Shown in pieces: positions 1 to 64,000 of a DNA stretch of 64,000 bases (position 1 is its first letter; each line of letters opens with the position of its first letter). Location of the stretch: assembly GCF_003426815.1 (NCBI RefSeq), contig NZ_QKYK01000028.1:1-64000 (forward strand), in the 5' to 3' direction. The notes under the pieces are model-generated. The model made no database searches, was not told the origin of the DNA, and saw only the letters and a list, made by a program, of their open reading frames with translations. The DNA comes from Desertimonas flava. GTDB taxonomy: Bacteria; Actinomycetota; Acidimicrobiia; Acidimicrobiales; Ilumatobacteraceae. The position numbers and the translations under genes were made by a program.

Positions 1-639
1 ACCCTCGTCGAGCGCCGCTTGGATCGCCGTCGGCGAACCGACACCGGCGAAGTTCGACACCAACACCGTGTCCCAACCCGGATCAGGCGCCGGCAACGTG
101 ACCTGCAAGGACAGCTCGTCGATCACCTCCAACACCAGACCCTCGGTCGCCGGCTGGAACCGCGACCCCGTCTCGGGGTCCGCGGCCCGCTCGATGTTGT
201 ACTTGATCGCCTCGGCGTTCAACGGCGTGCCGTCGGAGAAGCTGATGTTCGGATGAAGCGTCAGCGTCCACACCGACGCGTCCTCGTTCGGTTCCAACGA
301 CTCGAGGAAGTACAACTCCACCGCACCCGTCTCCGTGTTCATGAACGCCAGATGCCCGAACACGGCAGCCGCGGTCGCCGCCTCGCTGTGGGCGAGCGAG
401 ACCCGGTGCAGCTGGGGGTCGAGCGTGACCGGCTGCCCACTGAACACCACCGTGGCGCTCCCGCCACGCGTCGGCACACCACCAGGCGACGCAGCCGACG
501 ACGGCTCCGGCTCCGTGTTCGACGCGGAGGCTGCGTCGAACACCGTGGCCGACACCGCGACCGTCAACGCCGCCACGACACCGAGACCGCAACGCGACCG
601 CCGACGCGACCGCGCCGACCAGACAGAACTCTCGACCAT
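1..639 (-). CDS. Extracellular solute-binding protein family 5, SBP1 (3' end off window)
   Basis: This is the N-terminal 213 residues of a peptide/nickel-type (SBP_bac_5) binding protein; the C-terminal part lies beyond the left edge. An Arg-rich N-terminus and hydrophobic segment form a Sec-type signal, followed by a Ser/Pro linker and the family core (FSGQPVTLDPQLHRV, then SFSDGTPLNAEAIKYN). There is no cysteine at the end of the signal, so no lipoprotein anchor is visible. The ATG at 639 is preceded by AGGAG. It is closely similar to three other SBPs at 1981, 11051 and 18744 and is divergent from the hydrolase at 716. The ligand is unknown. The family is certain. Confidence 0.9.
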   Translation of the reverse strand, partial: MVESSVWSARSRRRSRCGLGVVAALTVAVSATVFDAASASNTEPEPSSAASPGGVPTRGGSATVVFSGQPVTLDPQLHRVSLAHSEAATAAAVFGHLAFMNTETGAVELYFLESLEPNEDASVWTLTLHPNISFSDGTPLNAEAIKYNIERAADPETGSRFQPATEGLVLEVIDELSLQVTLPAPDPGWDTVLVSNFAGVGSPTAIQAALDEG

Positions 640-696
640 GGTCACTCCTGCTCCCCCTCGTCGGGACGGTACACGAACCGCCCAGATCTTTTCGAG

Positions 697-726
697 GATC
701 GTATATGATCAAGTGATGAGCGTCAA
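697..726. promoter_or_regulatory. Divergent palindromic promoter/operator, site 1
   Basis: The palindrome GATCGTATATGATC occupies 697-710. On the minus strand TTGACG (721-726) and TACGAT (698-703), 17 bp apart, form a promoter for SBP1. On the plus strand TATGAT (704-709) lies six bases before the ATG at 716, so that transcript is probably leaderless. A regulator bound here would control both genes. Confidence 0.75.
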
Positions 727-1492
727 GACAGGCCACCTCCGCGTCGGCGAGGACAGGCTGTGGTACGCCGACACCGGCGGAGACGGTCCGGCGGTCGTCC
801 TCCTCCACGCGTATGCAGGCAGCGGTCACTCCTTCGTCCGCCAGCTGGCGGCCCTGCGGCGCCACGGATACAGGGCCGTGACGTACTCGCGTCGCGGACA
901 CCCTGGATCCACCGGACCAGCCGCCGGTGCTTCCCCCGCCGCCGACGATCTCCATTCACTCGTCGACGCCGTCGGGCTCGGCGCGGTCCATCTCGTCGGA
1001 ACGGCGGCCGGCGGATTCGTCGCCACCGACTACGCCCAGAACTGGCCCGACGACGTTCGTTCCCTGACCCTCGCGTGCACGATGATCGGCATCGAGGACG
1101 CCGACTACCACGAGCTCTGCGAGCGACATCGACCGCCGGAGTTCGAACGGCTCACCGCCGAGGATCGCGAGCTCAGCAGGAGCTACCGGGCGACGCGGCC
1201 CGTCGGCGTCGCACGGTGGCGGAGGAACACGCCCTCGACCCGCCTCCCGCTCCCGCCCCACCGTCGCCCGATCACCTGGGAATCGATCGACGGCCTGACG
1301 ATGCCGGTCTCGCTGATCACCGGGGCCGAGGACCCGTACTTCCCGCCCCCGGTGATGAGCGCAGTCGCCGCGCGAGTGCGTGACGGCCGCACCGCGGTGA
1401 TCCCGGGCACCGGCCACTCTGCGTACTGGGAACAGGCGGTCCACTTCAACCGCATCCTGCTCGGCTTCCTCGACGACGTCGAGCGTCGCTGA
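716..1492 (+). CDS. Alpha/beta-hydrolase-fold protein lacking the nucleophile serine
   Basis: A 258-residue alpha/beta-hydrolase-fold protein. The oxyanion strand (VVLLHAYAG, about 27-35) and the later acid and His regions (GAEDPYF with Asp206; GTGHS with His234) are normal. The nucleophile elbow, usually G-x-S-x-G, reads G-T-A-A-G at 95-99, so Ala97 replaces the catalytic serine. It is therefore unlikely to be an ordinary esterase; it may be a lyase-like enzyme or a binding protein. No ribosome-binding site precedes the ATG, and the promoter geometry suggests a leaderless mRNA. It converges on the lipocalin-like gene 19 bp downstream. Confidence 0.85.
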   Translation: MSVKTGHLRVGEDRLWYADTGGDGPAVVLLHAYAGSGHSFVRQLAALRRHGYRAVTYSRRGHPGSTGPAAGASPAADDLHSLVDAVGLGAVHLVGTAAGGFVATDYAQNWPDDVRSLTLACTMIGIEDADYHELCERHRPPEFERLTAEDRELSRSYRATRPVGVARWRRNTPSTRLPLPPHRRPITWESIDGLTMPVSLITGAEDPYFPPPVMSAVAARVRDGRTAVIPGTGHSAYWEQAVHFNRILLGFLDDVERR

Positions 1493-1511
1493 GCCAACCG
1501 GAAGGCGGTGT

Positions 1512-1967
1512 TCAGCCCGCGCCCACGCGCTCCCACCTCATGGCGATCGACTTGTTCTCGTTGGTGAGGATCAGCGTCGTGCCCTCCAGCGTGACCAGGC
1601 GGACCTGGTCGACGCCGATGATGTTCGGGTAGTTCGACTGCTCGACGAAATGGATCACTCGATCTCCGTCCCAGCGGTAGGTCCCCGCGTAGGAGCGGAA
1701 GTCCTCGTACGCCTTGAGCTTCTCCTCCGTGGTGCCCACGTAATACGCCGGGTCGGCGAACGGCTCACGGTCGGCGTTGGACATCAACATCGACATCGTG
1801 CCCTCGGGCGTGTACATGATCTGGCCCTTCACCCGTTCCCACTGCGGCGGGGAGGTGGTCGGGTCGTCCTTCACCAGGACCTCCCACCCGCTCAGCTTCC
1901 ACGTCCCTACCAAGGGGCAGTCCCCTGCTGACTCGGTCACGTCACCGTCCTTTCGATCTGTCGCCAT
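1512..1967 (-). CDS. Lipocalin-like domain protein
   Basis: A 151-residue cytoplasmic protein of the lipocalin-like (Lipocalin_5) type. It has the N-terminal LVGTWKLSGWEV strand, then IMYTPEGTMSMLM and a central YAGTYRWDGDRVIHFVE segment, as in small beta-barrel proteins found in degradation clusters. No signal peptide is present. It starts 13 bp after the SBP2 stop and is presumably co-transcribed with it. The function is not known; binding or cyclising a hydrophobic intermediate is a guess from the fold. Confidence 0.75.
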   Translation of the reverse strand: MATDRKDGDVTESAGDCPLVGTWKLSGWEVLVKDDPTTSPPQWERVKGQIMYTPEGTMSMLMSNADREPFADPAYYVGTTEEKLKAYEDFRSYAGTYRWDGDRVIHFVEQSNYPNIIGVDQVRLVTLEGTTLILTNENKSIAMRWERVGAG

Positions 1968-1980
1968 GTCAACGGGCCGC

Positions 1981-3579
1981 TCACTCGTACCCGACCTCCG
2001 CCCACAGCGGCAGCGTGCCGAGGTTGATGCCCCGCGGGATCACGATGCCGTCGCTGTAGCCGAGCGTCAGCACGCCCTGGCCGAGCCACACCGCGGGCAT
2101 GTCCTCCACCAGCGCTCGCTGGACGACGTCCCAGACAGCCTTCTGCTCCTCGATCGTCGACGCCGTGGCGAGCTGCTCCATCGCCTCGGATGCCTCCGGG
2201 TTCTCCCAGCCGGTCGAGTTGAGCGTCCCGCCGGGGGCGAAGTAGTCGAGCAGCGAAGGCACTGGATTGATGAAGTAGACGCCCCAGGCGAGTGACTGGA
2301 ACTCGCCCGCGAGCGGTGCCGCGATGTACTCGGCGTACGTACGGATGTCCGGTTCGAACGTGACGTTGTCGTACTCGGCCAGCTGGGCGATCAGGCCGTC
2401 GACGACGGCCGTCTGCTGGGCGCTGGCGAACGTCGTGTAGCTGAACTCGACGGGCTTGCCCTCGGCGGCGAGCTCGTCGAACAGTTGTTGCGCCGCGTCG
2501 TGGTCCTGCTCGGGCCAGGAGTACTCGGGGTTGTGGAATGGCGAGGTCTCCGGGAAGAGCGTCGTCGACGGGGCGGTCCCGGGAGCGAACGCATCGGAGA
2601 GGATCTGGCGATCGATCGCCAGGGCGAGCGCCTGCCGGGCGCGGATGTCGTCGAACGGCGGGATCGTCGTGTTGAGGAAGATGCTGGCGCCGCCGGCGGT
2701 GTAGGTCGGTACCGCGTTCGCCGTCGCCAGGAGCTCGTCGGTCGGCCCGCCGCCCGACGTGCCGACGATCTGCGCGGCGCCCGTCTGGATCGCCGTGACC
2801 TGCTGCGAGAAGTCGTCGACGTTCTGGAACTCGAGCTCGTCGAGGTACGGCTGGCCCGGCATGAAGTCCTCGAAGTACGGGTTCCGCTCCAGCACGATCG
2901 AGACGCCGGGGTCCCATTCCTTGACCATGAAGGGACCGGCTCCGACGGGCCGCGTGCCCACCTCCACACCGTCGTCGATCGCGGCCTGCATCGCCGTCGG
3001 CGAGCCGACGCCGGCGAAGTTCGCCACCAGATCGGCCGCCCACAGCGGATCGGGCCCGGGGAGCGTGACCTGCACCGTGAGCTCGTCGACCACCTCGACC
3101 ACGAGCCCTTCCGTCGCGGCTTCGAAGCGCGAGCCGGTCGCCGGATCGGCCGCCCGGTCCATGTTGTACTTGATCGCCTCGGCGTCGAGCGGGGTCCCGT
3201 CGGAGAACCTGATGCCGGGGTGCAGCGTCATCGTCCACACCGACGCGTCGTCGTTCGGTTCGAGCGACTCGAGGAAGTACAGCTCCACGGCGCCGGTCTC
3301 GGTGTCCATGTAGGCCAGGTGACCGAAGATCGCAGCCATCACGGCGGCCTCGGTGAACGCCAGCGACACGCGCTGCAACTGCGGGTCGAGGATCGGGTTG
3401 AGCCCGCTCATGACGGCCACCGCCCGGCCGCCACGAGTCGGCTGCGCCGCAACGGAGCTCACCGGCTCGGTCGTCGCCTCGGCGACTCGGGTGGCCGTCG
3501 TGGCGACGGCCATCGAGAGCATCAGTGCTGCTGCGCCGAGGCGGCGACGCACCGATGCCGGAGACGCATTGCTCGTCAT
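1981..3579 (-). CDS. Extracellular solute-binding protein family 5, SBP2
   Basis: A 532-residue binding protein of the oligopeptide/nickel class (SBP_bac_5). The first 35 or so residues form a Sec signal ending near AEATTEP with no lipobox cysteine. The core motifs (LNPILDPQLQRV, FSDGTPLDAEAIKYN, FAGVGSPTAMQAA) match the other three SBPs of the island. The ATG at 3579 is preceded by GGGAGGGGAAG. No transporter membrane or ATPase gene is adjacent, so it must share an importer encoded elsewhere or act as a secreted binder. It heads an operon with the lipocalin-like gene. Confidence 0.92.
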   Translation of the reverse strand: MTSNASPASVRRRLGAAALMLSMAVATTATRVAEATTEPVSSVAAQPTRGGRAVAVMSGLNPILDPQLQRVSLAFTEAAVMAAIFGHLAYMDTETGAVELYFLESLEPNDDASVWTMTLHPGIRFSDGTPLDAEAIKYNMDRAADPATGSRFEAATEGLVVEVVDELTVQVTLPGPDPLWAADLVANFAGVGSPTAMQAAIDDGVEVGTRPVGAGPFMVKEWDPGVSIVLERNPYFEDFMPGQPYLDELEFQNVDDFSQQVTAIQTGAAQIVGTSGGGPTDELLATANAVPTYTAGGASIFLNTTIPPFDDIRARQALALAIDRQILSDAFAPGTAPSTTLFPETSPFHNPEYSWPEQDHDAAQQLFDELAAEGKPVEFSYTTFASAQQTAVVDGLIAQLAEYDNVTFEPDIRTYAEYIAAPLAGEFQSLAWGVYFINPVPSLLDYFAPGGTLNSTGWENPEASEAMEQLATASTIEEQKAVWDVVQRALVEDMPAVWLGQGVLTLGYSDGIVIPRGINLGTLPLWAEVGYE

Positions 3580-3631
3580 CTCGCTTCCCCTCCCCCGCGC
3601 AGCGCGCCACGCGGGTGCTGTTGGACAGCCT

Positions 3632-3660
3632 GATCCTATACGATCTATCCTGGTCGTCAA
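3632..3660 (-). promoter_or_regulatory. Palindromic promoter/operator, site 2 (SBP2)
   Basis: On the minus strand TTGACG (3655-3660) is followed 16 bp later by TAGGAT (3633-3638), which lies inside the imperfect palindrome GATCCTATACGATC (3632-3645). This is the promoter of SBP2, with a leader of about 50 bases. Confidence 0.75.
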
Positions 3661-3697
3661 GCGAACGTGCGTCAGAGCGCAAACCGATGGGCACTGC

Positions 3698-3709
3698 GTC
3701 ATATACGAC
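3698..3709 (+). promoter_or_regulatory. Palindromic promoter/operator, site 3 (SnoaL-like operon)
   Basis: GTCATATACGAC is a variant of the same palindrome, placed 40 bp before the ATG at 3750. It can supply a -10 box (TATACG or TACGAC); no convincing -35 is seen. Sites 2 and 3 lie back to back between divergent units. Confidence 0.6.
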
Positions 3710-3749
3710 ACACGACGCGAGAGACGCCTCGAACCAAGGGAGCTCGAAC

Positions 3750-4232
3750 ATGAACATCGACGCCGACCGCCTCGCGCTGACCCAGCAGCTCCACGCATTG
3801 CTCGTCGACTACTGGCACGACGTGGACACGAACTGGGGCCGGCTGGCCCCCGACTACTTCACGCCCGACGGGCTGTGGGTCGGCGAGAACTCCACGTTCG
3901 AGGGCCGCGAAGGAGTGCGCGCCTTCTACCAATGGCGCGAGAAGCGTGGGAACAGGGTGGTCTTCCACTCTGTGCAGAACCTGCGAGCGATCTTCGACGG
4001 CGGGCCCGACAAGGCGCTCTGCCAATGGGTGATGGTGCTGCACGGTGGTGACGGAACGCCTCCCATCGCCACCAACCCCCCGATCCTCATCGACTACATG
4101 ACCGAGCGGTGGGTCCTCACCGACGAGGGCTGGAAGATCAACCACCGCAGCTCGAACGTGCTGTTCAAGGGCGGCGCCCTCCTGCCGCGGCCCGAGCTCG
4201 GCGTCCCTCACGACGCCGCTGCGGCGCAATGA
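3750..4232 (+). CDS. SnoaL/NTF2-like protein
   Basis: A 160-residue single-domain protein of the NTF2/SnoaL fold: an N-terminal helix (LTQQLHALLVDYWHDVD), the YFTPDGLW strand, and the C-terminal RWVLTDEGWKINHRS strand are typical. Members are hydratases, isomerases, cyclases or dehydratases acting on small hydrophobic substrates; the reaction here cannot be told. AAGGGAG precedes the ATG. The stop overlaps the next start (ATGA), so it is translationally coupled to the amidohydrolase and likely acts in the same step. Confidence 0.85.
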   Translation: MNIDADRLALTQQLHALLVDYWHDVDTNWGRLAPDYFTPDGLWVGENSTFEGREGVRAFYQWREKRGNRVVFHSVQNLRAIFDGGPDKALCQWVMVLHGGDGTPPIATNPPILIDYMTERWVLTDEGWKINHRSSNVLFKGGALLPRPELGVPHDAAAAQ

Positions 4233-5137
4233 CGCCCAGCCCTCTCTTCGACACGCACGCCCACGTCATCTCGGACGACACGACCGCCTACCCTCCCAAC
4301 CCGAAGGCGCGGAATCTGAACGCCGCGCCGTTCACGATCGACCAACTGCTCGCCGGCATGGACGCCGTCGGCGTGGATCGGGCGTGCGTCGTCCAGCGGT
4401 TCCACTACTACGGCACCGACAACTCCTATGTGCTCGACGCCTGCGCCGCGCACCCCGACCGGCTCACGCCGGTCGTGATGTTGGACGGCGACGATCCGAA
4501 CGCTCCGGACGAGCTCCAGCGACTTGTCGACCGCCAGCCGATCGGCGGGATCCGGTATGGCGGGCCGGCGCTCGACAGCTACGACACGGCGTGGCTCAAC
4601 TCGCCAGGGGTCATGCAGCTCTGGGAGAAGGCCGCCGAGCTGAGCCTGCCGGTGACGCTGATCATGTTCGAGCCACACATCAGCTACGTGCTGCCCGCCC
4701 TCGCGATGATCGCCCAGCGGTTTCCCGACACGCCGATCGTCATCGACCACCTCGGCACGCTCCACGGCGCCGTCCCTGCTGTCGCCGAGCTGCGCAAGAG
4801 CCCCGGCTACGAGCCCTACATCACCGCCCCGGACTTCGGCGTCACGGCGGCGCTGCGCGACATCGGAACCCGCCCCAACGTCCACTACAAGTTCTCCGGG
4901 ATCAACCTCGGGTGCCTGAACGCCGACGGTGTCGATCCGGCGGTGTTCCTGCGCCGCTTCGTCGACGAGTTCGGGGCCGACAGGGTGGTGTGCGGCTCGG
5001 ACATCGGCCAGACGGTCGGGCCCTACGCCCGTCTCGCCGGCGAGTTGCGCGACGCCACCCGTCTCTTGACCGACGCCGAACGGGCCCTCGTCCTCCACGA
5101 CACCGCCGCCCGCATCTACGACAACTGGCCCAGCTGA
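4229..5137 (+). CDS. Amidohydrolase_2 family metal-dependent hydrolase
   Basis: A 302-residue TIM-barrel hydrolase of the Amidohydro_2 group, which includes lactone and C-C bond hydrolases and decarboxylases. Visible metal-site motifs are the N-terminal D-x-H-x-H (FDTHAHV), a mid-barrel His (IVIDHLG) and the terminal Asp (VVCGSDIG). It overlaps the SnoaL-like gene by four bases and converges with the SDR at 5199. It is the first of three amidohydrolases in the island. The substrate is unknown. Confidence 0.88.
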   Translation: MTPSPLFDTHAHVISDDTTAYPPNPKARNLNAAPFTIDQLLAGMDAVGVDRACVVQRFHYYGTDNSYVLDACAAHPDRLTPVVMLDGDDPNAPDELQRLVDRQPIGGIRYGGPALDSYDTAWLNSPGVMQLWEKAAELSLPVTLIMFEPHISYVLPALAMIAQRFPDTPIVIDHLGTLHGAVPAVAELRKSPGYEPYITAPDFGVTAALRDIGTRPNVHYKFSGINLGCLNADGVDPAVFLRRFVDEFGADRVVCGSDIGQTVGPYARLAGELRDATRLLTDAERALVLHDTAARIYDNWPS

Positions 5138-5198
5138 CCCGACCGGCCGAGACCGCGAGCGTCCTTGCGGACCAACCGGCCTGGCGTCGAAGGGCCTC

Positions 5199-6005
5199 CT
5201 ACGCGAGATCGATGCCGTGCTGCTCGACGAACTCGGCGGCGACGATCACCCGTCCCGTGTGGGCCATCGGGTCGCGGGCCAGCATGGCGACGACCTTGGC
5301 GGGCTGGACAGCCGAGACCCCGCGCGAGAGATCCATTCCCTCGCGCGGCCGGGACCGCACCCGTTCGGTGAGGATGAAGCCAGGGTGGAGGGCGATCACC
5401 GCGATGTTGTCGTGGTACAGCTCGAGCGCCAAGCCCGTGCTGAGCCGATCGAGCGCCGCCTTGGTGACCCCGTAGACCAACGGGGCGCGATCGCGTTCGT
5501 TGGTCATCGGGGTTCCTCCCTCGCTCACCGGTGCCGGGTGCCGGCCCGAACCGGACGAGATGTTGATCACCGCACCGCCGCCCGCGGCCAGCATCGCCGC
5601 GCAGACGGCGTGGGTCAGGACGTAGGGGGCCCGGACGTTGGCGGCGAACGAGCGCTCGAGGAAGTCGACGTCGCCGTCCATGAACGGCGTGCCGTGGTCC
5701 ATCAGCGCGGCGTTGTTCACCAGAAGGTCGATGCGTCCGAACTGCTCGATCGCGGTGTCGACGAGCCGTCGATCGTCGTCGTCGACGTTGACGTCCATCC
5801 TCACGGCGATGGCCGTGCCACCAGCGCCGCGGATCTCGTCGACGGTCTCGTGGATGGAACCCGGCCACTCGGGAGTCCCCGACTCGCTCCGGCCGGCAAC
5901 CACCACCCTGGCGCCATCGCGGGCCAGCTCCAAGGAGATCGCCTTGCCGATGCCGCGAGCACCGCCGGTGACGATCGCGACCTTGCCGCCGAGTGGGTCA
6001 TTCAT
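5199..6005 (-). CDS. Short-chain dehydrogenase/reductase
   Basis: A classical SDR of 268 residues with a Rossmann motif TGGARGIG, the NNAA motif, a serine in INISSGSG and the catalytic Y-x-x-x-K (YGVTK). It would oxidise an alcohol or reduce a ketone with NAD(P)(H). AAAGGAAA precedes the ATG at 6005. It lies about 390 bp downstream of the MetE-like gene on the same strand, but no island palindrome stands before it, so it may have its own promoter or be read through. Confidence 0.9.
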   Translation of the reverse strand: MNDPLGGKVAIVTGGARGIGKAISLELARDGARVVVAGRSESGTPEWPGSIHETVDEIRGAGGTAIAVRMDVNVDDDDRRLVDTAIEQFGRIDLLVNNAALMDHGTPFMDGDVDFLERSFAANVRAPYVLTHAVCAAMLAAGGGAVINISSGSGRHPAPVSEGGTPMTNERDRAPLVYGVTKAALDRLSTGLALELYHDNIAVIALHPGFILTERVRSRPREGMDLSRGVSAVQPAKVVAMLARDPMAHTGRVIVAAEFVEQHGIDLA

Positions 6006-6394
6006 GATTGGTTTCCTTTCGCTGACGCTCCTGTCGCCGTTCGTGGGTTCTGAACGGTGGAAGTGCGTACGGGGTGGGCCTCGGGGAGCGCGCTGGGTCG
6101 GCACTTCGGCGGGTCCGTCGCGCCTCTCTCGTCGTCTGCTCGCCGGAGGTCGGGCCGCTTCGCCGGCGACGGCTGCTGCTCCGACGGCGAGGTGATCGAC
6201 ATCAGTGGCCGGGTGCACGCTGGACACATCGAGAATCTGGGGCTCGATCGTGCCATTCGGTGACCGGGGGCTGGATCGTGACGAAAACCGTCACGATCCA
6301 GCCCCCGAAACATCCCCACGAGCCGCGCCGACCTCGAGACCCTGACCCACATGCCCGACAGGAGCGCCCGCTTTCGGTGACATCGCTGTCCAGG
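6006..6394. other. Intergenic stretch with a long perfect hairpin
   Basis: This 389-base gap between two minus-strand genes holds no convincing gene. Its main feature is the hairpin at 6266-6306. A related sequence (GGGGCTCGATCGTG, from about 6239) lies just before it, like a degenerate direct repeat of the hairpin arm. Confidence 0.5.
6266..6306. terminator. Perfect 18-bp inverted repeat, probable terminator
   Basis: An 18-base arm (6266-6283, starting GGGGGCTGGATC) and its exact complement (6289-6306) flank the loop AAAAC. It lies about 88 bases after the stop of the minus-strand MetE-like gene. There is no T-run, so termination would be intrinsic-hairpin only; a repeated mobile hairpin is the alternative. 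Confidence 0.5.
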
Positions 6395-7603
6395 TCATCC
6401 GCGTCGCCAGAGCTCGGCGCTCGCCAGCGCCGCGCCCTGCGACAACGCGCGGAGCTTCGCCCACACGACCTCGGCGTGACCGACGCGCGAGCCGATGCCG
6501 CAGTCGGTGCCAGCCTCGAGGTGCTCCTTGCCGACGACACTCGCAAACCGCAGCAGCCGTTCGGCCACGAGCTCGGGATGCTCGACCAGGTCGGTGGCGT
6601 GCCCGACCACTCCGGGCATCAGTTTGGTCCCTTCGGGAAGCTTGACGTCCTCCCACACCCGCCACTCGTGCGCGTGACGGACGTTGCTCGACTCCACGGC
6701 GTACACCTGCGCACGGATCTTGACGAACAGGTCGGCGATGTGCCTGAGCTCGATGTCCTGCGTGTGCGGCCGGTGCCCGCTCCCCCAACACGTGTGGATC
6801 CGGATCTGGTCGCGCGGGAGACCGTCGGTGCTGTGGTTGATCACCTCGACGCACCGCTCGAGGTAGAACCGGTACTGGTCGACGTCGAACTCGGGATGGA
6901 ACTGCCAGCCCGTGGTGAACTCTGGCTCGTCGATCTGCAACACGAGGCCGGCGTCGGTGATCGCCCGGTACTCCTCGCGCATCGCTTCGGCGGCCGCGAC
7001 GAGGTACGACTCCTCGTCCGGGTAGTGCTCGTTGCGACGCCCTGCGGCCAGGCTCAGTGGTCCGAGCGCGGCGATGAAGCCGATCTGGTCCCGGCCGCGC
7101 AGCCCGTCCACGATCGCGGCCACGTCGGCAGCGATCGCGTCGTGCCCGGTGTAGGCCAGCGGCCCCGTGCAGACGTACTCCTTCGTCACCGGCGGCGGAG
7201 CGCCCGGCGTCGAGAAGCCGGGCCGGATCGGGCCACCCGACCCCGAGTACCAGAGGCCCGACTCGTAGAAGCCGGGGAACTCGTCGCGGTCGCGGGCACC
7301 GGAGATGTCGCGCTTGGGCTCCTGCGTGGGATCGACCGGCTCGAGCGAGTAGCCGGCAAGCCGGCCGAAGATGTAGCTGCCGTAGTTGCCGCCGCCGGCC
7401 GCCTTGACGTACTCCCCGTCGTTGACGATGTCGAGGCCACAGTCGACCTGCCGGGCGATCACGTCGTCGACCGCGCCCGGCAGCGCCGCGACGATCGCCT
7501 CGCGTCGACGCTCACCCTCCATCAGCAGGGCATCGAACGCCTCTGGTCGTGGGAGGTTGCCGCCGTGGGAGGTCGGGATCCGGTCGACGTTCGGTTGCAT
7601 CAT
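6395..7603 (-). CDS. Cobalamin-independent methionine synthase (MetE C-domain)-like protein
   Basis: A 402-residue UROD/MetE-like barrel, about half the length of true MetE and lacking its N-terminal half. Candidate zinc ligands are in IRIHTCWGSGH and, near the C-terminus, GTDCGIGSR, with acidic residues at QIDEPEF. Relatives of this size include methyl or alkyl thiol transferases such as epoxyalkane:coenzyme M transferase, so a zinc-thiolate alkyl transfer is plausible, but the substrate is unknown. AAGGAG four bases before the ATG at 7603 supports this start; another ATG lies at 7615. It is the last gene of the amidohydrolase-NHL operon. Confidence 0.82.
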   Translation of the reverse strand: MMQPNVDRIPTSHGGNLPRPEAFDALLMEGERRREAIVAALPGAVDDVIARQVDCGLDIVNDGEYVKAAGGGNYGSYIFGRLAGYSLEPVDPTQEPKRDISGARDRDEFPGFYESGLWYSGSGGPIRPGFSTPGAPPPVTKEYVCTGPLAYTGHDAIAADVAAIVDGLRGRDQIGFIAALGPLSLAAGRRNEHYPDEESYLVAAAEAMREEYRAITDAGLVLQIDEPEFTTGWQFHPEFDVDQYRFYLERCVEVINHSTDGLPRDQIRIHTCWGSGHRPHTQDIELRHIADLFVKIRAQVYAVESSNVRHAHEWRVWEDVKLPEGTKLMPGVVGHATDLVEHPELVAERLLRFASVVGKEHLEAGTDCGIGSRVGHAEVVWAKLRALSQGAALASAELWRRG

Positions 7604-7611
7604 GGTCTCCT

Positions 7612-8685
7612 TCATCGTGGTCTCGTGGCGACGTGATGGGTGGAGGGTGACGGGCCGGACCGGGGTCCGAACCGCTGGAGTTGGTGCTGTGCGCACGACG
7701 GGCCCACCAGGCCGGGTCCGACGGCGAACGTGTAGGTCACCTCGGCCACGTAGACGCGGCCGCCGGCGTCGACGGCGATGTCGTGCGGGGCGATGAACGT
7801 GCCCGGCGCGCCGCGTCGCTCGCTCGACGCCCCCCATCTCGTGAGCACGGCGCCATCGGGGTCGAGCACCGTCACGCGGCCCGGCTGGTCGACGGTCGCG
7901 ACGCCCGAGGTGAACGACGCCTCGCCCGCCGGCCGCCAGAGCTCGGCGACGTAGATGCGGCCGTCGTCACCGACCGCCACGCCGGCCGGACGGCGCAGAT
8001 CGGTCCACTCCGCGAGGAATGCGCCATCGGGGGCGAAGACCTGGATGCGGTCGTTCTCGCGATCCCCCACGAGCACTCGCCCGTCGTGGGTCAGCGCGAT
8101 GCAGTGCGGCAGGTGGAACTCGCCGGGACCGGTGCCGGCGTCCCCCCACGAGTGCAAGAGGGACCCCTCGTCGTCGAAGTGGTGGATCCGGCAGTTGCCG
8201 TATCCGTCGGCGACGAACAGGTGACCGTCGCCGGTCACGGCAACGTTCGTGCAGCCGTTGAACGGACCAGCCGGCCGAACGACCGTCTCGACGCTGTGGA
8301 TCGCCGGCACCGTGGTCGGGTCGAACCCGGTGTCCGACGGCTCGTGGGGCGATCCCAGCGTCATGAGCAACCGGCCGTCGGGTGTGAACCGGCGGACCGT
8401 GTGGTCGCCGTTGTCCACGCAGTACACCGTGTCGTCGGGCCCGACCGTGAGTCCGTGCGGTGCGGTGAACACGCCCTCGCCCCACGCGCGCAGCAACGTG
8501 CCGTCGGGCTCGAAGACCAGGACCCGGTGGTCGTGGCGAGTGAGCAGGTAGATGTTCCCGGCGGAGTCCACGTCGACGCCGGACACGTCCCGGTGAGGAC
8601 ACTGCGGATGCGGCGCCGGCCACCCCGCGTCGAGCTCGAACTCCTCGTCGAGGGGGCGCGGCGAGGGGGCCGCCGGATCGCTCAT
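7612..8685 (-). CDS. NHL-repeat beta-propeller protein
   Basis: A 357-residue protein made of NHL repeats: blades with the pattern V-D-S-A-G-N-I-Y, H-R-V-L-V-F-E-P-D-G-T recur about six times, for example near DDGRIYVAE and AGGRVYVAEV. It resembles the lyase domain of peptidyl-alpha-hydroxyglycine amidating enzymes and SMP-30-like lactonases, but catalytic ligands cannot be assigned by eye. No signal peptide is seen. Its ATG overlaps the upstream amidohydrolase stop (ATGA), and the MetE-like gene follows after 8 bp. Confidence 0.85.
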   Translation of the reverse strand: MSDPAAPSPRPLDEEFELDAGWPAPHPQCPHRDVSGVDVDSAGNIYLLTRHDHRVLVFEPDGTLLRAWGEGVFTAPHGLTVGPDDTVYCVDNGDHTVRRFTPDGRLLMTLGSPHEPSDTGFDPTTVPAIHSVETVVRPAGPFNGCTNVAVTGDGHLFVADGYGNCRIHHFDDEGSLLHSWGDAGTGPGEFHLPHCIALTHDGRVLVGDRENDRIQVFAPDGAFLAEWTDLRRPAGVAVGDDGRIYVAELWRPAGEASFTSGVATVDQPGRVTVLDPDGAVLTRWGASSERRGAPGTFIAPHDIAVDAGGRVYVAEVTYTFAVGPGLVGPSCAQHQLQRFGPRSGPSPSTHHVATRPR

Positions 8686-9905
8686 GACTCCGCGGGCGCC
8701 GGGAGCCAGCCCCAGGGATGGGTTCCCCAACGCGGGGCATGCAGCCGGCCGGCGCGCACCGTGTGCACGGGCACCAGACCGTGGCGCCCGAGGAACGTGT
8801 CGCCGCGAGTGTCCTCGAACCGGAAGTCTCCCTCGACCACGTCGATGATCGAGACGTCCGCTTCGCGGCCCACGGCGAGCGCCCCGAGCGTGTCGGCGCG
8901 CCCGATGGCGTGGGCGGCGCTCGCCGTGGTCATCCGTACGACGTCGGAGAGGGTGTACCCGATCGCCATGAACTTCGCCATGCATTCGAGCAGGCTGTGG
9001 AAGTCGTAGCCGTACGCCGTGAGGTCGCTGCTGATCGTGTCGGGGTGGAACCCGCGCTGGGCGAGTTCGGCGGCGACGGCGTAACCGAAGTTGCCGCGAC
9101 CGAGGGCGGGGTCGAGGACGACGCCTCGGTCGCGTGCCGCCTGCAACGTCGGGAGGACCTGCCCCGCAGCATCGAGGACGCCACCGGGGTTCGGCGTGCA
9201 CAGGTGCGTCAGGATGTCGCCGGGCCGCATCTGGTCGAGGAGGTGCATGGTCAGCTGCGCCATGCGAACGCGGTGTTCGGGGTCGTCGCGTCCGAAGTCC
9301 CCGATGTGCGTCATCAACGGAACGCCGTGCTCGGCGGCCATCGCCACCGAACGACGGATCAGCTCCTCGCCGTGCTCGGCGGCGGGCGTGCCGACCAGCC
9401 GTAGCTTGATCCCCTCCACGAGGCCGGGGTTGTGCTCGACGCAGAGGCGCATGGCGTCGATGTCGAGGTCGTCGACGCTTCGCATGTCGGACATGCCGGG
9501 CATGGTGTGGGCGAAGCAGGCGGCGTTGGCGAAGCAGATGGTGCGCGTCGCCGCCCGGGGCACGATGTGAACCGGGAAGACGCCGATGTTCGCCACGCCG
9601 ACGGAGCCGCAGTCGACCACGGTGGTCACGCCCGACTCGACGCCGATGGAGTCCGGATCGCAACACAGCATGCCGAGCCCCGGCGTGGTCGCTCCGTGGG
9701 CGACGTGCGTGTGGATGTCGATGAGGCCGGGGACGACGTACCGTCCGGGCCGGCCGGCGTCGAGCACCGTGCCTGCCCCCTCGATCGGCAGGTCGGCTCC
9801 GATCGCCGTGATCGTCGATCCCTCGATGCCGATGTCGACCGTGCCGTCGATCCCCTGCCCCGGGTCGAGGACCGACCCTCCCTTGATCACCAGGTCGTAC
9901 GGCAC
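8682..9905 (-). CDS. Amidohydrolase/deacetylase-type metallohydrolase
   Basis: A 407-residue urease-superfamily enzyme of the dihydroorotase/D-aminoacylase-like type. The binuclear site is visible: D-x-H-x-H (LIDIHTHV), a candidate carbamylated lysine (GIKLRLVG), two later histidines (LMTHIGD, ILTHLCT) and the final Asp (ISSDLTA). The C-terminal GREADVSIID strand closes the small beta domain. Two GTG codons (9908, 9905) are possible; AGGAG has the better spacing for 9905. First gene of a three-gene operon. It probably cleaves a cyclic or linear amide. Confidence 0.88.
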   Translation of the reverse strand: MPYDLVIKGGSVLDPGQGIDGTVDIGIEGSTITAIGADLPIEGAGTVLDAGRPGRYVVPGLIDIHTHVAHGATTPGLGMLCCDPDSIGVESGVTTVVDCGSVGVANIGVFPVHIVPRAATRTICFANAACFAHTMPGMSDMRSVDDLDIDAMRLCVEHNPGLVEGIKLRLVGTPAAEHGEELIRRSVAMAAEHGVPLMTHIGDFGRDDPEHRVRMAQLTMHLLDQMRPGDILTHLCTPNPGGVLDAAGQVLPTLQAARDRGVVLDPALGRGNFGYAVAAELAQRGFHPDTISSDLTAYGYDFHSLLECMAKFMAIGYTLSDVVRMTTASAAHAIGRADTLGALAVGREADVSIIDVVEGDFRFEDTRGDTFLGRHGLVPVHTVRAGRLHAPRWGTHPWGWLPAPAES

Positions 9906-9929
9906 CACTTCTCCTACAGCGTTCGCAAT

Positions 9930-9956
9930 GTCGTATATGATTCCCTACCTCGTCAA
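9930..9956 (-). promoter_or_regulatory. Palindromic promoter/operator, site 4
   Basis: GTCGTATATGAT (9930-9941) is a copy of the palindrome. On the minus strand TTGACG (9951-9956) precedes it, giving a promoter with a rather short 15-bp spacer to TACGAC for the amidohydrolase-NHL-MetE operon. Confidence 0.7.
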
Positions 9957-9983
9957 GACGCGCAAGCCCAGGCCTCGTCACTC

Positions 9984-9995
9984 ATTTGATATGAT
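9984..9995 (+). promoter_or_regulatory. Degenerate site 5, leaderless promoter of the cupin gene
   Basis: ATTTGATATGAT matches the palindrome at 9 of 12 bases. Its TATGAT (9990-9995) is followed by exactly six bases and the ATG at 10002, so the first transcribed base should be the start codon. Confidence 0.6.
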
Positions 9996-10001
9996 CGTAC
10001 A

Positions 10002-10910
10002 ATGCCGTACGATCCGTCCGATCCTCGCTCCCGGCTGTCCACCGCGGTCGCCGCCCCGCCCGGCATCCCCCGCCCGGCGACGTACCGCGAGCTCCATCGC
10101 GTCCCGGCCGACGAGGGCCATCCGAAGGGGAGCAAGACCTGGTGGACCCGCACCCAGGCGATGGTGATCGCTCACACGGAGGCGGCGCCGGGCGACGTGC
10201 TGAGCGTCGACGCCAGCGGCGAGTACGCCGTGCTCGTCACCGAGGGCGCCGGCGTCACCGTCGAGCACGGGCCGTCGGCCGAGAGCGTCGACGAGTTCGC
10301 CGTCGTCATCATGCCGTCGGGGACCACCACCGTGCGCGTCACCGCGCCCGGCGTGGTCATCCGGGTGTTCGGCGCCCCCACCGTGCCCGACCTCGCCGCC
10401 CGCTGCGCGAACGCGGCCGACTACGAGTCGCCCGACGAGAACGTCGCCGAGTTCGTCCCCTGGCCGGCGCCGCCCGCGGGCGAACGGATCCGCGTCTACC
10501 GGGCTGCCGACTACCCCGACGAACCCGGTCGCCTCGGGCGGCTCTTCCGGTGCACGACCGTGATGGTCAACGCCTTCGACGCCCAGACGCAGCCGCGTGA
10601 CACGACCATCCTGTCGCCGCACCACCACGACGATTTCGAGCAGGTGTCGTTGCAGATCGACGGCGACTTCACGCACCACATGCGGGTCCCGTGGGCGGCG
10701 AACCGGTTGCTCTGGCGTGACGACGAGCACCGCCTGACCGAAGCCCCGGCGACTGTCGTCATCCCGCCGCCGCTGCTCCACACCAGCCAACCGAGCGACA
10801 CGGGCCGCCGGTTCTTGATCGACGTCTTCGCACCGCCCCGTTTCGACTTCTCCGAACAGCCGGGCTGGGTGCTCAACGCCGACGAGTACCCCATGCCCGA
10901 GACGACCTGA
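10002..10910 (+). CDS. Cupin-domain protein
   Basis: A 302-residue protein with a C-terminal cupin. Motif 1 is SPHHHDDFEQVSLQIDGDF (metal-ligand histidines and Glu) and motif 2 is PPPLLHTSQ. The N-terminal half (about 50-130) also looks like a beta-barrel, giving a bicupin layout, but lacks the His cluster. It could be a metal-dependent isomerase, dioxygenase or lyase. No signal peptide and no ribosome-binding site; it seems leaderless and monocistronic, divergent from the amidohydrolase operon. Confidence 0.85.
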   Translation: MPYDPSDPRSRLSTAVAAPPGIPRPATYRELHRVPADEGHPKGSKTWWTRTQAMVIAHTEAAPGDVLSVDASGEYAVLVTEGAGVTVEHGPSAESVDEFAVVIMPSGTTTVRVTAPGVVIRVFGAPTVPDLAARCANAADYESPDENVAEFVPWPAPPAGERIRVYRAADYPDEPGRLGRLFRCTTVMVNAFDAQTQPRDTTILSPHHHDDFEQVSLQIDGDFTHHMRVPWAANRLLWRDDEHRLTEAPATVVIPPPLLHTSQPSDTGRRFLIDVFAPPRFDFSEQPGWVLNADEYPMPETT

Positions 10911-10978
10911 CGTCGATCGACGCCGGGGAGCCCGACGACGTCGGTCCGGGGCGAGACCGCTCCGGACCGACGTGACCG

Positions 10979-11056
10979 TCAGGCCGTCACCTCAGGGCTT
11001 CGTCAGGCCGTCACGTCAGGCCTTCATCAGGCCGTGACGTCAGGCCTTCATCAGGC
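10979..11056. repeat. 24-bp tandem repeat, three copies plus a partial
   Basis: Units at 10979-11002, 11003-11026 and 11027-11050 follow TCAGGCCGTCACGTCAGGCC plus TTCA with a few substitutions; a fourth partial copy (TCAGGCC) runs into the last codons of SBP3. It fills the gap between two convergent genes. GGCC-containing arms inside each unit could form small hairpins and act as a terminator. Confidence 0.85.
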
Positions 11057-12673
11057 CTTGTAGCCGACCTCGCCGAACAGCGGGATCGAGCCGATGTTGA
11101 TGGCCCGGGGCACCACCATGTCATCGGAGAAGCCGACGGTGATCGGCGGCTGGCCGAGCCAGAGGGCCGGCATCTCGGCGATCAGCTGCTCCTGGATGAT
11201 GTCCCACTGCACGTTCTGCTCCTCGAGCGTCGACGCCGAAGCGAGATCGTCGAACGCCTCGCCGACCGCCTCGTTCACCCAGTTGGAGTAATTGAGCAGG
11301 CCGTCGGGATGGAGGCTGTCGTACATGATCGGCATCGGGTTGACGAAGTAGATCCCCGAGCAGAGCGACTGGAAGTCGCCGCGCTGCATCGATGCGATGT
11401 ACTCGCCGTACACCCGGACATCGGGCGTGAAGGTCACGTTGTCGAACTCGGCCAGCTGCGAGATCAGCACGTTGATCACAGCCTGTTGCTGTGGTGAGTC
11501 GAACGTGGTGTAGCTGAATTCGAGCGGCTTGCCCTCGGCGGCCAGCTCGTCGAGGAGCCGCTGCGCCTCTTCCACATCCTGGTCCGGCCACGTGAGGTCG
11601 GGGTTGTGATGCGGCGAGTGCTCCGGGAAGAGCCCTGTCGACGCCGCGGTTCCCGTCTGAAACGCGTCCGACAGGATCGAGCGGTCGACCGCCAACGAGA
11701 GCGCCATGCGCGCCCGGATGTCGTCGAAGGGCGGCCGGTCGACGTTGAACGTGATGCTCGCCCCGCCGCTTCCGTTCGTGACGACGGCGTCTCCCGCCTC
11801 GAGCAGCGCTTCGGTCGCGGCTCCGCCGAACGACAGCGCCAGCTGTGCGGCCCCCGACGCGATGGCCGACGTCTGCTGCGAGTGATCGTCGACGTTCATC
11901 AGCGTGAGCTGGTCGAGGTAGGGCTGACCGGGCAGGAAGTCACCGAAGTACGGATTCGGCTCCAATACCATCCTCGCCCGCGGCTCCCACTCGGTCACCA
12001 TGAACGGTCCGGCCCCGACCGGGACGGTGCCCACCTCCACGCCCTCATCGAGCGCAGCCTGGATCGCTGTCGGCGATCCGACACCGGCGAAGTTCGTGAC
12101 GAGGACGGCATCCCAGCCGAGGTTCGGCTCGGGCAGGGTCACCTGCAGCGTCAGCTCGTCGAGGACCTCGAGGACGAGGTCGCGCGCCTCGGGCTCGAAC
12201 CGCGAGCCGGTCGCCGGATCGGCAGACCGTTCGATGTTGTACTTGATCGCCTCGGCGTCGAGTGGCGTGCCGTCGCTGAACTTGATGTCCGGGTGGAGCC
12301 TCATCGTCCACACCGCGCCGGTGTCATCGGGCTCGAGGGACTCGAGGAAGTACAGCTCCACCGCACCGTCGACAGCGTTGAAGTAGGCCAGGTGGCCGAA
12401 GATCGGCGCCATCGCCGCCGCTTCACCGAACGCCACGGTGACGCGGTGCAGTGCCGGGTCGAGCCCGACCGGCAGGCCGCTGAACACCGCCGTTGCAGTA
12501 CCGCCTTGCCGCGGCTCTCCCGCTCCAGGAGACTCCGTCGTGTCGGTCGCCGCATGCCCGACCGCGCTCGAACCGGCAAGCAGGACGGCGAGACCGCCCG
12601 CGATCCGTAGCCGTCTCCTCCTGGCCCTCACGTGGTCGCGCCGTATCCCCACAGCTCTCACCATCGTTGTCAT
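11051..12673 (-). CDS. Extracellular solute-binding protein family 5, SBP3
   Basis: A 540-residue SBP_bac_5 protein paralogous to SBP1, SBP2 and SBP4. A very Arg-rich N-terminus (residues 11-23) precedes a hydrophobic stretch ending GHAATDTTE; no lipobox. Conserved stretches include GLPVGLDPALHRV, FSDGTPLDAEAIKYN and FAGVGSPTAIQAA. CAGGGGGA precedes the ATG. The 24-bp repeat follows its stop directly. It is transcribed alone, divergently from the second serine-less hydrolase. Confidence 0.92.
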   Translation of the reverse strand: MTTMVRAVGIRRDHVRARRRRLRIAGGLAVLLAGSSAVGHAATDTTESPGAGEPRQGGTATAVFSGLPVGLDPALHRVTVAFGEAAAMAPIFGHLAYFNAVDGAVELYFLESLEPDDTGAVWTMRLHPDIKFSDGTPLDAEAIKYNIERSADPATGSRFEPEARDLVLEVLDELTLQVTLPEPNLGWDAVLVTNFAGVGSPTAIQAALDEGVEVGTVPVGAGPFMVTEWEPRARMVLEPNPYFGDFLPGQPYLDQLTLMNVDDHSQQTSAIASGAAQLALSFGGAATEALLEAGDAVVTNGSGGASITFNVDRPPFDDIRARMALSLAVDRSILSDAFQTGTAASTGLFPEHSPHHNPDLTWPDQDVEEAQRLLDELAAEGKPLEFSYTTFDSPQQQAVINVLISQLAEFDNVTFTPDVRVYGEYIASMQRGDFQSLCSGIYFVNPMPIMYDSLHPDGLLNYSNWVNEAVGEAFDDLASASTLEEQNVQWDIIQEQLIAEMPALWLGQPPITVGFSDDMVVPRAINIGSIPLFGEVGYKA

Positions 12674-12716
12674 TCAGTCCCCCTGTCTTCGTCCGGCCGG
12701 GTGCCGGAGTCGCGCG

Positions 12717-12728
12717 ATCGTATATGGT
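12717..12728 (-). promoter_or_regulatory. Palindromic promoter/operator, site 6 (SBP3)
   Basis: ATCGTATATGGT is one mismatch from the consensus. On the minus strand TACGAT can serve as the -10 of SBP3, whose ATG is about 45 bases away. No good -35 is seen at the expected distance. Confidence 0.65.
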
Positions 12729-12750
12729 TTGCCCGCTCAAGGGAACATCG

Positions 12751-12762
12751 ATTGTATAGGAT
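12751..12762 (+). promoter_or_regulatory. Palindromic promoter/operator, site 7 (hydrolase operon)
   Basis: ATTGTATAGGAT is a variant copy. Its TAGGAT (12757-12762) ends eight bases before the ATG at 12771, again predicting a leaderless or nearly leaderless mRNA. Confidence 0.6.
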
Positions 12763-12770
12763 GTTCGTCC

Positions 12771-13730
12771 ATGGCTCCGATCACCCGACGCGACTTCCAC
12801 GTGACGACCGACGACGGGGTGTCGATCGCGATCCGCGAGGTTCGCGATCCGGACCGGTCCGACCGGGTGCCGATGATCCTCCTGCACGGGACGCGGATCC
12901 CCGGGCTGTCCGAGTTCGATCTCCCCGTGCCCGGCGGGTCACTGGCCGAGGATCTCGCCCGCAAGGGACACGTCTGCTACATCGTCGATGCGCGCGGATT
13001 CGGCCGATCCCAGCGCCCCGCCGAGATGGACGAGCCGCCGGTGCCCGGCCGGCGCTCCCTCGTGCGCACGATCGAGATCACCCACGACGTCGACGCAGCC
13101 GTCGGTCACCTGCTCGAGACGACCGGCGCGCCGCGCGCGGGCCTGCTCGGATGGGGTGTCGGTGGGACGTGCACCCTCATGTACGCGGCGATCCACCCCA
13201 AGAAGGTGTCGCACGTCGTGCTGTACGACACGATCTACGGCGGCTGGGACAACCCCGACAAGCCAGAGCCGCTCGACCTGGCCACGCACCCCAACTACCT
13301 CGTGACCTCGCTGGAGCTCCTCGAGTCCCATTGGGACCGTGAGATCCCCATCGACGACAAGGCGGCGTGGCGCGATCCCGAGATGGTCAAGGCCTTCTCC
13401 CAGGCGCTGCTGGACGGCGACCCCAAGTCGATGACGTACGACCCCCCGTCGTACCGCAGCCCGAGCGGGATGCTCGAGGACCTCTACAGGATGATGCGTG
13501 GCGAGAAGCTCGTCCACGCCAGCCAGGTGTACGCCAAGGTGATGATCGTCAACCCCGAGTACGACCGGCTCTGCCGCGACGAGGACATGGCTGTTCTCGT
13601 CGAGGACCTGACCCACGCCGAGGAGGTCATCCACTATCGACCGCGCAACACCACCCACTACCTGCTGCTCGACCGGCCCGAGCGCGGGCGCGACGACCTC
13701 CTCGCCCGGCTCGACGAGTTCCTGCACTGA
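12771..13730 (+). CDS. Second alpha/beta-hydrolase-fold protein lacking the nucleophile serine
   Basis: A 319-residue alpha/beta-hydrolase-fold protein with an oxyanion strand (PMILLHGTR) and a D-x-R-G-F-G-R-S turn. The nucleophile elbow reads G-W-G-V-G (127-131), so Gly129 stands where serine is expected. The C-terminal histidine (NTTHYLL, His296) and an acid (NPEYD, Asp265) remain. It is only distantly similar to the protein at 716, yet both lost the same residue. It is followed after 27 bp by an amidohydrolase in the same operon. Confidence 0.87.
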   Translation: MAPITRRDFHVTTDDGVSIAIREVRDPDRSDRVPMILLHGTRIPGLSEFDLPVPGGSLAEDLARKGHVCYIVDARGFGRSQRPAEMDEPPVPGRRSLVRTIEITHDVDAAVGHLLETTGAPRAGLLGWGVGGTCTLMYAAIHPKKVSHVVLYDTIYGGWDNPDKPEPLDLATHPNYLVTSLELLESHWDREIPIDDKAAWRDPEMVKAFSQALLDGDPKSMTYDPPSYRSPSGMLEDLYRMMRGEKLVHASQVYAKVMIVNPEYDRLCRDEDMAVLVEDLTHAEEVIHYRPRNTTHYLLLDRPERGRDDLLARLDEFLH

Positions 13731-13757
13731 TCCGACCGACGATCGAGGCGATCGACG

Positions 13758-14630
13758 ATGACCGACCATTCCGACGATGAGGGCGACCGGGCCGAGCCTC
13801 CCCTCGTCGACTCCCACACGCACATCTTCCCTCGCGACGTACCTTTGACCGCGACGGCCTGGACGAGGCCGGACTACGAGTTCACCGTCGAGGAGTACGT
13901 GGCCGCGATGGACGCATCGGGCGTGCAGTTCGGGGTGATCGCCGCGATGAGCCTCACAGGTGACTACAACGACTACGTGATCGACGCGGTCCGCGCGACT
14001 CCCCGCTTGCGGGGCACGGTCAACGTGACGCCGGCCGTCCGGCGGAGCGAGCTCCGGGAGATGGCCGATGCCGGCATCGTCGGCCTCCGCCTGTTCCGCT
14101 CGGCAAGAAGCTTCGGCGACCCCGTCGACCTCACGACCGACGAGTACCGGGTTCTCTTCCGTCGCGTTCGCGACCTCGGCTGGCACGTGCACGTCGTGTG
14201 CGACCCGGCTTTGCTCGGCGAGACCCTCGACGTGCTCAACGCGGCCGGTGTCGACATCGTCGTCGATCACTTCGGCAATCCGGACCTCGACCTCGTCGAG
14301 GCCTGCCCGACGCTCGACGCCGCCGTCCGCTCGGTCGACGCCGGGCGCACGTGGATCAAGATCTCGGGGGGCTTCCGCCTGACCACGGCCACCGCACCGC
14401 GCCCGCCGGAGGCCTACGCCGAAGCGTGGGAGCGCGAGCGCCGCCTCGACACGTACCTACTCGGCAGAGTGGGCACCGACCGCCTGATCTGGGGCACGGA
14501 CGCGCCCTTCGTCGGCCACGAGGGCACGGTCACCTATCAGGACGTCGTCGACTCCTACACGCGAGCCGTACCGTCGGCGGCCACACGGCGGGCCATCGAC
14601 CGCACGGCGTTGCGGCTGTTCTTCTCCTGA
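13758..14630 (+). CDS. Amidohydrolase_2 family hydrolase, PDC-hydrolase-like
   Basis: A 290-residue Amidohydro_2 enzyme. Motifs are LVDSHTHIF (metal His pair), IVVDHFGN and the end motif LIWGTDAPF, an arrangement also seen in 2-pyrone-4,6-dicarboxylate and sulfomuconolactone hydrolases. Lactone hydrolysis is thus a fair guess. It pairs with the serine-less hydrolase at 12771, as the amidohydrolase at 4229 pairs with the SnoaL-like gene. Confidence 0.87.
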   Translation: MTDHSDDEGDRAEPPLVDSHTHIFPRDVPLTATAWTRPDYEFTVEEYVAAMDASGVQFGVIAAMSLTGDYNDYVIDAVRATPRLRGTVNVTPAVRRSELREMADAGIVGLRLFRSARSFGDPVDLTTDEYRVLFRRVRDLGWHVHVVCDPALLGETLDVLNAAGVDIVVDHFGNPDLDLVEACPTLDAAVRSVDAGRTWIKISGGFRLTTATAPRPPEAYAEAWERERRLDTYLLGRVGTDRLIWGTDAPFVGHEGTVTYQDVVDSYTRAVPSAATRRAIDRTALRLFFS

Positions 14631-14665
14631 TCGACGCCGAGGCTCTGATCATATATGATCGCCCC
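14631..14665 (+). promoter_or_regulatory. Palindromic promoter/operator, site 8 (MFS gene)
   Basis: The perfect palindrome GATCATATATGATC lies at 14647-14660. A -35-like TCGACG (14631-14636) is 17 bp before TATGAT (14654-14659). The predicted first transcribed base, six bases on, is 14666. Confidence 0.7.
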
Positions 14666-16051
14666 ATCAGCGAACGATCAGCCTGCACCGATCCCAGTGC
14701 GCTAGCCATCGAGACGGGCGGCACGTTCGCGTCGCTCCGGCTGCGCACCTTCCGCCTCTACCTCACGGGGGCGGCGGTCTCGATGACCGGCAGCTGGCTG
14801 ACGGTCATCGCCCAGAGCCTGCTCGTCTACGAGCTCACTTCCAGCGGGGTCGCGCTCGGCGTCATCGGGGCGTGCCAGTTCCTCCCCGTCATCTTCTTCT
14901 CGTCGTGGGCGGGCCTCGTGGCGGACCGCTACGACAAGCGCTACACGCTGTTGCTGCTCCAGGCGGCCGGGCTCGTCCAGTCCGTCGCCCTCGCTCTCGT
15001 GGCCACCATGGATCGCCCGCCGGTGGCCGTCCTGTGCGTCTTCGCCGCGCTGCGGGGCACCACCGCCGCGTTCGACCTGCCGATCCGCCGTTCGATGGTG
15101 GTCGAGACGGTGCCGCCCCGGCTGGCCAGCAACGCGATCGGCTTGAACAGCGCCGTGATGGCGTCGTCACTCGTGTGCGGATCGGCGATCGGAGGCGCAC
15201 TGGTGGCGCTCGTCGGCTTCTCGATGGCCTTCCTGACCAACAGCGCGACCTACGTGGTTGCCCTCGTCACGCTCTGGCGCATCAGATCCGCCGACCTCAG
15301 AGCTCCCGAGCCGATGCCGCGCCGGCGAGGTCAGATCGGCGACAGCATCTCGTTCATCCGCAAGACCGGGGATCTGCGCATCGCCCTCACCCTCACCGCC
15401 CTGACAGGATTCGCCTACAACTTCCCCGTCGTCCTGCCGATCCTCGTGTCGGACGGGTTCGGCCGGTCGACGACGTCGTTCACGTACATCTACTCGGCGC
15501 TCAGCGTCGGCTCGGTGTGCGGTGCCCTGACGATCGCTCGCCGGACGGTCGTCGACCTCCGCCTGCTGGCGCGCCTCGCCGCCGCCTTCGGCGTGGCGAC
15601 CATCGCGCTCGGGCTCAACTCGGCGTTCCTGCTGGCGTTCCCGATCGCCACATCCATGGGGATCACCGGGTACGCGCTGCTCGCCGGTTCGATCAGTGTG
15701 ATCCAGACCAACAGCGAGCCGAGCATGCGCGGGCGCATCGTGAGCTTTCATTCCATCGCCTCGATCGGCACCTGGGCCGTGACCGCCCCGTTCGTCGGCT
15801 GGCTCTGCGAGGCCGCCGGGCCCCGGATCGGCATCAGCGCCACCGGAGCGACGTGCCTGCTCGCGGCCACGTGGACCAGGGCGCAGCTACCTGGAGGCGC
15901 ACCCGTCGCCGGGTGGCTCAGACCTCGGTCGATTCCGACGTCACGGCTCCGAAGATGGCGCCGAGCCGATCGAGCACCTGGCGAGGGAGTGGGGGCATGT
16001 TCAGCGATGCCACGTTCTCGAGCAGATGCTCGCGACTGCCCGTGCCGGTGA
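14666..16051 (+). CDS. MFS_3-type major facilitator exporter, start codon atypical
   Basis: A membrane transporter of the EntS-like MFS_3 group, about 460 residues. TM1 (FRLYLTGAAVSMTGSWL), the loop motif GLVADRYDKRY between TM2 and TM3, and about 12 hydrophobic segments are visible. Between the promoter and TM1 there is no in-frame ATG, GTG or TTG. The codon at the predicted +1 is ATC, in frame; the first ATG (near 14783) would cut TM1. The last 134 bases overlap the opposite-strand aldo/keto reductase, and the C-terminal tail there is Arg-rich and probably not functional. Probably exports a pathway compound. Confidence 0.75.
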   Translation: MSERSACTDPSALAIETGGTFASLRLRTFRLYLTGAAVSMTGSWLTVIAQSLLVYELTSSGVALGVIGACQFLPVIFFSSWAGLVADRYDKRYTLLLLQAAGLVQSVALALVATMDRPPVAVLCVFAALRGTTAAFDLPIRRSMVVETVPPRLASNAIGLNSAVMASSLVCGSAIGGALVALVGFSMAFLTNSATYVVALVTLWRIRSADLRAPEPMPRRRGQIGDSISFIRKTGDLRIALTLTALTGFAYNFPVVLPILVSDGFGRSTTSFTYIYSALSVGSVCGALTIARRTVVDLRLLARLAAAFGVATIALGLNSAFLLAFPIATSMGITGYALLAGSISVIQTNSEPSMRGRIVSFHSIASIGTWAVTAPFVGWLCEAAGPRIGISATGATCLLAATWTRAQLPGGAPVAGWLRPRSIPTSRLRRWRRADRAPGEGVGACSAMPRSRADARDCPCR

Positions 16052-16874
16052 TCGTCACGTCCATCCCGGGAGCGTGGCGGCAGAACCGGTAGGCCGCTTC
16101 GGTGAACGAGGCGGCGACGCCCGGCGCGGTGAGGAAGGCCAACGGCGCGTCGTCGTCGAACGTGCTGGGATCGATCTCCCGCGTGGCCACGAGCTTGCGC
16201 ACGAGGGCTTCTGCGGTGTCCTGCCGGGCGAGCGGCCCACGCACCGCGAACATGCACAGCGTCCCGATCCCGTTTGCCGACGTGATGGGGAGCACCGACG
16301 TCAGGGCGGTCTGATTGACGAAGTTGAGGCCGATCATCAGCACGTCGAAGTAGCCGTCGGCCGCTGCGCGTGGCGCCATGCGGTGCGCCGTGTCGTCGTT
16401 GAATCGCTCGGTGAGCCCGGTGAAGCGGATCTTGCCCTTCTCCTGGAGCCGGGTCAGCCGGGGCAGGAGCTCGGTACAGGCGTGATCGTACTGGGACGGG
16501 AGCACGGCGTGCAGGTGGAGGATGTCGATGCAGTCGACGCCGAGCCGAGCGAGACAGCCGTCGACGCCCCGCTCTAGCGCATCGGCGTCGATCACGTTGT
16601 CGATGTCGGAGAACGCACCCGCGTAGATCGGCACCTTCGTCGAGATGACCACCTCGTCACGCCGGCCCCGTATGGCCTCGCCGACGATCTCCTCGGTCCC
16701 GTAGCCGGCCGCCGTGTCGATGAAGGTCACCCCGCTGTCGAGCGCGGTCCGCACGATGTCGACCGAGTGCGCGATGCTCTTGCCCTGCCCCTGGCCGAGC
16801 TTGCTCCAACCTCCACATCCCAGCCCGGCCACCGACACCGTGAGTCCGGTACGGCCGAGTGTCGTCGTCTGCAT
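15918..16874 (-). CDS. Aldo/keto reductase 1
   Basis: A 318-residue NAD(P)H-dependent aldo/keto reductase. The tetrad is visible: Asp and Tyr in FIDTAAGYG, Lys in VVISTKVPIY and His in ILHLHAV. It reduces a carbonyl or oxidises an alcohol. Its ATG overlaps the stop of reductase 2 (TGATG). It is the last gene of the SBP4-SDR-AKR-AKR operon, and its 3' end runs antisense into the MFS gene. Confidence 0.9.
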   Translation of the reverse strand: MQTTTLGRTGLTVSVAGLGCGGWSKLGQGQGKSIAHSVDIVRTALDSGVTFIDTAAGYGTEEIVGEAIRGRRDEVVISTKVPIYAGAFSDIDNVIDADALERGVDGCLARLGVDCIDILHLHAVLPSQYDHACTELLPRLTRLQEKGKIRFTGLTERFNDDTAHRMAPRAAADGYFDVLMIGLNFVNQTALTSVLPITSANGIGTLCMFAVRGPLARQDTAEALVRKLVATREIDPSTFDDDAPLAFLTAPGVAASFTEAAYRFCRHAPGMDVTITGTGSREHLLENVASLNMPPLPRQVLDRLGAIFGAVTSESTEV

Positions 16875-17863
16875 CACAGTGGCGGCCGGCGGCCGGCGAA
16901 GACGTGGAAGTTGTGTGGGTAGCCGACGTGCGGCGTACTCACCTCGTCGAGGCGGGCGACGTGCTCCACGTCGAGCTTCCAGCCGCTCGCGCCGAGGCTG
17001 TCACGGAGCTGGTCCACCGTCCTCGCCCCGACGATGGGTGACGTCACACCGGGTCGGTGCAGCACCCAGTTCAGCGCCACGCGTGCCGGGCTCTGACCGA
17101 CCTCTTGGGCGATCTCGACGATGGTTTCGGCGACCGCCATGCCCCGGCCGTCGAGACGATTCCGGACGTTCCGGTTGTCCTGCCCCCGAGTGCCAGACGG
17201 CGGATCCTCACCGCGCCGGTACTTGCCCGTGAGCGCACCACCGCCGAGCGGGCTCCACGGCAGCACGGCGAGGCCTTCGTCGACGCAGCACGGGATCAGC
17301 TCGAGCTCGACGTCGCGCGACACCAGCGAGTACTCCGGCTGGAGGCTGACGAACGGCTGCCAGCCGTGGAGCGCGGCGACGCCCAGGGACTTGGCGATCT
17401 GCCACGCCGCGTAGTTGCTCGCCCCGACGTAGCGAACGTGTCCGCGCCGGACGAGGTCGTCGAGCGCCGCCATCGTCTCGGCGGCCGGCGTGAGCGGGTC
17501 GGACATGTGGATCTGGTAGAGGTCGATCCAGTCGGTCCGGAGCCGGCGGAGCGACTCGACCACGGACTTCTCGATGTGCCGGCGCGACGCGCCGGTGTCG
17601 TTGGGATGGCCACCGAACGGCAATCCGCATTTCGTCGCCAACACGATGTCGCCGCGTCGCTCGCCGATGATCCTCCCCAGGATCTCCTCCGAGCCACCAT
17701 CGGAGTAGACATCCGCGGTGTCGACGAAGTTCCCACCCTGGTCGAGGTAGTGGCCGAGGATCTCGGCGCTCTGGGCCTGATCGATCTCCCGTCCGAAGGT
17801 CATCGTGCCGAGGGCCAGCTCGGCGACGGTGACCCCTGTGTTGCCGAGTTGGCGCATCTCCAC
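16874..17863 (-). CDS. Aldo/keto reductase 2
   Basis: A 329-residue aldo/keto reductase with FVDTADVYSDGGSEE, IVLATKCGLP and LYQIHMSDP carrying the Asp/Tyr/Lys/His tetrad, and the C-terminal cofactor segment SPIVGARTVDQL. GTG at 17863 is chosen because AGGAGG stands seven bases before it; an ATG two codons later is the alternative. It is only moderately similar to reductase 1, so the two probably act on different intermediates. Confidence 0.9.
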   Translation of the reverse strand: MEMRQLGNTGVTVAELALGTMTFGREIDQAQSAEILGHYLDQGGNFVDTADVYSDGGSEEILGRIIGERRGDIVLATKCGLPFGGHPNDTGASRRHIEKSVVESLRRLRTDWIDLYQIHMSDPLTPAAETMAALDDLVRRGHVRYVGASNYAAWQIAKSLGVAALHGWQPFVSLQPEYSLVSRDVELELIPCCVDEGLAVLPWSPLGGGALTGKYRRGEDPPSGTRGQDNRNVRNRLDGRGMAVAETIVEIAQEVGQSPARVALNWVLHRPGVTSPIVGARTVDQLRDSLGASGWKLDVEHVARLDEVSTPHVGYPHNFHVFAGRRPPL

Positions 17864-17924
17864 CCGGGTACCTCCTGTCAACCGCGAGCCGTGTCCGGCC
17901 AGTGTCGATCGGCGTGTGATCGCA

Positions 17925-18689
17925 TCACTGCGCCGTGAAGCCACCGTCGATGACGAGCGTCGAGCCCAACACGAACGTCGAGCGCTCACTCGCCAGCCAG
18001 AGCACGGCGTCGGCGATCTCGCTCGTGTGGGCATTGCGTCCGATGGGCTGACCCTGGCGAACCAGCGCGTCGGCGAACGGGTCCTCCCCGGCGAACAACT
18101 GGGTGTTCAGCTTGGTGTCCACCGTGCCGGGGGCGACGGCATTGACCCTCACCCCGGTGGTCGCCAGCTCGAGGGCGACCGTCCGCGTGATGCCGAGGAC
18201 GCCGTGCTTGGCGGCCGTGTAGGGGGTCGTCCCGGGCGCGCCCACGAGTGCCGCGGCCGATGCCATGTTGACGATCGCACCTGCCCCGCGCGGGCGCATG
18301 TGACGGACCTGCGCCCGCACGCACAGCCACACACCCTTGAGGTTGACCCCGACGACCCGGTCCCAGTCGTCCTCGCTCGTGTCTTCGATCGCCTTGCTCG
18401 GCGTGATGATGGCGGCGTTGTTGAACCCGACGTCGATGCCGCCGAGCGACTCGATCACCCGCGCATGGGCGGCGTCGACCGACCGGGCATCGGAGACGTC
18501 GACGCGCTCGGTGTGCACCTCGGCACCGGTCGCACCGATCGCCGACGCCGTCTCGGCGAGGGCGTCGGCGTCCCAATCGAAGATGGCGAGCCGGGCCCCC
18601 TCCGCCGCGAATGCCTCGGCGCATTCACGGCCGATGCCCGCCGCGCCACCGGCGATGACGACGACCTTGCCCTGCAGTCCCAGGTCCAT
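17925..18689 (-). CDS. Short-chain dehydrogenase/reductase
   Basis: A 254-residue classical SDR: GGAAGIG dinucleotide motif, Asp after the second strand (IFDWD, suggesting NAD preference), NNAA, Ser in NMASAAA, Y-x-x-x-K (YTAAK) and the end GSTLVIDGGF. AGAGAGG precedes the ATG. It sits 54 bp after SBP4 and 61 bp before reductase 2 in one operon. Confidence 0.92.
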   Translation of the reverse strand: MDLGLQGKVVVIAGGAAGIGRECAEAFAAEGARLAIFDWDADALAETASAIGATGAEVHTERVDVSDARSVDAAHARVIESLGGIDVGFNNAAIITPSKAIEDTSEDDWDRVVGVNLKGVWLCVRAQVRHMRPRGAGAIVNMASAAALVGAPGTTPYTAAKHGVLGITRTVALELATTGVRVNAVAPGTVDTKLNTQLFAGEDPFADALVRQGQPIGRNAHTSEIADAVLWLASERSTFVLGSTLVIDGGFTAQ

Positions 18690-18743
18690 GCGTTACCTCT
18701 CTCAGTCGACCCGACGGCCGATGACCTGCCGAACGGACACCCC

Positions 18744-20369
18744 CTACTCGTAGCCGATCTCGGCCCACAGCGGGAAGGTGCCGTAGTTGATGGTCCGCGG
18801 GACGATCATCCCGTCGGCGTAGCCCACCGACACCACACCGACGCCGAGCCAGACGAACGGCATCTCCTCGACGAGCTCGCGCTGGAGGACGTCCCAGATG
18901 GCCTTCTGCTCGTCCAGTGTCGACGCCGTCGGCAGATCGGCGAACGCCGCGCCGACCTCGGCATTCTCCCACCGGCCGTAGTTGAGCACGCCATCGGGTG
19001 CGACGTAGTCGTAGAGGATCGGCAGGGGGCCCGTGAAGTAGGTCCCGGACGGCACGGACTGGAACTCGCCGGCAGGCATCGCTGCCACGTACTCGCTGTA
19101 CGTCTTGATGTCGGCCTCGAACGTCACGTTGTCGAACTCGGCGAGCTGAGCGATCAGCGTGTTGACGACGTTGGTCTGTTCGGCGTTGGCATAGGTGGTG
19201 TAGCTGAAGTCGACGGGCTTGCCCTCGGCGGCGAGCTCGTCGAAGAGCCGCTGGGCCTCGGCCACGTCCTGCTCGGGCCAGGTGTACTCCGGGTTGTGGA
19301 ACGGCGACGTCTCGGGGAAGAGCCCCGCCGAGGGTGGTGTGCCCGGTGCGAACGCCTCGGAGGTCAGATCACGGTCGAGAGCGAGGGCCAGGGCAAGCCG
19401 GGCCCGCACGTCATCGAACGGCGGTATCGCCGTGTTCAACGTGATGGCCGCCCCGCCGCCCGTCATCGTGACGACGGCATTCGCCGCCTCCACCAGCTCG
19501 TCGGTCGCGCCCCCACCAGACGTCAGGACGATCTGCGCCGCGCCGCTCGTCAACGCCGTCGTCATCTGCGAGCGGTCGGCGACGTTCTCCATCGTGATCT
19601 CGTCGAGATAGGGCTGGCCCGGCTTGAAGTCCTCGAAGTACGGGTTTCGCTCGAGCACCAATCGCTGGCCGGGGTCCCAGTCGGCGACCATGAAGGGGCC
19701 GGCCCCGACCGGCCTCGATCCCACCTCGACGCCCTCGTCGATCGCGGCCTGGATCGCCGTGGGCGACCCGACACCTGCGAAGTTGGACACCAGGTCGGCG
19801 TCCCACGACGGATCCGGCCCCGGGAGGGTCACTTCGAGCGTCAGCTCGTCGATCACCTCGAGCTCGAGACCCTCCGTGGCCGGCTGGAAGCGCGAGCCAG
19901 TCTCGGGGTCGGCTGCCCGCTCGATGTTGAACTTGATCGCCTCGGCGTCCAGTGGCGTCCCGTCGCTGAACTTGATGCTCGGGTGCAAGCGCATCGTCCA
20001 CACCGACGCATCCTCGTTGGGCTCGAGCGACTCGAGGAAGTACAGCTCGACCTCGCCCGAGATCGGGTTCATGTAGGCCAGGCTGGCGAACACGGCCGAC
20101 GACGCGGAGCACTCGGCAAAGCAGAACGAGACGCGCTGCAGCTGCGGATCGAGCGAGGCCGGCTGCCCGCTGAAGACGACGACCGCTTTGCCACCACGTT
20201 GCGGCTCGGCAGTCGCCGCCGGCTCGGAACCCGCGGGAGGTTCCGTCGTGGCGCTGGCAACGCCACCGGCGATGGCGCCGGTGATGCTCGCAGCCGCCAG
20301 GACTGCGGCTCCTCGGCGCAGGATGGGCCGACCACGCGTGAGCGATCGGACGACAGTTCGGTGGGTCAT
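18744..20369 (-). CDS. Extracellular solute-binding protein family 5, SBP4
   Basis: A 541-residue SBP_bac_5 protein, paralogous to SBP1-3. The N-terminal signal (Arg-rich, then a hydrophobic stretch near 19-40) ends at ASATTEP with no lipobox cysteine. Core motifs are FSGQPASLDPQLQRV, FSDGTPLDAEAIKFN and FAGVGSPTAIQAA. AAAGGA before the ATG at 20369 fits better than an in-frame GTG at 20387. It is the first gene of an operon with an SDR and two aldo/keto reductases, which ties ligand uptake to redox steps. Confidence 0.92.
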   Translation of the reverse strand: MTHRTVVRSLTRGRPILRRGAAVLAAASITGAIAGGVASATTEPPAGSEPAATAEPQRGGKAVVVFSGQPASLDPQLQRVSFCFAECSASSAVFASLAYMNPISGEVELYFLESLEPNEDASVWTMRLHPSIKFSDGTPLDAEAIKFNIERAADPETGSRFQPATEGLELEVIDELTLEVTLPGPDPSWDADLVSNFAGVGSPTAIQAAIDEGVEVGSRPVGAGPFMVADWDPGQRLVLERNPYFEDFKPGQPYLDEITMENVADRSQMTTALTSGAAQIVLTSGGGATDELVEAANAVVTMTGGGAAITLNTAIPPFDDVRARLALALALDRDLTSEAFAPGTPPSAGLFPETSPFHNPEYTWPEQDVAEAQRLFDELAAEGKPVDFSYTTYANAEQTNVVNTLIAQLAEFDNVTFEADIKTYSEYVAAMPAGEFQSVPSGTYFTGPLPILYDYVAPDGVLNYGRWENAEVGAAFADLPTASTLDEQKAIWDVLQRELVEEMPFVWLGVGVVSVGYADGMIVPRTINYGTFPLWAEIGYE

Positions 20370-20420
20370 GACAGATCCTTTCGACACAGCTCGCTGTCCC
20401 CCGACACGAGAGTGGGTCGA

Positions 20421-20449
20421 ATCGTATATGATTTCCCGCCGTCGGTCAA
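20421..20449 (-). promoter_or_regulatory. Palindromic promoter/operator, site 9 (SBP4 operon)
   Basis: ATCGTATATGAT (20421-20432) matches the consensus fully. On the minus strand TTGACC (20444-20449) and TACGAT (20421-20426) have a 17-bp spacer. The promoter drives SBP4, SDR and both aldo/keto reductases. Confidence 0.78.
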
Positions 20450-20456
20450 TCGTCGT

Positions 20457-20891
20457 TCAGGCCGGGCCGAATGACGGGATCGTCTCGCCCCCGTCGGTCG
20501 GGACGAATCCGACACGAAGCGCAAGCCCGACCCGTAGTTCGAGATCGGACGGCACATCGAGGAGGGCATACATCCAGGGACCTTCCTCGAGTTCCACCAA
20601 ACCCGCGCGGCGCGTCTCGCCACCACCGTCGCGGGGATGGAGCACGATCCAGCTCACCAACGTGGCCATCCCCGACGCGGGATGCCAGTCCACGCGTCCA
20701 CTCTGGCACTCGTGACACCGCAGCGAGTTGCCGTGCGATGACCCGCTGCTCGGGGCGAGGAAGTGGCCGTTCTCGCAGCGCCGCACGAGCAGGATCCCCT
20801 GGGCGGCCGCGTCGAAGAACGGTGCGGAGAAGTCGTCGCGTTGAACAGCGGGCAAGAGCACGGTGGCACCTTCAGTCACGTGGATGGGCAC
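20457..20891 (-). CDS. DUF35 OB-fold/zinc-ribbon protein, acyl-CoA-binding partner
   Basis: A 144-residue protein with an N-terminal zinc ribbon (CENGH... then C-H-E-C) and a C-terminal OB-fold domain, as in the DUF35/ChsH2 family. These proteins form complexes with thiolase-fold enzymes and hold the CoA substrate. Its start (GTG 20891, or GTG 20879) overlaps the end of the thiolase-like gene, so the two are translationally coupled. This pairing is the usual context of the family. Confidence 0.88.
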   Translation of the reverse strand: MPIHVTEGATVLLPAVQRDDFSAPFFDAAAQGILLVRRCENGHFLAPSSGSSHGNSLRCHECQSGRVDWHPASGMATLVSWIVLHPRDGGGETRRAGLVELEEGPWMYALLDVPSDLELRVGLALRVGFVPTDGGETIPSFGPA

Positions 20892-22059
20892 CCAGGATCA
20901 GGGTGGCGTGGTGTTCGAGGATTCCGCCTTGGCCGCTGCACAACGCGAAGTCGTGCCGCGCGACCTGACGATCGCCGCCGTCGCCGCGAACCTGCACGAC
21001 GGACTCGTACAGCGGCTGCGTCCCGACGAGGTAGAAGGCCGACAGCTGGCCGCCGCCGGTGTTGGTGGGCATCGACCCTCCCGGACCCAGCTCGCCGGTC
21101 GCGGCGAACGGCCCCCCGTCACCCTTGGGCACGAAGCCATAGTCCTCGAGCGTGAGCAGGACCGTGAAGGTGTAGCAGTCGTAGAACTCGCGGACGTCGA
21201 TGTCGTCGAGACCGATCCCTGCCATCGCGAAGGCCTGGCGGCCGGCGAGACCGGCCCCGGAGACCAGACCGAGCTCGCTGCCCCGCGCACGCGGGTGACC
21301 GAGATGCCCCTGGCCCCAACCCCAGATGTACACCGGCGGGCGCTGGAGGTCGGGAGCGCGTTCGGCCGCGGTGATCACCACAGCGACGGCACCGTTGGAG
21401 ACGAGGCAACAGTCGAGCAGGTGCAGCGGCTCGGCGATCCACCTGGAGTTCTGATGGTCCTCGATCGTGATCGGCGTCCGCATCTGCGCCATCGGGTTCA
21501 TCGTGGCCCACTCGCGCTGCGCGACGGCGATCGCCCCGAGTTGTTCACTCGTCGTGCCGTACTTCTCCATGTGCCGACGCGTGAACAAGGCGTACTGCTC
21601 GTTCGCTCCCCGCAACCCGATCGCCGTGTCCAGGGCCGGGAAGCCCGCCGGCGAGCGGTTCATGGCATAGGACCCGTAGGCCGCCCCGCCGGAGGCGCCG
21701 GGTTCCTTCAGCGGCGCGTCGGCGTGGACGTACACGACGTTGCGCGCCATCCCGGCCTGGATGGCCATCGCCGCGTACTGCACCGCGGCCGCCGTGGACG
21801 CGCCGAACATCTCCAGATTGACCATCTCGAGCGTCAGGTCGCGCAGCCCGAGGGTCGCGGCGACGGAGACGCCGCTGGGCGCGATCCGGCCCTGGGTGGT
21901 CAACACCCCGTCGATGTCGTCCATCGACAGGCCGGCGTCGGCAACCGCCGCCGCCACGGCGTCCGCGGCGAACTCCGCCGAGGACTTGCCGTAGACGCGA
22001 CCGATGGCGGACGTTCCCAATCCGACGATCGCCGCCCTCGCACTGAATTCGTTGGTCAT
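20872..22059 (-). CDS. Thiolase-fold protein of the Ltp2 (retro-aldolase) type
   Basis: A 395-residue thiolase-superfamily protein. The usual C-x-S-G nucleophile motif is replaced by M-F-G-A-S (84-88), and the usual GHP near the C-terminus by S-A-F-Y. Tyr292 (EFYDCYTF) and Tyr342 sit where steroid side-chain aldolases of the Ltp2 type are reported to carry catalytic tyrosines. With DUF35 next door, retro-aldol cleavage of a beta-hydroxyacyl-CoA is more likely than Claisen thiolysis. AGGAGG precedes the ATG. Third of the CoA-module genes. Confidence 0.85.
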   Translation of the reverse strand: MTNEFSARAAIVGLGTSAIGRVYGKSSAEFAADAVAAAVADAGLSMDDIDGVLTTQGRIAPSGVSVAATLGLRDLTLEMVNLEMFGASTAAAVQYAAMAIQAGMARNVVYVHADAPLKEPGASGGAAYGSYAMNRSPAGFPALDTAIGLRGANEQYALFTRRHMEKYGTTSEQLGAIAVAQREWATMNPMAQMRTPITIEDHQNSRWIAEPLHLLDCCLVSNGAVAVVITAAERAPDLQRPPVYIWGWGQGHLGHPRARGSELGLVSGAGLAGRQAFAMAGIGLDDIDVREFYDCYTFTVLLTLEDYGFVPKGDGGPFAATGELGPGGSMPTNTGGGQLSAFYLVGTQPLYESVVQVRGDGGDRQVARHDFALCSGQGGILEHHATLILGAHPRD

Positions 22060-22087
22060 TGCTCGCCCTCCTGCTCGCTGGTCGCCA

Positions 22088-24697
22088 CTAGATGACATCC
22101 GCGTCGGCGAGGGCCGCTCGCTCGGCGGCCGACAGCCCGAGCAGCGTCCCGTACACGTAGTCGTTGTCCTCGCCATAGTTGGGCGCGTGTCGGTCCACCG
22201 GGCCGCCGATGTAGCTGGGTGTCTCGCTGAAACGGGTGGGAAGCTCGCGGGCGGGCCACGAACCGCACTCGGTCTGCTCGAGGTCCACCATCCACCCCAG
22301 GTGCGCCAGCTGCGGATCGGATGTGTAGCGGTCCTGTGCGGTCTGGCAGACGCCGGCGGGAACGCCCTCGGCCTGCAGGGCCTGCATCAGCACGAACGGG
22401 TCCCACTCGACGGTGACCGACTCGATCCGCTCGTCGAGGTAGTCCTGGTCGGCGAGACGCAGCTGGAGCGTGGCCAACCTCGGGTCGTCCGCGAGGTGAG
22501 GGGCATCGAGCACGCGAACCAGGGCGCGCCACTCGCTGTCGCTGTGGGCGCAGATCGCGATCCAGCGATCCGTTCCTGCGCAGCGGTAGGCGCCGGCGGG
22601 CGCCGCCACCTTGTACGGCGACCGGTTGCCGTACCGTCGCCATGACCTCCCGTTCGCCGACCAATCGAGCACCGCGGTCCCCGTGAGGTACAGACCGGAC
22701 TCGACCTGCGAGGAGTCGATCCAGCAGCCCATCCCGGTCGCACGCTGTCGATAGAGGCCGGCGAGCACGGCGACCGCCATCTGGTAGGCGCCCCACCAGT
22801 CGAGGTACGAGTATCCGATGCCCGCAGGCGGATGCGGCTCGGGGAGACCCGTCATGTCGGTGAGCCCGGCGAAGGCCTGGGCGGGCGGGCCGAAGCTGCG
22901 GACCCGTCCGTACGTCCCCTGCTGCCCGAGTCCGGATTGGGACACGTAGACCAGTCGGGGATTGATGCGGCGCAGCTCCTCGTACCCGAAGCCCATCCGT
23001 TCCATGGTCCCCGAGCTGAAGCCCTCGATGACGATGTCGGCGTTCTCCAGCAGCCGGCGGAGGAGTTCCTTGCCCTGCTCGGTCTTGAGGTTGAGGCTGA
23101 TCGCCCGCTTGCCGGGGTTGGCCTCCAGGAACCCACCACTCCGGTTGGGACTGCCGTTCGAGGAGAAATCGGGCATCGGCCCGTCTGCGGCCTCGCACGC
23201 TTCCCGCCCCAGCGGATGCGGACCCGTGCGGCCGAACCGCATCATGTCGAGCCGGGTGTGGTGTTCCACCTTGATCACCTCGGCACCCTGCGCGGCGAGG
23301 TAGCGCCCGGCGCCGGCACTGGCCAGCATCCAGGTGAGGTCGACCACGCGAACCCCGGTGAGCGCGAACTTCCGGCTCGGAGGTCGATGCTCGGGATCGA
23401 TGCGCACCGGTCGCAGCGGCGGCCGCTCGCGCGGCGGCAGCCTGGCCCACTCCTCGCGGACCGCAGCGGTGTGCTCTCCCATCAGCGGTGCCCGAGGGCC
23501 GGAGCGCCAGGGGATGCCCGGTGCGACCCATTTGGCGCGGATCTGGGTGAACGTCTCACCGAGCTCGGGGTACTCGAGATCGATGAACGTCTCCCGTGTG
23601 CGCCAATGCGGATCGACTGCGTTCTCCTCGGGCCGGCGCACCGGCGCCCACGCGAACCCGGCGTCGAGACCGTCTCGGAACAGGTCGCGGTCGAACGTGT
23701 GGCTCGCCACGAGGTTGGCGAGCAGCCGGTCGATGTGGGCCACGACCTCCGGGCGTTGGATGTAGTCGGAATCGTCGTACCTGGGATCGTCGATGTCTCC
23801 GGCGCGGAACGAACGGAGGAGAGCGATGAGGTTCTCGACGGACCCGTGACCGGAGTCGTTGGGGAGATAGGTGCGGTAGGGCAGCACCCAGCGGCCATCT
23901 TTCGTCATGACGATCCGTGACGACGCCGATCCCTTCTGGTCGACCCCCTCCCGCGGGAAGGCGTGGCGACCGGTCTGGCGGTACAGGAGGCGGCGCATGT
24001 AGATCCACTCGGGCACGTCGACCTCGGTGTTGGCCGCCACCGCCTGGTGGACCGACGTTGTCAGCAGCTGCCCGACTCCGGTCTCGAGCACGTGGTTGAG
24101 TGCACCGAGGATCCCGATGGTCGCCAACTCCCCCGCGATGGCGTACGCCTGCCACATCTGCGGCGCGACCGGCGGGAGCTCGTAGTGACCGGACGGATCC
24201 GCGTCGTAGCCACAGTTCATCATCAACCCGCCGAGCGCGAGATGGACGAGGTCGCTCGCTTTCCAGTCTGCCCACGGTCCGTCGTCGCCGAACGGGGTGA
24301 TCCGCGAGTAGACCAGCCCCGGGTTCAGGCGACGCAGATCCTCGAAGCCCAGTCCGCGATCTGACAGGTACGACCGGTGACGCGTGTCCAGCACCACATC
24401 GGCCGTGCCGGCCAGATCGAGGAACGCCTCTCGGCCGCCGGGGGTGTCGAGATCGAGCGACACGCTGCGCTTGCCGAAGTTGTAGTGCCAGAAGTACAGG
24501 CTCCGGTTGGGATGCGGGTCGTCGCGGTAGAACGGTCCGTAGCCGCGGGTCACCTCCCCACCCGGAGGTTCGACCTTGACGACATCGGCGCCGAGGCCGG
24601 CGAGCAGCTTGCCGCAGTACTCGCCCACCTCGTCGGCCAGCTCGAGCACTCGCACCCCCGCGAGGAATCCGGAAGCGACATCGCTGTCGGCGCTCAC
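22088..24697 (-). CDS. Double-domain class III (CaiB/BaiF) CoA-transferase
   Basis: About 869 residues holding two CaiB/BaiF CoA-transferase domains in tandem, roughly 10-420 and 445-865. Each begins with the same fold signature (LAGVRVLELADEVGEYCGKL; LTGVRVVDLTWMLASAGAGRYL). The catalytic aspartate is in the second domain (YLDWWG, Asp633); at the aligned place in the first is a tyrosine (WQAYAIAG, Tyr185), so one half may be structural, as in the fused DMSP enzyme DddD. GTG 24697 overlaps a short leader frame by four bases; GTG 24718 is possible. It would activate an acid as its CoA thioester. Confidence 0.88.
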   Translation of the reverse strand: MSADSDVASGFLAGVRVLELADEVGEYCGKLLAGLGADVVKVEPPGGEVTRGYGPFYRDDPHPNRSLYFWHYNFGKRSVSLDLDTPGGREAFLDLAGTADVVLDTRHRSYLSDRGLGFEDLRRLNPGLVYSRITPFGDDGPWADWKASDLVHLALGGLMMNCGYDADPSGHYELPPVAPQMWQAYAIAGELATIGILGALNHVLETGVGQLLTTSVHQAVAANTEVDVPEWIYMRRLLYRQTGRHAFPREGVDQKGSASSRIVMTKDGRWVLPYRTYLPNDSGHGSVENLIALLRSFRAGDIDDPRYDDSDYIQRPEVVAHIDRLLANLVASHTFDRDLFRDGLDAGFAWAPVRRPEENAVDPHWRTRETFIDLEYPELGETFTQIRAKWVAPGIPWRSGPRAPLMGEHTAAVREEWARLPPRERPPLRPVRIDPEHRPPSRKFALTGVRVVDLTWMLASAGAGRYLAAQGAEVIKVEHHTRLDMMRFGRTGPHPLGREACEAADGPMPDFSSNGSPNRSGGFLEANPGKRAISLNLKTEQGKELLRRLLENADIVIEGFSSGTMERMGFGYEELRRINPRLVYVSQSGLGQQGTYGRVRSFGPPAQAFAGLTDMTGLPEPHPPAGIGYSYLDWWGAYQMAVAVLAGLYRQRATGMGCWIDSSQVESGLYLTGTAVLDWSANGRSWRRYGNRSPYKVAAPAGAYRCAGTDRWIAICAHSDSEWRALVRVLDAPHLADDPRLATLQLRLADQDYLDERIESVTVEWDPFVLMQALQAEGVPAGVCQTAQDRYTSDPQLAHLGWMVDLEQTECGSWPARELPTRFSETPSYIGGPVDRHAPNYGEDNDYVYGTLLGLSAAERAALADADVI

Positions 24698-24750
24698 GTC
24701 GACACCCGCCTGCGACACCTTCCGGCCTCGTACTCCAGCCTCATACCCAT
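24694..24750 (-). CDS. Possible 18-codon leaderless leader peptide before the CoA-transferase
   Basis: The ATG at 24750 lies exactly six bases after TATGAT of site 10, the same geometry as the leaderless genes of the island. The frame encodes 18 residues (MGMRLEYEAG..., Arg-rich end) and stops at TGA, which overlaps the GTG at 24697 (GTGA). It could couple translation of the CoA-transferase. It is too short to judge by similarity. Confidence 0.4.
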   Translation of the reverse strand: MGMRLEYEAGRCRRRVST

Positions 24751-24756
24751 CGCTGC

Positions 24757-24768
24757 ATCATATACGAT
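24757..24768 (-). promoter_or_regulatory. Palindromic promoter/operator, site 10 (CoA-transferase operon)
   Basis: ATCATATACGAT matches the consensus. On the minus strand it supplies TATGAT for the CoA-transferase, Ltp2-like and DUF35 genes. No clear -35 is seen. Confidence 0.7.
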
Positions 24769-24795
24769 ATGAGGACGATAGCGAGAGCCGGGGAG

Positions 24796-25569
24796 TCAGC
24801 GTGCCCGGTACACCGGATCGCGCTTGTCCGCGAACGCCGCCCGGCCCTCGGCGGCATCGTCGGTGGCCGCCAGCACCTTGGCCATGGCGTACTCCAGCCG
24901 GAGCCCGTCGTCGATGTGGAGGTACTGGGACCGGACCGCCAGCTCCTTCGTCGCGCGCACCGCGAGTGGGCCGTTGGCGCAGATCCGCCGGGCGTACTCG
25001 TAGGCCGTCGGCATCAGTTCCTCAGAGGACACCACGCGATTGATCAGCCCCAACCGAAGCGCCTCGGCGGCATCGATCTGGTCTCCCGTGAGCAAGAGCT
25101 CCATGGCGATCGGATACGGCAGCTGGCGGACCGCCCGCTGGGTGCCACCGTTGCCCGGGAGCAGACCTCGTTTGACCTCGGAGATGCCGAATCTGGCGTG
25201 CGTGGCGGCGATGCGGATGTCGGTGGCGAACAGGAGCGTCATGCCTCCGGCGAGGCAGTAGCCGTTGACCGCGGCGATCACCGGCTTCCACACCTCGAGC
25301 CCGCGATTGAGCAACTGCTCACGCTGGGTCTGCCAATGCATCCACGTCTCGACGACCGCCGACTGCGGCTGCTTGAGGTCGGCCCCGGCGGTGAATGCCC
25401 GGTCGCCCGCCCCGGTGATCACCGCGGCCCAGATCTCGGGGTCGTCGCGCACGGCCAGCCACGCCTCGGAGAGCTCGGAGTACGTGGCCGGATCCATCGC
25501 GTTCATCACCTCGGGGCGATTCAACGTGATCGTCGCGATCCGATCGGACACCTCAAAGAGCAGCGACAT
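24796..25569 (-). CDS. Enoyl-CoA hydratase/isomerase (crotonase) family protein
   Basis: A 257-residue crotonase with the oxyanion-hole segments FTAGADLK and AVNGYCLAGG, a glutamate in FGISEVKRGLLPGNGG, and LGLINRVV. It acts on an unsaturated or substituted acyl-CoA, most simply hydrating it to a beta-hydroxyacyl-CoA for the aldolase. GGGAGG precedes the ATG at 25569. It has its own copy of the palindrome but lies on the same strand just ahead of the CoA-transferase operon. Confidence 0.92.
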   Translation of the reverse strand: MSLLFEVSDRIATITLNRPEVMNAMDPATYSELSEAWLAVRDDPEIWAAVITGAGDRAFTAGADLKQPQSAVVETWMHWQTQREQLLNRGLEVWKPVIAAVNGYCLAGGMTLLFATDIRIAATHARFGISEVKRGLLPGNGGTQRAVRQLPYPIAMELLLTGDQIDAAEALRLGLINRVVSSEELMPTAYEYARRICANGPLAVRATKELAVRSQYLHIDDGLRLEYAMAKVLAATDDAAEGRAAFADKRDPVYRAR

Positions 25570-25591
25570 GGCAACGACCTCCCATCCGTTC

Positions 25592-25603
25592 ATCATATAC
25601 GAT
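25592..25603 (-). promoter_or_regulatory. Palindromic promoter/operator, site 11 (crotonase)
   Basis: ATCATATACGAT again. On the minus strand TATGAT is followed by six bases and an ATG (25585) that opens a 10-codon frame out of phase with the crotonase. The true start (25569) has its own ribosome-binding site in this leader. This is the right-hand limit of the island. Confidence 0.7.
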
Positions 25604-25646
25604 GAGAGGAGGCGTCTGCTGTTGCCGGACGCCCCCGGCCGCGTCG

Positions 25647-26270
25647 CTACTCGCCGCTGAGCAGGCGTTGCTTCTGCGCCTCGAACTCGTCGTCGGTCAG
25701 CGTGCCGCGATCGCGGAGCGCCTCGAGCCGTTCGAGGCGCTCGGTCACGTCGGGGGCGCCGGCGGCAGCCCGTTGCTGGCTCCCCTGGAACATCCGGTTC
25801 TCGTTGAGCTCCATCTGCGAGTGGATGAGGTTCTGGATCTTGTCGGGGTTCTTGACGTCCGTGAAGCGCTGCTGGCCCCCTTCGGCTCCCGACTCGATGA
25901 GCAGGTCCCCCGCCCCGATGAAGCGCTCGAAGATCGACTGGTTGAAATGCACGCTGTTGACGCGTTCGAGCGGGATCTCGATGCCGCTCTTGGCGATCAC
26001 GCCGTGGCGGAAGATCACCCGGTCGCTGGTGATGACGAAGTTCGTGGTCGCCCAGCGTAGGTACCGCAGCAGCAGCCAGAGCGCGCTGACGACGATGAGG
26101 GCGAGCACCAGCCACTTCAGCGGGTTGCTGTCGGTCGCCACGATCACGATGATGCCGAGAACGATCGAGCCGACGAGGGCGGCCACCGCTTCGGCGAAGT
26201 ACCACCAGTGCGGGTGCAGGTCGACGGCGAGCTCTTCGTAGTCGTTGAGCAGCTTCTTCGGATACGGCAT
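25647..26270 (-). CDS. Membrane protein with bPH2 domain and C-terminal SHOCT
   Basis: A 207-residue protein: two transmembrane segments (about 27-70), a bacterial PH-like domain (TTNFVITSDRVIFRHGVIAKSGIEIPLERVNSV, about 75-150), and a short SHOCT tail (LEALRDRGTLTDDEFEAQKQRLL). Role unknown; related bPH2 membrane proteins are common near stress genes. It is divergent from the helicase and outside the palindrome regulon. Confidence 0.88.
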   Translation of the reverse strand: MPYPKKLLNDYEELAVDLHPHWWYFAEAVAALVGSIVLGIIVIVATDSNPLKWLVLALIVVSALWLLLRYLRWATTNFVITSDRVIFRHGVIAKSGIEIPLERVNSVHFNQSIFERFIGAGDLLIESGAEGGQQRFTDVKNPDKIQNLIHSQMELNENRMFQGSQQRAAAGAPDVTERLERLEALRDRGTLTDDEFEAQKQRLLSGE

Positions 26271-26383
26271 GGGCCAACAGTACTGCCGGGATCGCCGCCG
26301 ACCGGAGGATGTCGGGTCCGCGGCCGGCGCCGTGCCGAGCCTTGGCACGGCCGACGTGCGCACAACTGTTCGTGCCACCCCAT

Positions 26384-26395
26384 TAGCCTGATCCG
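26384..26395 (+). promoter_or_regulatory. Leaderless -10 element of the helicase gene
   Basis: TAGCCT (26384-26389) is followed by six bases and the GTG at 26396, with no ribosome-binding site. The same spacing as in region A shows that leaderless starts are general in this genome and not special to the island. Confidence 0.5.
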
Positions 26396-28321
26396 GTGGA
26401 CGCCGCCGACCTGCTGGCCGACCTCGACGAGCAGCAACGGATGGCGGTCGCCACGCCATCGACGCTCGTCGCCGTCATCGCCGCGGCCGGCTCGGGCAAG
26501 ACCCGGGTGCTCACGCGGCGGATTGCCTACCGCATCGCCGACGGATCCGCCGATGCTCGCCACACGCTGGCCCTCACGTTCACCCGGGAGGCGGCCGGCG
26601 AGCTGCGCCGGCGCCTGCGCCGATCGGGCCTTCGCGAACCGGTCGAGGCCGGCACGTTCCACTCGGTCGCCCTGTCCGTGCTCCGTCAACGGTGGATGGA
26701 TTCGAATCGGCCGCCACCCAACATCGTCAACGACCCCGACCGGCTTCTCGGCGAGGTGGCGGAGGGCGTGCCGCTCGAGACCTTGCGGGCCGAGCAGGCA
26801 TGGAGCGCGGCGCTCGGCGTCGGCGCCGCCGGCTACACGGGCGCCGCTCGGGCGACCGGACGACGCACGGGCACCAGCCACGAGCGGGTGGCGGCGGCGC
26901 TCGAGCGCTACGAGTTGCTCAAGCGGCGGCGCGGCGTGATCGATCTCGACGACCTCCTCACGATGCTGACGGCGGACATCGAGAGCGACCCCGAGTTAGC
27001 GTCGGTCGTGCGGTGGCGGTTCCGGCATCTCCTCGTCGACGAGGCCCAGGACCTCAACCCCGCTCAGTACCGACTGCTTCGAGCCGTGCTCGGCGACTCG
27101 CGTGACCTGTTCCTGGTCGGCGATCCGACCCAGTCGATCTATGGCTTCAACGGCTCCGACTCGAGCCTGCTCGCCGACATCGATCGGCACCTCCCTGGCG
27201 TCGAGATCGTCCGCCTTCCGTCCAACCACCGCTGCACCCCCGAGATCGTCACGGCGGGGATGCACGCGCTCCGTGTCGCCGGCCAACCCGCCGACGCCGT
27301 GTCGGCACGGGACGGCGGAGGCTCCGTGGAGTTCGTCGTGGCCGCCGACGAGCTCGACGAGGCGGCCCGCGTCGCCGACATCGCCAACCGTTGCGAACGC
27401 GGCCTCGTCCGCAACGGCCAGGTCGCCATCCTGGCGAGGACCCACCATCAGCTGGCGGCGTTGCGCACGGCGCTCGAGCGTCTCGGCGTGCCGATGCGGC
27501 GCGACGCACTCGCCGCCGGGACACCGCTCGCCGCCGCCGTCCGCACCGCGGCCGTGCTCCGATCGGCATCCCAGCTTCGCGCCTGGGCCCACGACATCGT
27601 CGATCTCCCACCGGCGACGCCCGGAGTGCCGGCCGACGCGGCGGCGGTCGCCGAGCGCACGGTCGCCGGGGCAGTCCTCGACTTCCTGCACGACCAACCC
27701 CTCGGAGACGGGGCCGCCTTCCGCTCCTGGGTGGCATCGACTCGGCCGTTCGCCCGTCCCGGCGACGCCGACGGGGTGGAGTTGTTGACGTTCCACGCAG
27801 CCAAGGGCCGCGAATGGCACACCGTGATCGTCACCGGCGTCGAGACCGGCCTGGTGCCTCACCGGTCGGCGACGACCGTCGATGCCAAGGGCGAAGAGGC
27901 GCGTCTGCTGCACGTGGCCTTCACGCGGGCCTCGGACCGCCTGGTCGTCACGAGGGCCCTTCGCCGACGCGGCTATGCACGACACGACAGCCCGTTCGTG
28001 GCCGGCCTCGAGGACCTGACCCGATCCGCCCCGGCCGCGGAGGCGCCGCCCGAGATCGTCGCCCTCGGTTCGGGAGCCGCGGCGAGCCCGACCGCCCGAC
28101 GGATACGCCGGCTCGAACAGTGGCGCGACGACATGGCTCGCGGCATCGCCATGCTGCCGACACAGATCTGCTCGGATGGTGACCTCGCGGCGATCGCTGC
28201 GGCTGCGCCGTCGACGATCGACGAGCTCGTGGCGGTCACCGGGTTCGGTCCGGCCACGGCATCCCGGCACTTCGACGGGATCCGCGCCGCGCTCGACGCC
28301 GCCGACCTCGTCGATTGCTGA
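26396..28321 (+). CDS. UvrD/Rep-family superfamily 1 DNA helicase with HRDC-like C-terminus
   Basis: A 641-residue SF1A helicase. Motif I is AAAGSGKT (about 30-37), motif II LLVDEAQD, motif III GDPTQSIYGFNG, motif V LTFHAAKGREW and motif VI VAFTRASDRLVVT. The last 80 residues (LPTQICSDGDL... TGFGPATASRHFDGI) resemble an HRDC domain, as in actinobacterial UvrD2. It is slightly shorter than typical UvrD. It unwinds DNA in repair or recombination. It converges with exonuclease III. Confidence 0.93.
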   Translation: MDAADLLADLDEQQRMAVATPSTLVAVIAAAGSGKTRVLTRRIAYRIADGSADARHTLALTFTREAAGELRRRLRRSGLREPVEAGTFHSVALSVLRQRWMDSNRPPPNIVNDPDRLLGEVAEGVPLETLRAEQAWSAALGVGAAGYTGAARATGRRTGTSHERVAAALERYELLKRRRGVIDLDDLLTMLTADIESDPELASVVRWRFRHLLVDEAQDLNPAQYRLLRAVLGDSRDLFLVGDPTQSIYGFNGSDSSLLADIDRHLPGVEIVRLPSNHRCTPEIVTAGMHALRVAGQPADAVSARDGGGSVEFVVAADELDEAARVADIANRCERGLVRNGQVAILARTHHQLAALRTALERLGVPMRRDALAAGTPLAAAVRTAAVLRSASQLRAWAHDIVDLPPATPGVPADAAAVAERTVAGAVLDFLHDQPLGDGAAFRSWVASTRPFARPGDADGVELLTFHAAKGREWHTVIVTGVETGLVPHRSATTVDAKGEEARLLHVAFTRASDRLVVTRALRRRGYARHDSPFVAGLEDLTRSAPAAEAPPEIVALGSGAAASPTARRIRRLEQWRDDMARGIAMLPTQICSDGDLAAIAAAAPSTIDELVAVTGFGPATASRHFDGIRAALDAADLVDC

Positions 28322-28343
28322 ACGCCGGATCGGCGACCGCGGA

Positions 28344-29126
28344 TCAGGCCGCGGCGAAGTCGACGACGACGGGTGCGTGGTCGCTCGGTGACTGCCCCTT
28401 GCGGGCGTTGCGGTCGATGACGCACCACTCGACGCGGGACGCCGCCGGCGCCGTGGCGAGCACGAGGTCGATGCGCAGCCCTCGGCCCTGGTGGAAGTCG
28501 CCCCGGCGGTAGTCCCACCAGGAGTACACCCGGGGGGTGTCCGGATAGCGCGTCCGGAAGACGTCGACGAAGCCACGATCGATCAGCGCGCCGAGAGCCT
28601 GACGCTCGGGCGCACTGACGTGGGTCTGGCCCTCGAAGGCCTTGGGGTCGTAGACGTCGGCGTCGGTGGGCGCGATGTTGAAATCGCCGGCGATCAGCAC
28701 CGCATCGCCCGGCGCCGTGACCGCGTCGAGATGAGCGTGGAGCCGCTCGAGCCAGCGCAGCTTGTACTGATAGTGGTCGGCGTCGAGCGCCCGGCCGTTG
28801 GGGACGTACACGTCGAGCACCGTGAGATCGCCACACCGGGCGGTGATGAGGCGGGCGTCGGAATCGGGATCGCCGCCGTCGGCGAATCCGTGGACGACGT
28901 CGGTGAGGCCGACACGCGACAGGATGCCGACCCCGTTCCATCGCCCCTCTCCGTGGTGCGCCGTCTCGTACCCCAACGCGCCGAACGCCAGCGCCGGGAA
29001 GGCGTCGTCGCTGAGCTTGGTCTCCTGCATCACCAGGATGTCGGGCGACACGTCGGCCAGCCACTGCTCGACGCGCTCCTGGCGGGCGTTGAGGGAGTTG
29101 ACGTTCCAGGTGGCGAAGCGCGTCAC
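28344..29126 (-). CDS. xthA: Exodeoxyribonuclease III
   Basis: A 260-residue AP endonuclease/3'-5' exonuclease of the EEP superfamily: WNVNSLNARQ, the metal Glu in MQETKL, VYVPNGR, the Asp/Asn pair GDFNIAPTDADVYDP, and the end SDHAPVVVDF. The length is normal. It overlaps the stop of the PIN-like fusion gene by four bases (GTGA), so the two are one operon, pairing DNA repair with an RNase-like protein. Confidence 0.95.
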   Translation of the reverse strand: MTRFATWNVNSLNARQERVEQWLADVSPDILVMQETKLSDDAFPALAFGALGYETAHHGEGRWNGVGILSRVGLTDVVHGFADGGDPDSDARLITARCGDLTVLDVYVPNGRALDADHYQYKLRWLERLHAHLDAVTAPGDAVLIAGDFNIAPTDADVYDPKAFEGQTHVSAPERQALGALIDRGFVDVFRTRYPDTPRVYSWWDYRRGDFHQGRGLRIDLVLATAPAASRVEWCVIDRNARKGQSPSDHAPVVVDFAAA

Positions 29127-30745
29127 GACGCCGGCTGCCCCGGCGCCGCAGCCACCGTCTTGGCGGCCGTCGTCTTCCTGGCGGCGGACTTCTTGGCGGC
29201 GGGCTTCTTGGCCGCAGTCGTCTTGGCGGCCCCCTGCTTCGCCGAGGTCTTCTTGGCCGCCGCCTTCTTGGCGGCCGGCTCCGTGCTGGCAGCCTTCTTC
29301 GTGGCCGCCGCTTTCGTCGCGACCGTCTTGTTGGCTGCCGGCGCCGTGCCGGCCGACTCCTTGGCTGCCGCCTTCTTGGCTGCCGCCTTCTTGGCTGCCG
29401 CCTTCTTGGCGGCCGGCCGGTTCGCTGCCGCGGCGGCGCTCGCCGGTTCCGTGGGGACCGCCTTGTTGGCCGACCGCTTTCGCGTCGCCGTCGCGGCCCC
29501 AGGGGTGTCAGGCGCCGCCGCAGCGGCCTTCTTCGCCCTCGTCGCCCGCTTCGCCGGCGCCGCACCCTCGGCGACCGGTGCCGGTTCCCGGGGCGTCACG
29601 TCGGCAGGAGTCGACACAGACGTCGGTTCCCGATCGGCCGCGCGGCCCTTCTCAGCTGCCGCCGCACTCCGCGTCGACGCCTTCTTGACCGGCGCCGCCG
29701 GCTTCTCCCCCGCCGAACGCTTCGCCGCTGAACGTCGGCCGCCCGCCCGCTTCGCCGGTTTGGCTGCTGGCTCCTCGCCCGGCGCTTCGGTGGGCGCCGG
29801 ATCGCCAGCCGGTGACGCGTCGCCCGAGGCGGCGGCCGCCGGGATGGCGAGATCGACACTGCGGCGGGCCGGGGCGAAGCTCGACACCACGAGCGTCACG
29901 TGGTCTCCGAGCTTGAGGACCTCCCGTGCGCTGCGTGGCGGTGGATCGGCCATCAGTCGGAGGGGCACGTAGCCCCGGAGATCGCCGATGGTGACGTAGG
30001 CGCCGTGGGACGAGTACGACTCGACCACGCCGCTCACGCTGCTGCCGACGGGATTGAGCTCGACGAACTCGAGAAAGGGCAGCAGATCGTTGACCGGGCC
30101 GCCGCTCGGCGCCGGCCGGGACGCGGCCGGCGCAGGCTGCTCGACCTTCGGCGTTGCCGGCTCCGTCCGCTTGGAGCCGGAACCCTCCCCCTGGCGGCTC
30201 CGGCGACCGGGAGGCGGCTCTTTCGGCACGGGCATCGGCTGGCTCGCCAACTTGCTCGCCGTACGGCGGCTGGCGTTGGCTCCGGCGCGCGCCTTGCGGC
30301 TCACCGGGCCCTTCACCGGCACGCGGTTGACGAACACCCAGCCGATGTTGGGAACGGGCTTGCCGCCGATGAGGCGGCCCTCGTCGAACAGCCAGGGATA
30401 CTGCCCGTGGAACTCCTGGAACGAGTCGTTGCTCAGGATCGTCGCGCCGACCTTGTGGGCGATGCTGAGGACGAAGGCGTCGCCGCGGCCGATCGCCCCG
30501 GCGGGTGGTGCGACGACCTCGTTGTGGGCGACCGCCTCGTCGAAGGCCTTGACCTCCGACTTGTCGATGCGGTGGCCGAAGGTGGCGTCGACCACCACGG
30601 TGATCGCCGACTCGGGGTGCTCGTCGCGGAAGCTCAGTACCGCATCGTTCAACTGGGCAAGGCTGGGGCTGGATCGCCCCTCGGTCGCGATGTTCGAACC
30701 GTCGACGACCACCAAGGGGTGGCCGTCACGTTGTGCTGTCGTCAT
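29123..30745 (-). CDS. NYN/PIN-like ribonuclease - S1 domain - histone H1-like tail fusion
   Basis: A 540-residue protein in three parts. Residues 10-145 resemble a Zc3h12a/NYN PIN-like nuclease, with acidic residues in VVVDGSNIA, VVVDATFG and GRGDAF and a conserved SNDSFQEFHGQYPWLF block. Residues about 230-302 form an S1 RNA-binding domain (GVVESYSSHGAYVTIGDLRGYVPL). From about 303 on it is a low-complexity Lys/Ala/Pro tail like histone H1 or HupB, with KKAA repeats. It probably cleaves or holds RNA near nucleic acid. The ATG at 30745 is preceded by a weak GAAGAAA. Confidence 0.85.
   Translation of the reverse strand: MTTAQRDGHPLVVVDGSNIATEGRSSPSLAQLNDAVLSFRDEHPESAITVVVDATFGHRIDKSEVKAFDEAVAHNEVVAPPAGAIGRGDAFVLSIAHKVGATILSNDSFQEFHGQYPWLFDEGRLIGGKPVPNIGWVFVNRVPVKGPVSRKARAGANASRRTASKLASQPMPVPKEPPPGRRSRQGEGSGSKRTEPATPKVEQPAPAASRPAPSGGPVNDLLPFLEFVELNPVGSSVSGVVESYSSHGAYVTIGDLRGYVPLRLMADPPPRSAREVLKLGDHVTLVVSSFAPARRSVDLAIPAAAASGDASPAGDPAPTEAPGEEPAAKPAKRAGGRRSAAKRSAGEKPAAPVKKASTRSAAAAEKGRAADREPTSVSTPADVTPREPAPVAEGAAPAKRATRAKKAAAAAPDTPGAATATRKRSANKAVPTEPASAAAAANRPAAKKAAAKKAAAKKAAAKESAGTAPAANKTVATKAAATKKAASTEPAAKKAAAKKTSAKQGAAKTTAAKKPAAKKSAARKTTAAKTVAAAPGQPAS
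29361..29405. repeat. 15-bp tandem repeat coding for the Lys/Ala tail
   Basis: Three exact copies of TTGGCTGCCGCCTTC (29361-29375, 29376-29390, 29391-29405), followed by a variant copy, encode K-K-A-A-A repeats. The tail length could vary by slippage in steps of five residues without a frameshift. Confidence 0.9.
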
Positions 30746-30866
30746 ACAGATTTCTTCAGTGAGGTTGAGGCGAGCGCTGAATGCGGCGCGCCGGGCGAGC
30801 CACGCTCCGGGGATCGTTCCTCTCCGGCAGCGTCGGATCGCGACCGCCATCGTAGAGTGCCCGGTC

Positions 30867-31496
30867 GTGTACAGCGCGGTTCTCTGGGACTTCGGGGGCG
30901 TCATCTTGACGAGCCCGTTCGAAGCATTCGCCCGCTACGAGGGCGACAACGGCCTCCCGGACGGCTTTCTCCGCGGCGTCAACGCCACCAATCCCGACGC
31001 CAACGCGTGGGCCCGTCTCGAGCGCAACGAGCTGACCCCCGACGAGTTCGACGTCGCGTTCGCCGACGAGTCCCACGCTCTCGGGCATCGCGTACCGGGT
31101 CGCGACGTCCTGGCACGGCTGATGGGCGACGTCCGCCCGGAGATGGTGGAGGCGCTCGACGCCGTGCGCTCGGCCGGATACAAGACCGCGTGCCTCACCA
31201 ACAACGTCGTCAGCGACGATCCCCGCCCCGACATCGATGTGGTCATGAGCCGCTTCGACGTGGTCGTCGAATCGTCGAAGATCGGCGTCCGCAAGCCCGA
31301 GCCCCGCTTCTACCAGACGGCGTGCGAGCTGCTCGGCGTCGAGCCCTCGTCGTGCGTGTTCCTCGACGACCTCGGCATCAACCTCAAGCCCGCCAAAGCG
31401 ATGGGGATGGCAACCATCAAGGTGGTCGATCCGGCGACCGCGCTCGCCGAGCTCGCCGCCCTCATTGACCTCCCCCTCACGTCGAGCACGAATTGA
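30867..31496 (+). CDS. HAD-superfamily hydrolase
   Basis: A 209-residue HAD hydrolase similar to haloacid dehalogenase/epoxide-hydrolase N-domain proteins. It has LWDFGGVI (motif I; the second Asp of the usual DxDG is replaced, D-F-G), LTNNV (motif II), SSKIGVRKPEPRFY (motif III Lys) and VFLDDLGINLKPAKAMGM (motif IV). GTG at 30867 is eight bases after a TAGAGT -10-like box, so it may be leaderless. Substrate unknown. Confidence 0.88.
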   Translation: MYSAVLWDFGGVILTSPFEAFARYEGDNGLPDGFLRGVNATNPDANAWARLERNELTPDEFDVAFADESHALGHRVPGRDVLARLMGDVRPEMVEALDAVRSAGYKTACLTNNVVSDDPRPDIDVVMSRFDVVVESSKIGVRKPEPRFYQTACELLGVEPSSCVFLDDLGINLKPAKAMGMATIKVVDPATALAELAALIDLPLTSSTN

Positions 31497-31521
31497 GGCG
31501 TCCCCCGCCGGCCGGACGAGC

Positions 31522-31761
31522 TCAGGGGGTGAGCAGACGCACCGCCCGCACCGTCTGGATGCGGGAAGCGTCGACGTCGGCACGGAGTTGCGCCCACGCC
31601 TCCTCGGGAGTCCCACCGGACGCGGCGACGAACGACAGGTCCCCGTCGAACCGCTCGGCCTCGGCCGTCCAGGTCGGGATCACCTCGAGCAGGCGGCCGT
31701 CGCGGGCCCGCACGTGGTTCTCGCGGTAGTCGAGCGTGGTTCGCCACCCGGATCGTTCCAT
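31522..31761 (-). CDS. Small hypothetical protein
   Basis: A 79-residue, acidic, soluble protein starting MERSGWRTTLDYRENHVRARDG; no known domain recognised. Its codon use and even composition look like a real gene. It lies between the HAD gene and dapB, with about 110 bp on the dapB side holding nothing I can name. Confidence 0.55.
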   Translation of the reverse strand: MERSGWRTTLDYRENHVRARDGRLLEVIPTWTAEAERFDGDLSFVAASGGTPEEAWAQLRADVDASRIQTVRAVRLLTP

Positions 31762-31870
31762 GCTGTGGATCGTCAGTCCCGATTACCTGTGAATTCCTTG
31801 GGGACCATTGCCCCGAGGCTGTGCCCAAACCCTCGACCTCAACCTGAGCTGAGGAAGGCACTCGCGTGGG

Positions 31871-32605
31871 TCAGAGCCCGAGGACCGGGTCGAGACCGCG
31901 CGTCAGCCCTGGCAGATCGGCGATGCGCTTGCACGCCAGCACGACGCCGGGCATGAAGCTCTCCCGGCTGTAGCTGTCCTGCCGCAGCGTCAGCGTCTGC
32001 CCGGCGGCTCCGAGGATCACCTCTTGGTGGGCGACCATGCCACGCATTCGCACCGAGTGCACATGGATGCCGCCGGGGCCCCGGCCGCCACGCGCGCCCG
32101 GCACCGTCTCATGGGTCGTCGGGTCGGCGGGCCACGCATGCTTCGCCGTCGCCATGCGCTCGGCGGTCACCGCCGCCGTCCCCGACGGTGCGTCGAGCTT
32201 GGCGTCGTGGTGCAGTTCGATGATCTCGGCGGTGTCGAAGAAGGGCGCAGCCATCTCGGCGAATCGCATCATCAGTACGGCGGAGATGGCGAAGTTGGCG
32301 GCGACGAGCACGTTGCCCCCGCCCGCCGCGGAGGCCTCCGTCCAGGCGTCGAAGTCGTCGGCGCCGAGGCCCGTGGTCCCGACGACGCAATGGACCCCGT
32401 TGCGTGCCAGCCAGGCGACCGAGGTACGCGCCGCAGCGGCGACCGTGAAGTCGACGACGACGTCGCAGCTGGCGTCGACGAACGTCTCCAGCGAGTCACC
32501 GGCGTCGCCACGGGCCACGAGGTTCAGCTCGTCATCGGCCTCGACCGCCTCGCACACTGTCGAGCCCATCCGCCCGGCGGCACCGTTGACGCCGACACGG
32601 ATCAC
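31871..32605 (-). CDS. dapB: 4-hydroxy-tetrahydrodipicolinate reductase
   Basis: A 244-residue DapB of the lysine/diaminopimelate pathway. It has the nucleotide motif VGVNGAAGRMG, VVDFTVA, GTTGL, ANFAISAVLM and the active-site block ELHHDAKLDAPSGTA. The His pair and Lys are intact, so it should be active. GTG overlaps the stop of the DinB-like gene (GTGA), forming a two-gene operon. Confidence 0.96.
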   Translation of the reverse strand: MIRVGVNGAAGRMGSTVCEAVEADDELNLVARGDAGDSLETFVDASCDVVVDFTVAAAARTSVAWLARNGVHCVVGTTGLGADDFDAWTEASAAGGGNVLVAANFAISAVLMMRFAEMAAPFFDTAEIIELHHDAKLDAPSGTAAVTAERMATAKHAWPADPTTHETVPGARGGRGPGGIHVHSVRMRGMVAHQEVILGAAGQTLTLRQDSYSRESFMPGVVLACKRIADLPGLTRGLDPVLGL

Positions 32606-33129
32606 GGTTGCTCCTCCCCCACGTCCCAGAGATGGTGGATCGGGTCGTGGACGAAGTATTGGGCGAATGTGGCAACGGTGAACTCGGCACCGTCGCTACG
32701 GACACCGGATCGACCGTACTGATCCTCGGTGACGGCGGCGAACGACTCGGCCACTGCGGCCGCAGCGGTCGCCAGATCGGCCGAAACCGTCGCCGGATCC
32801 TGATCGCCGTACCGCTCACGCTCGGCGGTCTCGTCCTGGTCCCAGTTGGCGAAGCGCGGGCCCTCCTCGTCGAGCATCAGGTGCAGCCGCGTGTCGAACA
32901 GGGCGAACACGTCGCGGACGTGGCAGGCGTACTCGAGCGCCGACCAGCGTTGCGGCTGGGGGCGCACGCCGACGTCATCCCGACGGAGCACGGCGGCCCA
33001 CACCGACGCGTTGTCCCGGACGAGGCGCGGCACGTCGCGAACGGTCACCCCGGCTGCCTCGAACCCGCACTCGGGGCACGGTCGCTGCAGGACCCAGGTC
33101 CAATCCTTGGTGTCGGGCTCGATCGCCAT
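32602..33129 (-). CDS. DinB-like superfamily protein
   Basis: A 175-residue four-helix DinB_2-type protein with metal-site histidines at YACHVRDVF and DPIHHLWDV. An N-terminal CPECGFE segment adds a Cys pair. Relatives include mycothiol- or bacillithiol-dependent transferases. TAGGTT seven bases before the ATG suggests a leaderless mRNA. It is the first gene of the dapB operon. Confidence 0.82.
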   Translation of the reverse strand: MAIEPDTKDWTWVLQRPCPECGFEAAGVTVRDVPRLVRDNASVWAAVLRRDDVGVRPQPQRWSALEYACHVRDVFALFDTRLHLMLDEEGPRFANWDQDETAERERYGDQDPATVSADLATAAAAVAESFAAVTEDQYGRSGVRSDGAEFTVATFAQYFVHDPIHHLWDVGEEQP

Positions 33130-33320
33130 GGCCGTGAACCTAGTGCCGCGGCGTCGGCGAGACTCGAGTGAGTTCGTGCGAGCGCATGGCGCCGACCGAC
33201 TGCGGAGTGACTCCGGCGACAAACATGTCGGCTCGACCACCGTGCGCGTGCGATCATGCGTGCAGGCACCGCTCCACCGCCGACCCTTCGATCCGCCGTT
33301 CGTACCTCAGGGGACCGCGC

Positions 33321-34937
33321 ATGCCCTATGAAGATCACCGTCCCGTCAACCAACCGCGTCGCGCCGGCGCGAGCCGACGCGACGCGCTCACCCTGCTCGG
33401 GATGGTCGGCATCGGCGCGGCGACCGGCGGCGTCTTCGTCGCCGGTCGCGCCCAGGGAGCACCCCGGTCTCCATCGTGGCTGCCGAGCCCGGCGAGCGCC
33501 GAACGGGTCCGGGGAGGCATCCTCCGCCTCGGCGGACTGCCACCGGGCGCCAGGATCGACCCGCCGACGTTCGCCAGCGGCACGGCGCGAGGCGTCCTCG
33601 GCCTGGCCACCGAGTACCTGGTACGCACCGCTCCCGACGGCACGGTCGAGCCCCAGTTGGCGATCGACTGGGACGTCAGCGCCGACGGCCTCACGTGGAC
33701 GTTTGCCCTCCGTCCCGGCGTGGTGTTCACCAACGGCCAGCCCCTGACCGCGCGGGCCGTGGTGGCATCGATCTCGCGGCTGGTTGCCGACGAGTCCACG
33801 TCGGCGGCCAAGGGCACGTTCGAAGGGGTTCTGTCGTCCACCGACGCGGTGGACGATGCCACCGTCGAGTTCGTCCTCGCCCGTCCCTTCGCCGACTTCC
33901 CGTACCTCGTGTCGTCTGCCAACTTCAACACCATCATCCTCCCCGAGGACTACGACGGCGACTGGCAGTCCAACCCGGTCGGCACCGGACCGCTCCGGGT
34001 CACCGAGTTGCAGTTCGATCGGGGTGTGGCCTTCGAACGGTTCGACGCGTCGTGGCGGGCCGACCAGATCTCCATCGACGGTGCGACCTACACCTTCTAC
34101 TCCGATCCGCAGGCGCTGCTGCTCGCCTTCCAGTCCGGCGAGACCGACACGATCGCGGCGATCGACCACGCGCTCGTCGAACGGCTCGATCCGGAGCGCT
34201 TCGGCTACGTGTCAGGTCCGAGCAACGGGTTCTACGCGTTGGCCCTCCGTGTCGACACGCCGCCGTTCGACCGGTTGGAGGTCCGCCAGGCGATCGCTTG
34301 GGCTCTCGACCGGCTGGCTCTGCACGACACGTTCGCCGGCGGTCAGGGATCGCTCGGCAACGATCACATCTTCGGTCCCTTGCACCCCGTGCAGCCTGGA
34401 GGACTCGCCCAGCGCGAGCGCGATCTCGACAAGGTGGCTGCGCTGCTCGGCGGGGTGCCACTGTCGTTCGAGATCACCACCGTGCAGGGCGGAGCGGAGA
34501 CGTTCTCCACGCTGCTGCAGCAACAGCTCGCCGAGGCCGGCATGGAGGTCTCGTTGAGGGTCTTGCCCCCCGAGGAGTACTACGCCGACGGGCCGTCACC
34601 GCCGTGGCTCGACGCTGCCGCCACCGTCACCTACTGGGCGTCACGTCCCAGCGTGTCGCAGCTCGTCGGCCTCCTCTTGTCCTCCAGCGCGATCTGGAAC
34701 GCGTCGCACTACGCCAATCCCGAGGTCGACGAGCTGGCGATGGCATACGACGCCGCGTCCGACGTTGCCGAGCAGCAGTCGGCGGCCGACCGGCTGGCGG
34801 CCGTCCTCCACGAGGACGTCCCGGTGATCATCCCCCTCTTCGACGGCGTGAGCCGGGCCTACGCCAATCGCCTGCACGGGGTGGTCGCCGATCCCAGTCT
34901 GATGCTCGACCTGTCCCAGATCTGGCTCACCGACTGA
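33321..34937 (+). CDS. ABC transporter oligopeptide-type substrate-binding protein, Tat signal
   Basis: A 538-residue SBP_bac_5 protein unlike the four island SBPs. The N-terminus has a twin-arginine signal (SRRDALTLLGMVGIG), so it is probably exported folded. There is no lipobox. Core motifs: PQLAIDWDVSADGLTWTFALRPGV and NPVGTGPLRV. AGGGGA precedes the ATG. It is followed by its own permeases and ATPase, so this importer is complete. Confidence 0.93.
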   Translation: MPYEDHRPVNQPRRAGASRRDALTLLGMVGIGAATGGVFVAGRAQGAPRSPSWLPSPASAERVRGGILRLGGLPPGARIDPPTFASGTARGVLGLATEYLVRTAPDGTVEPQLAIDWDVSADGLTWTFALRPGVVFTNGQPLTARAVVASISRLVADESTSAAKGTFEGVLSSTDAVDDATVEFVLARPFADFPYLVSSANFNTIILPEDYDGDWQSNPVGTGPLRVTELQFDRGVAFERFDASWRADQISIDGATYTFYSDPQALLLAFQSGETDTIAAIDHALVERLDPERFGYVSGPSNGFYALALRVDTPPFDRLEVRQAIAWALDRLALHDTFAGGQGSLGNDHIFGPLHPVQPGGLAQRERDLDKVAALLGGVPLSFEITTVQGGAETFSTLLQQQLAEAGMEVSLRVLPPEEYYADGPSPPWLDAAATVTYWASRPSVSQLVGLLLSSSAIWNASHYANPEVDELAMAYDAASDVAEQQSAADRLAAVLHEDVPVIIPLFDGVSRAYANRLHGVVADPSLMLDLSQIWLTD

Positions 34938-34950
34938 CCGCGAGGTCACC

Positions 34951-35901
34951 ATGCGGCACATCGTCGTCCGGCGCCTGATCACCGCTCCACTGGTCCTCGT
35001 CGTGGCGTCCGTGTTGATCTTCCTCCTCGTCCACGTGGCCCCCGGTGATCCGGCGCGGGCGGCCCTCGGTCCGTACGCGACCGCGGAGCAGCTGTCGGTC
35101 TGGCGCGGCGAGCGCGGCCTCGACGGCTCGTTGCTCAGCCGTTACGGGGCCTGGCTCGGCGGAGTGGTTCGGGGAAACTGGGGACACAGCGTGATGTTCG
35201 GCACCGAGGTTCGGCCGCTCGTGCTCGGCCGACTGGGCAACTCGCTCCTGCTCGGCCTCGCCGCGTTCGTGCTCGCCACACCGGTGGCGATCGGCGTCGG
35301 GATCTGGTCAGGGATGCGCCGGGGCCGGCTCGTCGATCGCGCCGTTTCGATCGCCGGGCTGGTGCTTGCTTCGACGCCGGCGTTCGTCATCGGGGCGATC
35401 CTGCTGATGGGATTCGCGGTCCATCTACGGTGGTTCCCGGTGAACAGCCAGCCACCGCCCGGCATCGTCCGCGGTGGACGCCTCCGGGCGATGTTCCTCC
35501 CTGCGCTCACGGTGTCACTCGGCCTGCTCGGCTACGTCTCGCGCATGGCGAGGGCCGGGACCATCGGGGTCCTCGACTCGGCCTACTACCGGGCTGCGGA
35601 GCTGAAGGGGCTGGCGACGGCCAGGCTGGTCCGGCGCCATGTGCTCCGGAACGCGCTCGTTCCGACGATTGCGGTGCTGAGTACCCAGCTCGCCACGATG
35701 CTCGGCGGGTTGGTCGTCGTCGAAGCGCTCTTCAACTACCCCGGTGTGGGCTTGCTGATCGTCGACGCCGCTCGCGATCACGACGTCACGGTGCTCGAGG
35801 CCGCAACCCTCACCACGGCTGCGGTGTCGATGCTGGTCCTGCTCGTCGCCGATCTGGTCTACGGCGGTCTCGATCCCCGTGTGCGCCACGGAAGGGCCTG
35901 A
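34951..35901 (+). CDS. Oligopeptide/nickel-type ABC permease (DppB-like)
   Basis: A 316-residue inner-membrane permease with six hydrophobic segments, the N-terminal RRLITAPLVLVVASVLIFLLV helix, and the EAA loop YYRAAELKGLATARLVRRHVLRNALVP that contacts the ATPase. It starts 13 bp after the binding-protein gene and forms the channel with the next gene. Confidence 0.94.
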   Translation: MRHIVVRRLITAPLVLVVASVLIFLLVHVAPGDPARAALGPYATAEQLSVWRGERGLDGSLLSRYGAWLGGVVRGNWGHSVMFGTEVRPLVLGRLGNSLLLGLAAFVLATPVAIGVGIWSGMRRGRLVDRAVSIAGLVLASTPAFVIGAILLMGFAVHLRWFPVNSQPPPGIVRGGRLRAMFLPALTVSLGLLGYVSRMARAGTIGVLDSAYYRAAELKGLATARLVRRHVLRNALVPTIAVLSTQLATMLGGLVVVEALFNYPGVGLLIVDAARDHDVTVLEAATLTTAAVSMLVLLVADLVYGGLDPRVRHGRA

Positions 35902-35928
35902 CGTGCCGAGCCAACCCATGGATCCGCA

Positions 35929-36780
35929 GTGATCGGTGCCGTCGGGCCGGCGTCGCCGCGCCGCGCCGGCACCGGCAGGCTGCTGGCGCCGCTGATGGGA
36001 CGGCCAACGTTCGTGCTCAGCGCAGCCGTCCTCGCGTTCTGGCTCGCCGCGGCGATCGCGTGGCGATGGCTGCCGATCGACCCGTTCGGCCGGGCGGGTC
36101 CGCCGTTCGCCTCGCCCTCTCGCACCGAGTGGTTGGGGACCGACCGGCTCGGGCGGAGCGTGTTCGCTCGACTGCTCGCCGGTTCCGAGTCGGTGCTGGT
36201 GATCGCACCGCTCGCCACGCTGCTGGCGACGGCGGCCGGGACGACGATCGGCCTCGTGGCCGCCTGGCATCGAGGCGTCGACGAGATGATGATGCGTCTG
36301 ATCGACGTCGTCGGTGCGCTCCCGGGAATTCTCGTCGTCGTCCTGCTGTCGGCGGCGTTCGGACGCTCGGCCACGACGGTGGTGTGGTCGGTCGCGGTGC
36401 TCTTCGCGCCGCTCATCGCCCGCACGGTGCGGGCAGCCGCACTGAGCGAGGTGGAGCGTCCCTACGTCGACGCCGCACGACTGCGCGGCGAGCGGGCTCC
36501 GTTCATCCTCATCCGCGAGGTCCTGCCGAACGTGGCTCCGGCGGTCGCCGTGGAGGCGACGGTCCGTCTCGGCTTCACGGTGCTGTTGGTCTCCGGGCTC
36601 TCCTTCCTCGGCCTCGGACCACAGCCACCATCCCCGGACTGGGGGCTCTCCGTCACCGAGAACCGCGCCTATCTCGAGGTCGCGCCGTGGACGGTGCTCG
36701 TTCCTGCGTTCGCCATCGCCTCACTGGTGGTGGCCGTGAACCTCCTGGCCGACAATCTGCGCGAGGTCTTCGATGTCTAG
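35929..36780 (+). CDS. Oligopeptide/nickel-type ABC permease (DppC-like)
   Basis: A 283-residue partner permease with the family motif WLGTDRLGRSVFARLLAG near 68-85 and the EAA loop YVDAARLRGERAPFILIREVLPN. The GTG at 35929 is the likely start; no strong ribosome-binding site is seen, so coupling to the upstream gene is probable. It overlaps the ATPase start by eight bases. Confidence 0.93.
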   Translation: MIGAVGPASPRRAGTGRLLAPLMGRPTFVLSAAVLAFWLAAAIAWRWLPIDPFGRAGPPFASPSRTEWLGTDRLGRSVFARLLAGSESVLVIAPLATLLATAAGTTIGLVAAWHRGVDEMMMRLIDVVGALPGILVVVLLSAAFGRSATTVVWSVAVLFAPLIARTVRAAALSEVERPYVDAARLRGERAPFILIREVLPNVAPAVAVEATVRLGFTVLLVSGLSFLGLGPQPPSPDWGLSVTENRAYLEVAPWTVLVPAFAIASLVVAVNLLADNLREVFDV

Positions 36781-38851
36781 CGGCGGCCCCGCCCGCACTC
36801 CCCTGGTTCAGATCACGCAGCTCACCGTCGCGTACCGCAGTGCCCACCACCGGCGTGCATCCGGATGGGGGAAGAGCGGCCGGGCGCGGCCCGGCCCGGC
36901 CCACGTCGTCGACGGAGTCGACCTGCACATCGGCGCGGGCGAGGTCTACGGGTTGGTCGGCGAATCGGGCTGCGGAAAGACGACCACAGCACGGGCGATC
37001 ACCCGATCGCTCCCGGCGTCGGCGTTCGTCTCGGGCACCGTCGCCGTCGCCGGTCGTGCCGTCTTCGGCCTGCGTCACGGCGCGTTGCGGGAGTATCGGG
37101 CACGCGACGTGGCGACCGTCCATCAGGAGCCTGCCAGCGCGCTCAACCCGACCATGCGAGCAGGGCGCCAGATCAGCGAGGTCTTCGAGAACCTCGGCCT
37201 CGAGCGTCGTGACGCCGGCGCCGCAACCCTCGACATGCTCGGGCGGACGGGGATGGCCGATCCGGCGGAGATCGCTCGCCGCTACCCGCACGAGCTCTCG
37301 GGTGGCCAGCAACAGCGGGTGGTCATCGCCATGGCCCTGGCCGCCCGGCCCCGGCTCCTGATCCTCGACGAGCCCACCGTCGGGCTCGACGCGAGCACCG
37401 AGCTGGCCGTGCTCGGCCTCGTCGACTCCCTGCGGAGGGACGTCGGTGCCTCCGTGCTGTTCATCAGCCACCGCTTCGATCTCGTCCGCCGCTGGTGCGA
37501 TCGCGTCGGGGTGCTGTATTCCGGGCGCATCGTCGAGGAGGGGCCCGCCCACGACCTGATCGACCGGCCGCGCCATCCCTACAGCGACGGATTGCTGCGC
37601 TGCGTTCCCAGCCTGTCGGCCCACCAGGGCACCGCGGTGCTCGAGCCGCTCCGCGGGTCGCTGCCGTCGCCCGCCGCTCGCCCGGACGGCTGCGCCTTCT
37701 CCGACCGATGCCACGCTGTCAGCGACGCCTGCCGCGATGCCGAACCTCCACTCGCGTACGACGTCACCGGACGACTGGTGCGCTGCTGGCATGCGGGCGC
37801 GCGGGCTCCAGAGCCGACCGGGCAGCCCGTGGCCCACCGGGTCGCCGGGCCATCGAGCGATGATCCGATCCTCCGGATCGACGGGGTGACCGTGCACTAC
37901 GACGATGTCGTCGCATGCGACGACATCGTCCTCGCCGTGCAGCGCGGGGAGGTGATGGCGGTCGTCGGCGAGTCAGGGAGTGGCAAGACCACCCTCGCCC
38001 GCTCCGTGGCCGGGCTCGTCCGCTACGGAGGCCGTATCGAGCTCGACGGCCTCGAGCTCTTGCCGGCGGCGGCGCGCCGGCGCCCGGACGTCCGGCAGCG
38101 AGTCCAGATGGTGTTCCAGAGCGCCGACACCACGCTGAACCCGCGCCACACGGTGGGCGCGGTGCTCGACCGGGCGATCCGCCGCCTCGGTGGCAAGGGG
38201 ACGGTCGAGGAGTTGGCCACGTCGGTGCGGCTCGACCACAGTCTGTTGGGGGTACCGACGCGGCTTCTCTCGGGGGGCCAGAAGCAACGCGTCGCGATCG
38301 CCCGGGCGTTCGCCGGGCGCCCATCGCTGGTGGTCTGTGACGAGCCCGTCTCGGCGCTCGACGTCTCGGTGCAGGCCGCGATCCTGCAACTGCTGGGCGA
38401 CCTGCAACGCGAGACCGCCGCGGCGTACTTGTTCATCTCCCACGACCTCGCCGTCGTCCGTCACGTCGCCGATCGCGTCGCTGTGATGTACCGCGGCCAG
38501 GTCGTCGAGGTCGGTCCCGGGGAGGCGATCTTCGACGGGCCGCGCCACCCCTATACCGACGACCTCCTGGCATCGGCGGCGATGTCGGCCTCGGGGACCT
38601 TCGCCGAGGTCGCTGCACCCTCCGAGCAGCCCGAGGACGTCCCGCGGCCGACCGGGTGCCGCTTCCGACGACGATGCCGCTGGGCGATCACCGATCTCTG
38701 TGACACTCAGTCGCCACCGTGGCGCACGATCGGGGACGGACATCAGGTCCGCTGTCACCTCGATTCGATCGGCCTCGCGACTCGACAGGCCGACCAAGCC
38801 CGCTCCGTTACCATCTCGGCGGGGTCCTCGCGTCGCAGGAAGCTGGGCTGA
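36773..38851 (+). CDS. Fused double ABC ATPase (DppD-DppF-like)
   Basis: A 692-residue protein with two ABC ATPase domains in one chain. Domain 1: GESGCGKTT, LSGGQQQR, LLILDEPTVGLD. Domain 2 (from about 360): GESGSGKTT, LSGGQKQR, LVVCDEPVSALD. Each ends with an oligopeptide-transport Cys-containing tail (GCAFSDRCHAVSDAC; GCRFRRRCRWAITDLC). Both domains look active. It powers the importer encoded just upstream. Confidence 0.95.
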   Translation: MSSGGPARTPLVQITQLTVAYRSAHHRRASGWGKSGRARPGPAHVVDGVDLHIGAGEVYGLVGESGCGKTTTARAITRSLPASAFVSGTVAVAGRAVFGLRHGALREYRARDVATVHQEPASALNPTMRAGRQISEVFENLGLERRDAGAATLDMLGRTGMADPAEIARRYPHELSGGQQQRVVIAMALAARPRLLILDEPTVGLDASTELAVLGLVDSLRRDVGASVLFISHRFDLVRRWCDRVGVLYSGRIVEEGPAHDLIDRPRHPYSDGLLRCVPSLSAHQGTAVLEPLRGSLPSPAARPDGCAFSDRCHAVSDACRDAEPPLAYDVTGRLVRCWHAGARAPEPTGQPVAHRVAGPSSDDPILRIDGVTVHYDDVVACDDIVLAVQRGEVMAVVGESGSGKTTLARSVAGLVRYGGRIELDGLELLPAAARRRPDVRQRVQMVFQSADTTLNPRHTVGAVLDRAIRRLGGKGTVEELATSVRLDHSLLGVPTRLLSGGQKQRVAIARAFAGRPSLVVCDEPVSALDVSVQAAILQLLGDLQRETAAAYLFISHDLAVVRHVADRVAVMYRGQVVEVGPGEAIFDGPRHPYTDDLLASAAMSASGTFAEVAAPSEQPEDVPRPTGCRFRRRCRWAITDLCDTQSPPWRTIGDGHQVRCHLDSIGLATRQADQARSVTISAGSSRRRKLG

Positions 38852-38874
38852 GGGCCGAGTTGGGAGGATACGTC

Positions 38875-41466
38875 GTGGGCGTCCGGTCCATCGCGTCGAA
38901 CAAGGTGACCGCGCCCGTCGTCATGCGGCCGACGGTGGCGCGACCAGCGCTGCAGGCGAAGCTCGACGCATCGACGTGGCGCGTGGCGACGGTCTGTGCG
39001 CCGGCCGGCTTCGGCAAGTCCACGATCCTCGCGGCGTGGGCGGCGACGAACGCCGACGGCTGTGTCTGGCTGTCCTGCGACAGCTCGGATCGTGAACCCA
39101 CTCGGTTCTGGACCGGTCTCGTCGGCGCCTTGTCCACTCGTTGGCCCGGTCTCGGCGACGAGCTCGTTGCGACCTTTCGGCGAAACGCCACCGACGCACG
39201 CGACGGCGCCATGGGCCTGGCCAACGACATCGCCGAGATCGGTCAGCGCATCGACATCGTGATCGACGACCTGCACCTCGCCAAGCCGACGCCTGAGGCT
39301 CTGGCCGCGTTCGTCCACGCCCTCCCACCCAACGCCAGGCTCCTCATCGGCAGTCGCCGGGCGCCCCCGTTCTCGCTGGCGCGACGACGACTCGCCGGCG
39401 ATCTCCTCGAGCTGCGCACCGACGACCTGCGGTTCACCGGCGCCGAGACCGCGATGGTGCTCGACATCAACGGCGTCGAGCTGGACCCGGCCGACCTGGA
39501 GCGCGTGCACACGATCACCGAAGGCTGGCCGGCCGCTGTGCAGCTGGCCGCCATGTCGTTGAGCCGGAGTGCCGATCGTGCGGAGTTCCTCGACGCCCTC
39601 GGAACGACCGACCTGACGCTGACCGACTTCCTCGTCAACGAGGTCATCGGCGAGCTACCTGAGCACTGGGTCGACTTCCTGCTGTCGACGTGCCTGCTCG
39701 ACGAGTTCGACGCCGACCTGTGTGCGCGGCTCAGCGGGCGGGACGATGCAGGTGCCCTTCTCGAGAATCTGCGCACGGCCGGCCTCTTCGTCGTTCCGAT
39801 CGGTGACTCCGGCGAGTGGTTCCGGTATCACCACCTGTTCGGGGCGTTCCTCCGGGCCCGCGTCCGGATGGCGAGCATCAGGAGGTACGACCAGCTCGTC
39901 GAGGACACGGCCGCGGCGTTCGAGGACCGGGGCCTGTACGTGGCAGCCATGCGCCTGGCCATCGCCCACCGTGACGCGGCGCGGGCCTGCGACACCGTGA
40001 GGCGAGCCTTCGGTCACGGCCTTTCGGCCGTCGACCTGGAGGTCAGCGACGCGGCGGCGCGGCTCTGGCTCCACGAGTACGGCGAGCGTTCGGTGACCGA
40101 CGACCCCATCAGGCTGCTCGCCGTGCTGACCAGCCTGATGGTGACATCGCCCACCGACGACTTCTCAGGCTGGCTGGTGCGCACCGCGGCCGAACATCCG
40201 ACCCCCACGGCCGAGGTCCGCCGCTACCTCCATGCCGATTGGGCTGCCCACCACCTCCTGCGCGGCCAAGCCGACGAGGCCGTACATCACGCGGAGGCAG
40301 GCGTCGCGGCGCTGGACGGGCTCGACTCGAATCGGGTCTCCGGACTCCACTCGCTCCGTGTCCGGGCGCACCTCGATGCCGACGACGTCGACGGTGCACG
40401 CGAGGCCGTTGATTGGGGGCTGCGCGTGATGTCCGGCAATCCCGTGGTCGATCACGTGCGCCTTCCCGCTCTGCGCTCGTGGATCGCGTTCCTCGACGGC
40501 GACCTGGCCCGCGCCGACGAGCTCGCCTCGATGGCGTTGCGCACGGCCGACGAGATGGGACTGGGAGACCTCGAACCGGGACGCGTGTACGCCTGGTTGG
40601 CCATCGGCGGGGTGAGCTCGGAGCGTCTGGACGACGACGCGGCGCGAGCCGCGCTCTCCGAGGCCGGCCGTTGTGCCCACAGTCTCGGCCAGCCTCCGGT
40701 CCGGTGCGCCGTCGCCCTGCAGGAAGCGGCGACGGCTCGAGAGCAGGGAGACGCGGAGACGGCGGCTGAGTGGCTCGCCCGCGCCCGGGCGTTGGTGCCC
40801 GAGGCATCGGGAGCATTCCTCGCCCGCCTCGAGCGCGAGGCCGATCGCCAGCGGCTCGAGTTGACGACCGTGCCCACCGGATCCACGCACAGCCCAGAGC
40901 GCCGCGTCCCGACCGACCGGATCGACCAGGCGCGTTGGCATCTCCGTCAAGGGGACGTCGCCGCCGCTGCAGCACTCGTCGACGACCTCCCCGAAGCCGC
41001 CACCACGCGGCAGCGGCTCGACCGGGCGGTGCTGCGTGCACTCGTGGCCCCCCACCTCGCCGAGGCGGCCGACGCCCTCCGCGAGGCACTCGTCATCGGC
41101 GCCCCCGACCGCTTCGTGCGGAGCATCGTTCGAGCCGGCCCGGCGGTACTGCGGATCCTCGACGCCGTTCCCACCGGTCCGTGGGATGGGTACGGGCGTG
41201 AGCTGGCCAGGCACGGTGCCGCGGCGCTCTCATCGATGCACACCGGTCCGCACGGTGTGCCCGGTCGACCGGTCGAAGCGCTCAGCCCGGCCGAGCTCGT
41301 CGTCCTGCGGCACCTGTCGACCCGGCTGAGCAATCGAGAGATCGCCGACGCCCTGTTCATCTCGATCAACACGCTGAAGACCCACGTCAAGAGCGTCTAT
41401 CGCAAGCTGGACGTGACCTCCCGCTCCGAGGCCGTCTCCGCCGGACGCCGTCTCCACCTGACCTGA
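38875..41466 (+). CDS. MalT-like LuxR-family regulator with STAND ATPase
   Basis: An 863-residue regulator: N-terminal P-loop (CAPAGFGKST, 41-50) and Asp-rich Walker B (DIVIDDLH), a helical repeat middle, and a C-terminal LuxR helix-turn-helix (LSNREIADALFISINTLKTHVKSVYRKL). GTG at 38875 is supported by GGGAGG seven bases before it. It lies 23 bp after the ATPase gene and is probably co-transcribed with the importer, so it may sense the imported ligand. Confidence 0.92.
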   Translation: MGVRSIASNKVTAPVVMRPTVARPALQAKLDASTWRVATVCAPAGFGKSTILAAWAATNADGCVWLSCDSSDREPTRFWTGLVGALSTRWPGLGDELVATFRRNATDARDGAMGLANDIAEIGQRIDIVIDDLHLAKPTPEALAAFVHALPPNARLLIGSRRAPPFSLARRRLAGDLLELRTDDLRFTGAETAMVLDINGVELDPADLERVHTITEGWPAAVQLAAMSLSRSADRAEFLDALGTTDLTLTDFLVNEVIGELPEHWVDFLLSTCLLDEFDADLCARLSGRDDAGALLENLRTAGLFVVPIGDSGEWFRYHHLFGAFLRARVRMASIRRYDQLVEDTAAAFEDRGLYVAAMRLAIAHRDAARACDTVRRAFGHGLSAVDLEVSDAAARLWLHEYGERSVTDDPIRLLAVLTSLMVTSPTDDFSGWLVRTAAEHPTPTAEVRRYLHADWAAHHLLRGQADEAVHHAEAGVAALDGLDSNRVSGLHSLRVRAHLDADDVDGAREAVDWGLRVMSGNPVVDHVRLPALRSWIAFLDGDLARADELASMALRTADEMGLGDLEPGRVYAWLAIGGVSSERLDDDAARAALSEAGRCAHSLGQPPVRCAVALQEAATAREQGDAETAAEWLARARALVPEASGAFLARLEREADRQRLELTTVPTGSTHSPERRVPTDRIDQARWHLRQGDVAAAAALVDDLPEAATTRQRLDRAVLRALVAPHLAEAADALREALVIGAPDRFVRSIVRAGPAVLRILDAVPTGPWDGYGRELARHGAAALSSMHTGPHGVPGRPVEALSPAELVVLRHLSTRLSNREIADALFISINTLKTHVKSVYRKLDVTSRSEAVSAGRRLHLT

Positions 41467-41500
41467 GGGCGACCGAGCGGGTCCGCCCGCCGTCGACGCG

Positions 41501-41529
41501 CGCGGGAGGGTGCCAGGCACCATCCCGCG
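41501..41529. terminator. Long palindrome between convergent genes
   Basis: CGCGGGAGGGTGCC (41501-41514) and GGCACCATCCCGCG (41516-41529) pair with one mismatch around a single base. It separates the regulator from the opposite-strand membrane gene and may terminate both. The core GGTGCCAGGCACC is itself palindromic and could be a dispersed repeat. Confidence 0.55.
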
Positions 41530-41561
41530 AGCGCATTCCTGGTCCGCGGCCGGCGGCTGGG

Positions 41562-42746
41562 TCAGGAGGAGCGAAGTCGACGAGACACCGGGATCACCAG
41601 AAGCGCCGCGGCGAGTCCGGCGAGCAGCGTCCACACGGAGAACCCGAGCAGGGCCACGACAGCGAGCCCGGTCCCGGCCGTCACGACGAGGACGAGGTCC
41701 TCGTGAGGCCAGCCGCGCCGCGATGACGCCACCGCGACGGCGACGGCCGCGACGAGCAGGACGACCCCGGAGATGCGCACGAGGCCAGGGGTCACGCTCT
41801 CCAGGACCGCTTCGACCACCGCCCGGCCCGACGGGCGGTGGGCCAGCTCGGGACCGTCGTCCACCACGTCTCCGACAGCGGCACGGGCGACCACCGACAC
41901 CGCGGCGATCCCCACGCCCAAGCGCACCGCGGCCGCCAACCGGTTGCGGGCGAGCACGATCGTGGCGGCGAGCAGGACGATCGCCGCGGCGACGAGCAGG
42001 AAGAGGCCGCGCCGGGCCACCACGGTGAGCTGCTGCGCGGCCCCCACCGTGCCGCCGCCGTCGCCGACCTGGTCGGTCCGGTAGATCACGAGCTGACCGA
42101 AGTCGTCGGGAAGGTCACGGCCGGTCGCCGCCTCGAGGGCGGCGACCTGTTCGTCGGGGTCGCCGTCGACGGCCAGCTCAGGGATCTCGCCGACGGCACT
42201 GACGCCGCGCCGTTCGAGCTCGATGAGACCCCGCGACAGAAGCGGGAGCAGGTTCAGGGAGACCTCACCGTCCGCGACCGACACGCCGTCGACGATGCCG
42301 TCGCCCGACAACAGCCGCAGTGCAGCATCGTGGGCCCGCATGGCCATGCGGGCGACCACGTCGGGCACCAGAGGATCGTCGAGCACGGCGCGGAACACCC
42401 GCTCGACGAGCTCGTCGACTCCGGCGCGCAACGCCGGCCGCAGCTCGTCGAGAGCGGGGGGCAGCTCGGCGACGACGTCGTCGGGGAGGCGGAGGTGGTC
42501 GACGACGAGCTCGGACAAGGTCGTCGCGAGCGCTGCCTGCACCTCGGGCTCCTCGGCGATGTCGTGGGCGATCGAGCCCGTCGTCGAGGTGTCGAGGATC
42601 GTCGCTCGGGCCCACGTTCCGAACACCGCCCCTTCCAGGACGACGACCGCGAGCACGCCGCACACAGCCGCGGTGAGCGTTCGGACGCGACCGCGCAGCG
42701 ACGGCGCAACGTCCGAGCCAGCTTCGCCGGCAGGCTCGGGCGTCAC
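41562..42746 (-). CDS. Membrane protein of unknown function with large extracytoplasmic domain
   Basis: A 394-residue protein: one N-terminal membrane helix (about 20-40), a soluble helical region of about 200 residues (EEPEVQAALATTLSELVVDHL...), then four or five membrane helices to the end. The layout resembles actinobacterial integral membrane proteins with an uncharacterised N-terminal domain. GTG overlaps the end of the YihY gene (GTGA), so they are one operon. Confidence 0.75.
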   Translation of the reverse strand: MTPEPAGEAGSDVAPSLRGRVRTLTAAVCGVLAVVVLEGAVFGTWARATILDTSTTGSIAHDIAEEPEVQAALATTLSELVVDHLRLPDDVVAELPPALDELRPALRAGVDELVERVFRAVLDDPLVPDVVARMAMRAHDAALRLLSGDGIVDGVSVADGEVSLNLLPLLSRGLIELERRGVSAVGEIPELAVDGDPDEQVAALEAATGRDLPDDFGQLVIYRTDQVGDGGGTVGAAQQLTVVARRGLFLLVAAAIVLLAATIVLARNRLAAAVRLGVGIAAVSVVARAAVGDVVDDGPELAHRPSGRAVVEAVLESVTPGLVRISGVVLLVAAVAVAVASSRRGWPHEDLVLVVTAGTGLAVVALLGFSVWTLLAGLAAALLVIPVSRRLRSS

Positions 42747-43645
42747 CCGCGATCCTCGTCGAGCTGGAACACCCGTCCGATCTGCGGCCAACGGCTTGGC
42801 AGCCGGCGCAGGACCGGCAGCGCGAAGACGACACGCGATACGCTGCCGAAGCGCTCGTAGACGACGGCATCGACGACGAACGACATGACCATGGCGCGAG
42901 CTGCGATGAAGAACCAGCCGAGGGTCACGACCGTGATGCCGAGCGCGCCGTACAGCTGCGAGGCGCTGGCGAATCGGCGGGGCAGGTAGAGCTGGCTCAC
43001 CGCCTGCATCCCGGCGAGAGCGATGCCGACGATGAGCCCTCCGGGCACGAGCACACCCGGGTCGGATGTGGGGTGCGGCAGCAGGCCCGACAGCACCATC
43101 CAGGCGCCGGCGTAGAGCGCTGCGGCCACGGCGAACGACGCACTTGCTGCGCCGACGCCGAAGTGAAGGCGCAGCGAGTTGACGACGACAGCGACGAGGC
43201 CGACCCCGATGAACAGTCCGATCATCGTGCCGATCAGGCGGGCCGACGGGCGAGCCCGGACGGGTACCCGCCACGCCAGGCAGCTCGACTGCGCCAGCAC
43301 CTTGCTCAAGGTCCGTCCGGTACTCACCATGCCGACGAGACCGAGTCCGATGGCGAGCCATCGTGCGCTGTCCGGTTGGGTGACAGCGGCGTCGATCTGG
43401 GCGGCGATGGTGCCGGCGATGCCGGCCGACTCGAGTTGCTCCTCGTCGAGCTGTCGCTCCATGAAGCCCGCCAGTCCGACGAGGAGCAGCACGAAGGGAA
43501 CGACGAAGAGAAAGAGCCGGAAGGCGATCGCGCCTCCGAGGACGGAGCCGGCGGCCTCGCGGTCGCGCGCGAGCACGAGCGCTCCACGTTCCCTCGCACT
43601 CTCTGCGAGGAACCGCACACGGGCGGAGAGCGATCCGTCATGCAA
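42743..43645 (-). CDS. YihY/BrkB-family membrane protein
   Basis: A 300-residue inner-membrane protein with six hydrophobic segments and the family's N-terminal FRLFLFVVPFVLLLVGLAG region and C-terminal YGALGITVVTLGWFF helix. The function is not settled in this family. The start is probably TTG at 43645, five bases after AGAGG; an inner GTG (43618) is possible. It lies 8 bp after the SHOCT gene. Confidence 0.85.
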   Translation of the reverse strand: MHDGSLSARVRFLAESARERGALVLARDREAAGSVLGGAIAFRLFLFVVPFVLLLVGLAGFMERQLDEEQLESAGIAGTIAAQIDAAVTQPDSARWLAIGLGLVGMVSTGRTLSKVLAQSSCLAWRVPVRARPSARLIGTMIGLFIGVGLVAVVVNSLRLHFGVGAASASFAVAAALYAGAWMVLSGLLPHPTSDPGVLVPGGLIVGIALAGMQAVSQLYLPRRFASASQLYGALGITVVTLGWFFIAARAMVMSFVVDAVVYERFGSVSRVVFALPVLRRLPSRWPQIGRVFQLDEDRG

Positions 43646-43653
43646 GTCGGCCT

Positions 43654-43968
43654 CTACAGACCGAGCAACCGCGACTTCGCCGCGGCGAACTCGTCATCGG
43701 TGAGGAGGCCCTGGCTGTGCATGTCCGCCAGGCGCTGGAGCTCGGCGATGTCGCCGGTGCCGGCGCTCGGCGCTGGGGGCCCGGAGCGAGCCGCTGCCTG
43801 CTGCTGCTCGTAGGCCTGGGCCTCGGCAGCCTGGGTCGCGTGGGCCTGCTGGCGCTGCGCCACCCTCCCGGCCACGGCGGTGGCCGTCCCGGCGACGACC
43901 GCGGTCCGTGCGGCCGTGCCGATCAGGCCTGGCCTCCCGGCACGCACGAATGGACGTCGTACGAACAT
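43654..43968 (-). CDS. Small SHOCT-domain protein
   Basis: A 104-residue protein with an Arg-rich N-terminus, one weakly hydrophobic stretch (GTAARTAVVAGTATAVAG), a Gln/Ala linker, and a C-terminal SHOCT motif (IAELQRLADMHSQGLLTDDEFAAAKSRLL). GGAG nine bases before the ATG is joined directly to an AG dinucleotide repeat. First gene of the YihY operon. Confidence 0.82.
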   Translation of the reverse strand: MFVRRPFVRAGRPGLIGTAARTAVVAGTATAVAGRVAQRQQAHATQAAEAQAYEQQQAAARSGPPAPSAGTGDIAELQRLADMHSQGLLTDDEFAAAKSRLLGL

Positions 43969-43976
43969 CCGATCTC

Positions 43977-43994
43977 CTCTCTCTCTCTCTCTCT
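43977..43994. repeat. (CT)9 dinucleotide repeat next to a ribosome-binding site
   Basis: Nine CT units on the plus strand read AG on the minus strand and run straight into the GGAGATCGG before the SHOCT start. Slippage here would change the leader or the purine tract near the ribosome-binding site but not the coding frame. Confidence 0.85.
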
Positions 43995-44027
43995 TGAACT
44001 GGGGTGTGAGCTGGCCGGCGAACGGGT

Positions 44028-44456
44028 TCAGCCGGCCAGCAGGGCGAGGGAGGAACGGACCGTCTCGGCATCGAGGCGATCGTGGGCGACCACCTGACCG
44101 CCGGCGCCGGCGACGGCCTCGACGAGCCGGCGGGCCCACGTGTTCTCCCAGACGACGACGGCGGCCGTGCTGCCGAGGCTGAGCGCGTCGCCGATCATCT
44201 CGATGTCCTCGTCACTCAGCAAGCCGTGGATCTCGCCGTCGAGCTGGTCGAAGATCGCCGTTTCCTCATCGGCGAGCTCTCCCACCTCGATCGCTGCGAC
44301 TGCCCCATTGGCGCCCTTCGAGACGAGGACCAGGTCGAGGATCGCCACGGTGCCTGCATCCACCAGCTCGGCGAGGGCGGGGACGATCTCGCCGTTGAAC
44401 CGGCTGCCTGGGAACTCGATGACCGCGAGCTCGATCGGGGCCTCGGTCGGATTCAT
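44028..44456 (-). CDS. DUF6325/DUF1269-like small protein
   Basis: A 142-residue soluble protein (IELAVIEFPGSRFNGEIVPALAELVDAGTVAILDLVLVSK...) of the group annotated as DUF6325, distantly like DUF1269, with a repeated strand VVVWENTWARRLVEAVAGAGG. Function unknown; such proteins occur with SHOCT and YihY genes. ACAGGAGA precedes the ATG. Confidence 0.78.
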   Translation of the reverse strand: MNPTEAPIELAVIEFPGSRFNGEIVPALAELVDAGTVAILDLVLVSKGANGAVAAIEVGELADEETAIFDQLDGEIHGLLSDEDIEMIGDALSLGSTAAVVVWENTWARRLVEAVAGAGGQVVAHDRLDAETVRSSLALLAG

Positions 44457-44535
44457 CGGTGTCTCCTGTCGTCGTCGTGTGGTGTCCGGATCGGGGGCCG
44501 TGGCGTTCGGTCGACGCCGCCTGCTCGGTCGGTGC

Positions 44536-45507
44536 TCACGACGCCGCCGTGCCGGCCTGTTGGCGATCGCCGGTCTGGAGCGACGGGAACCGCCACGTCC
44601 CGTCGAGGATCTCCGGGCGCGGCCGGTAGAGACGGACGAGGTAGTTCCAGCCCTCGCTGATCGGGATCACGTTGGCGGCGGACGGTCCGTGATCGCCGAA
44701 TCGAACGGTGATCGATCCGTCCTGCTCACGCACGCCGGTCACGCTGTTCACGCTGTAGGCCCCGGCGGGGTTCGGTTCGAAGTATCCGGCGGCGTTGTAG
44801 ACGGAGATCGACCAGAACGCGTCGACCGGTACGTCGCCGACGTTCAGCTCGTACGCGCCGACCGGCAGTCGCGGGTCCACACCGACGTAGGTGGCCTCGC
44901 TGGTGGGCAGGCCGCCCCAACCCGCGGCCGTGCCGATGAGGTGGCGAACCGGATCCACCTCCGACCGCGTCCCGAACATCCTGTCGAACGCGTCCAACCC
45001 ACGCGCCAGGCCCAGCAGGCCGCTACGCGTCTCGTCGAAGCTCGTCGGGTCGTAGGCGGGCATCTCGAACGGGACGGCGGACGGCGCCACGATGCCGAAG
45101 CGGTCCTGCAAGGCGGCCACCTCGGCCACGTCGGCGCTGTCGCTGGGGTCCACGAGGGTGCGCACGGCGACGACCACGTAGCGGGTCCCGAACTCCTCGC
45201 TGGTGAGATGGTGCTCACCCGCTTCGTGCAGGATCCGGTTGACGTAGTGGTCCTGGTTGACGATCATCACCGACACGTATCGATCGCCGTGTTCGGGGAC
45301 CGTGACCGTGGCGCCCCCGGCGAGGTCGACGACGCCGAAGCTGTACAGCGTGTCCCGGTTCAGCCGGATCACCGTCTGCTCGTCGACCGAAGCCGGCTCG
45401 CGGTTGTGCCGGAGGCGGTTCACGCCGCCGGCGTCCCGCTGGAGATCAGCGAACATGCGCTCGGTTTCGGCGCGAGCGAAGTTGTCGACGTTGACGTGGA
45501 TCGGCAT
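44536..45507 (-). CDS. DUF1254/DUF1214 domain protein
   Basis: A 323-residue protein with an N-terminal DUF1254 (RDTLYSFGVVDLAGGATVTVPEHGDRYVSVMIVNQDHY) and C-terminal DUF1214 (FWSISVYNAAGYFEPNPAGAYSVNS... GWNYLVRLYRPR). No signal peptide is visible, unlike many relatives. Function unknown. CAGGAG precedes the ATG. It stands alone between the DUF6325 gene and a divergent operon. Confidence 0.88.
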   Translation of the reverse strand: MPIHVNVDNFARAETERMFADLQRDAGGVNRLRHNREPASVDEQTVIRLNRDTLYSFGVVDLAGGATVTVPEHGDRYVSVMIVNQDHYVNRILHEAGEHHLTSEEFGTRYVVVAVRTLVDPSDSADVAEVAALQDRFGIVAPSAVPFEMPAYDPTSFDETRSGLLGLARGLDAFDRMFGTRSEVDPVRHLIGTAAGWGGLPTSEATYVGVDPRLPVGAYELNVGDVPVDAFWSISVYNAAGYFEPNPAGAYSVNSVTGVREQDGSITVRFGDHGPSAANVIPISEGWNYLVRLYRPRPEILDGTWRFPSLQTGDRQQAGTAAS

Positions 45508-45757
45508 GGCAGTGCTCCTGGGGACGTGAGGTACGGCGGGGTCCGACGTTTCGGTGGGACCACGTCGACCGTTGGACGCCGGTCGACCTGGTCTGCCGAT
45601 GGAGTTCGGTTGGCCCGTCCATGGCATCAACGGCGTCGAACGGCGGCTCGTCACGCAAGTAGGGGTTTCCCGACGCCCACGGACCGCCGTCGGCACGGCG
45701 GATCTGTAGTGGTTCACCTACTTTCACGAGCGCGGGTGCCACCCCGACGATCGCGCC
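45508..45757. promoter_or_regulatory. Divergent regulatory gap with GTAGGG palindromes
   Basis: No gene is seen here. GTAGTGGTTCACCTAC at 45706-45721 fits the second palindrome of the window, and a weaker copy, GTAGGGGTTTCCCGAC, lies at 45659-45674. They stand 36 and 83 bases before the small gene at 45758. Confidence 0.55.
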
Positions 45758-45997
45758 GTGCGATCCGAACTCGACGTCGTCATTCGTCTCGATCTCGCGA
45801 CGCGTCCTGCTCGAGGCGTCCGCGGTGCCGTCGAGTCTCGGTATGGAACCCGGTCGTTCTCAGGGTGGCTCGACCTGCTCGGTCACCTCGAAGGACTCGT
45901 CGACCGCGCCCACGAGGACGCCGGCCGTGCTCGTGGGGCCGCGACGGCCGACCCTGCGGAGGGCCGAACTCGCGATGAGGAGGCGAGCGGTGGGTGA
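45758..45997 (+). CDS. Small hypothetical protein at head of GAP/AI-2E operon
   Basis: A 79-residue protein starting with GTG. The middle (ESRYGTRSFSGWLDLLGHLEGLVDRAHED) reads like an amphipathic, conserved domain; the tail is polar. It overlaps the GAP-family start by eight bases. I do not recognise the family. The overlap and its position right after the palindrome favour a real gene. Confidence 0.55.
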   Translation: MRSELDVVIRLDLATRPARGVRGAVESRYGTRSFSGWLDLLGHLEGLVDRAHEDAGRARGAATADPAEGRTRDEEASGG

Positions 45998-46664
45998 GGC
46001 CATCGGCGCACTGCTGCCGTTGGCGGTGGGTGTCGCTCTGAGCCCAGTGCCCATCATCGCGGTGATCCTGATGCTCGGGACCCCACGAGCGGGCACGACC
46101 GGCACGTCGTTCGCCGCCGGATGGATGTTCGGGTTGTCAGCTGTCGCGGCGGTGATCGCGCTCGCTGCCTCGGGGGCCGACGATCCGGACTCGGGACCGT
46201 CGACCGCGGTCGGCATCGTCAAGCTCGCCCTCGGCGTCGTGTTCCTCGCGTTGGCGATCGTCCAGTGGCGCAAGCGTCCGGCACCGGGTGAGGCACCTGA
46301 GATGCCCCGATGGATGCAGTCCATCGACCGGCTCACGCCGCTCAGGGCGGCGGGCTTCGGGGCGTTGCTCTCGGGAGCCAACCCGAAGAACCTCGCGCTC
46401 ACCGTGGCCGCGGCGGCGTCAGTCGCCGAGGGAGGGCTCGGAGGCGGGAGAACGGTCGCGGCACTGGCGATCTTCGTGATCGTCGGGTCGTTGACGGTCC
46501 TGGGGCCTGTGACGCTCTACCTGGTCGCTCCCACGAGCGCGGCGGCAAAGCTCGAGGCGGTCAAGCAGTTCCTGTCGGCGCACAACGCCACCATCATGAT
46601 GGTCGTGCTCGTCATCCTCGCGGCGAAGTTGATCGGCGACGGCATCGGTGGACTCAGCGGCTGA
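45990..46664 (+). CDS. GAP-family (Sap-like) membrane protein
   Basis: A 224-residue membrane protein with six hydrophobic segments and the LPLAVGVALSPVPIIAVILMLGTPRA start and LLSGANPKNLALT loop typical of the GAP family (glycopeptidolipid-addressing proteins and relatives). Export of a lipid or small molecule is possible. GTG at 45990 is preceded by AGGAGG at good spacing. The AI-2E gene follows after 10 bp. Confidence 0.85.
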   Translation: MGEAIGALLPLAVGVALSPVPIIAVILMLGTPRAGTTGTSFAAGWMFGLSAVAAVIALAASGADDPDSGPSTAVGIVKLALGVVFLALAIVQWRKRPAPGEAPEMPRWMQSIDRLTPLRAAGFGALLSGANPKNLALTVAAAASVAEGGLGGGRTVAALAIFVIVGSLTVLGPVTLYLVAPTSAAAKLEAVKQFLSAHNATIMMVVLVILAAKLIGDGIGGLSG

Positions 46665-46674
46665 GGTGGATCCG

Positions 46675-47766
46675 ATGATCGAGCCGAACGTGCCGCCGTG
46701 GTTCGATCGCGTCGGCGGGGTCGCCTGGCGCATCGTCGCCATCGCCGTCGCCGTGACCATCGTGGTCGCCGGCACGGTCGCGCTGACCTCGATCATCGTA
46801 CCGGTCGTGCTCGGACTGCTGTTCGCCTGCGGCCTGCATCCACTGTCGGAACGACTGCGCCGTCGCGGGGTCAGTCGCGGCCTCGCCGCCGGGCTCCCGG
46901 TCCTCGCCCTGATGTTCGCAGCCGCCATGGTCGCGTGGCTGGTCGTCCTCACCGTCGTCGACCAATGGGACGAGATCACGGCGCTCGTGTCGCGGGGCCG
47001 GACGACGTTGGAGGATGCGGCGACCGACGCCGGGCTCGAGCCGTCGACGAGCAGCGATCTCTCCGCCGACATCGGCGCCGCCACAGCCTCCGCCCTCCGC
47101 TCCTTGCTCGAGGGACTCGTGCATCTCGTGCCCACCGTGGCTTCGGTCGGGACCTCCTTGCTACTCGGCTTCATCGCCGGCTTCTTCTTCCTGCGCGACG
47201 GCGCGGCGATGTGGGAGTGGTTCGTGTCGCGCGTGGGAGGAGCGAGTGCCCTGACCGATCGCATCGGCCGACGGGCGTGGTCGACGCTCAGCGGATACCT
47301 GCGTGCCCAGACGGTGATCGCGGCCATCGACGCTGCGGGGATCCTCGCCGGCGCGCTCGTGGTCGGTGCGCCACAACCGGCGGCGATCTTCCTGATCACG
47401 TTCCTCGCCGCCTTCATCCCCTTCATCGGGGCGTTCCTGTCCGGCCTCGTCGCGGTGCTTCTCGTGCTGGGGGACTCCGGGCTCGGACCCGGCCTCGTGA
47501 TGCTGGCTGTCGTCCTGGTCGTGCAGGTCGTGGAGGGCAACGTCCTCCAGCCGTGGATTCAAGGTCGGGCGGTGACGCTCCACCCGTTGGTGATCGCGCT
47601 GTCGGTGACGGCCGGCGGAGCGATCGCCGGCTTCCTCGGCGTGCTGCTCGCGGTCCCCGTCACCGCCGCCGGTGTCGTCGCGATCTCCCAGCTCCGGACG
47701 GCCGGAGTGCTCGGTTCGGGACCCGTTGCGGTCACGGAGCCGGCCGACGCGTCGGCTCGACGCTGA
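46675..47766 (+). CDS. AI-2E-family transporter
   Basis: A 363-residue AI-2E/PerM-family protein with paired N-terminal helices, a soluble middle (DQWDEITALVSRGRTTLEDA), and the C-terminal block AFIPFIGAFLSGLVAVLLVL ... VEGNVLQPWIQGRAVTLHPLVIALSV, the family signature. Members are exporters or antiporters. The ATG at 46675 follows GAGGTG. It ends 12 bp before two opposite-strand small genes. Confidence 0.92.
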   Translation: MIEPNVPPWFDRVGGVAWRIVAIAVAVTIVVAGTVALTSIIVPVVLGLLFACGLHPLSERLRRRGVSRGLAAGLPVLALMFAAAMVAWLVVLTVVDQWDEITALVSRGRTTLEDAATDAGLEPSTSSDLSADIGAATASALRSLLEGLVHLVPTVASVGTSLLLGFIAGFFFLRDGAAMWEWFVSRVGGASALTDRIGRRAWSTLSGYLRAQTVIAAIDAAGILAGALVVGAPQPAAIFLITFLAAFIPFIGAFLSGLVAVLLVLGDSGLGPGLVMLAVVLVVQVVEGNVLQPWIQGRAVTLHPLVIALSVTAGGAIAGFLGVLLAVPVTAAGVVAISQLRTAGVLGSGPVAVTEPADASARR

Positions 47767-47777
47767 GGCCACGAGAT

Positions 47778-47993
47778 CTACCCATCGCGGGCGCGGGCGA
47801 CGAGACGGACGTCGAGGAGCTCGAGCCCGAACGTCTGGAGCCGGTCCAGCACGTCGTGCAGCCGCGCCTGCGGGCACGCCACGATCGTACGCCCCGGCGC
47901 GATCGTCACGCCGCAATCGTCGAACGCGCTGCACAGCGTGTCGCTCGCCGCTCCCTTGAACGACACTTCGTAGTCGATCTCGACGCGGCCCAT
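47778..47993 (-). CDS. Small ACT-like protein B (unknown)
   Basis: A 71-residue protein whose C-terminal part (LHDVLDRLQTFGLELLDVR) matches that of the next gene upstream (VDGLLDRLDDLGLELLDLR). A beta-strand (VEIDYEVSFKG) followed by two helices suggests an ACT-like or ferredoxin-like fold. The ATG overlaps the upstream stop (TGATG). Function unknown. Confidence 0.7.
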   Translation of the reverse strand: MGRVEIDYEVSFKGAASDTLCSAFDDCGVTIAPGRTIVACPQARLHDVLDRLQTFGLELLDVRLVARARDG

Positions 47994-48244
47994 CACGTGA
48001 TGGGCGTGCCGGGGATCGCCGCATCGGGCCGGGTCGGGGCCCGGATACCGCCGCGAAGATCGAGCAGTTCCAATCCCAGGTCGTCGAGCCGATCCAGCAA
48101 CCCGTCCACGGTCGTGGGGTCACGGGCGTCCGCCCGCAGGCGGGTGACCCCGCCACCGACCGCGACGGTGGGCAGACCCAGCATCGCGACGAGTTCGCCG
48201 CTCGCCTCGCCCTTGATCGTGATGTCGACGTGTCTGGCGCTCAT
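47993..48244 (-). CDS. Small ACT-like protein A (unknown)
   Basis: An 83-residue paralogue of the following gene, starting MSARHVDITIKGEASGELVAML. Together they look like a tandem duplication of a small beta-alpha domain that may form a heterodimer. Divergent from the LAL regulator at 48401. Confidence 0.7.
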   Translation of the reverse strand: MSARHVDITIKGEASGELVAMLGLPTVAVGGGVTRLRADARDPTTVDGLLDRLDDLGLELLDLRGGIRAPTRPDAAIPGTPIT

Positions 48245-48279
48245 CCGCCCAGCGTCGCGCCGCTCGCTTCAGCGCGCCT

Positions 48280-48332
48280 CACCCCGGTTGGGGCGATTCG
48301 CCATCCGCGGCGCGTTCACCCCGGCCGGGGTG
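48280..48332. promoter_or_regulatory. Paired GC palindromes in front of LAL regulator
   Basis: CACCCCGGTTGGGGCG (48280-48295) and the perfect palindrome CACCCCGGCCGGGGTG (48317-48332) are 37 bp apart centre to centre, on nearly the same helix face. A partial third copy starts at 48342. They are candidate operators for the divergent pair, perhaps autoregulation. Confidence 0.5.
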
Positions 48333-48400
48333 ACGACGGCTCACCCCGCCGGCTGGTTCGCTCCTACCGTCCCACTCCGGGACGGGAAGAGAGCGACGAG

Positions 48401-51157
48401 GTGCTGGACGTGGCCGCCAACGCGTACCACCGCTGCGTGTCGGCCGACGATCGGATCGTCGGCCGACGAACCGAGCGGGCACGACTGACCGAGCTGGTCG
48501 AGCGCGCCGTGGACGGGCACCCTTGCCACGGCGTGGTGCACGGTGTGGCCGGGAGCGGAAAGACCACGATGCTCTCCTGGACGGTCTCGCTCGCACGGGA
48601 GCGGGGTTTCGACGTCGTCGACGTCCACGTCCGCGGTGAAGGTCTCCCACTCGGAGACCTGCGCGCGGCGTTTCCGGATGTCACCGGCGTCAGAACACAC
48701 CTCGAGCTGCTCGAGAGCGTTCGCGATCGTCTCGAGTCGTCGGCCGCCGAACGTCCCGTGTTGGTCGCCGTCGACAACCTCGACTCCGCCGATCGGGCAA
48801 CCGCACACGCCGTGCTCTATCTCGTCCGCCACCTCCGGCACCATCGGGTCCTCGTCGTGGCCACCTGTCGGGACGAGCGCATGGCTGACGATCTGGCCGA
48901 CCACGTTCGTCGCCTCACCGACGGCGGACGAGCCAGAGACGTGCACCTCGACATGTTCGGTGAGGACGATGTGGCCGAGCTGGTGGGCGTGCGCTCTGGG
49001 ATCATGCCGCACACCGGCTTCGTGTCCATGATCCGAGACCGGACCGGCGGACTGCCGTTCTACGCGGTGGAGCTGCTCGACGTGCTCCTCGCCGCCGGTG
49101 TGGACCCCGCGTCCACCTTGGTCGCGGCCCGGGCGAGGGACCTCGCGCTGCCTCGACGGGTCACGACGGCAGTCCTCCATCGGGTGTTCGAGCAAGGCGC
49201 GGACGCACGACTGGTTGCGGCCGCCGCGTCCGTACTCGGGTCGACGACGCTCGATCGGCTCGGTCTGCTGGGCGAGCTGACGGGTCTCGACGTCGCCCGA
49301 ACAGGCGAGGCCTTCGACGCCCTGGTCCGCTCGCTCATCCTGGTTCCCGACGAGGCCACGTTCCGGTTCGCTCACGCGATCGTGCGCGAAGCGCTGTACG
49401 CCGACTTGGACCCGGCAGTCCGCCGCCGCTGGCACTCACGTGCCGCCGATCTGCTCGCCCGGCAGCGCTCGGCCTCCCGACCGGACGCCGTCCTCGAAAT
49501 CGCCGGGCATCTCCGTCGCGGCAGCGGTGGCCGCGATCCAGACGCCGCCCGGCTCTTGCGCGACGCCGGCGACGCGGTCGTCTACGACGATCCGCGCGCC
49601 GCAGCCGACTGGTATCGGGACGCGCTCGGCCGCCTGGCCCCGAGCAACCCGTCGGTCCCGTCCCTCCAGCTCTCGCTCGGCCACGCGCTCGACCTCAGCG
49701 GCCACCACGACGAGGCCGCACGAGTGACCGTCGCCGCGCTCCGAGCACTCGGCCCCGGGCCGGAACGGGAACGGGGAGCGTTGATCGCTTCTCGGGCGGC
49801 CGCCGCATCGGCTCGCTTCGAGCTGGCCGCGATGTTCGTCGATGCCGCGCTCAGCGGTGGGAACGAACGAGGCGTGTCGCCGAGCAGGCTGCTCGTCCAG
49901 CGCGGCTGGGTGCGGTTCTGGCAGGGCCAACTCGTCGCCGCAGCACAGGACCTTGCCGACGCGAGGAGCCTGGCCGTCGGGGATGCCGACCCCGAAGCCG
50001 ACGCGCTCGACATGCAGCTGTGCTTTCAGCGCGGTGACGCCCTCCGCGGATCGGAGATCGCCGGGCGGCTCCGTGCCCGTCTCGACGGCCTCGCGGCACC
50101 GGCGCGACATTGCGTCCAGTCCAATCTGCGCGTGGTCGCCGCCTTCGAACTCGATCCGGCAGCCGCGCTGGTGGATGCCGATGGGATCGCGCCCCGATCA
50201 GCGATGGCGGATTGGCATCACGCGTGCCTCGCCGTCGCCCTGTGGCGACAGGGTCGGCTGGCCGATGCTCAGCGGACGATCGAGCAGGCGGCCGCGGCGT
50301 CCCGCGATGCCCCGAGCGGTTTCGCGGCGAGCGTGATCCACGCCGTCCAGATCGGGACGCGTGCCGAGCTCGGTGACCACGACGGCGCCGAGCGCTTCCG
50401 CCAACGGGCTCGAAGCAGCAGCCGGCTCGTGCTGCCGTCGCTCGTCGACTGCGCCGTTGCCCGTCTGCACGTGGTGCGCGGCGAGCCCGGCCTCGCCCTC
50501 ACGGTGCTCGACGGGGCGGCTCGGCGAGAGCGTGACGTCGGTCGCGTCAACCTCTTGACCGCCGTCCTGGCTGAGGTCGTCGACGCGGCGGTGGCCGCAG
50601 GGCGCCGCTCTGAGGCGATCGCGGCCAACGCAGAGATGCAGAAACTCCCCGACGACGGGGCAAACCTCGCTGCCACCGTCCGGCGAGCCATCAGCGCCGC
50701 CGTGGCCGAACGCGATCCCGAGGCCGCCCGCAGGGCGCGCGTCTGCGCGGTCCGCCATCAGTTGGCGTCGGACGCCGCGCGCGCCGCGCTCCTCCTCGGC
50801 CAGATCGAGGGGGACCCCGAGCAGATCCTTCTCGCTCACGACGAGTTCGCGGTCATCGGCGCGGTGGAGCGACAGCGCGACGCCGCGCGGCTGATCCGCC
50901 AGCACCGCGGCGGTCCGCGACGCCGTCGGCTCCAGGACGGAGAGCTCAGCGACGACGACCACGCCATCGCTCGGCTCGTGGCCGACGGGCTGTCGAATCG
51001 CCAGATCGCCCGGCGCATGAGCTTCAGTCCCAAGACGATCGAGGTCTACCTCTCCCGCATCTACGCGAAGACGGGCTGTCGATCTCGAGTGGAGCTCGCG
51101 GTCGCCGTCCAGCGCGACGAGCTCGTCGGCGCCCGACGGGGGCGAGATGGAACGTGA
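48401..51157 (+). CDS. Large LAL-type LuxR regulator, paralogue A
   Basis: A 918-residue regulator with an AAA_16-like ATPase (GVAGSGKTT near 47-55, Walker B VLVAVDNLD), a long helical TPR-like middle, and a C-terminal LuxR helix-turn-helix (LSNRQIARRMSFSPKTIEVYLSRIYAKTG). It is paralogous to the regulator at 53837; the two recognition helices are nearly the same. GTG 48401 is chosen; GTG 48410 is possible. The opposite-strand MscS gene ends one base after its stop. Confidence 0.92.
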   Translation: MLDVAANAYHRCVSADDRIVGRRTERARLTELVERAVDGHPCHGVVHGVAGSGKTTMLSWTVSLARERGFDVVDVHVRGEGLPLGDLRAAFPDVTGVRTHLELLESVRDRLESSAAERPVLVAVDNLDSADRATAHAVLYLVRHLRHHRVLVVATCRDERMADDLADHVRRLTDGGRARDVHLDMFGEDDVAELVGVRSGIMPHTGFVSMIRDRTGGLPFYAVELLDVLLAAGVDPASTLVAARARDLALPRRVTTAVLHRVFEQGADARLVAAAASVLGSTTLDRLGLLGELTGLDVARTGEAFDALVRSLILVPDEATFRFAHAIVREALYADLDPAVRRRWHSRAADLLARQRSASRPDAVLEIAGHLRRGSGGRDPDAARLLRDAGDAVVYDDPRAAADWYRDALGRLAPSNPSVPSLQLSLGHALDLSGHHDEAARVTVAALRALGPGPERERGALIASRAAAASARFELAAMFVDAALSGGNERGVSPSRLLVQRGWVRFWQGQLVAAAQDLADARSLAVGDADPEADALDMQLCFQRGDALRGSEIAGRLRARLDGLAAPARHCVQSNLRVVAAFELDPAAALVDADGIAPRSAMADWHHACLAVALWRQGRLADAQRTIEQAAAASRDAPSGFAASVIHAVQIGTRAELGDHDGAERFRQRARSSSRLVLPSLVDCAVARLHVVRGEPGLALTVLDGAARRERDVGRVNLLTAVLAEVVDAAVAAGRRSEAIAANAEMQKLPDDGANLAATVRRAISAAVAERDPEAARRARVCAVRHQLASDAARAALLLGQIEGDPEQILLAHDEFAVIGAVERQRDAARLIRQHRGGPRRRRLQDGELSDDDHAIARLVADGLSNRQIARRMSFSPKTIEVYLSRIYAKTGCRSRVELAVAVQRDELVGARRGRDGT

Positions 51158-51158
51158 G

Positions 51159-51968
51159 CTACGCCGGCACCTCCCTACCCGCCGGAGGCGGCGAGCTGAC
51201 CGTCGCCGCGATCCCCGCATCGAACAGGGCGGCGGCGACGGCCCTCACGGTCTCCGACGCGGTGTCGCCCACGTCGTGCCACACCCCGATGTGCAGGACG
51301 AAGGAGCCGGTTCCGATCGACCTGATCGTGATCCGTGGCTGCTCGTGCCCGGCGCCGAGCGGGTCCAGGGCAGCAGCGAGCGCATCGAGCACCGCGTCGA
51401 GGCCGGCCCGGGCGTCGGCCCGTACCTCCACCTCTGCCTTTTGCCGTCTCGTCGCCGTCACGTTCACGATGGGGTGCTGCAGTACCTCGGCGTTGGGCAG
51501 GTGCACGGTCCGGCCGTCGCCGGTCTCGAGGACCACCGTGCGTCCGTTCACGTCGACCACGGTGCCGACGTGGCCGAGCGCCTCGATCCGGTCGCCCCGC
51601 TGGAACGGGTGCCGGGTCTGGATCACCAAGCCGGCGACGAAGTTCTCGCCGATCCCCTTGAGCGCCAACACCCCGGTGACGGCGACGACTGCGGCCACGG
51701 CCAAGAGCGGCTGAACCTGGGCCCCGAGAAACCCCAGCGCGACCCCGACCCCGACGACCCACACGAGGTATTTGGCGAGTCGAGCGACGAACTGGCGAAG
51801 GTCCTCCCCCACCCCCTCGATCCGGCCGGCGAGCCGCAGGACGGTACGGCGCACTCCGCGCCCGGCGATCCAGGAGAACGCCACTGCGATCGTTGCGAGG
51901 GCGACGTCCCATCCCGTCACCTGACCGCTCGTCAGCAGGTCGTCTATGTCCGATGCAGCCGAGATCAC
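51159..51968 (-). CDS. MscS-family mechanosensitive channel
   Basis: A 269-residue small-conductance channel-like protein with three membrane helices, the pore-lining VVAVTGVLALKGIGENFVAGLVI and the beta-domain motif PFQRGDRIEALGHVGTVVDVNGRTVVL followed by the LPNAEV loop. It would release solutes on osmotic downshock. It starts with GTG. A GTAGGG palindrome lies in the divergent gap to the SulP gene. Confidence 0.92.
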   Translation of the reverse strand: MISAASDIDDLLTSGQVTGWDVALATIAVAFSWIAGRGVRRTVLRLAGRIEGVGEDLRQFVARLAKYLVWVVGVGVALGFLGAQVQPLLAVAAVVAVTGVLALKGIGENFVAGLVIQTRHPFQRGDRIEALGHVGTVVDVNGRTVVLETGDGRTVHLPNAEVLQHPIVNVTATRRQKAEVEVRADARAGLDAVLDALAAALDPLGAGHEQPRITIRSIGTGSFVLHIGVWHDVGDTASETVRAVAAALFDAGIAATVSSPPPAGREVPA

Positions 51969-52004
51969 CCGCCCGAGTCGACCACGATGCGGGGTGCAGG
52001 GCGA

Positions 52005-52020
52005 GTAGGGAACGCCCTAC
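52005..52020. promoter_or_regulatory. GTAGGG-N4-CCCTAC palindrome (MscS/SulP gap)
   Basis: GTAGGGAACGCCCTAC is a perfect inverted repeat around its central four bases, placed between the divergent MscS and SulP genes. It is the clearest of the four good copies in region D. Confidence 0.65.
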
Positions 52021-52107
52021 GTGACAGCGACGCAAGCGCGTCCCTACGGTCGGACCGGCCGGCCGGGCGGCTCGTCGCCGCCGGCGGGCCGAAAGGAGCC
52101 TTGACCG

Positions 52108-52128
52108 ATGTCCCTCTCCGAGTCGTGA
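52108..52128 (+). CDS. Possible six-residue leader peptide before SulP
   Basis: An ATG nine bases after AAAGGAG opens the frame MSLSES and stops at TGA, overlapping the GTG at 52125 (GTGA). The good ribosome-binding site serves this frame rather than the SulP start, so coupling by re-initiation is likely. Confidence 0.35.
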   Translation: MSLSES

Positions 52129-53840
52129 CGACAGCCAGACGATCACGTGTCCGATCTCGGTGGGGGTCGGTCGGGCCGTGGCTCCGATCGCGGGCCCTCC
52201 GGCGCGCGACGCTCAGATCCGACCTGCTGGCCGGTCTCCCGGTGGCGGTGAGCAGCGTCCCCGACGGAATGGCCGCTGGCGTGCTGGCGGGGGTCATTCC
52301 CGTTGCCGGGCTGTATGCCAGCTTCGCCGGCCCGGTAGCCGGCGGCCTGGCCAGCAGCACCCGGCGGATGGTGATCACGACGACGTCCGCGGCGGCCCTG
52401 GCCGCCGGCTCGGCACTCGGTTCGGTTGACCAGGCAGAGCGCGCCGATGCGTTGGTCCTGCTGACGCTGCTGGCCGGCGGATTCATGCTCTTGGCGGGCC
52501 TGCTCCGGCTCGGCCGGTATGCGCGATTCGTGTCGCACTCGGTGATGATCGGCTTCCTCACCGGGATCGCCGTCAACATCGTCTGCGGCCAGCTCGCCGA
52601 CCTGACCGGCTCGCCGAGCCGCGGCAGCACCAACGTCGCCAAGGCACTGCACATCCTCGTCCATCCCGGTCAGGTCCACCTCCCGTCGCTGCTCGTCGGC
52701 ATCGGCGCGATCGCGGCGCTCGTCGGCGTTGCCCGGACGAGGCTCGCCGTGATCAGCACGCTCGTCGCCCTGATCGTTCCGACAGCGGTGGTGCTCGTCG
52801 CCGGCGTCGAGATCGCCCGCGTCGACGACGCCGGACCGATCCCGTCGGGATTTCCGAGCTTGGCGTGGCCTCGTCTCGGCCTGCTCGACGGCACGCTGAT
52901 CGGCAGTGCGATGGCCATCGCGGCGATCGTGCTCGTGCAGGGCGCAGGGGTGGCCGAGTCTGCTCCGAACGGCGACGGACCCGCCAGGACGAATCAGGAC
53001 TTCGTCGCCCAGGGGGTCGGCAACGTGGCCTCGGCACTGTTTCGGGGACTCCCGGTGGGAGGCTCGGTCGGGACCACGGCGCTCAACGTCAGCGCCGGGG
53101 GGCGTTCCCGTTGGTCGGTGATCTTCGCGGGGATCTGGGTCTTGATCATCCTCGTTGCGTTTGCGCCGGCGGTGGGAGTCGTGGCCATGCCGACGCTCGC
53201 CGCGGTGCTCGTCGTGGCGGCGACCGCCTCGATCCGTCCCGGAGAGATGACGACGATCTGGCGCGCCGGGCCCAACTCCCGAATCGCCCTGGTGAGTACC
53301 TTCGTCGCCACGTTGCTGCTGCCCGTTCCGGCGGCCGTCGGACTCGGCGTCGTGGTGTCGCTGCTGCTCCAGCTCAACCAGGAGGCGATCGACCTGGCGG
53401 TGGTGGAGCTCGTGCCGTCCGGCGGGCGCATCGCCGAACGCCCCGCCCCCGCACTCGCGCGCAGCGACGGCGTCACCGTCTTGGCCGTCTACGGGAGTCT
53501 GTTCTACGCCGGCGCCCGCACCCTGCAGTCGCAGCTCCCCGACCCGAGCGGTACTCGGCACGCCGCCGTGGTGCTCAGGCTGCGGGGCCGCACGACACTG
53601 GGGGCGACGTTCTTCCTCGTCGTCGCGGCCTATGCCCGGCAGCTCGCCGAAGGCGGCGGCCGGCTCTATCTCTCCGGCCTGAGCTCCGAGATCAACGAAG
53701 GTCTGCGCTCCGGACGAGGTCTGGCGACCGCGGGTTCCGTGCACTTGTTCCCGGCAACGGAGCTCGTCGGTGACTCGACGAGGGCGGCGATCGTCGACGC
53801 CGAGGCGTGGCTGGTGACGGCATCGGATGAGGAGGCATGA
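52125..53840 (+). CDS. SulP-family transporter with STAS domain (1)
   Basis: A 571-residue SLC26/SulP transporter: the N-terminal SDLLAGLPVAVSSVPDGMAAGVLAGVIPVAGLYASF signature, 10-12 membrane helices up to about residue 420, and a C-terminal STAS domain (GVTVLAVYGSLFYAG ... LRGRTTLGATF). It moves an anion such as sulfate or bicarbonate. GTG 52125 is the most likely start. It overlaps the next regulator by four bases. Confidence 0.92.
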   Translation: MTTARRSRVRSRWGSVGPWLRSRALRRATLRSDLLAGLPVAVSSVPDGMAAGVLAGVIPVAGLYASFAGPVAGGLASSTRRMVITTTSAAALAAGSALGSVDQAERADALVLLTLLAGGFMLLAGLLRLGRYARFVSHSVMIGFLTGIAVNIVCGQLADLTGSPSRGSTNVAKALHILVHPGQVHLPSLLVGIGAIAALVGVARTRLAVISTLVALIVPTAVVLVAGVEIARVDDAGPIPSGFPSLAWPRLGLLDGTLIGSAMAIAAIVLVQGAGVAESAPNGDGPARTNQDFVAQGVGNVASALFRGLPVGGSVGTTALNVSAGGRSRWSVIFAGIWVLIILVAFAPAVGVVAMPTLAAVLVVAATASIRPGEMTTIWRAGPNSRIALVSTFVATLLLPVPAAVGLGVVVSLLLQLNQEAIDLAVVELVPSGGRIAERPAPALARSDGVTVLAVYGSLFYAGARTLQSQLPDPSGTRHAAVVLRLRGRTTLGATFFLVVAAYARQLAEGGGRLYLSGLSSEINEGLRSGRGLATAGSVHLFPATELVGDSTRAAIVDAEAWLVTASDEEA

Positions 53841-56623
53841 CCGTGGTGGAGCACCGTTGCACGCCGCCGTTCATCGGGCGCGCTGCCGTCCTGGAGCGCG
53901 CCGGCGCGCTGCTGCGGCGCGCCAGTGCCGGTTCGCAGCAATCGCTGCTGATCACAGGCGACGCCGGGACGGGCAAGTCCGCGTTCCTGTGTCAGCTCCG
54001 CGAGGTCGCCAGAGCCAGCGGGTTCGGCGAGGTCGTCGTCGATGGCGACGTGCTCGACGGTGCCGTTCCGTACGCCCCCCTCCGGCTCTCCCTGGAGGCA
54101 CTGCACACCGGCTCGTCCGGCGTGGAGACAGCCCCTGCCCTGGCCGCGATCGCCGCCGCCCCGGCCGGGTGGTCGGGCGGCGACCGTGGCTGCGACGGCC
54201 CCGTGATCGACGCCTTCACGGGACTGCTCGAGGCGATGGCCTTCCGCCGCCCGGTCATCGTGGCGATCGACGACGTGCACGCGCTCGATCCGGCCTCGGC
54301 CGAGCTGATCCGCGAGCTGATGAGGCGACGGCGAGACGGGCGGGTGCTCGTCGTGGCGACCAGCCGGCGGTCGCCCGGCCGCGCCGGGATCCCCGCCGGC
54401 AGGACCTCCTCGTCGACGGACGGCCGGCTCGATTCCGTCGAGCTGGGCGGCTTGTCGAGAACGGAGTTCGACGAGCTCGCCGCCGCGGTCACCACCGAAC
54501 CACTCGGCCGACCCGACGCCGATCTGCTGTACGACATCACCGGCGGAGTGCCGTTCTTCGCAGTCGAGCTTCTCCGCGCCATGGCGGAGTCCCCGTCCGT
54601 CATGCACGCGGTAACGGCCCGAGACCTGCCGGCCGACGGCGAGGTGTCGCTGCCCCGGCGCGTCGCGACGGCGGTGCTGCACAACGTCGAACGTCTCGGA
54701 CCCGACTGCCGGCGGGTCGCCGCAGCGGTTGCCGTGCTCGGCGACGCCGAGCACGGCAGTCTCCGTCTCGTATCGGCGCTGACGGAGCTGTCGGCCGAGC
54801 GGGTGACCGCCGCGCTCGATCGCCTCGTCGACGGCCGGGTGCTGAGCTCTCGGCACGGTAGGTACCGGTTCCGCCACGCCCTGGTGCGCACCGCGGTCTA
54901 CTGCTCCATCGGTCCGGCCACACGGCAACGGTGGCACGGCGATGTCGCCGATCGGCTCAGGCGACGCGTCGACAGCGGCGACGCCCACACGCTCGTCGAG
55001 GTCGCTGGTCACGTACGCAGATCCCGACAGCCCGGACCTGCCGCCGCCCGGCTGCTCACCGCCGCCGGCGACCTCGTCGCCGACCGTGATGCCCGCTCCG
55101 CTGCCTGCTGGTACGACGCGGCGCTGGCCCGACTCGCCCCCGACGACCCCGCCGTCGTCGACTCCCAGCTCCGCCTCAGCAGCGCGCTCGGTCTCTGCGC
55201 TCGCCACGACGAGGCGGAGCGACTCGCCAACGCCGTGCTCCGCGTGGCGCCTCCCGGCGCCGTCCGAGCGCGGGCCGCAGTTCTGGCCGCACGACCCCGC
55301 GTCGCCGGGGCCGACCTCGAACGGGCGGGAGCCGTCCTCGACGACGCGCTCGGCGACCCGGCGACCCGGTGCAGCGCCCTGTTCCTCCACCGTGCCGTCG
55401 TCCACATCTGGGACGGCGGACTGGCAGCCGCGGGAGCGTGCCTCGACGAGGCCCGAGCGCGTGGGCCGGCGGAGCATGCTTGGTTGGCCGACCTCGTCGA
55501 GATGCACCTCGCCGTCGGCGCCGGCCGGTTTCATCGCGGCGCAGCATTCGGCAGACGGGTCCAGGCGCAGCTCTCCCGCTGCGACCCGGCCGACCGCGCC
55601 GTGGCCCTGCTGCACGTCGCTCTCGTGAATGCCCTCGATCTCGACCCCGCCGTCGCGATCGATCTCGTCGTCCGGGCGGGTGACCAGGGGCCACTCACCC
55701 CGTCCTTCGACGCCGTCGTGGCATATGCACGTTTCCGGCAGGGGCACTTCGGAGACTCGCTGCGGCACGCCGACTCGGCGAGGACCGCCTACGGGGCCGA
55801 CCTGCTGCACGCCCTGTCGGTCGCGCCAGCCATCGCCAGCAACGCCGAGCGAGGCGAACTGGCCGCGGCCGACGCCATCGCTGTCGACCTCGACGCCGCC
55901 CGGCCGCATCCGCTTCGCCAGCTCGTCGACGCGGCCGTCGCGCAGCTCCATCTGGTGCGCGGTGACCATCGGACGGCCGGCGCGGTTCTGGCGGCGGGGG
56001 GCACGGCCTCCTCCGACCGAGTCGGCGTGCTGGCCGTCACGCTCGCTCGGACCGTCGACGTGCTCCTCGCGGCCGACGACCTGCCGGGCGCCCGGGCCGC
56101 CAACGATCGCCTGCAGGCGCTGCCGACAGACGAGACGGCCACCGCCATGAACATGCTCCAGCTCCGCGCCAGCGCGGTCGTCGACGGGGACCTGGAGGCG
56201 GCGCGGCACGCCCGTGAACTCTCCGTCGAGCGGGGGCTCGAGTTCGATGCCGCTCGATCACTGGCCACGATCGGCTCGATGACCGCTGACGCGGCGATTC
56301 TGCTCGAGGCGTACCGCGATCTCGGCGGGCTCGGAGCGACGTACCAGCAGCGGGCGGTGGCGAACGAGCTGCGGCGTCTCGGACGCCGGGTCCCAGCCGG
56401 TCCCAGTGGCGCCGGGACGTTGACCGCGGTCGAGCAGGACGTCGCGGCCCTCGTCGCTCAGGGGCTGACCAACCGTCAGGTGGCCCTGCGCACCAGCTTG
56501 AGTTCGAAGACGGTCGAGGTCTATCTCTCGCGCATCTACGGCAAGACCGGGTTCCGGTCCCGGGTGGAGCTCGCCGTGGCCGTGAACGACGGACGCCTCG
56601 CCGAACCACCGGGCCACTCGTAG
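53837..56623 (+). CDS. Large LAL-type LuxR regulator, paralogue B
   Basis: A 928-residue regulator: P-loop GDAGTGKSA near 41-49, Walker B VIVAIDDVH, helical middle, and LuxR helix-turn-helix (LTNRQVALRTSLSSKTVEVYLSRIYGKTG). It is a paralogue of the regulator at 48401. The ATG overlaps the SulP stop (ATGA), so regulator and anion transporter are co-translated. Its stop codon lies inside the GTAGGG palindrome of the next unit. Confidence 0.92.
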   Translation: MTVVEHRCTPPFIGRAAVLERAGALLRRASAGSQQSLLITGDAGTGKSAFLCQLREVARASGFGEVVVDGDVLDGAVPYAPLRLSLEALHTGSSGVETAPALAAIAAAPAGWSGGDRGCDGPVIDAFTGLLEAMAFRRPVIVAIDDVHALDPASAELIRELMRRRRDGRVLVVATSRRSPGRAGIPAGRTSSSTDGRLDSVELGGLSRTEFDELAAAVTTEPLGRPDADLLYDITGGVPFFAVELLRAMAESPSVMHAVTARDLPADGEVSLPRRVATAVLHNVERLGPDCRRVAAAVAVLGDAEHGSLRLVSALTELSAERVTAALDRLVDGRVLSSRHGRYRFRHALVRTAVYCSIGPATRQRWHGDVADRLRRRVDSGDAHTLVEVAGHVRRSRQPGPAAARLLTAAGDLVADRDARSAACWYDAALARLAPDDPAVVDSQLRLSSALGLCARHDEAERLANAVLRVAPPGAVRARAAVLAARPRVAGADLERAGAVLDDALGDPATRCSALFLHRAVVHIWDGGLAAAGACLDEARARGPAEHAWLADLVEMHLAVGAGRFHRGAAFGRRVQAQLSRCDPADRAVALLHVALVNALDLDPAVAIDLVVRAGDQGPLTPSFDAVVAYARFRQGHFGDSLRHADSARTAYGADLLHALSVAPAIASNAERGELAAADAIAVDLDAARPHPLRQLVDAAVAQLHLVRGDHRTAGAVLAAGGTASSDRVGVLAVTLARTVDVLLAADDLPGARAANDRLQALPTDETATAMNMLQLRASAVVDGDLEAARHARELSVERGLEFDAARSLATIGSMTADAAILLEAYRDLGGLGATYQQRAVANELRRLGRRVPAGPSGAGTLTAVEQDVAALVAQGLTNRQVALRTSLSSKTVEVYLSRIYGKTGFRSRVELAVAVNDGRLAEPPGHS

Positions 56624-56635
56624 GGGACTGCCTAC
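56620..56635 (+). promoter_or_regulatory. GTAGGG-type palindrome (DUF1269/SulP unit)
   Basis: GTAGGGGACTGCCTAC stands 66 bases before the DUF1269 start and includes the stop codon of the upstream regulator. One of four good copies. Confidence 0.6.
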
Positions 56636-56701
56636 TACCACGCCCTCGCCGACATCGATGCAATGGCCGGCAGTCCAGTCAGATCGCTACAGGAGGTCAC
56701 G

Positions 56702-57193
56702 ATGGCAACACTCACGGCATGGAAGTTCGACTCCCCGACCGGGGCGGCGCAAGCTGAGAACACGCTGATCGAGCTGGCCAAGGAACAGCTCATCAACATC
56801 TACGACGCGGCCATCGTGGAGTGGCAACCCGGCAAACGCAAGCCCAAGACCCGGCAGGCCAACGACCTCACCGGTTCGGGGGCGGTCGGCGGCGCCTTCT
56901 GGGGCTTGCTGTTCGGGATCTTGTTCTTCGTCCCGTTGCTCGGGGCGGCGATCGGCGCCGCTGCCGGGGCCATCGGCGGGTCGATGGCCGACGTGGGCAT
57001 CGACGACGACTTCATCGAGTCGGTCAAGGCGAAGGTGACACCTGGGACCTCCGCCCTGTTCCTGTTGTCGAGCGACGCGGTCATCGACAAGGTGCGGGAG
57101 GCATTCGCGGGTGTGGAGGCGGAGCTGATCCACACGAACCTGTCGAACGAGGACGAGGCCAAGCTTCGTGACGTGTTCGCGGACGAGGCCTGA
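56702..57193 (+). CDS. DUF1269-family membrane-associated protein
   Basis: A 163-residue protein with an alpha/beta N-terminus (WKFDSPTGAAQAENTLIELA), a central Gly-rich membrane hairpin (GAFWGLLFGILFFVPLLGAAIGAAAGAIGGSMADVG), and an acidic C-terminus, the DUF1269 layout. Function unknown; often in stress gene sets. AGGAGG precedes the ATG at ideal spacing. Confidence 0.9.
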   Translation: MATLTAWKFDSPTGAAQAENTLIELAKEQLINIYDAAIVEWQPGKRKPKTRQANDLTGSGAVGGAFWGLLFGILFFVPLLGAAIGAAAGAIGGSMADVGIDDDFIESVKAKVTPGTSALFLLSSDAVIDKVREAFAGVEAELIHTNLSNEDEAKLRDVFADEA

Positions 57194-57235
57194 CACGAAC
57201 CGGGCGCCCGAGGATCGGCGGCCGGGGTCGACCTC

Positions 57236-58936
57236 ATGAGCGCTCCCCCGGCCGCCCCACTCTTCGCATCGCTTCGCGGATACCGGCGGCGCTGGCTCCG
57301 TGCCGACGTCGTCGCCGGTCTCACGGTGTGGGCCGTGCTCGTCCCGGAGTCTCTCGCCTACGCGTCGATCGCCGGGGTCTCTCCCGTGGTCGGGCTCTAT
57401 GCCGCGCCACCGGCGCTCGTGCTGTACGCGGCCTTCGGGAGCTCTCGGCATCTCGTCGTCGGCCCGATGTCGGCGACAGCGGCGATGTCGGCAGCAGCGG
57501 TTGCCGATCTGACGACTGGCGGACCCGGAGAGGTGCTGGCGTTCACCGCGGTGTTGGCGCTCGTCACCGGAGTGCTCGCGCTCGCCGCCGGCGTGTTGCG
57601 GCTCGGGTTCGTGGCCAACTTCATCTCCGAACCGGTGCTCAAGGGCTTCGTCATCGGCCTGGCCTTGACCATCATCGTCGGCCAGGTCCCCAAACTGCTC
57701 GGTGTCGAGAAGGAGAGCGGCAACTTCTTCGAGCAGTGCTGGCATCTCATCGGGGAGCTCGGGGACACCCACGGTCGCTCCCTCGCCATCGGCGCCGTGT
57801 CGTTCTTCGTCGTCATCGCTGTCCGGGAGTGGTTGCCACTCGTCCCCGGCTCGCTGGTGGCTGTCGTCGTCGGGGTCGTCGCCGTCACGCTGTTCGGCCT
57901 CGACGAGCACGGGGTCGAGATCGTGGGCGAGATCGACAGCGGGCTCCCCGCGCTCGGATGGCCCGACGGGAGCTCGCTCAGAGACGGTCTGCGGGCCACC
58001 GGCGCGGCTGCCGGAATCATGCTCGTGGCCTTTGTCGAGGGCCTGGGAGCGGCGAAGGCGTACGCGGCGCGGGAGCACGACGTCATCGACCCCAATCGGG
58101 AGCTGATCGGTCTCGGTGCCGCCAACCTGGCGACAGGCCTCGGCAGCGGCATGGTGGTCAATGGCAGCCTCTCGAAGACGGCCGTGAACGGATCGGCAGG
58201 GGCCCGGACCCAGCTGTCGGGTCTGGTGGCCGCCGGCCTCACGATCGTCACGCTCCTGTTCCTCACAGGATTGTTCGAACAGCTGCCGGAACCGACGCTC
58301 GCGGCGATCGTGATCGCTGCGGTCATCGAGTTGGTGGACGTCGGCGCGCTGCGTGGGCTCTATCGCCTCTACACGCAGGATCTCGGCCGCATCTACGGCC
58401 GGGCGGCGCGGCCCGACTTCGCCGCCGCGATCGCTGCGCTCGTCGGCGTGCTCCTCTTCGAAGCGCTGCCCGGACTGGCCCTCGGCGTCGTCGTGTCGCT
58501 GCTGTTGTTGCTGCGCCGGGCCTCGGCGCCGCACATCGCCGTGCTCGGACGGGTGCCTGGAACCTCCGACCAGTTCGGCGATGTCGATCGCCACCCCGAC
58601 AACCGGCCCGTGCCGGGCGTGGTCGTGCTGCGTGTGGAGGCCGGGCTGTTCTTCGCCAACACCGATTCGGTGCGATCGGCGATCAAGGAGGCGGCGAGCC
58701 GACCGGACACCCGCGCCGTGATCCTCGACGCTGGGGCGGTGCCGTCGATCGACGTGACGGCCGTGCGGATGCTGAGCGAGACCGCAGGAGACCTCGAGCG
58801 GGACGGCCGGCGACTGGTGATCGCCCACGACCTCGGCCAGGTCGGTGACCTGCTCGCCATCGAGGCGGACGGCGACGTGCCCGTCCATCGGACGGTCACC
58901 GAGGCGATCGACGCGGTGGACGGTTCGTCCGCCTGA
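57236..58936 (+). CDS. SulP-family transporter with STAS domain (2)
   Basis: A 566-residue SulP transporter: LRADVVAGLTVWAVLVPESLAYASIAGVSPVVGLYA signature, the central loop GLGSGMVVNGSLSKTAVNGSAGARTQ, and a C-terminal STAS domain (GVVVLRVEAGLFFANTD ... VILDAGAVPSIDVTAV). It is more typical of the family than the first SulP and only moderately similar to it. It follows DUF1269 by 42 bp in one unit. Confidence 0.93.
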   Translation: MSAPPAAPLFASLRGYRRRWLRADVVAGLTVWAVLVPESLAYASIAGVSPVVGLYAAPPALVLYAAFGSSRHLVVGPMSATAAMSAAAVADLTTGGPGEVLAFTAVLALVTGVLALAAGVLRLGFVANFISEPVLKGFVIGLALTIIVGQVPKLLGVEKESGNFFEQCWHLIGELGDTHGRSLAIGAVSFFVVIAVREWLPLVPGSLVAVVVGVVAVTLFGLDEHGVEIVGEIDSGLPALGWPDGSSLRDGLRATGAAAGIMLVAFVEGLGAAKAYAAREHDVIDPNRELIGLGAANLATGLGSGMVVNGSLSKTAVNGSAGARTQLSGLVAAGLTIVTLLFLTGLFEQLPEPTLAAIVIAAVIELVDVGALRGLYRLYTQDLGRIYGRAARPDFAAAIAALVGVLLFEALPGLALGVVVSLLLLLRRASAPHIAVLGRVPGTSDQFGDVDRHPDNRPVPGVVVLRVEAGLFFANTDSVRSAIKEAASRPDTRAVILDAGAVPSIDVTAVRMLSETAGDLERDGRRLVIAHDLGQVGDLLAIEADGDVPVHRTVTEAIDAVDGSSA

Positions 58937-58991
58937 CTCATCCCGCCTGACGTCCCGCCCAACTCTGCCCGCCGGACTCGGCCCGCCCGAC

Positions 58992-59249
58992 TCACGCCGA
59001 ACGGGCCCGCCACCAGCGCCACAGGGCCGTGGTGACCAGGGCACCGGCCAGCGAGCCGAGCACACCGCTCGGGCGCAGATCGAAGCCGTCGCCGGCGGCG
59101 AGGCTGACGACCATGCCGCCGAGGAGCGACCCGAGCAGACCGGCCACCAGCGCGGTCCCCCAGTCGACACCGCGACCGGCCTCGCCGAGTATCAGCTGGG
59201 CGCCCGCCCCGACGAGCATGCCGAACAAGAGGATTCCGATGATGATCAT
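58992..59249 (-). CDS. GlsB/YeaQ/YmgE-family small membrane protein
   Basis: An 85-residue membrane protein with three hydrophobic segments and Gly-zipper motifs (LLFGMLVGAGAQLILG, LVAGLLGSLLGGMVVSLAAG). This family is often stress-induced. Its ATG overlaps the stop of the DUF2254 gene, so they are an operon. It converges with SulP 2. Confidence 0.88.
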   Translation of the reverse strand: MIIIGILLFGMLVGAGAQLILGEAGRGVDWGTALVAGLLGSLLGGMVVSLAAGDGFDLRPSGVLGSLAGALVTTALWRWWRARSA

Positions 59250-60466
59250 GACGAGGTTCTCCCTGTGGTCGTGTGGGTCAACGAGACGAGTCGGGTCTCC
59301 AGATCGTCCCGTCGGTCGGCGGGCGCGAGTGCGAGCAGGTCCGTGATCAGGTCCCGCAAGCGGGCTTCGACGGTCGGCGAACGCCGGGCGAAGTGGGCGA
59401 TCTCGTCCACCGCGACCGCCAGGAAGTCGTTCCACGTGGGGAGCGACAGGTGAACACGAGCCGTCCCGTCCTCGTCGGCGATCGTGCCGAAGTCGAGCTG
59501 CTTGTCGATCACCACGGCCAGGAGGTCGAAGATGCAACCGAGCGCATCGACGCACGTGGCCGGGTCGTTGACGGCCAGCGACATGGCCCGGTTCCCGATG
59601 TCGCCGAGCAGCCGGAAGGCGAGAAGCGGGTCCTGGGGAAATTTCCGGTCGGTGCCCGTGGCGAGGGACCGTTGGACCCTGCAAGCGTCCACCGGCGCCG
59701 AGGCGAGTACTTCGGCGACGACCAGTCCCCGCCGGAGCTCCGAGCCGATCATCGGCTTCATCTCGATCACGGCGTCGAGGCGACGCGCCTCGAGCAGCAG
59801 GCCGCGCAGATCGATCCCGGTCAGGAGGGTCGTCGGTCGCTGCCACCTCACCTCGGTGACGACGGGCGGCCGCTCAGCGTCGACCGGCGGCCGACAACCG
59901 GACGTCGTGCGGTAGATCGACGAGAGCACCTCTTCGCCGCGCCGCCGGATCTGCTCCATCGAATCGTTGAACTGCAGCGAGCGCAGCGCCCGGAGCTGCA
60001 GCGCTCGGGACAGCCCGAGGGCCACGAGGACCATGACGACGGCAGCGATGGGTACGGCAGCGGAGACGTCCTCGGCGTCGGGGCCGATGCGGACCGCCGA
60101 TGTACTGCAGAACACCAGCACCGCGGTGAAGTAGCTGAACGAGTGCCAGACGATCGGCGCGTCTCGAAACAGCGTGAAACGAGGGCTGAACGCCGTGTTG
60201 CCGTGCTGCACGACGAGGAAGAGCAGCGAGAACACGAGAGCGATGAACGAGATCAGTCCGCCGGAGATGCCGAGCAGGAGTGGCGCCACGGATTCACGAT
60301 GGGCTCGCGGTCCGCCGCCGACCTCGGGCAGCGCGAACGCGAGGAGGACGGCCACGCTCACGTATCCGAGCTGCACGAGTCCGACACGAAGACCCCGCCG
60401 ACGCCGGAGAGCGGCCAGCAAAGCGCCCTGGCCGCCGCGTTGCCCGCCGTGACCGGTCAGCATCGA
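59246..60466 (-). CDS. DUF2254 membrane protein
   Basis: About 406 residues with four N-terminal membrane helices (VGLVQLGYVSVAVLLAFALP, LLLGISGGLISFIALVFSLLFLVV and two more) and a soluble C-terminal domain (QRPTTLLTGIDLRGLLLEARRLDAVIEMKPMIG), the DUF2254 layout. Function unknown. The start is uncertain: ATG 60466 is used here; in-frame GTGs up to 60568 are possible. Confidence 0.85.
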   Translation of the reverse strand, partial: SMLTGHGGQRGGQGALLAALRRRRGLRVGLVQLGYVSVAVLLAFALPEVGGGPRAHRESVAPLLLGISGGLISFIALVFSLLFLVVQHGNTAFSPRFTLFRDAPIVWHSFSYFTAVLVFCSTSAVRIGPDAEDVSAAVPIAAVVMVLVALGLSRALQLRALRSLQFNDSMEQIRRRGEEVLSSIYRTTSGCRPPVDAERPPVVTEVRWQRPTTLLTGIDLRGLLLEARRLDAVIEMKPMIGSELRRGLVVAEVLASAPVDACRVQRSLATGTDRKFPQDPLLAFRLLGDIGNRAMSLAVNDPATCVDALGCIFDLLAVVIDKQLDFGTIADEDGTARVHLSLPTWNDFLAVAVDEIAHFARRSPTVEARLRDLITDLLALAPADRRDDLETRLVSLTHTTTGRTSS

Positions 60467-60662
60467 GCCGGCTCGCAGTGCAGGTTCGGGAGCGACATGC
60501 TCCACATCTCGCGCGTTGTCGTCTCTGCCCACGATGCGCCGACTCGAACACCCGCCGGTCGTCGGCACAAGTTGGGATACCCCTATCGCCAGGCCACCTC
60601 ACGCCACGTCACGGCGGGAGGCTGGGGCCGGCCCGACGTCGCCCGACACAGTTTCCGCGACT

Positions 60663-60678
60663 GTAGGGATCCTCCTAC
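60663..60678 (+). promoter_or_regulatory. GTAGGG-type palindrome (before four-helix membrane gene)
   Basis: GTAGGGATCCTCCTAC lies 69 bases before the ATG at 60748, almost the same distance as the copy before DUF1269 (66). Confidence 0.6.
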
Positions 60679-60747
60679 GTGACGGGGCCGTGCGCCGGAG
60701 GGCCATCGTTGCTGCGTGACACCCGACTCGCACAGGAGCTGGCCGCA

Positions 60748-61164
60748 ATGATCCGACTGCTGATGCGCGTCGTCATGATGGTTGCGGGCAATGCTCTCGG
60801 GCTGATCGCCGCGGCGACTGCGCTCGACGACATGTCGTTGGCCGTCCGCGGGTTCCTCATCGCGGTCGGAGTGTTCACTGCGGTGCAGCTGCTCATCCAG
60901 CCTGCGCTCACTCTGCTCGGCCTGGACCGGGTGACGGCGCTGGCAGGGAGTTCGGCCCTGGTGTCGACCCTTGTCGCTCTGATCGTCACCGATGTCGTGT
61001 CCGACGGTCTGCGCATCCATGGCCTCGGCACGTGGGTGCTCGCCGCCGTCATCGTCTGGGTGGTGGCGCTCGTCGGAGGTCTGCTGCTGCCGATCGTCGT
61101 GTTCAAGCGCTGGACCGACCACGCCCGTGCTGAACGGCACCAAGAGGTCCACACCTGGCGATGA
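60748..61164 (+). CDS. Four-helix membrane protein, holin-family-like
   Basis: A 138-residue membrane protein with four hydrophobic segments and no charged domain, similar in layout to the phage-holin-family membrane proteins common in actinobacteria; no phage genes are near. AGGAG stands nine bases before the ATG. Function unknown. Confidence 0.75.
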   Translation: MIRLLMRVVMMVAGNALGLIAAATALDDMSLAVRGFLIAVGVFTAVQLLIQPALTLLGLDRVTALAGSSALVSTLVALIVTDVVSDGLRIHGLGTWVLAAVIVWVVALVGGLLLPIVVFKRWTDHARAERHQEVHTWR

Positions 61165-61234
61165 GCCGCTCCGCTCCGTAGCAATTCCATCCACTTCACC
61201 CATCCACCCCATTTCCCAACCTGGAGACACCGCC

Positions 61235-61636
61235 GTGCTTGCTTACGACTACCCAATCCTCGGTCTGCTCTGGACCCTCCTGATCGCCTTCCTCCTGATC
61301 GCCTGGCTCATGCTCGTGTTCCGGGTGATCGTCGACATCTTCCGGAGCAGCGATCTGGGCGGATTCGCCAAGGCCCTCTGGGCCATCTTCGTCGTCGTCC
61401 TCCCCTGGCTCGGGACGCTGGTGTACGTGATCGCACGCGGTCGGTCGATGGCCCAGCGCGACGTCGATGGCGCTCGGGCACAAGAGGCCGCCTTCCGGTC
61501 CTACGTGCAGGACGTCGCCGGCTCGGGCACAACGGCGAGCACGGCGGACGAGCTGGCCAAGCTGCACGATCTGCGAACGCAGGGAGTGCTCACCGACGCC
61601 GAGTTCGGAGCGCAGAAAGCCCGTCTGCTCGCCTAG
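61235..61636 (+). CDS. PLDc_N and SHOCT domain membrane protein
   Basis: A 133-residue protein: two N-terminal membrane helices with the PLDc_N pattern (FRVIVDIFRSSDLGGFAKALWAIFVVVLPWLGTLVYVIARG) and a C-terminal SHOCT (DELAKLHDLRTQGVLTDAEFGAQKARLL). GGAG eight bases before the GTG supports the start. It is the third SHOCT protein of the window. Confidence 0.87.
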   Translation: MLAYDYPILGLLWTLLIAFLLIAWLMLVFRVIVDIFRSSDLGGFAKALWAIFVVVLPWLGTLVYVIARGRSMAQRDVDGARAQEAAFRSYVQDVAGSGTTASTADELAKLHDLRTQGVLTDAEFGAQKARLLA

Positions 61637-61654
61637 CGGCAGCGCGCTGACCAT

Positions 61655-61684
61655 TGACGGGATGTGCCTGAGCACATCCCGTCA
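61655..61684. terminator. Bidirectional hairpin terminator
   Basis: A 13-bp perfect stem (TGACGGGATGTGC and its complement) with a CTGA loop lies between the convergent SHOCT and M16 genes. No T-run follows on either side. Confidence 0.7.
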
Positions 61685-61688
61685 TCGC

Positions 61689-62915
61689 TCAGTACTCGGG
61701 GCCGACGGCGACGGTGACGGGAGCGGCGGCGCCGTACACGTCGCGGATGACCCGCTGGACGTCGTCGCGGCGGACGCTCTCCCAGCGGGCGAGCTGGTCC
61801 TCGACGCTGCGGACCGAGCCGAGTGTGACGAGCATCCCACCGAGGCGGCTCATGCGGGCGCCGGTGTCCTCGAGGCCCATCTCGTAGGCGCCGGTGAGGT
61901 AGCCGACGGCGATCGCCAGCTCCTCGTCGGTGATGCCGCCGTCGACGAGTCGCTCGAGCTCGCTCAGCACGAGGCCGTGGACCTCACCGGCGTGCTCGGG
62001 CATCGCACCGGCGTACACCGACCACGCGCCGGCGTCGGCGTAGGCCGACGTCGCCGAGTACACGCTGTATGCGAGGCCGCGGCGCTCGCGGATCTCGTCG
62101 AACAGACGGCTGGACAATCCCCCGCCGAACACGTGGTTGACGACGTCGAGCGCTTCACGATCGGGGTGGTCCCGACGGAGCGACCGGCCGCCGATGGCGA
62201 GATGGACCTGCTCGGAATCGTCGTCGATGTCGACGTTCTCACCGACCGCCGCCGGTGCCGACCGCGGGATGTGCCCGTCGGTCGTCGGCATGTCGGCGAA
62301 CGCCGACTGGACGGCGTCGACCACATCGTCGTGATCCACGTCGCCGGCCAGGGCGACCACGGTGACGGGCGTCGTGTAATGGGCGCCGAAGAACGACCGC
62401 ACGTCGTCGGCCGTGATCGACCTGACGGTCTCGCGCTCCCCTGCAGTGTCCCGCCCGAGGCCGTGACCGGCGAAGAGCTGTTGCGTCAGCGTGCGGAGGG
62501 CGACGTCGTCGGGCGCGTCGTCGTCCATCGCCAGCTCCTCGAGGATGACCTGGCGCTCACTCTCGACGTCCTTGTCGGTGAGCTCGGAGTGGGTGAGCAC
62601 GTCGCCGAGCAACTCGAGCCCGAAGGCCGTGTGCCGGCTCGGGAGCCGGCAGTAGTAGGACGTGTACTCCTTGGCCGTGAAGGCGTTGATGTCGCCGCCG
62701 ACGCGGTCGACCGAACGTGAGATGTCCGTCGCCGACCTCGTGGGCGTGCCCTTGAACAGCAGGTGCTCGAGGAAGTGGCTGACACCGGCCTGCTCGGGAC
62801 GCTCATCACGCGACCCGACGCCGACCCACACGCCGATGGCCACCGACCGTGCGCCGTGCACACGGTCGGTGGCGATCGTCAGGCCGTTGTCGAGCCGACT
62901 GATCCGGTCGGTCAC
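61689..62915 (-). CDS. M16-family zinc metallopeptidase
   Basis: A 408-residue M16 peptidase (processing-peptidase type) with the inverted zinc motif HFLEH (H-x-x-E-H) near 50 and the third ligand Glu in ESERQVILEE about 75 residues on. The C-terminal half carries the FGGGLSSRLFDEIRERRGLAYSVYS substrate-binding block. Both halves look intact. GTG 62915 is the only good start, 34 bp after pnp, the usual neighbour of this gene in actinobacteria. Confidence 0.93.
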   Translation of the reverse strand: MTDRISRLDNGLTIATDRVHGARSVAIGVWVGVGSRDERPEQAGVSHFLEHLLFKGTPTRSATDISRSVDRVGGDINAFTAKEYTSYYCRLPSRHTAFGLELLGDVLTHSELTDKDVESERQVILEELAMDDDAPDDVALRTLTQQLFAGHGLGRDTAGERETVRSITADDVRSFFGAHYTTPVTVVALAGDVDHDDVVDAVQSAFADMPTTDGHIPRSAPAAVGENVDIDDDSEQVHLAIGGRSLRRDHPDREALDVVNHVFGGGLSSRLFDEIRERRGLAYSVYSATSAYADAGAWSVYAGAMPEHAGEVHGLVLSELERLVDGGITDEELAIAVGYLTGAYEMGLEDTGARMSRLGGMLVTLGSVRSVEDQLARWESVRRDDVQRVIRDVYGAAAPVTVAVGPEY

Positions 62916-62949
62916 AGAGGTACTACTGGCCTTCGCGACGCCGGAGTGC

Positions 62950-64000
62950 TCAGCGATGACGGCGGCGGCCGCGGTCGCGGTCGCCGCCACGACGGCCACC
63001 ACCGCCGTTTCCACCGTTGCCACGGTCGTCACCGGCCGGGCCGAGGTCGCCGAGCTCGTCGCGCAACTCGGAGTCGAACGTCTCCTCGAACGACACGTTG
63101 ACCACGGCCTCGCCCGCGGGAGCGGACTCCGAGGCCGCTGCCGTCTCGGCGCCGACCACGGCCGGCACGGCATCGCCGTCGCGGTCGGCAGCGGGCGCGT
63201 CGCCGACGGGGGTGAGGCTGACCTTGCCCTTGTCGTCGATCTCGTCGACACGCACCTCGATCTCCTGACCGAGGGTGAGCACGTCCTCGACCGCGGCGAT
63301 GCGGCGACCGCCACCGAGCTTGGAGATGTGCACCAGGCCGTCACGACCGGGAAGGATGTTGACGAACGCCCCGAACTTGGTGATGTTCACGACGCGGCCG
63401 TTGTAGGTCTTGCCGAGCTCGGCCTTGGGCGGGTCGACGATGGCGAGGATGGCGGCCTTGGCCTCCTCCATGCGCCAGGCCTCGACGGCGCCGATGGTGA
63501 CGATGCCCTGGACGCCGTCGTCGTCGACGCTGATGTCGGCGCCGGTCTCACCCTGGATGGTGTTGATGACCTTGCCCTTGGGCCCGATGACCTCGCCGAC
63601 CTTGTCGATCGGGATGTGGATCGTGGTGATCTTGGGCGCCGACTCGGCGACCTCGGTGCGGGGCGCGTCGATGGCGGCGTTCATCACGTCGAGGATCTCG
63701 AGGCGGGCGACCTTGGCCTGCTCGAGCGCGGCGGCGAGCACGTCGGCGGGGATGCCGTCGATCTTCGTGTCGAGCTGCAGAGCGGTGATCGCGTCGGCCG
63801 TACCGGCCACCTTGAAGTCCATGTCGCCGTAGGCGTCCTCGGCTCCGAGGATGTCGGTGAGCGTGGTGTACTTGCCGTCGGCGTACACGAGGCCCATGGC
63901 GATGCCGGCCACAGGCGCCTTGATCGGCACGCCGGCGTCCATCAGCGACAGGCTCGACGAGCACACCGACGCCATCGACGTCGACCCGTTCGAGCTCATC
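62950..64000 (-). CDS. pnp: Polyribonucleotide nucleotidyltransferase, C-terminal part
   Basis: The 3' portion (about 350 residues) of PNPase; the 5' part is beyond the right edge. Visible are the end of the second RNase PH domain ([17 protein letters not shown], then [24 protein letters not shown]), the KH domain ([25 protein letters not shown]), the S1 domain ([28 protein letters not shown]), and an acidic then Gly/Arg-rich tail. It degrades RNA phosphorolytically. The tail is longer than in many homologues. Confidence 0.96.

Follow-up and report, generated by a model that had tools for sequence, protein, structure and literature searches.

A 16-bp palindrome with the consensus GTAGGG-RWWY-CCCTAC occurs six times in a block of membrane and stress genes in the window (the whole stretch of DNA analysed, 64 kb). 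We consider it likely that a clade of LAL proteins (LuxR-type ATPase regulators) carrying the recognition helix KT[VI]E.YL[ST]R[IL]Y uses this palindrome as its operator, and that one or both of the two clade members encoded in the block, LAL1 and LAL2, control the surrounding units, most likely by activating them.

Results

Six copies of a palindrome in one gene block

The candidate operator copies, scored with a matrix from outside the window, were as follows (no strand assigned).

45659..45674, candidate operator copy GTAGGGGTTTCCCGAC, 1 mismatch of 12, 19.4 bits
45706..45721, candidate operator copy GTAGTGGTTCACCTAC, 2 mismatches, 15.3 bits
52005..52020, candidate operator copy GTAGGGAACGCCCTAC, perfect, 0 mismatches, 17.9 bits
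56620..56635, candidate operator copy GTAGGGGACTGCCTAC, 1 mismatch, 17.4 bits
60571..60586, candidate operator copy GTTGGGATACCCCTAT, 2 mismatches, 18.4 bits
60663..60678, candidate operator copy GTAGGGATCCTCCTAC, 1 mismatch, 20.7 bits, highest in the window

The genes of the block are listed below.

42743..43645, minus strand, BrkB/YihY membrane protein (PF03631)
43654..43968, minus strand, SHOCT protein (PF09851)
44028..44456, minus strand, DUF6325 protein (PF19850)
44536..45507, minus strand, DUF1254/DUF1214 protein, first gene of the divergent set (PF06863, PF06742)
45758..45997, plus strand, small F.GW.[DE]L protein, 79 aa (own HMM, four members including this one)
45990..46664, plus strand, SfLAP (GAP-type) membrane protein (PF11139)
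46675..47766, plus strand, AI-2E family transporter (PF01594)
48401..51157, plus strand, LAL1, LuxR-type ATPase regulator, 918 aa (Pfam GerE, AAA_16; helix KTIEVYLSRIY)
51159..51968, minus strand, MscS-type channel, divergent from SulP1 (PF00924)
52125..53840, plus strand, SulP1 anion transporter, overlapping LAL2 (PF00916)
53837..56623, plus strand, LAL2, LuxR-type ATPase regulator, 928 aa (Pfam AAA_16, GerE; helix KTVEVYLSRIY)
56702..57193, plus strand, DUF1269 membrane protein (PF06897)
57236..58936, plus strand, SulP2 anion transporter with STAS domain (PF00916, PF01740)
59246..60568, minus strand, DUF2254 membrane protein (ORF; true start probably near 60463) (PF10011)
60748..61164, plus strand, four-helix membrane protein (PF04020)
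61235..61636, plus strand, PLDc_N/SHOCT protein (PF09851)

The 45659 copy lies where the DUF1254 gene (minus) and the small F.GW/SfLAP/AI-2E genes (plus) diverge, 83 bp from the start codon, and the 45706 copy is 36 bp from the start of the small F.GW gene. The 52005 copy sits in the gap between MscS (minus) and SulP1-LAL2 (plus), 104 bp from the start codon; these gap lengths assume GTG start codons, of our choosing, for the small gene and for SulP1. The 56620 copy overlaps the LAL2 stop codon, with the DUF1269 start 66 bp further on, and the 60663 copy precedes the PF04020 four-helix gene by 69 bp. The 60571 copy is upstream of DUF2254 (minus) and carries the core TAGGGRWWYCCC on its minus strand. 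All six begin with GT, and five end with AC, the 60571 copy ending with AT. The original prediction had named five copies, 36–104 bases before gene starts and none in the first 45 kb. All five were recovered in place with 0–2 mismatches and at those spacings, and the first 45 kb held no copy with fewer than 3 mismatches; the copy at 60571 had been missed.

The palindromes could also fold as RNA hairpins in 5' leaders, with a six-pair stem and a four-base loop, acting as attenuators or stabilisers. Among the 90 base pairs of 15 sites, however, 16 deviate and 0 of these 16 are compensated (4 wobble, 12 broken); moreover, divergent genes flank five of the six copies, and the sixth lies across a stop codon. 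The lack of compensated pairs points to a DNA operator, and for this reason we rejected the hairpin, which we regard as highly improbable.

Rarity and clustering

With the matrix built from nine sites outside the window, the six copies were the top six of the 64 kb; at 14 bits or more there were 6 in the window vs 0.1 expected from simulated sequence, although the matrix is not wholly independent, since its training sites were selected by resemblance to the motif first noticed. The highest score over 50 simulated windows (16.9 bits) exceeded that of the weakest copy, 45706 (15.3 bits). At 3 mismatches or fewer, the whole window contained 30 places vs 19.5 expected (shuffle maximum 29, n=100), and since this enrichment is modest, the evidence rests in the good copies.

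We scanned 6.22 Mb of the genome (96.6% complete). At 2 mismatches or fewer there were 144 places vs 577 for the backwards-read pattern, suggesting that loose matches are mostly noise. Six of the 144 fall within these 15 kb vs 0.33 expected (P ~1e-6, for an interval picked after the fact). All three genome copies of the exact form GTAGG-N6-CCTAC (backwards control, 8) fall in this block. The core TAGGGRWWYCCC, its RWWY centre judged by eye on 15 sites that included those of the window, has 4 genome occurrences vs 2 for the backwards control. Two of them, 45660 and 60574, fit by construction; the other two are new and lie around another LAL pair, on contig C45. Two LALs of C45 with the helix VATVEAHLTR are flanked by a variant of the box. 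Two places with at most 1 mismatch, C16:35017 and C72:113083, lie inside called ORFs and were taken as chance; another, C8:93333, is 47 bp before an ABC-ATPase-like gene (by-eye call).

The abundance of loose matches, together with the missing box at the stress-gene homologues of relatives (below), would fit chance clustering in GC-rich DNA with no regulon at all. Against this stand the clustering in the block, the confinement of the exact form to it within the genome, and the recurrence of the box at LAL promoters that were retrieved through the HTH and not through the motif. We therefore hold chance to be extremely improbable.

LAL1 and LAL2

Both proteins combine an N-terminal ATPase with a C-terminal LuxR HTH, as expected of LALs: AAA_16 was matched with E-values of 4e-11 (LAL1) and 5e-19 (LAL2), the Walker A pattern is present in both, and the GerE domain occupies residues 849–901 of 918 and 861–914 of 928, respectively. 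The recognition helices, KTIEVYLSRIYAKTG and KTVEVYLSRIYGKTG, are nearly identical, as had been noticed from the sequence. No PAS family was among the Pfam matches of either protein (E up to 0.001). SulP1 and LAL2 overlap by 4 bp, and the promoter of this operon carries the perfect box, 1.8 kb upstream of LAL2; up to 560 bp scanned upstream of LAL1 contained no GTAGGG box.

The box at other LAL genes

Used alone against the genome contigs, LAL2 found no relative, and an HTH alignment as query gave 13 loci. Among the LALs examined that had a scannable promoter, the box was present just upstream of 5 of the 11 whose helix fits KT[VI]E.YL[ST]R[IL]Y vs none of 29 whose helix does not (Fisher P 7e-4), in a non-random sample of loci retrieved from the searches, several of them sharing a genome. 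One of the five, G049:C49, was retrieved as motif and LAL coincided there; without it the count was 4 of 10 (P 2.6e-3). The sample derives from 57 HTH matches, of which 17 were dropped for lack of a Walker A by our pattern: L082, L085 (two), L088, L089 (two), L090, L091, L092, L093, L125, L129, L132 (one of two), L135, L160 (one of two), L163 and the window's 38703 ORF. The dropped set includes Streptomyces and Nonomuraea helices KTVETYLSRIF and the L093 helix KTVENYLTRIY.

The box-bearing genes (G049:C49, G578, G574, G498 and LAL3, the third LAL of this genome) comprise relatives from two families besides LAL3, and the box lies 185–294 bp upstream of the Walker A. The site is in the regulator's own promoter in 5 of 11 cases, in addition to the SulP1-LAL2 operon promoter; within the 560 bp or less scanned, it is absent from the other six (LAL1, LAL2, G021, G102, G049:C51 and Nocardia aurantia). 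In 4 of the 5 box-bearing loci, a small F.GW protein is divergent across the box, and the protein of 45758, which had no match in Pfam or NCBIfam, belongs to the same family. A box also stands before a carboxylesterase gene in L061, L157 and L158, and before the family-5 solute-binding ABC operon that follows LAL3. Genes around the boxes were called heuristically, from ORFs and third-position GC. In L159 there is a near-miss with 3 mismatches, AGAGGGGAAACCCGAC.

In a midpoint-rooted tree of 62 HTH residues, read without branch support values, every box-bearing LAL falls in one branch. L128, with the helix KTVEANLTRIY and no box, is in this branch too, and L093, with its fitting helix, lies outside it. 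Given these cases and the C45 LALs, whose helix VATVEAHLTR goes with a variant of the box, helix class alone does not fully account for the distribution of the box.

Stress-gene neighbourhoods in relatives

Among six relatives whose homologous stress neighbourhoods were examined (32 have a DUF1269 match), there was no convincing box, and none of the six stretches had a SulP homologue. Traces were seen in L197 (GTGGGAGTTGCACTAC, 11.4 bits, 38 bp before DUF1269), L199 (GTCCGGATACTCCAAC, 12.0 bits, 3.6 kb from DUF1269) and L195 at 17095 (TCAGGGGTATTCCTAC, 14.2 bits, 1.7 kb beyond a SHOCT gene). Two of the neighbourhoods contain another palindrome, TCACCC-N5-GGGTGA, and the LuxR HTHs of L194–L200, missed by a regex search, were detected by profile.

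We therefore dropped the idea that the box is conserved together with the stress genes; it appears to follow the LAL. As a mark of a membrane/stress block, the motif holds only for this genome and fails in the six relatives. Absence upstream of homologous units, named beforehand as an outcome that would speak against the original prediction, was found for the gene set and leaves untouched the assignment to a LAL, for which the boxes at same-helix LAL promoters in this genome and in relatives argue.

Discussion

Judged from sequence, the palindrome is best read as a predicted operator of a locally acting, self-regulating LAL, and probably as the docking site of a LAL-type switch. LAL2, LAL1 or both would occupy the six copies in dimeric form and regulate, most likely as activators, the following units, whose limits were set by gene spacing: DUF1254-DUF6325-SHOCT-BrkB; small F.GW-SfLAP-AI-2E; MscS; SulP1-LAL2; DUF1269-SulP2; DUF2254; and PF04020-SHOCT. 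LAL2 would thereby control its own operon.

MalT of Escherichia coli is a STAND ATPase with a C-terminal LuxR HTH that controls transport operons, and by analogy ATP and an inducer may switch the LAL; the small F.GW protein may also have a role. MalT boxes are described as short sequences in direct repeat, GGA[TG]GA (PMC9628970, PMC6099782). The site here differs: it is an inverted repeat, a 16-bp palindrome whose two halves both show base conservation across 15 sites, and not a direct repeat of a short box. The LAL-type SCO6993 of Streptomyces coelicolor (606 aa), a negative regulator of antibiotic genes, is likewise a LuxR-type ATP-binding protein and binds palindromes, two of them in its own promoter; its consensus site could not be predicted in that study (PMC9628970). 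The palindrome described here, by contrast, has a single consensus at several LAL genes.

The box of PimM/PteF-type PAS-LuxR regulators is CTVGGGAWWTCCCBAG, which a review places in the -35 region of the promoters they target (PMC9774167). It shares with the palindrome the length of 16 bp, the GGG-N4-CCC core, the A/T-rich centre and a LuxR-type HTH as binder (here predicted), and the L158 site at 9656 (CTAGGGATTTCCCCAC, outside the window) fits 15 of its 16 positions as there described. The outer bases, however, are GTA...TAC here and CTV...BAG there; CT as the first two bases and AG as the last two are found at none of the six window sites, whose centres are only partly AWWT. The candidate binder here is a 900-aa ATPase LAL with no PAS domain, and its predicted targets (membrane/stress genes, transporters, esterases) are unlike the antibiotic clusters controlled by PAS-LuxR regulators.

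Another LuxR-type protein, either a NarL/DosR-type response regulator or a PAS-LuxR protein, could bind the box, the LAL genes being mere regulon members. The closest solved HTHs are those of NarL and DosR (for DosR/DevR, residues 28–81 of chain 1zlk_A were matched), PAS-LuxR regulators too have GGG-N4-CCC boxes, and LuxR HTHs with E <=1e-12 number 13 or more in the genome. DosR/DevR of Mycobacterium tuberculosis binds a palindrome with GGG/CCC half-sites whose spacing is unlike that of the box here, and it is a response regulator and not a LAL. The box tracks one LAL branch though the neighbouring genes differ between loci (carboxylesterase, branched-chain-type ABC transporter in L158, family-5 solute-binding ABC operon, enoyl-CoA hydratase/acyl-CoA ligase), in flanks that had no systematic search for other regulators. 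We judge a different binder to be unlikely.

It is possible, if doubtful, that the LAL clade, with its own palindrome and F.GW partner, was moved onto the block, that relatives use another LuxR class and palindrome, and that the small protein is part of the sensing unit. The relatives' class would have the helix NT[ILV]KTHL[KR] and the palindrome TCACCC-N5-GGGTGA, giving one gene set with two regulators and two operator codes.

Actinobacteria encode numerous LAL regulators, but for few of these is the DNA site known. Among the open-access papers searched, the palindrome in six spelled-out forms was matched in a single one, on human cancer; neither GTAGGG (three of four terms required, LuxR plus GTAGGG alone lying outside that scope) nor such a regulon was among the matches listed. 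A predicted regulator-operator pair recurring across genomes would permit a direct test of LAL specificity and may make LAL regulons predictable from sequence. It would also give access to several families that have received little study (DUF1269, DUF6325, SHOCT and the F.GW small protein), which on this prediction appear to be expressed together.

Box copies and the genes they precede

The box (GTAGGG-N4-CCCTAC, 16 bp, mismatches counted over 12 bases) was present at all five positions named in the original prediction, and that list was incomplete, a sixth copy at 60571 having been overlooked.

Box copies in the window
45659: 1 mismatch of 12
45706: 2 mismatches
52005: perfect, 0 mismatches
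56620: 1 mismatch of 12
60571: GTTGGGATACCCCTAT, 2 mismatches, newly listed
60663: 1 mismatch of 12

The measured gaps to the start codons used were 36–104 bp, as predicted, and in the first 45 kb, from which the box was said to be absent, every match had at least 3 mismatches. At the 3-mismatch level, the window contained 30 matches against 19.5 expected (maximum of 100 shuffles, 29), an excess so modest that loose matches weigh little as evidence.

Units of the membrane/stress block
DUF1254, DUF6325, SHOCT, BrkB: minus strand
79-aa protein, SfLAP, AI-2E: plus strand
LAL1 (large ATP-binding LuxR regulator, 48401..51157): plus strand
MscS: minus strand
SulP1 and LAL2 (53837..56623), overlapping by 4 bp: plus strand
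DUF1269, SulP2: plus strand
DUF2254 and small membrane protein: minus strand
PF04020 protein; SHOCT: plus strand

Each unit was preceded by a box in its gap, except LAL1 and the minus-strand reading frames at about 47776–48245. The GTG start of SulP1 is overlapped by a six-codon ORF (52109–52129) that has a probable ribosome-binding site in front of it; this ORF may be a translational coupler or hint at a misread start.

Rarity of the box in the genome

The whole-genome motif scan proposed in the original prediction (6.22 Mb, 73 contigs) placed all three exact GTAGG-N6-CCTAC matches inside the block; the reversed motif gave 8. With up to 2 mismatches there were 144 places (577 with the reversed motif), and the 15 kb of the block, an interval picked after the fact, held 6 of these where 0.33 were expected.

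A matrix derived from nine sites outside the window scored the six copies at 20.7 to 15.3 bits and the next-ranked window site at 11.4, although the test is not fully independent because the outside sites were selected for motif likeness. Simulated first-order Markov sequence gave 0.1 sites of at least 14 bits per window, and the best score in 50 simulations (16.9 bits) exceeded that of copy 45706. Among all 15 sites, from which the RWWY centre was judged by eye, 16 of 90 base pairs deviated (0 compensated, 4 wobble, 12 broken).

The core TAGGGRWWYCCC had 4 genome matches (2 reversed): 45660 and 60574, which fit by construction, and two new ones on contig C45. Another LAL pair there is flanked by GTAGGGGAACCCCGCTAC and GTAGGGATATCCCGCTAC (L133 4082 and 10350, i.e. 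G000:C45:42082 and 48350), which are, by their sequence, an asymmetric relative of the box; a flanking site reads GTAGGGRWWYCCCGCTAC, and the LAL helix is VATVEAHLTR. At L125 9334 (G000:C8:93333), GTAGGGACTCCCCCAC precedes by 47 bp a gene that looks ABC-ATPase-like by eye, a possible distant regulon member.

Association of the box with a LAL clade

The helix-turn-helix (HTH) domains of LAL1 and LAL2 are 61% identical over 62 residues. LALs were sought by HTH in a database of genome contigs (13 loci) and in overlapping samples from larger groups of genomes: 397 from the order at E 1e-12 and, at E 1e-20, 200 from the family plus 396 from the phylum. Helices were read individually and promoters for part of the matches; L083 (G578:C97) and L084 (G574:C78) were each counted once. 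The proposal that a LAL binds the box gained support, in that 5 of 11 scannable promoters of LALs with the helix KT[VI]E.YL[ST]R[IL]Y carried it (up to 2 mismatches), versus 0 of 29 with other helices (Fisher P = 7e-4; 2.6e-3 without G049, which was located through the motif).

Boxes at LAL promoters
G049:C49: GTAGGAGCATCCCTAC
G578: GTAGGGATTCCCCTAT
G574: GTAGGGGTTCCCCTAC
G498: GTAGGGGAACCCCTAC
LAL3 (contig C34, window's genome): one copy with 2 mismatches, one with 3

Against the proposal, six of the 11 were boxless (LAL1, LAL2, G021, G102, G049:C51 and Nocardia aurantia), yet the promoter of the LAL2 operon has a box. Box positions and their co-occurrence with LALs are direct observations, and we consider it probable that the box is the operator of the LAL clade with this helix, whose members are candidate binders. 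In the HTH tree every box-bearing LAL falls in one branch, which includes L128, with a different helix, and excludes L093, with a fitting one. This inexact coincidence of helix class and branch slightly weakens the operator reading and slightly strengthens the rather improbable alternative that a different LuxR-type protein binds the box, the LAL genes being regulon members.

If LALs bind the box, dimers or oligomers with bound inducer and ATP would most likely occupy it and recruit polymerase, and LAL2 would raise expression of its own operon. We infer the sign of regulation, inducer and partner by analogy with MalT and PAS-LuxR proteins. Published work gives a PAS-LuxR operator consensus (PMC9774167), describes the TpdR and MalT boxes (PMC6099782), and reports that SCO6993 binds its own promoter but that no consensus could be predicted for it (PMC9628970); PMC10100954 and PMC3466318 contributed no further specifics.

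Stress genes and other palindromes in relatives

Six of the 32 relatives with a DUF1269 match were examined: the DUF1269/DUF6325/SHOCT/SfLAP/BrkB neighbourhood partly recurs in G038, G178, G175, G018 and G172, and G054 has a DUF1269 homologue alone. Apart from weak traces, no convincing box was found at any of these loci, so that the box marks the membrane/stress block, as predicted, in the window's genome (six copies) and not in these six relatives. The G178 and G175 neighbourhoods (L195, L196) carry TCACCC-N5-GGGTGA; in G178, 10 of 21 matches (up to 1 mismatch), including all 3 perfect ones, lie on one 19-kb contig (genome-wide reversed control, 4). The gene set is thus not bound to a single operator. 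In both genomes this palindrome occurs near large LuxR-HTH proteins (putative ORFs of 915–1036 aa, helix NT[ILV]KTHL[KR]); a similar protein in the window (38719–41466, helix NTLKTHVK) gave no match to the Walker A pattern.

The LAL1 promoter (48278–48334) contains the palindrome TCACCCCGGCCGGGGTGA / TTCACCCCGGCCGGGGTGA, the genome's only perfect TCACCCC-N4-GGGGTGA, and, 37 bp upstream of TTCACCCCGGCCGGGGTGA, the similar TCACCCCGGTTGGGGCGA. This is perhaps a site for another regulator, such as the 38719–41466 protein.

Neighbourhoods of box-bearing LALs

At L061, L156, L157 and L158 a small F.GW.EL...LE protein is divergent from the LAL, with the box between them; the window's 79-aa member follows box 45706.

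Small proteins with the pattern F.GW.[DE]L...LE
Window: 45758–45997
L061: 10377–10553
L156: 384–566
L157: from 6694
L158: 6495–6671

The family HMM was trained on the window, L061, L156 and L157 proteins, and L158 is an independent match. The 79-aa protein had no match in Pfam, nor did it or two of its relatives in NCBIfam. Weak HMM matches (E 7e-5 to 0.01) lie near other LALs in L113, L137, L136 and L143.

A second box precedes a carboxylesterase gene at L061 (GTAGGGATACTCCCAC), L157 (GTAGGGGTTCCCCTAC) and L158 (CTAGGGATTTCCCCAC). The LAL3 locus has one box that faces an enoyl-CoA hydratase/acyl-CoA ligase pair and another in the gap separating the LAL3 stop codon from a family-5 solute-binding protein, which is accompanied by a permease. 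Target genes thus vary between box-bearing loci, while the box travels with the LAL branch.
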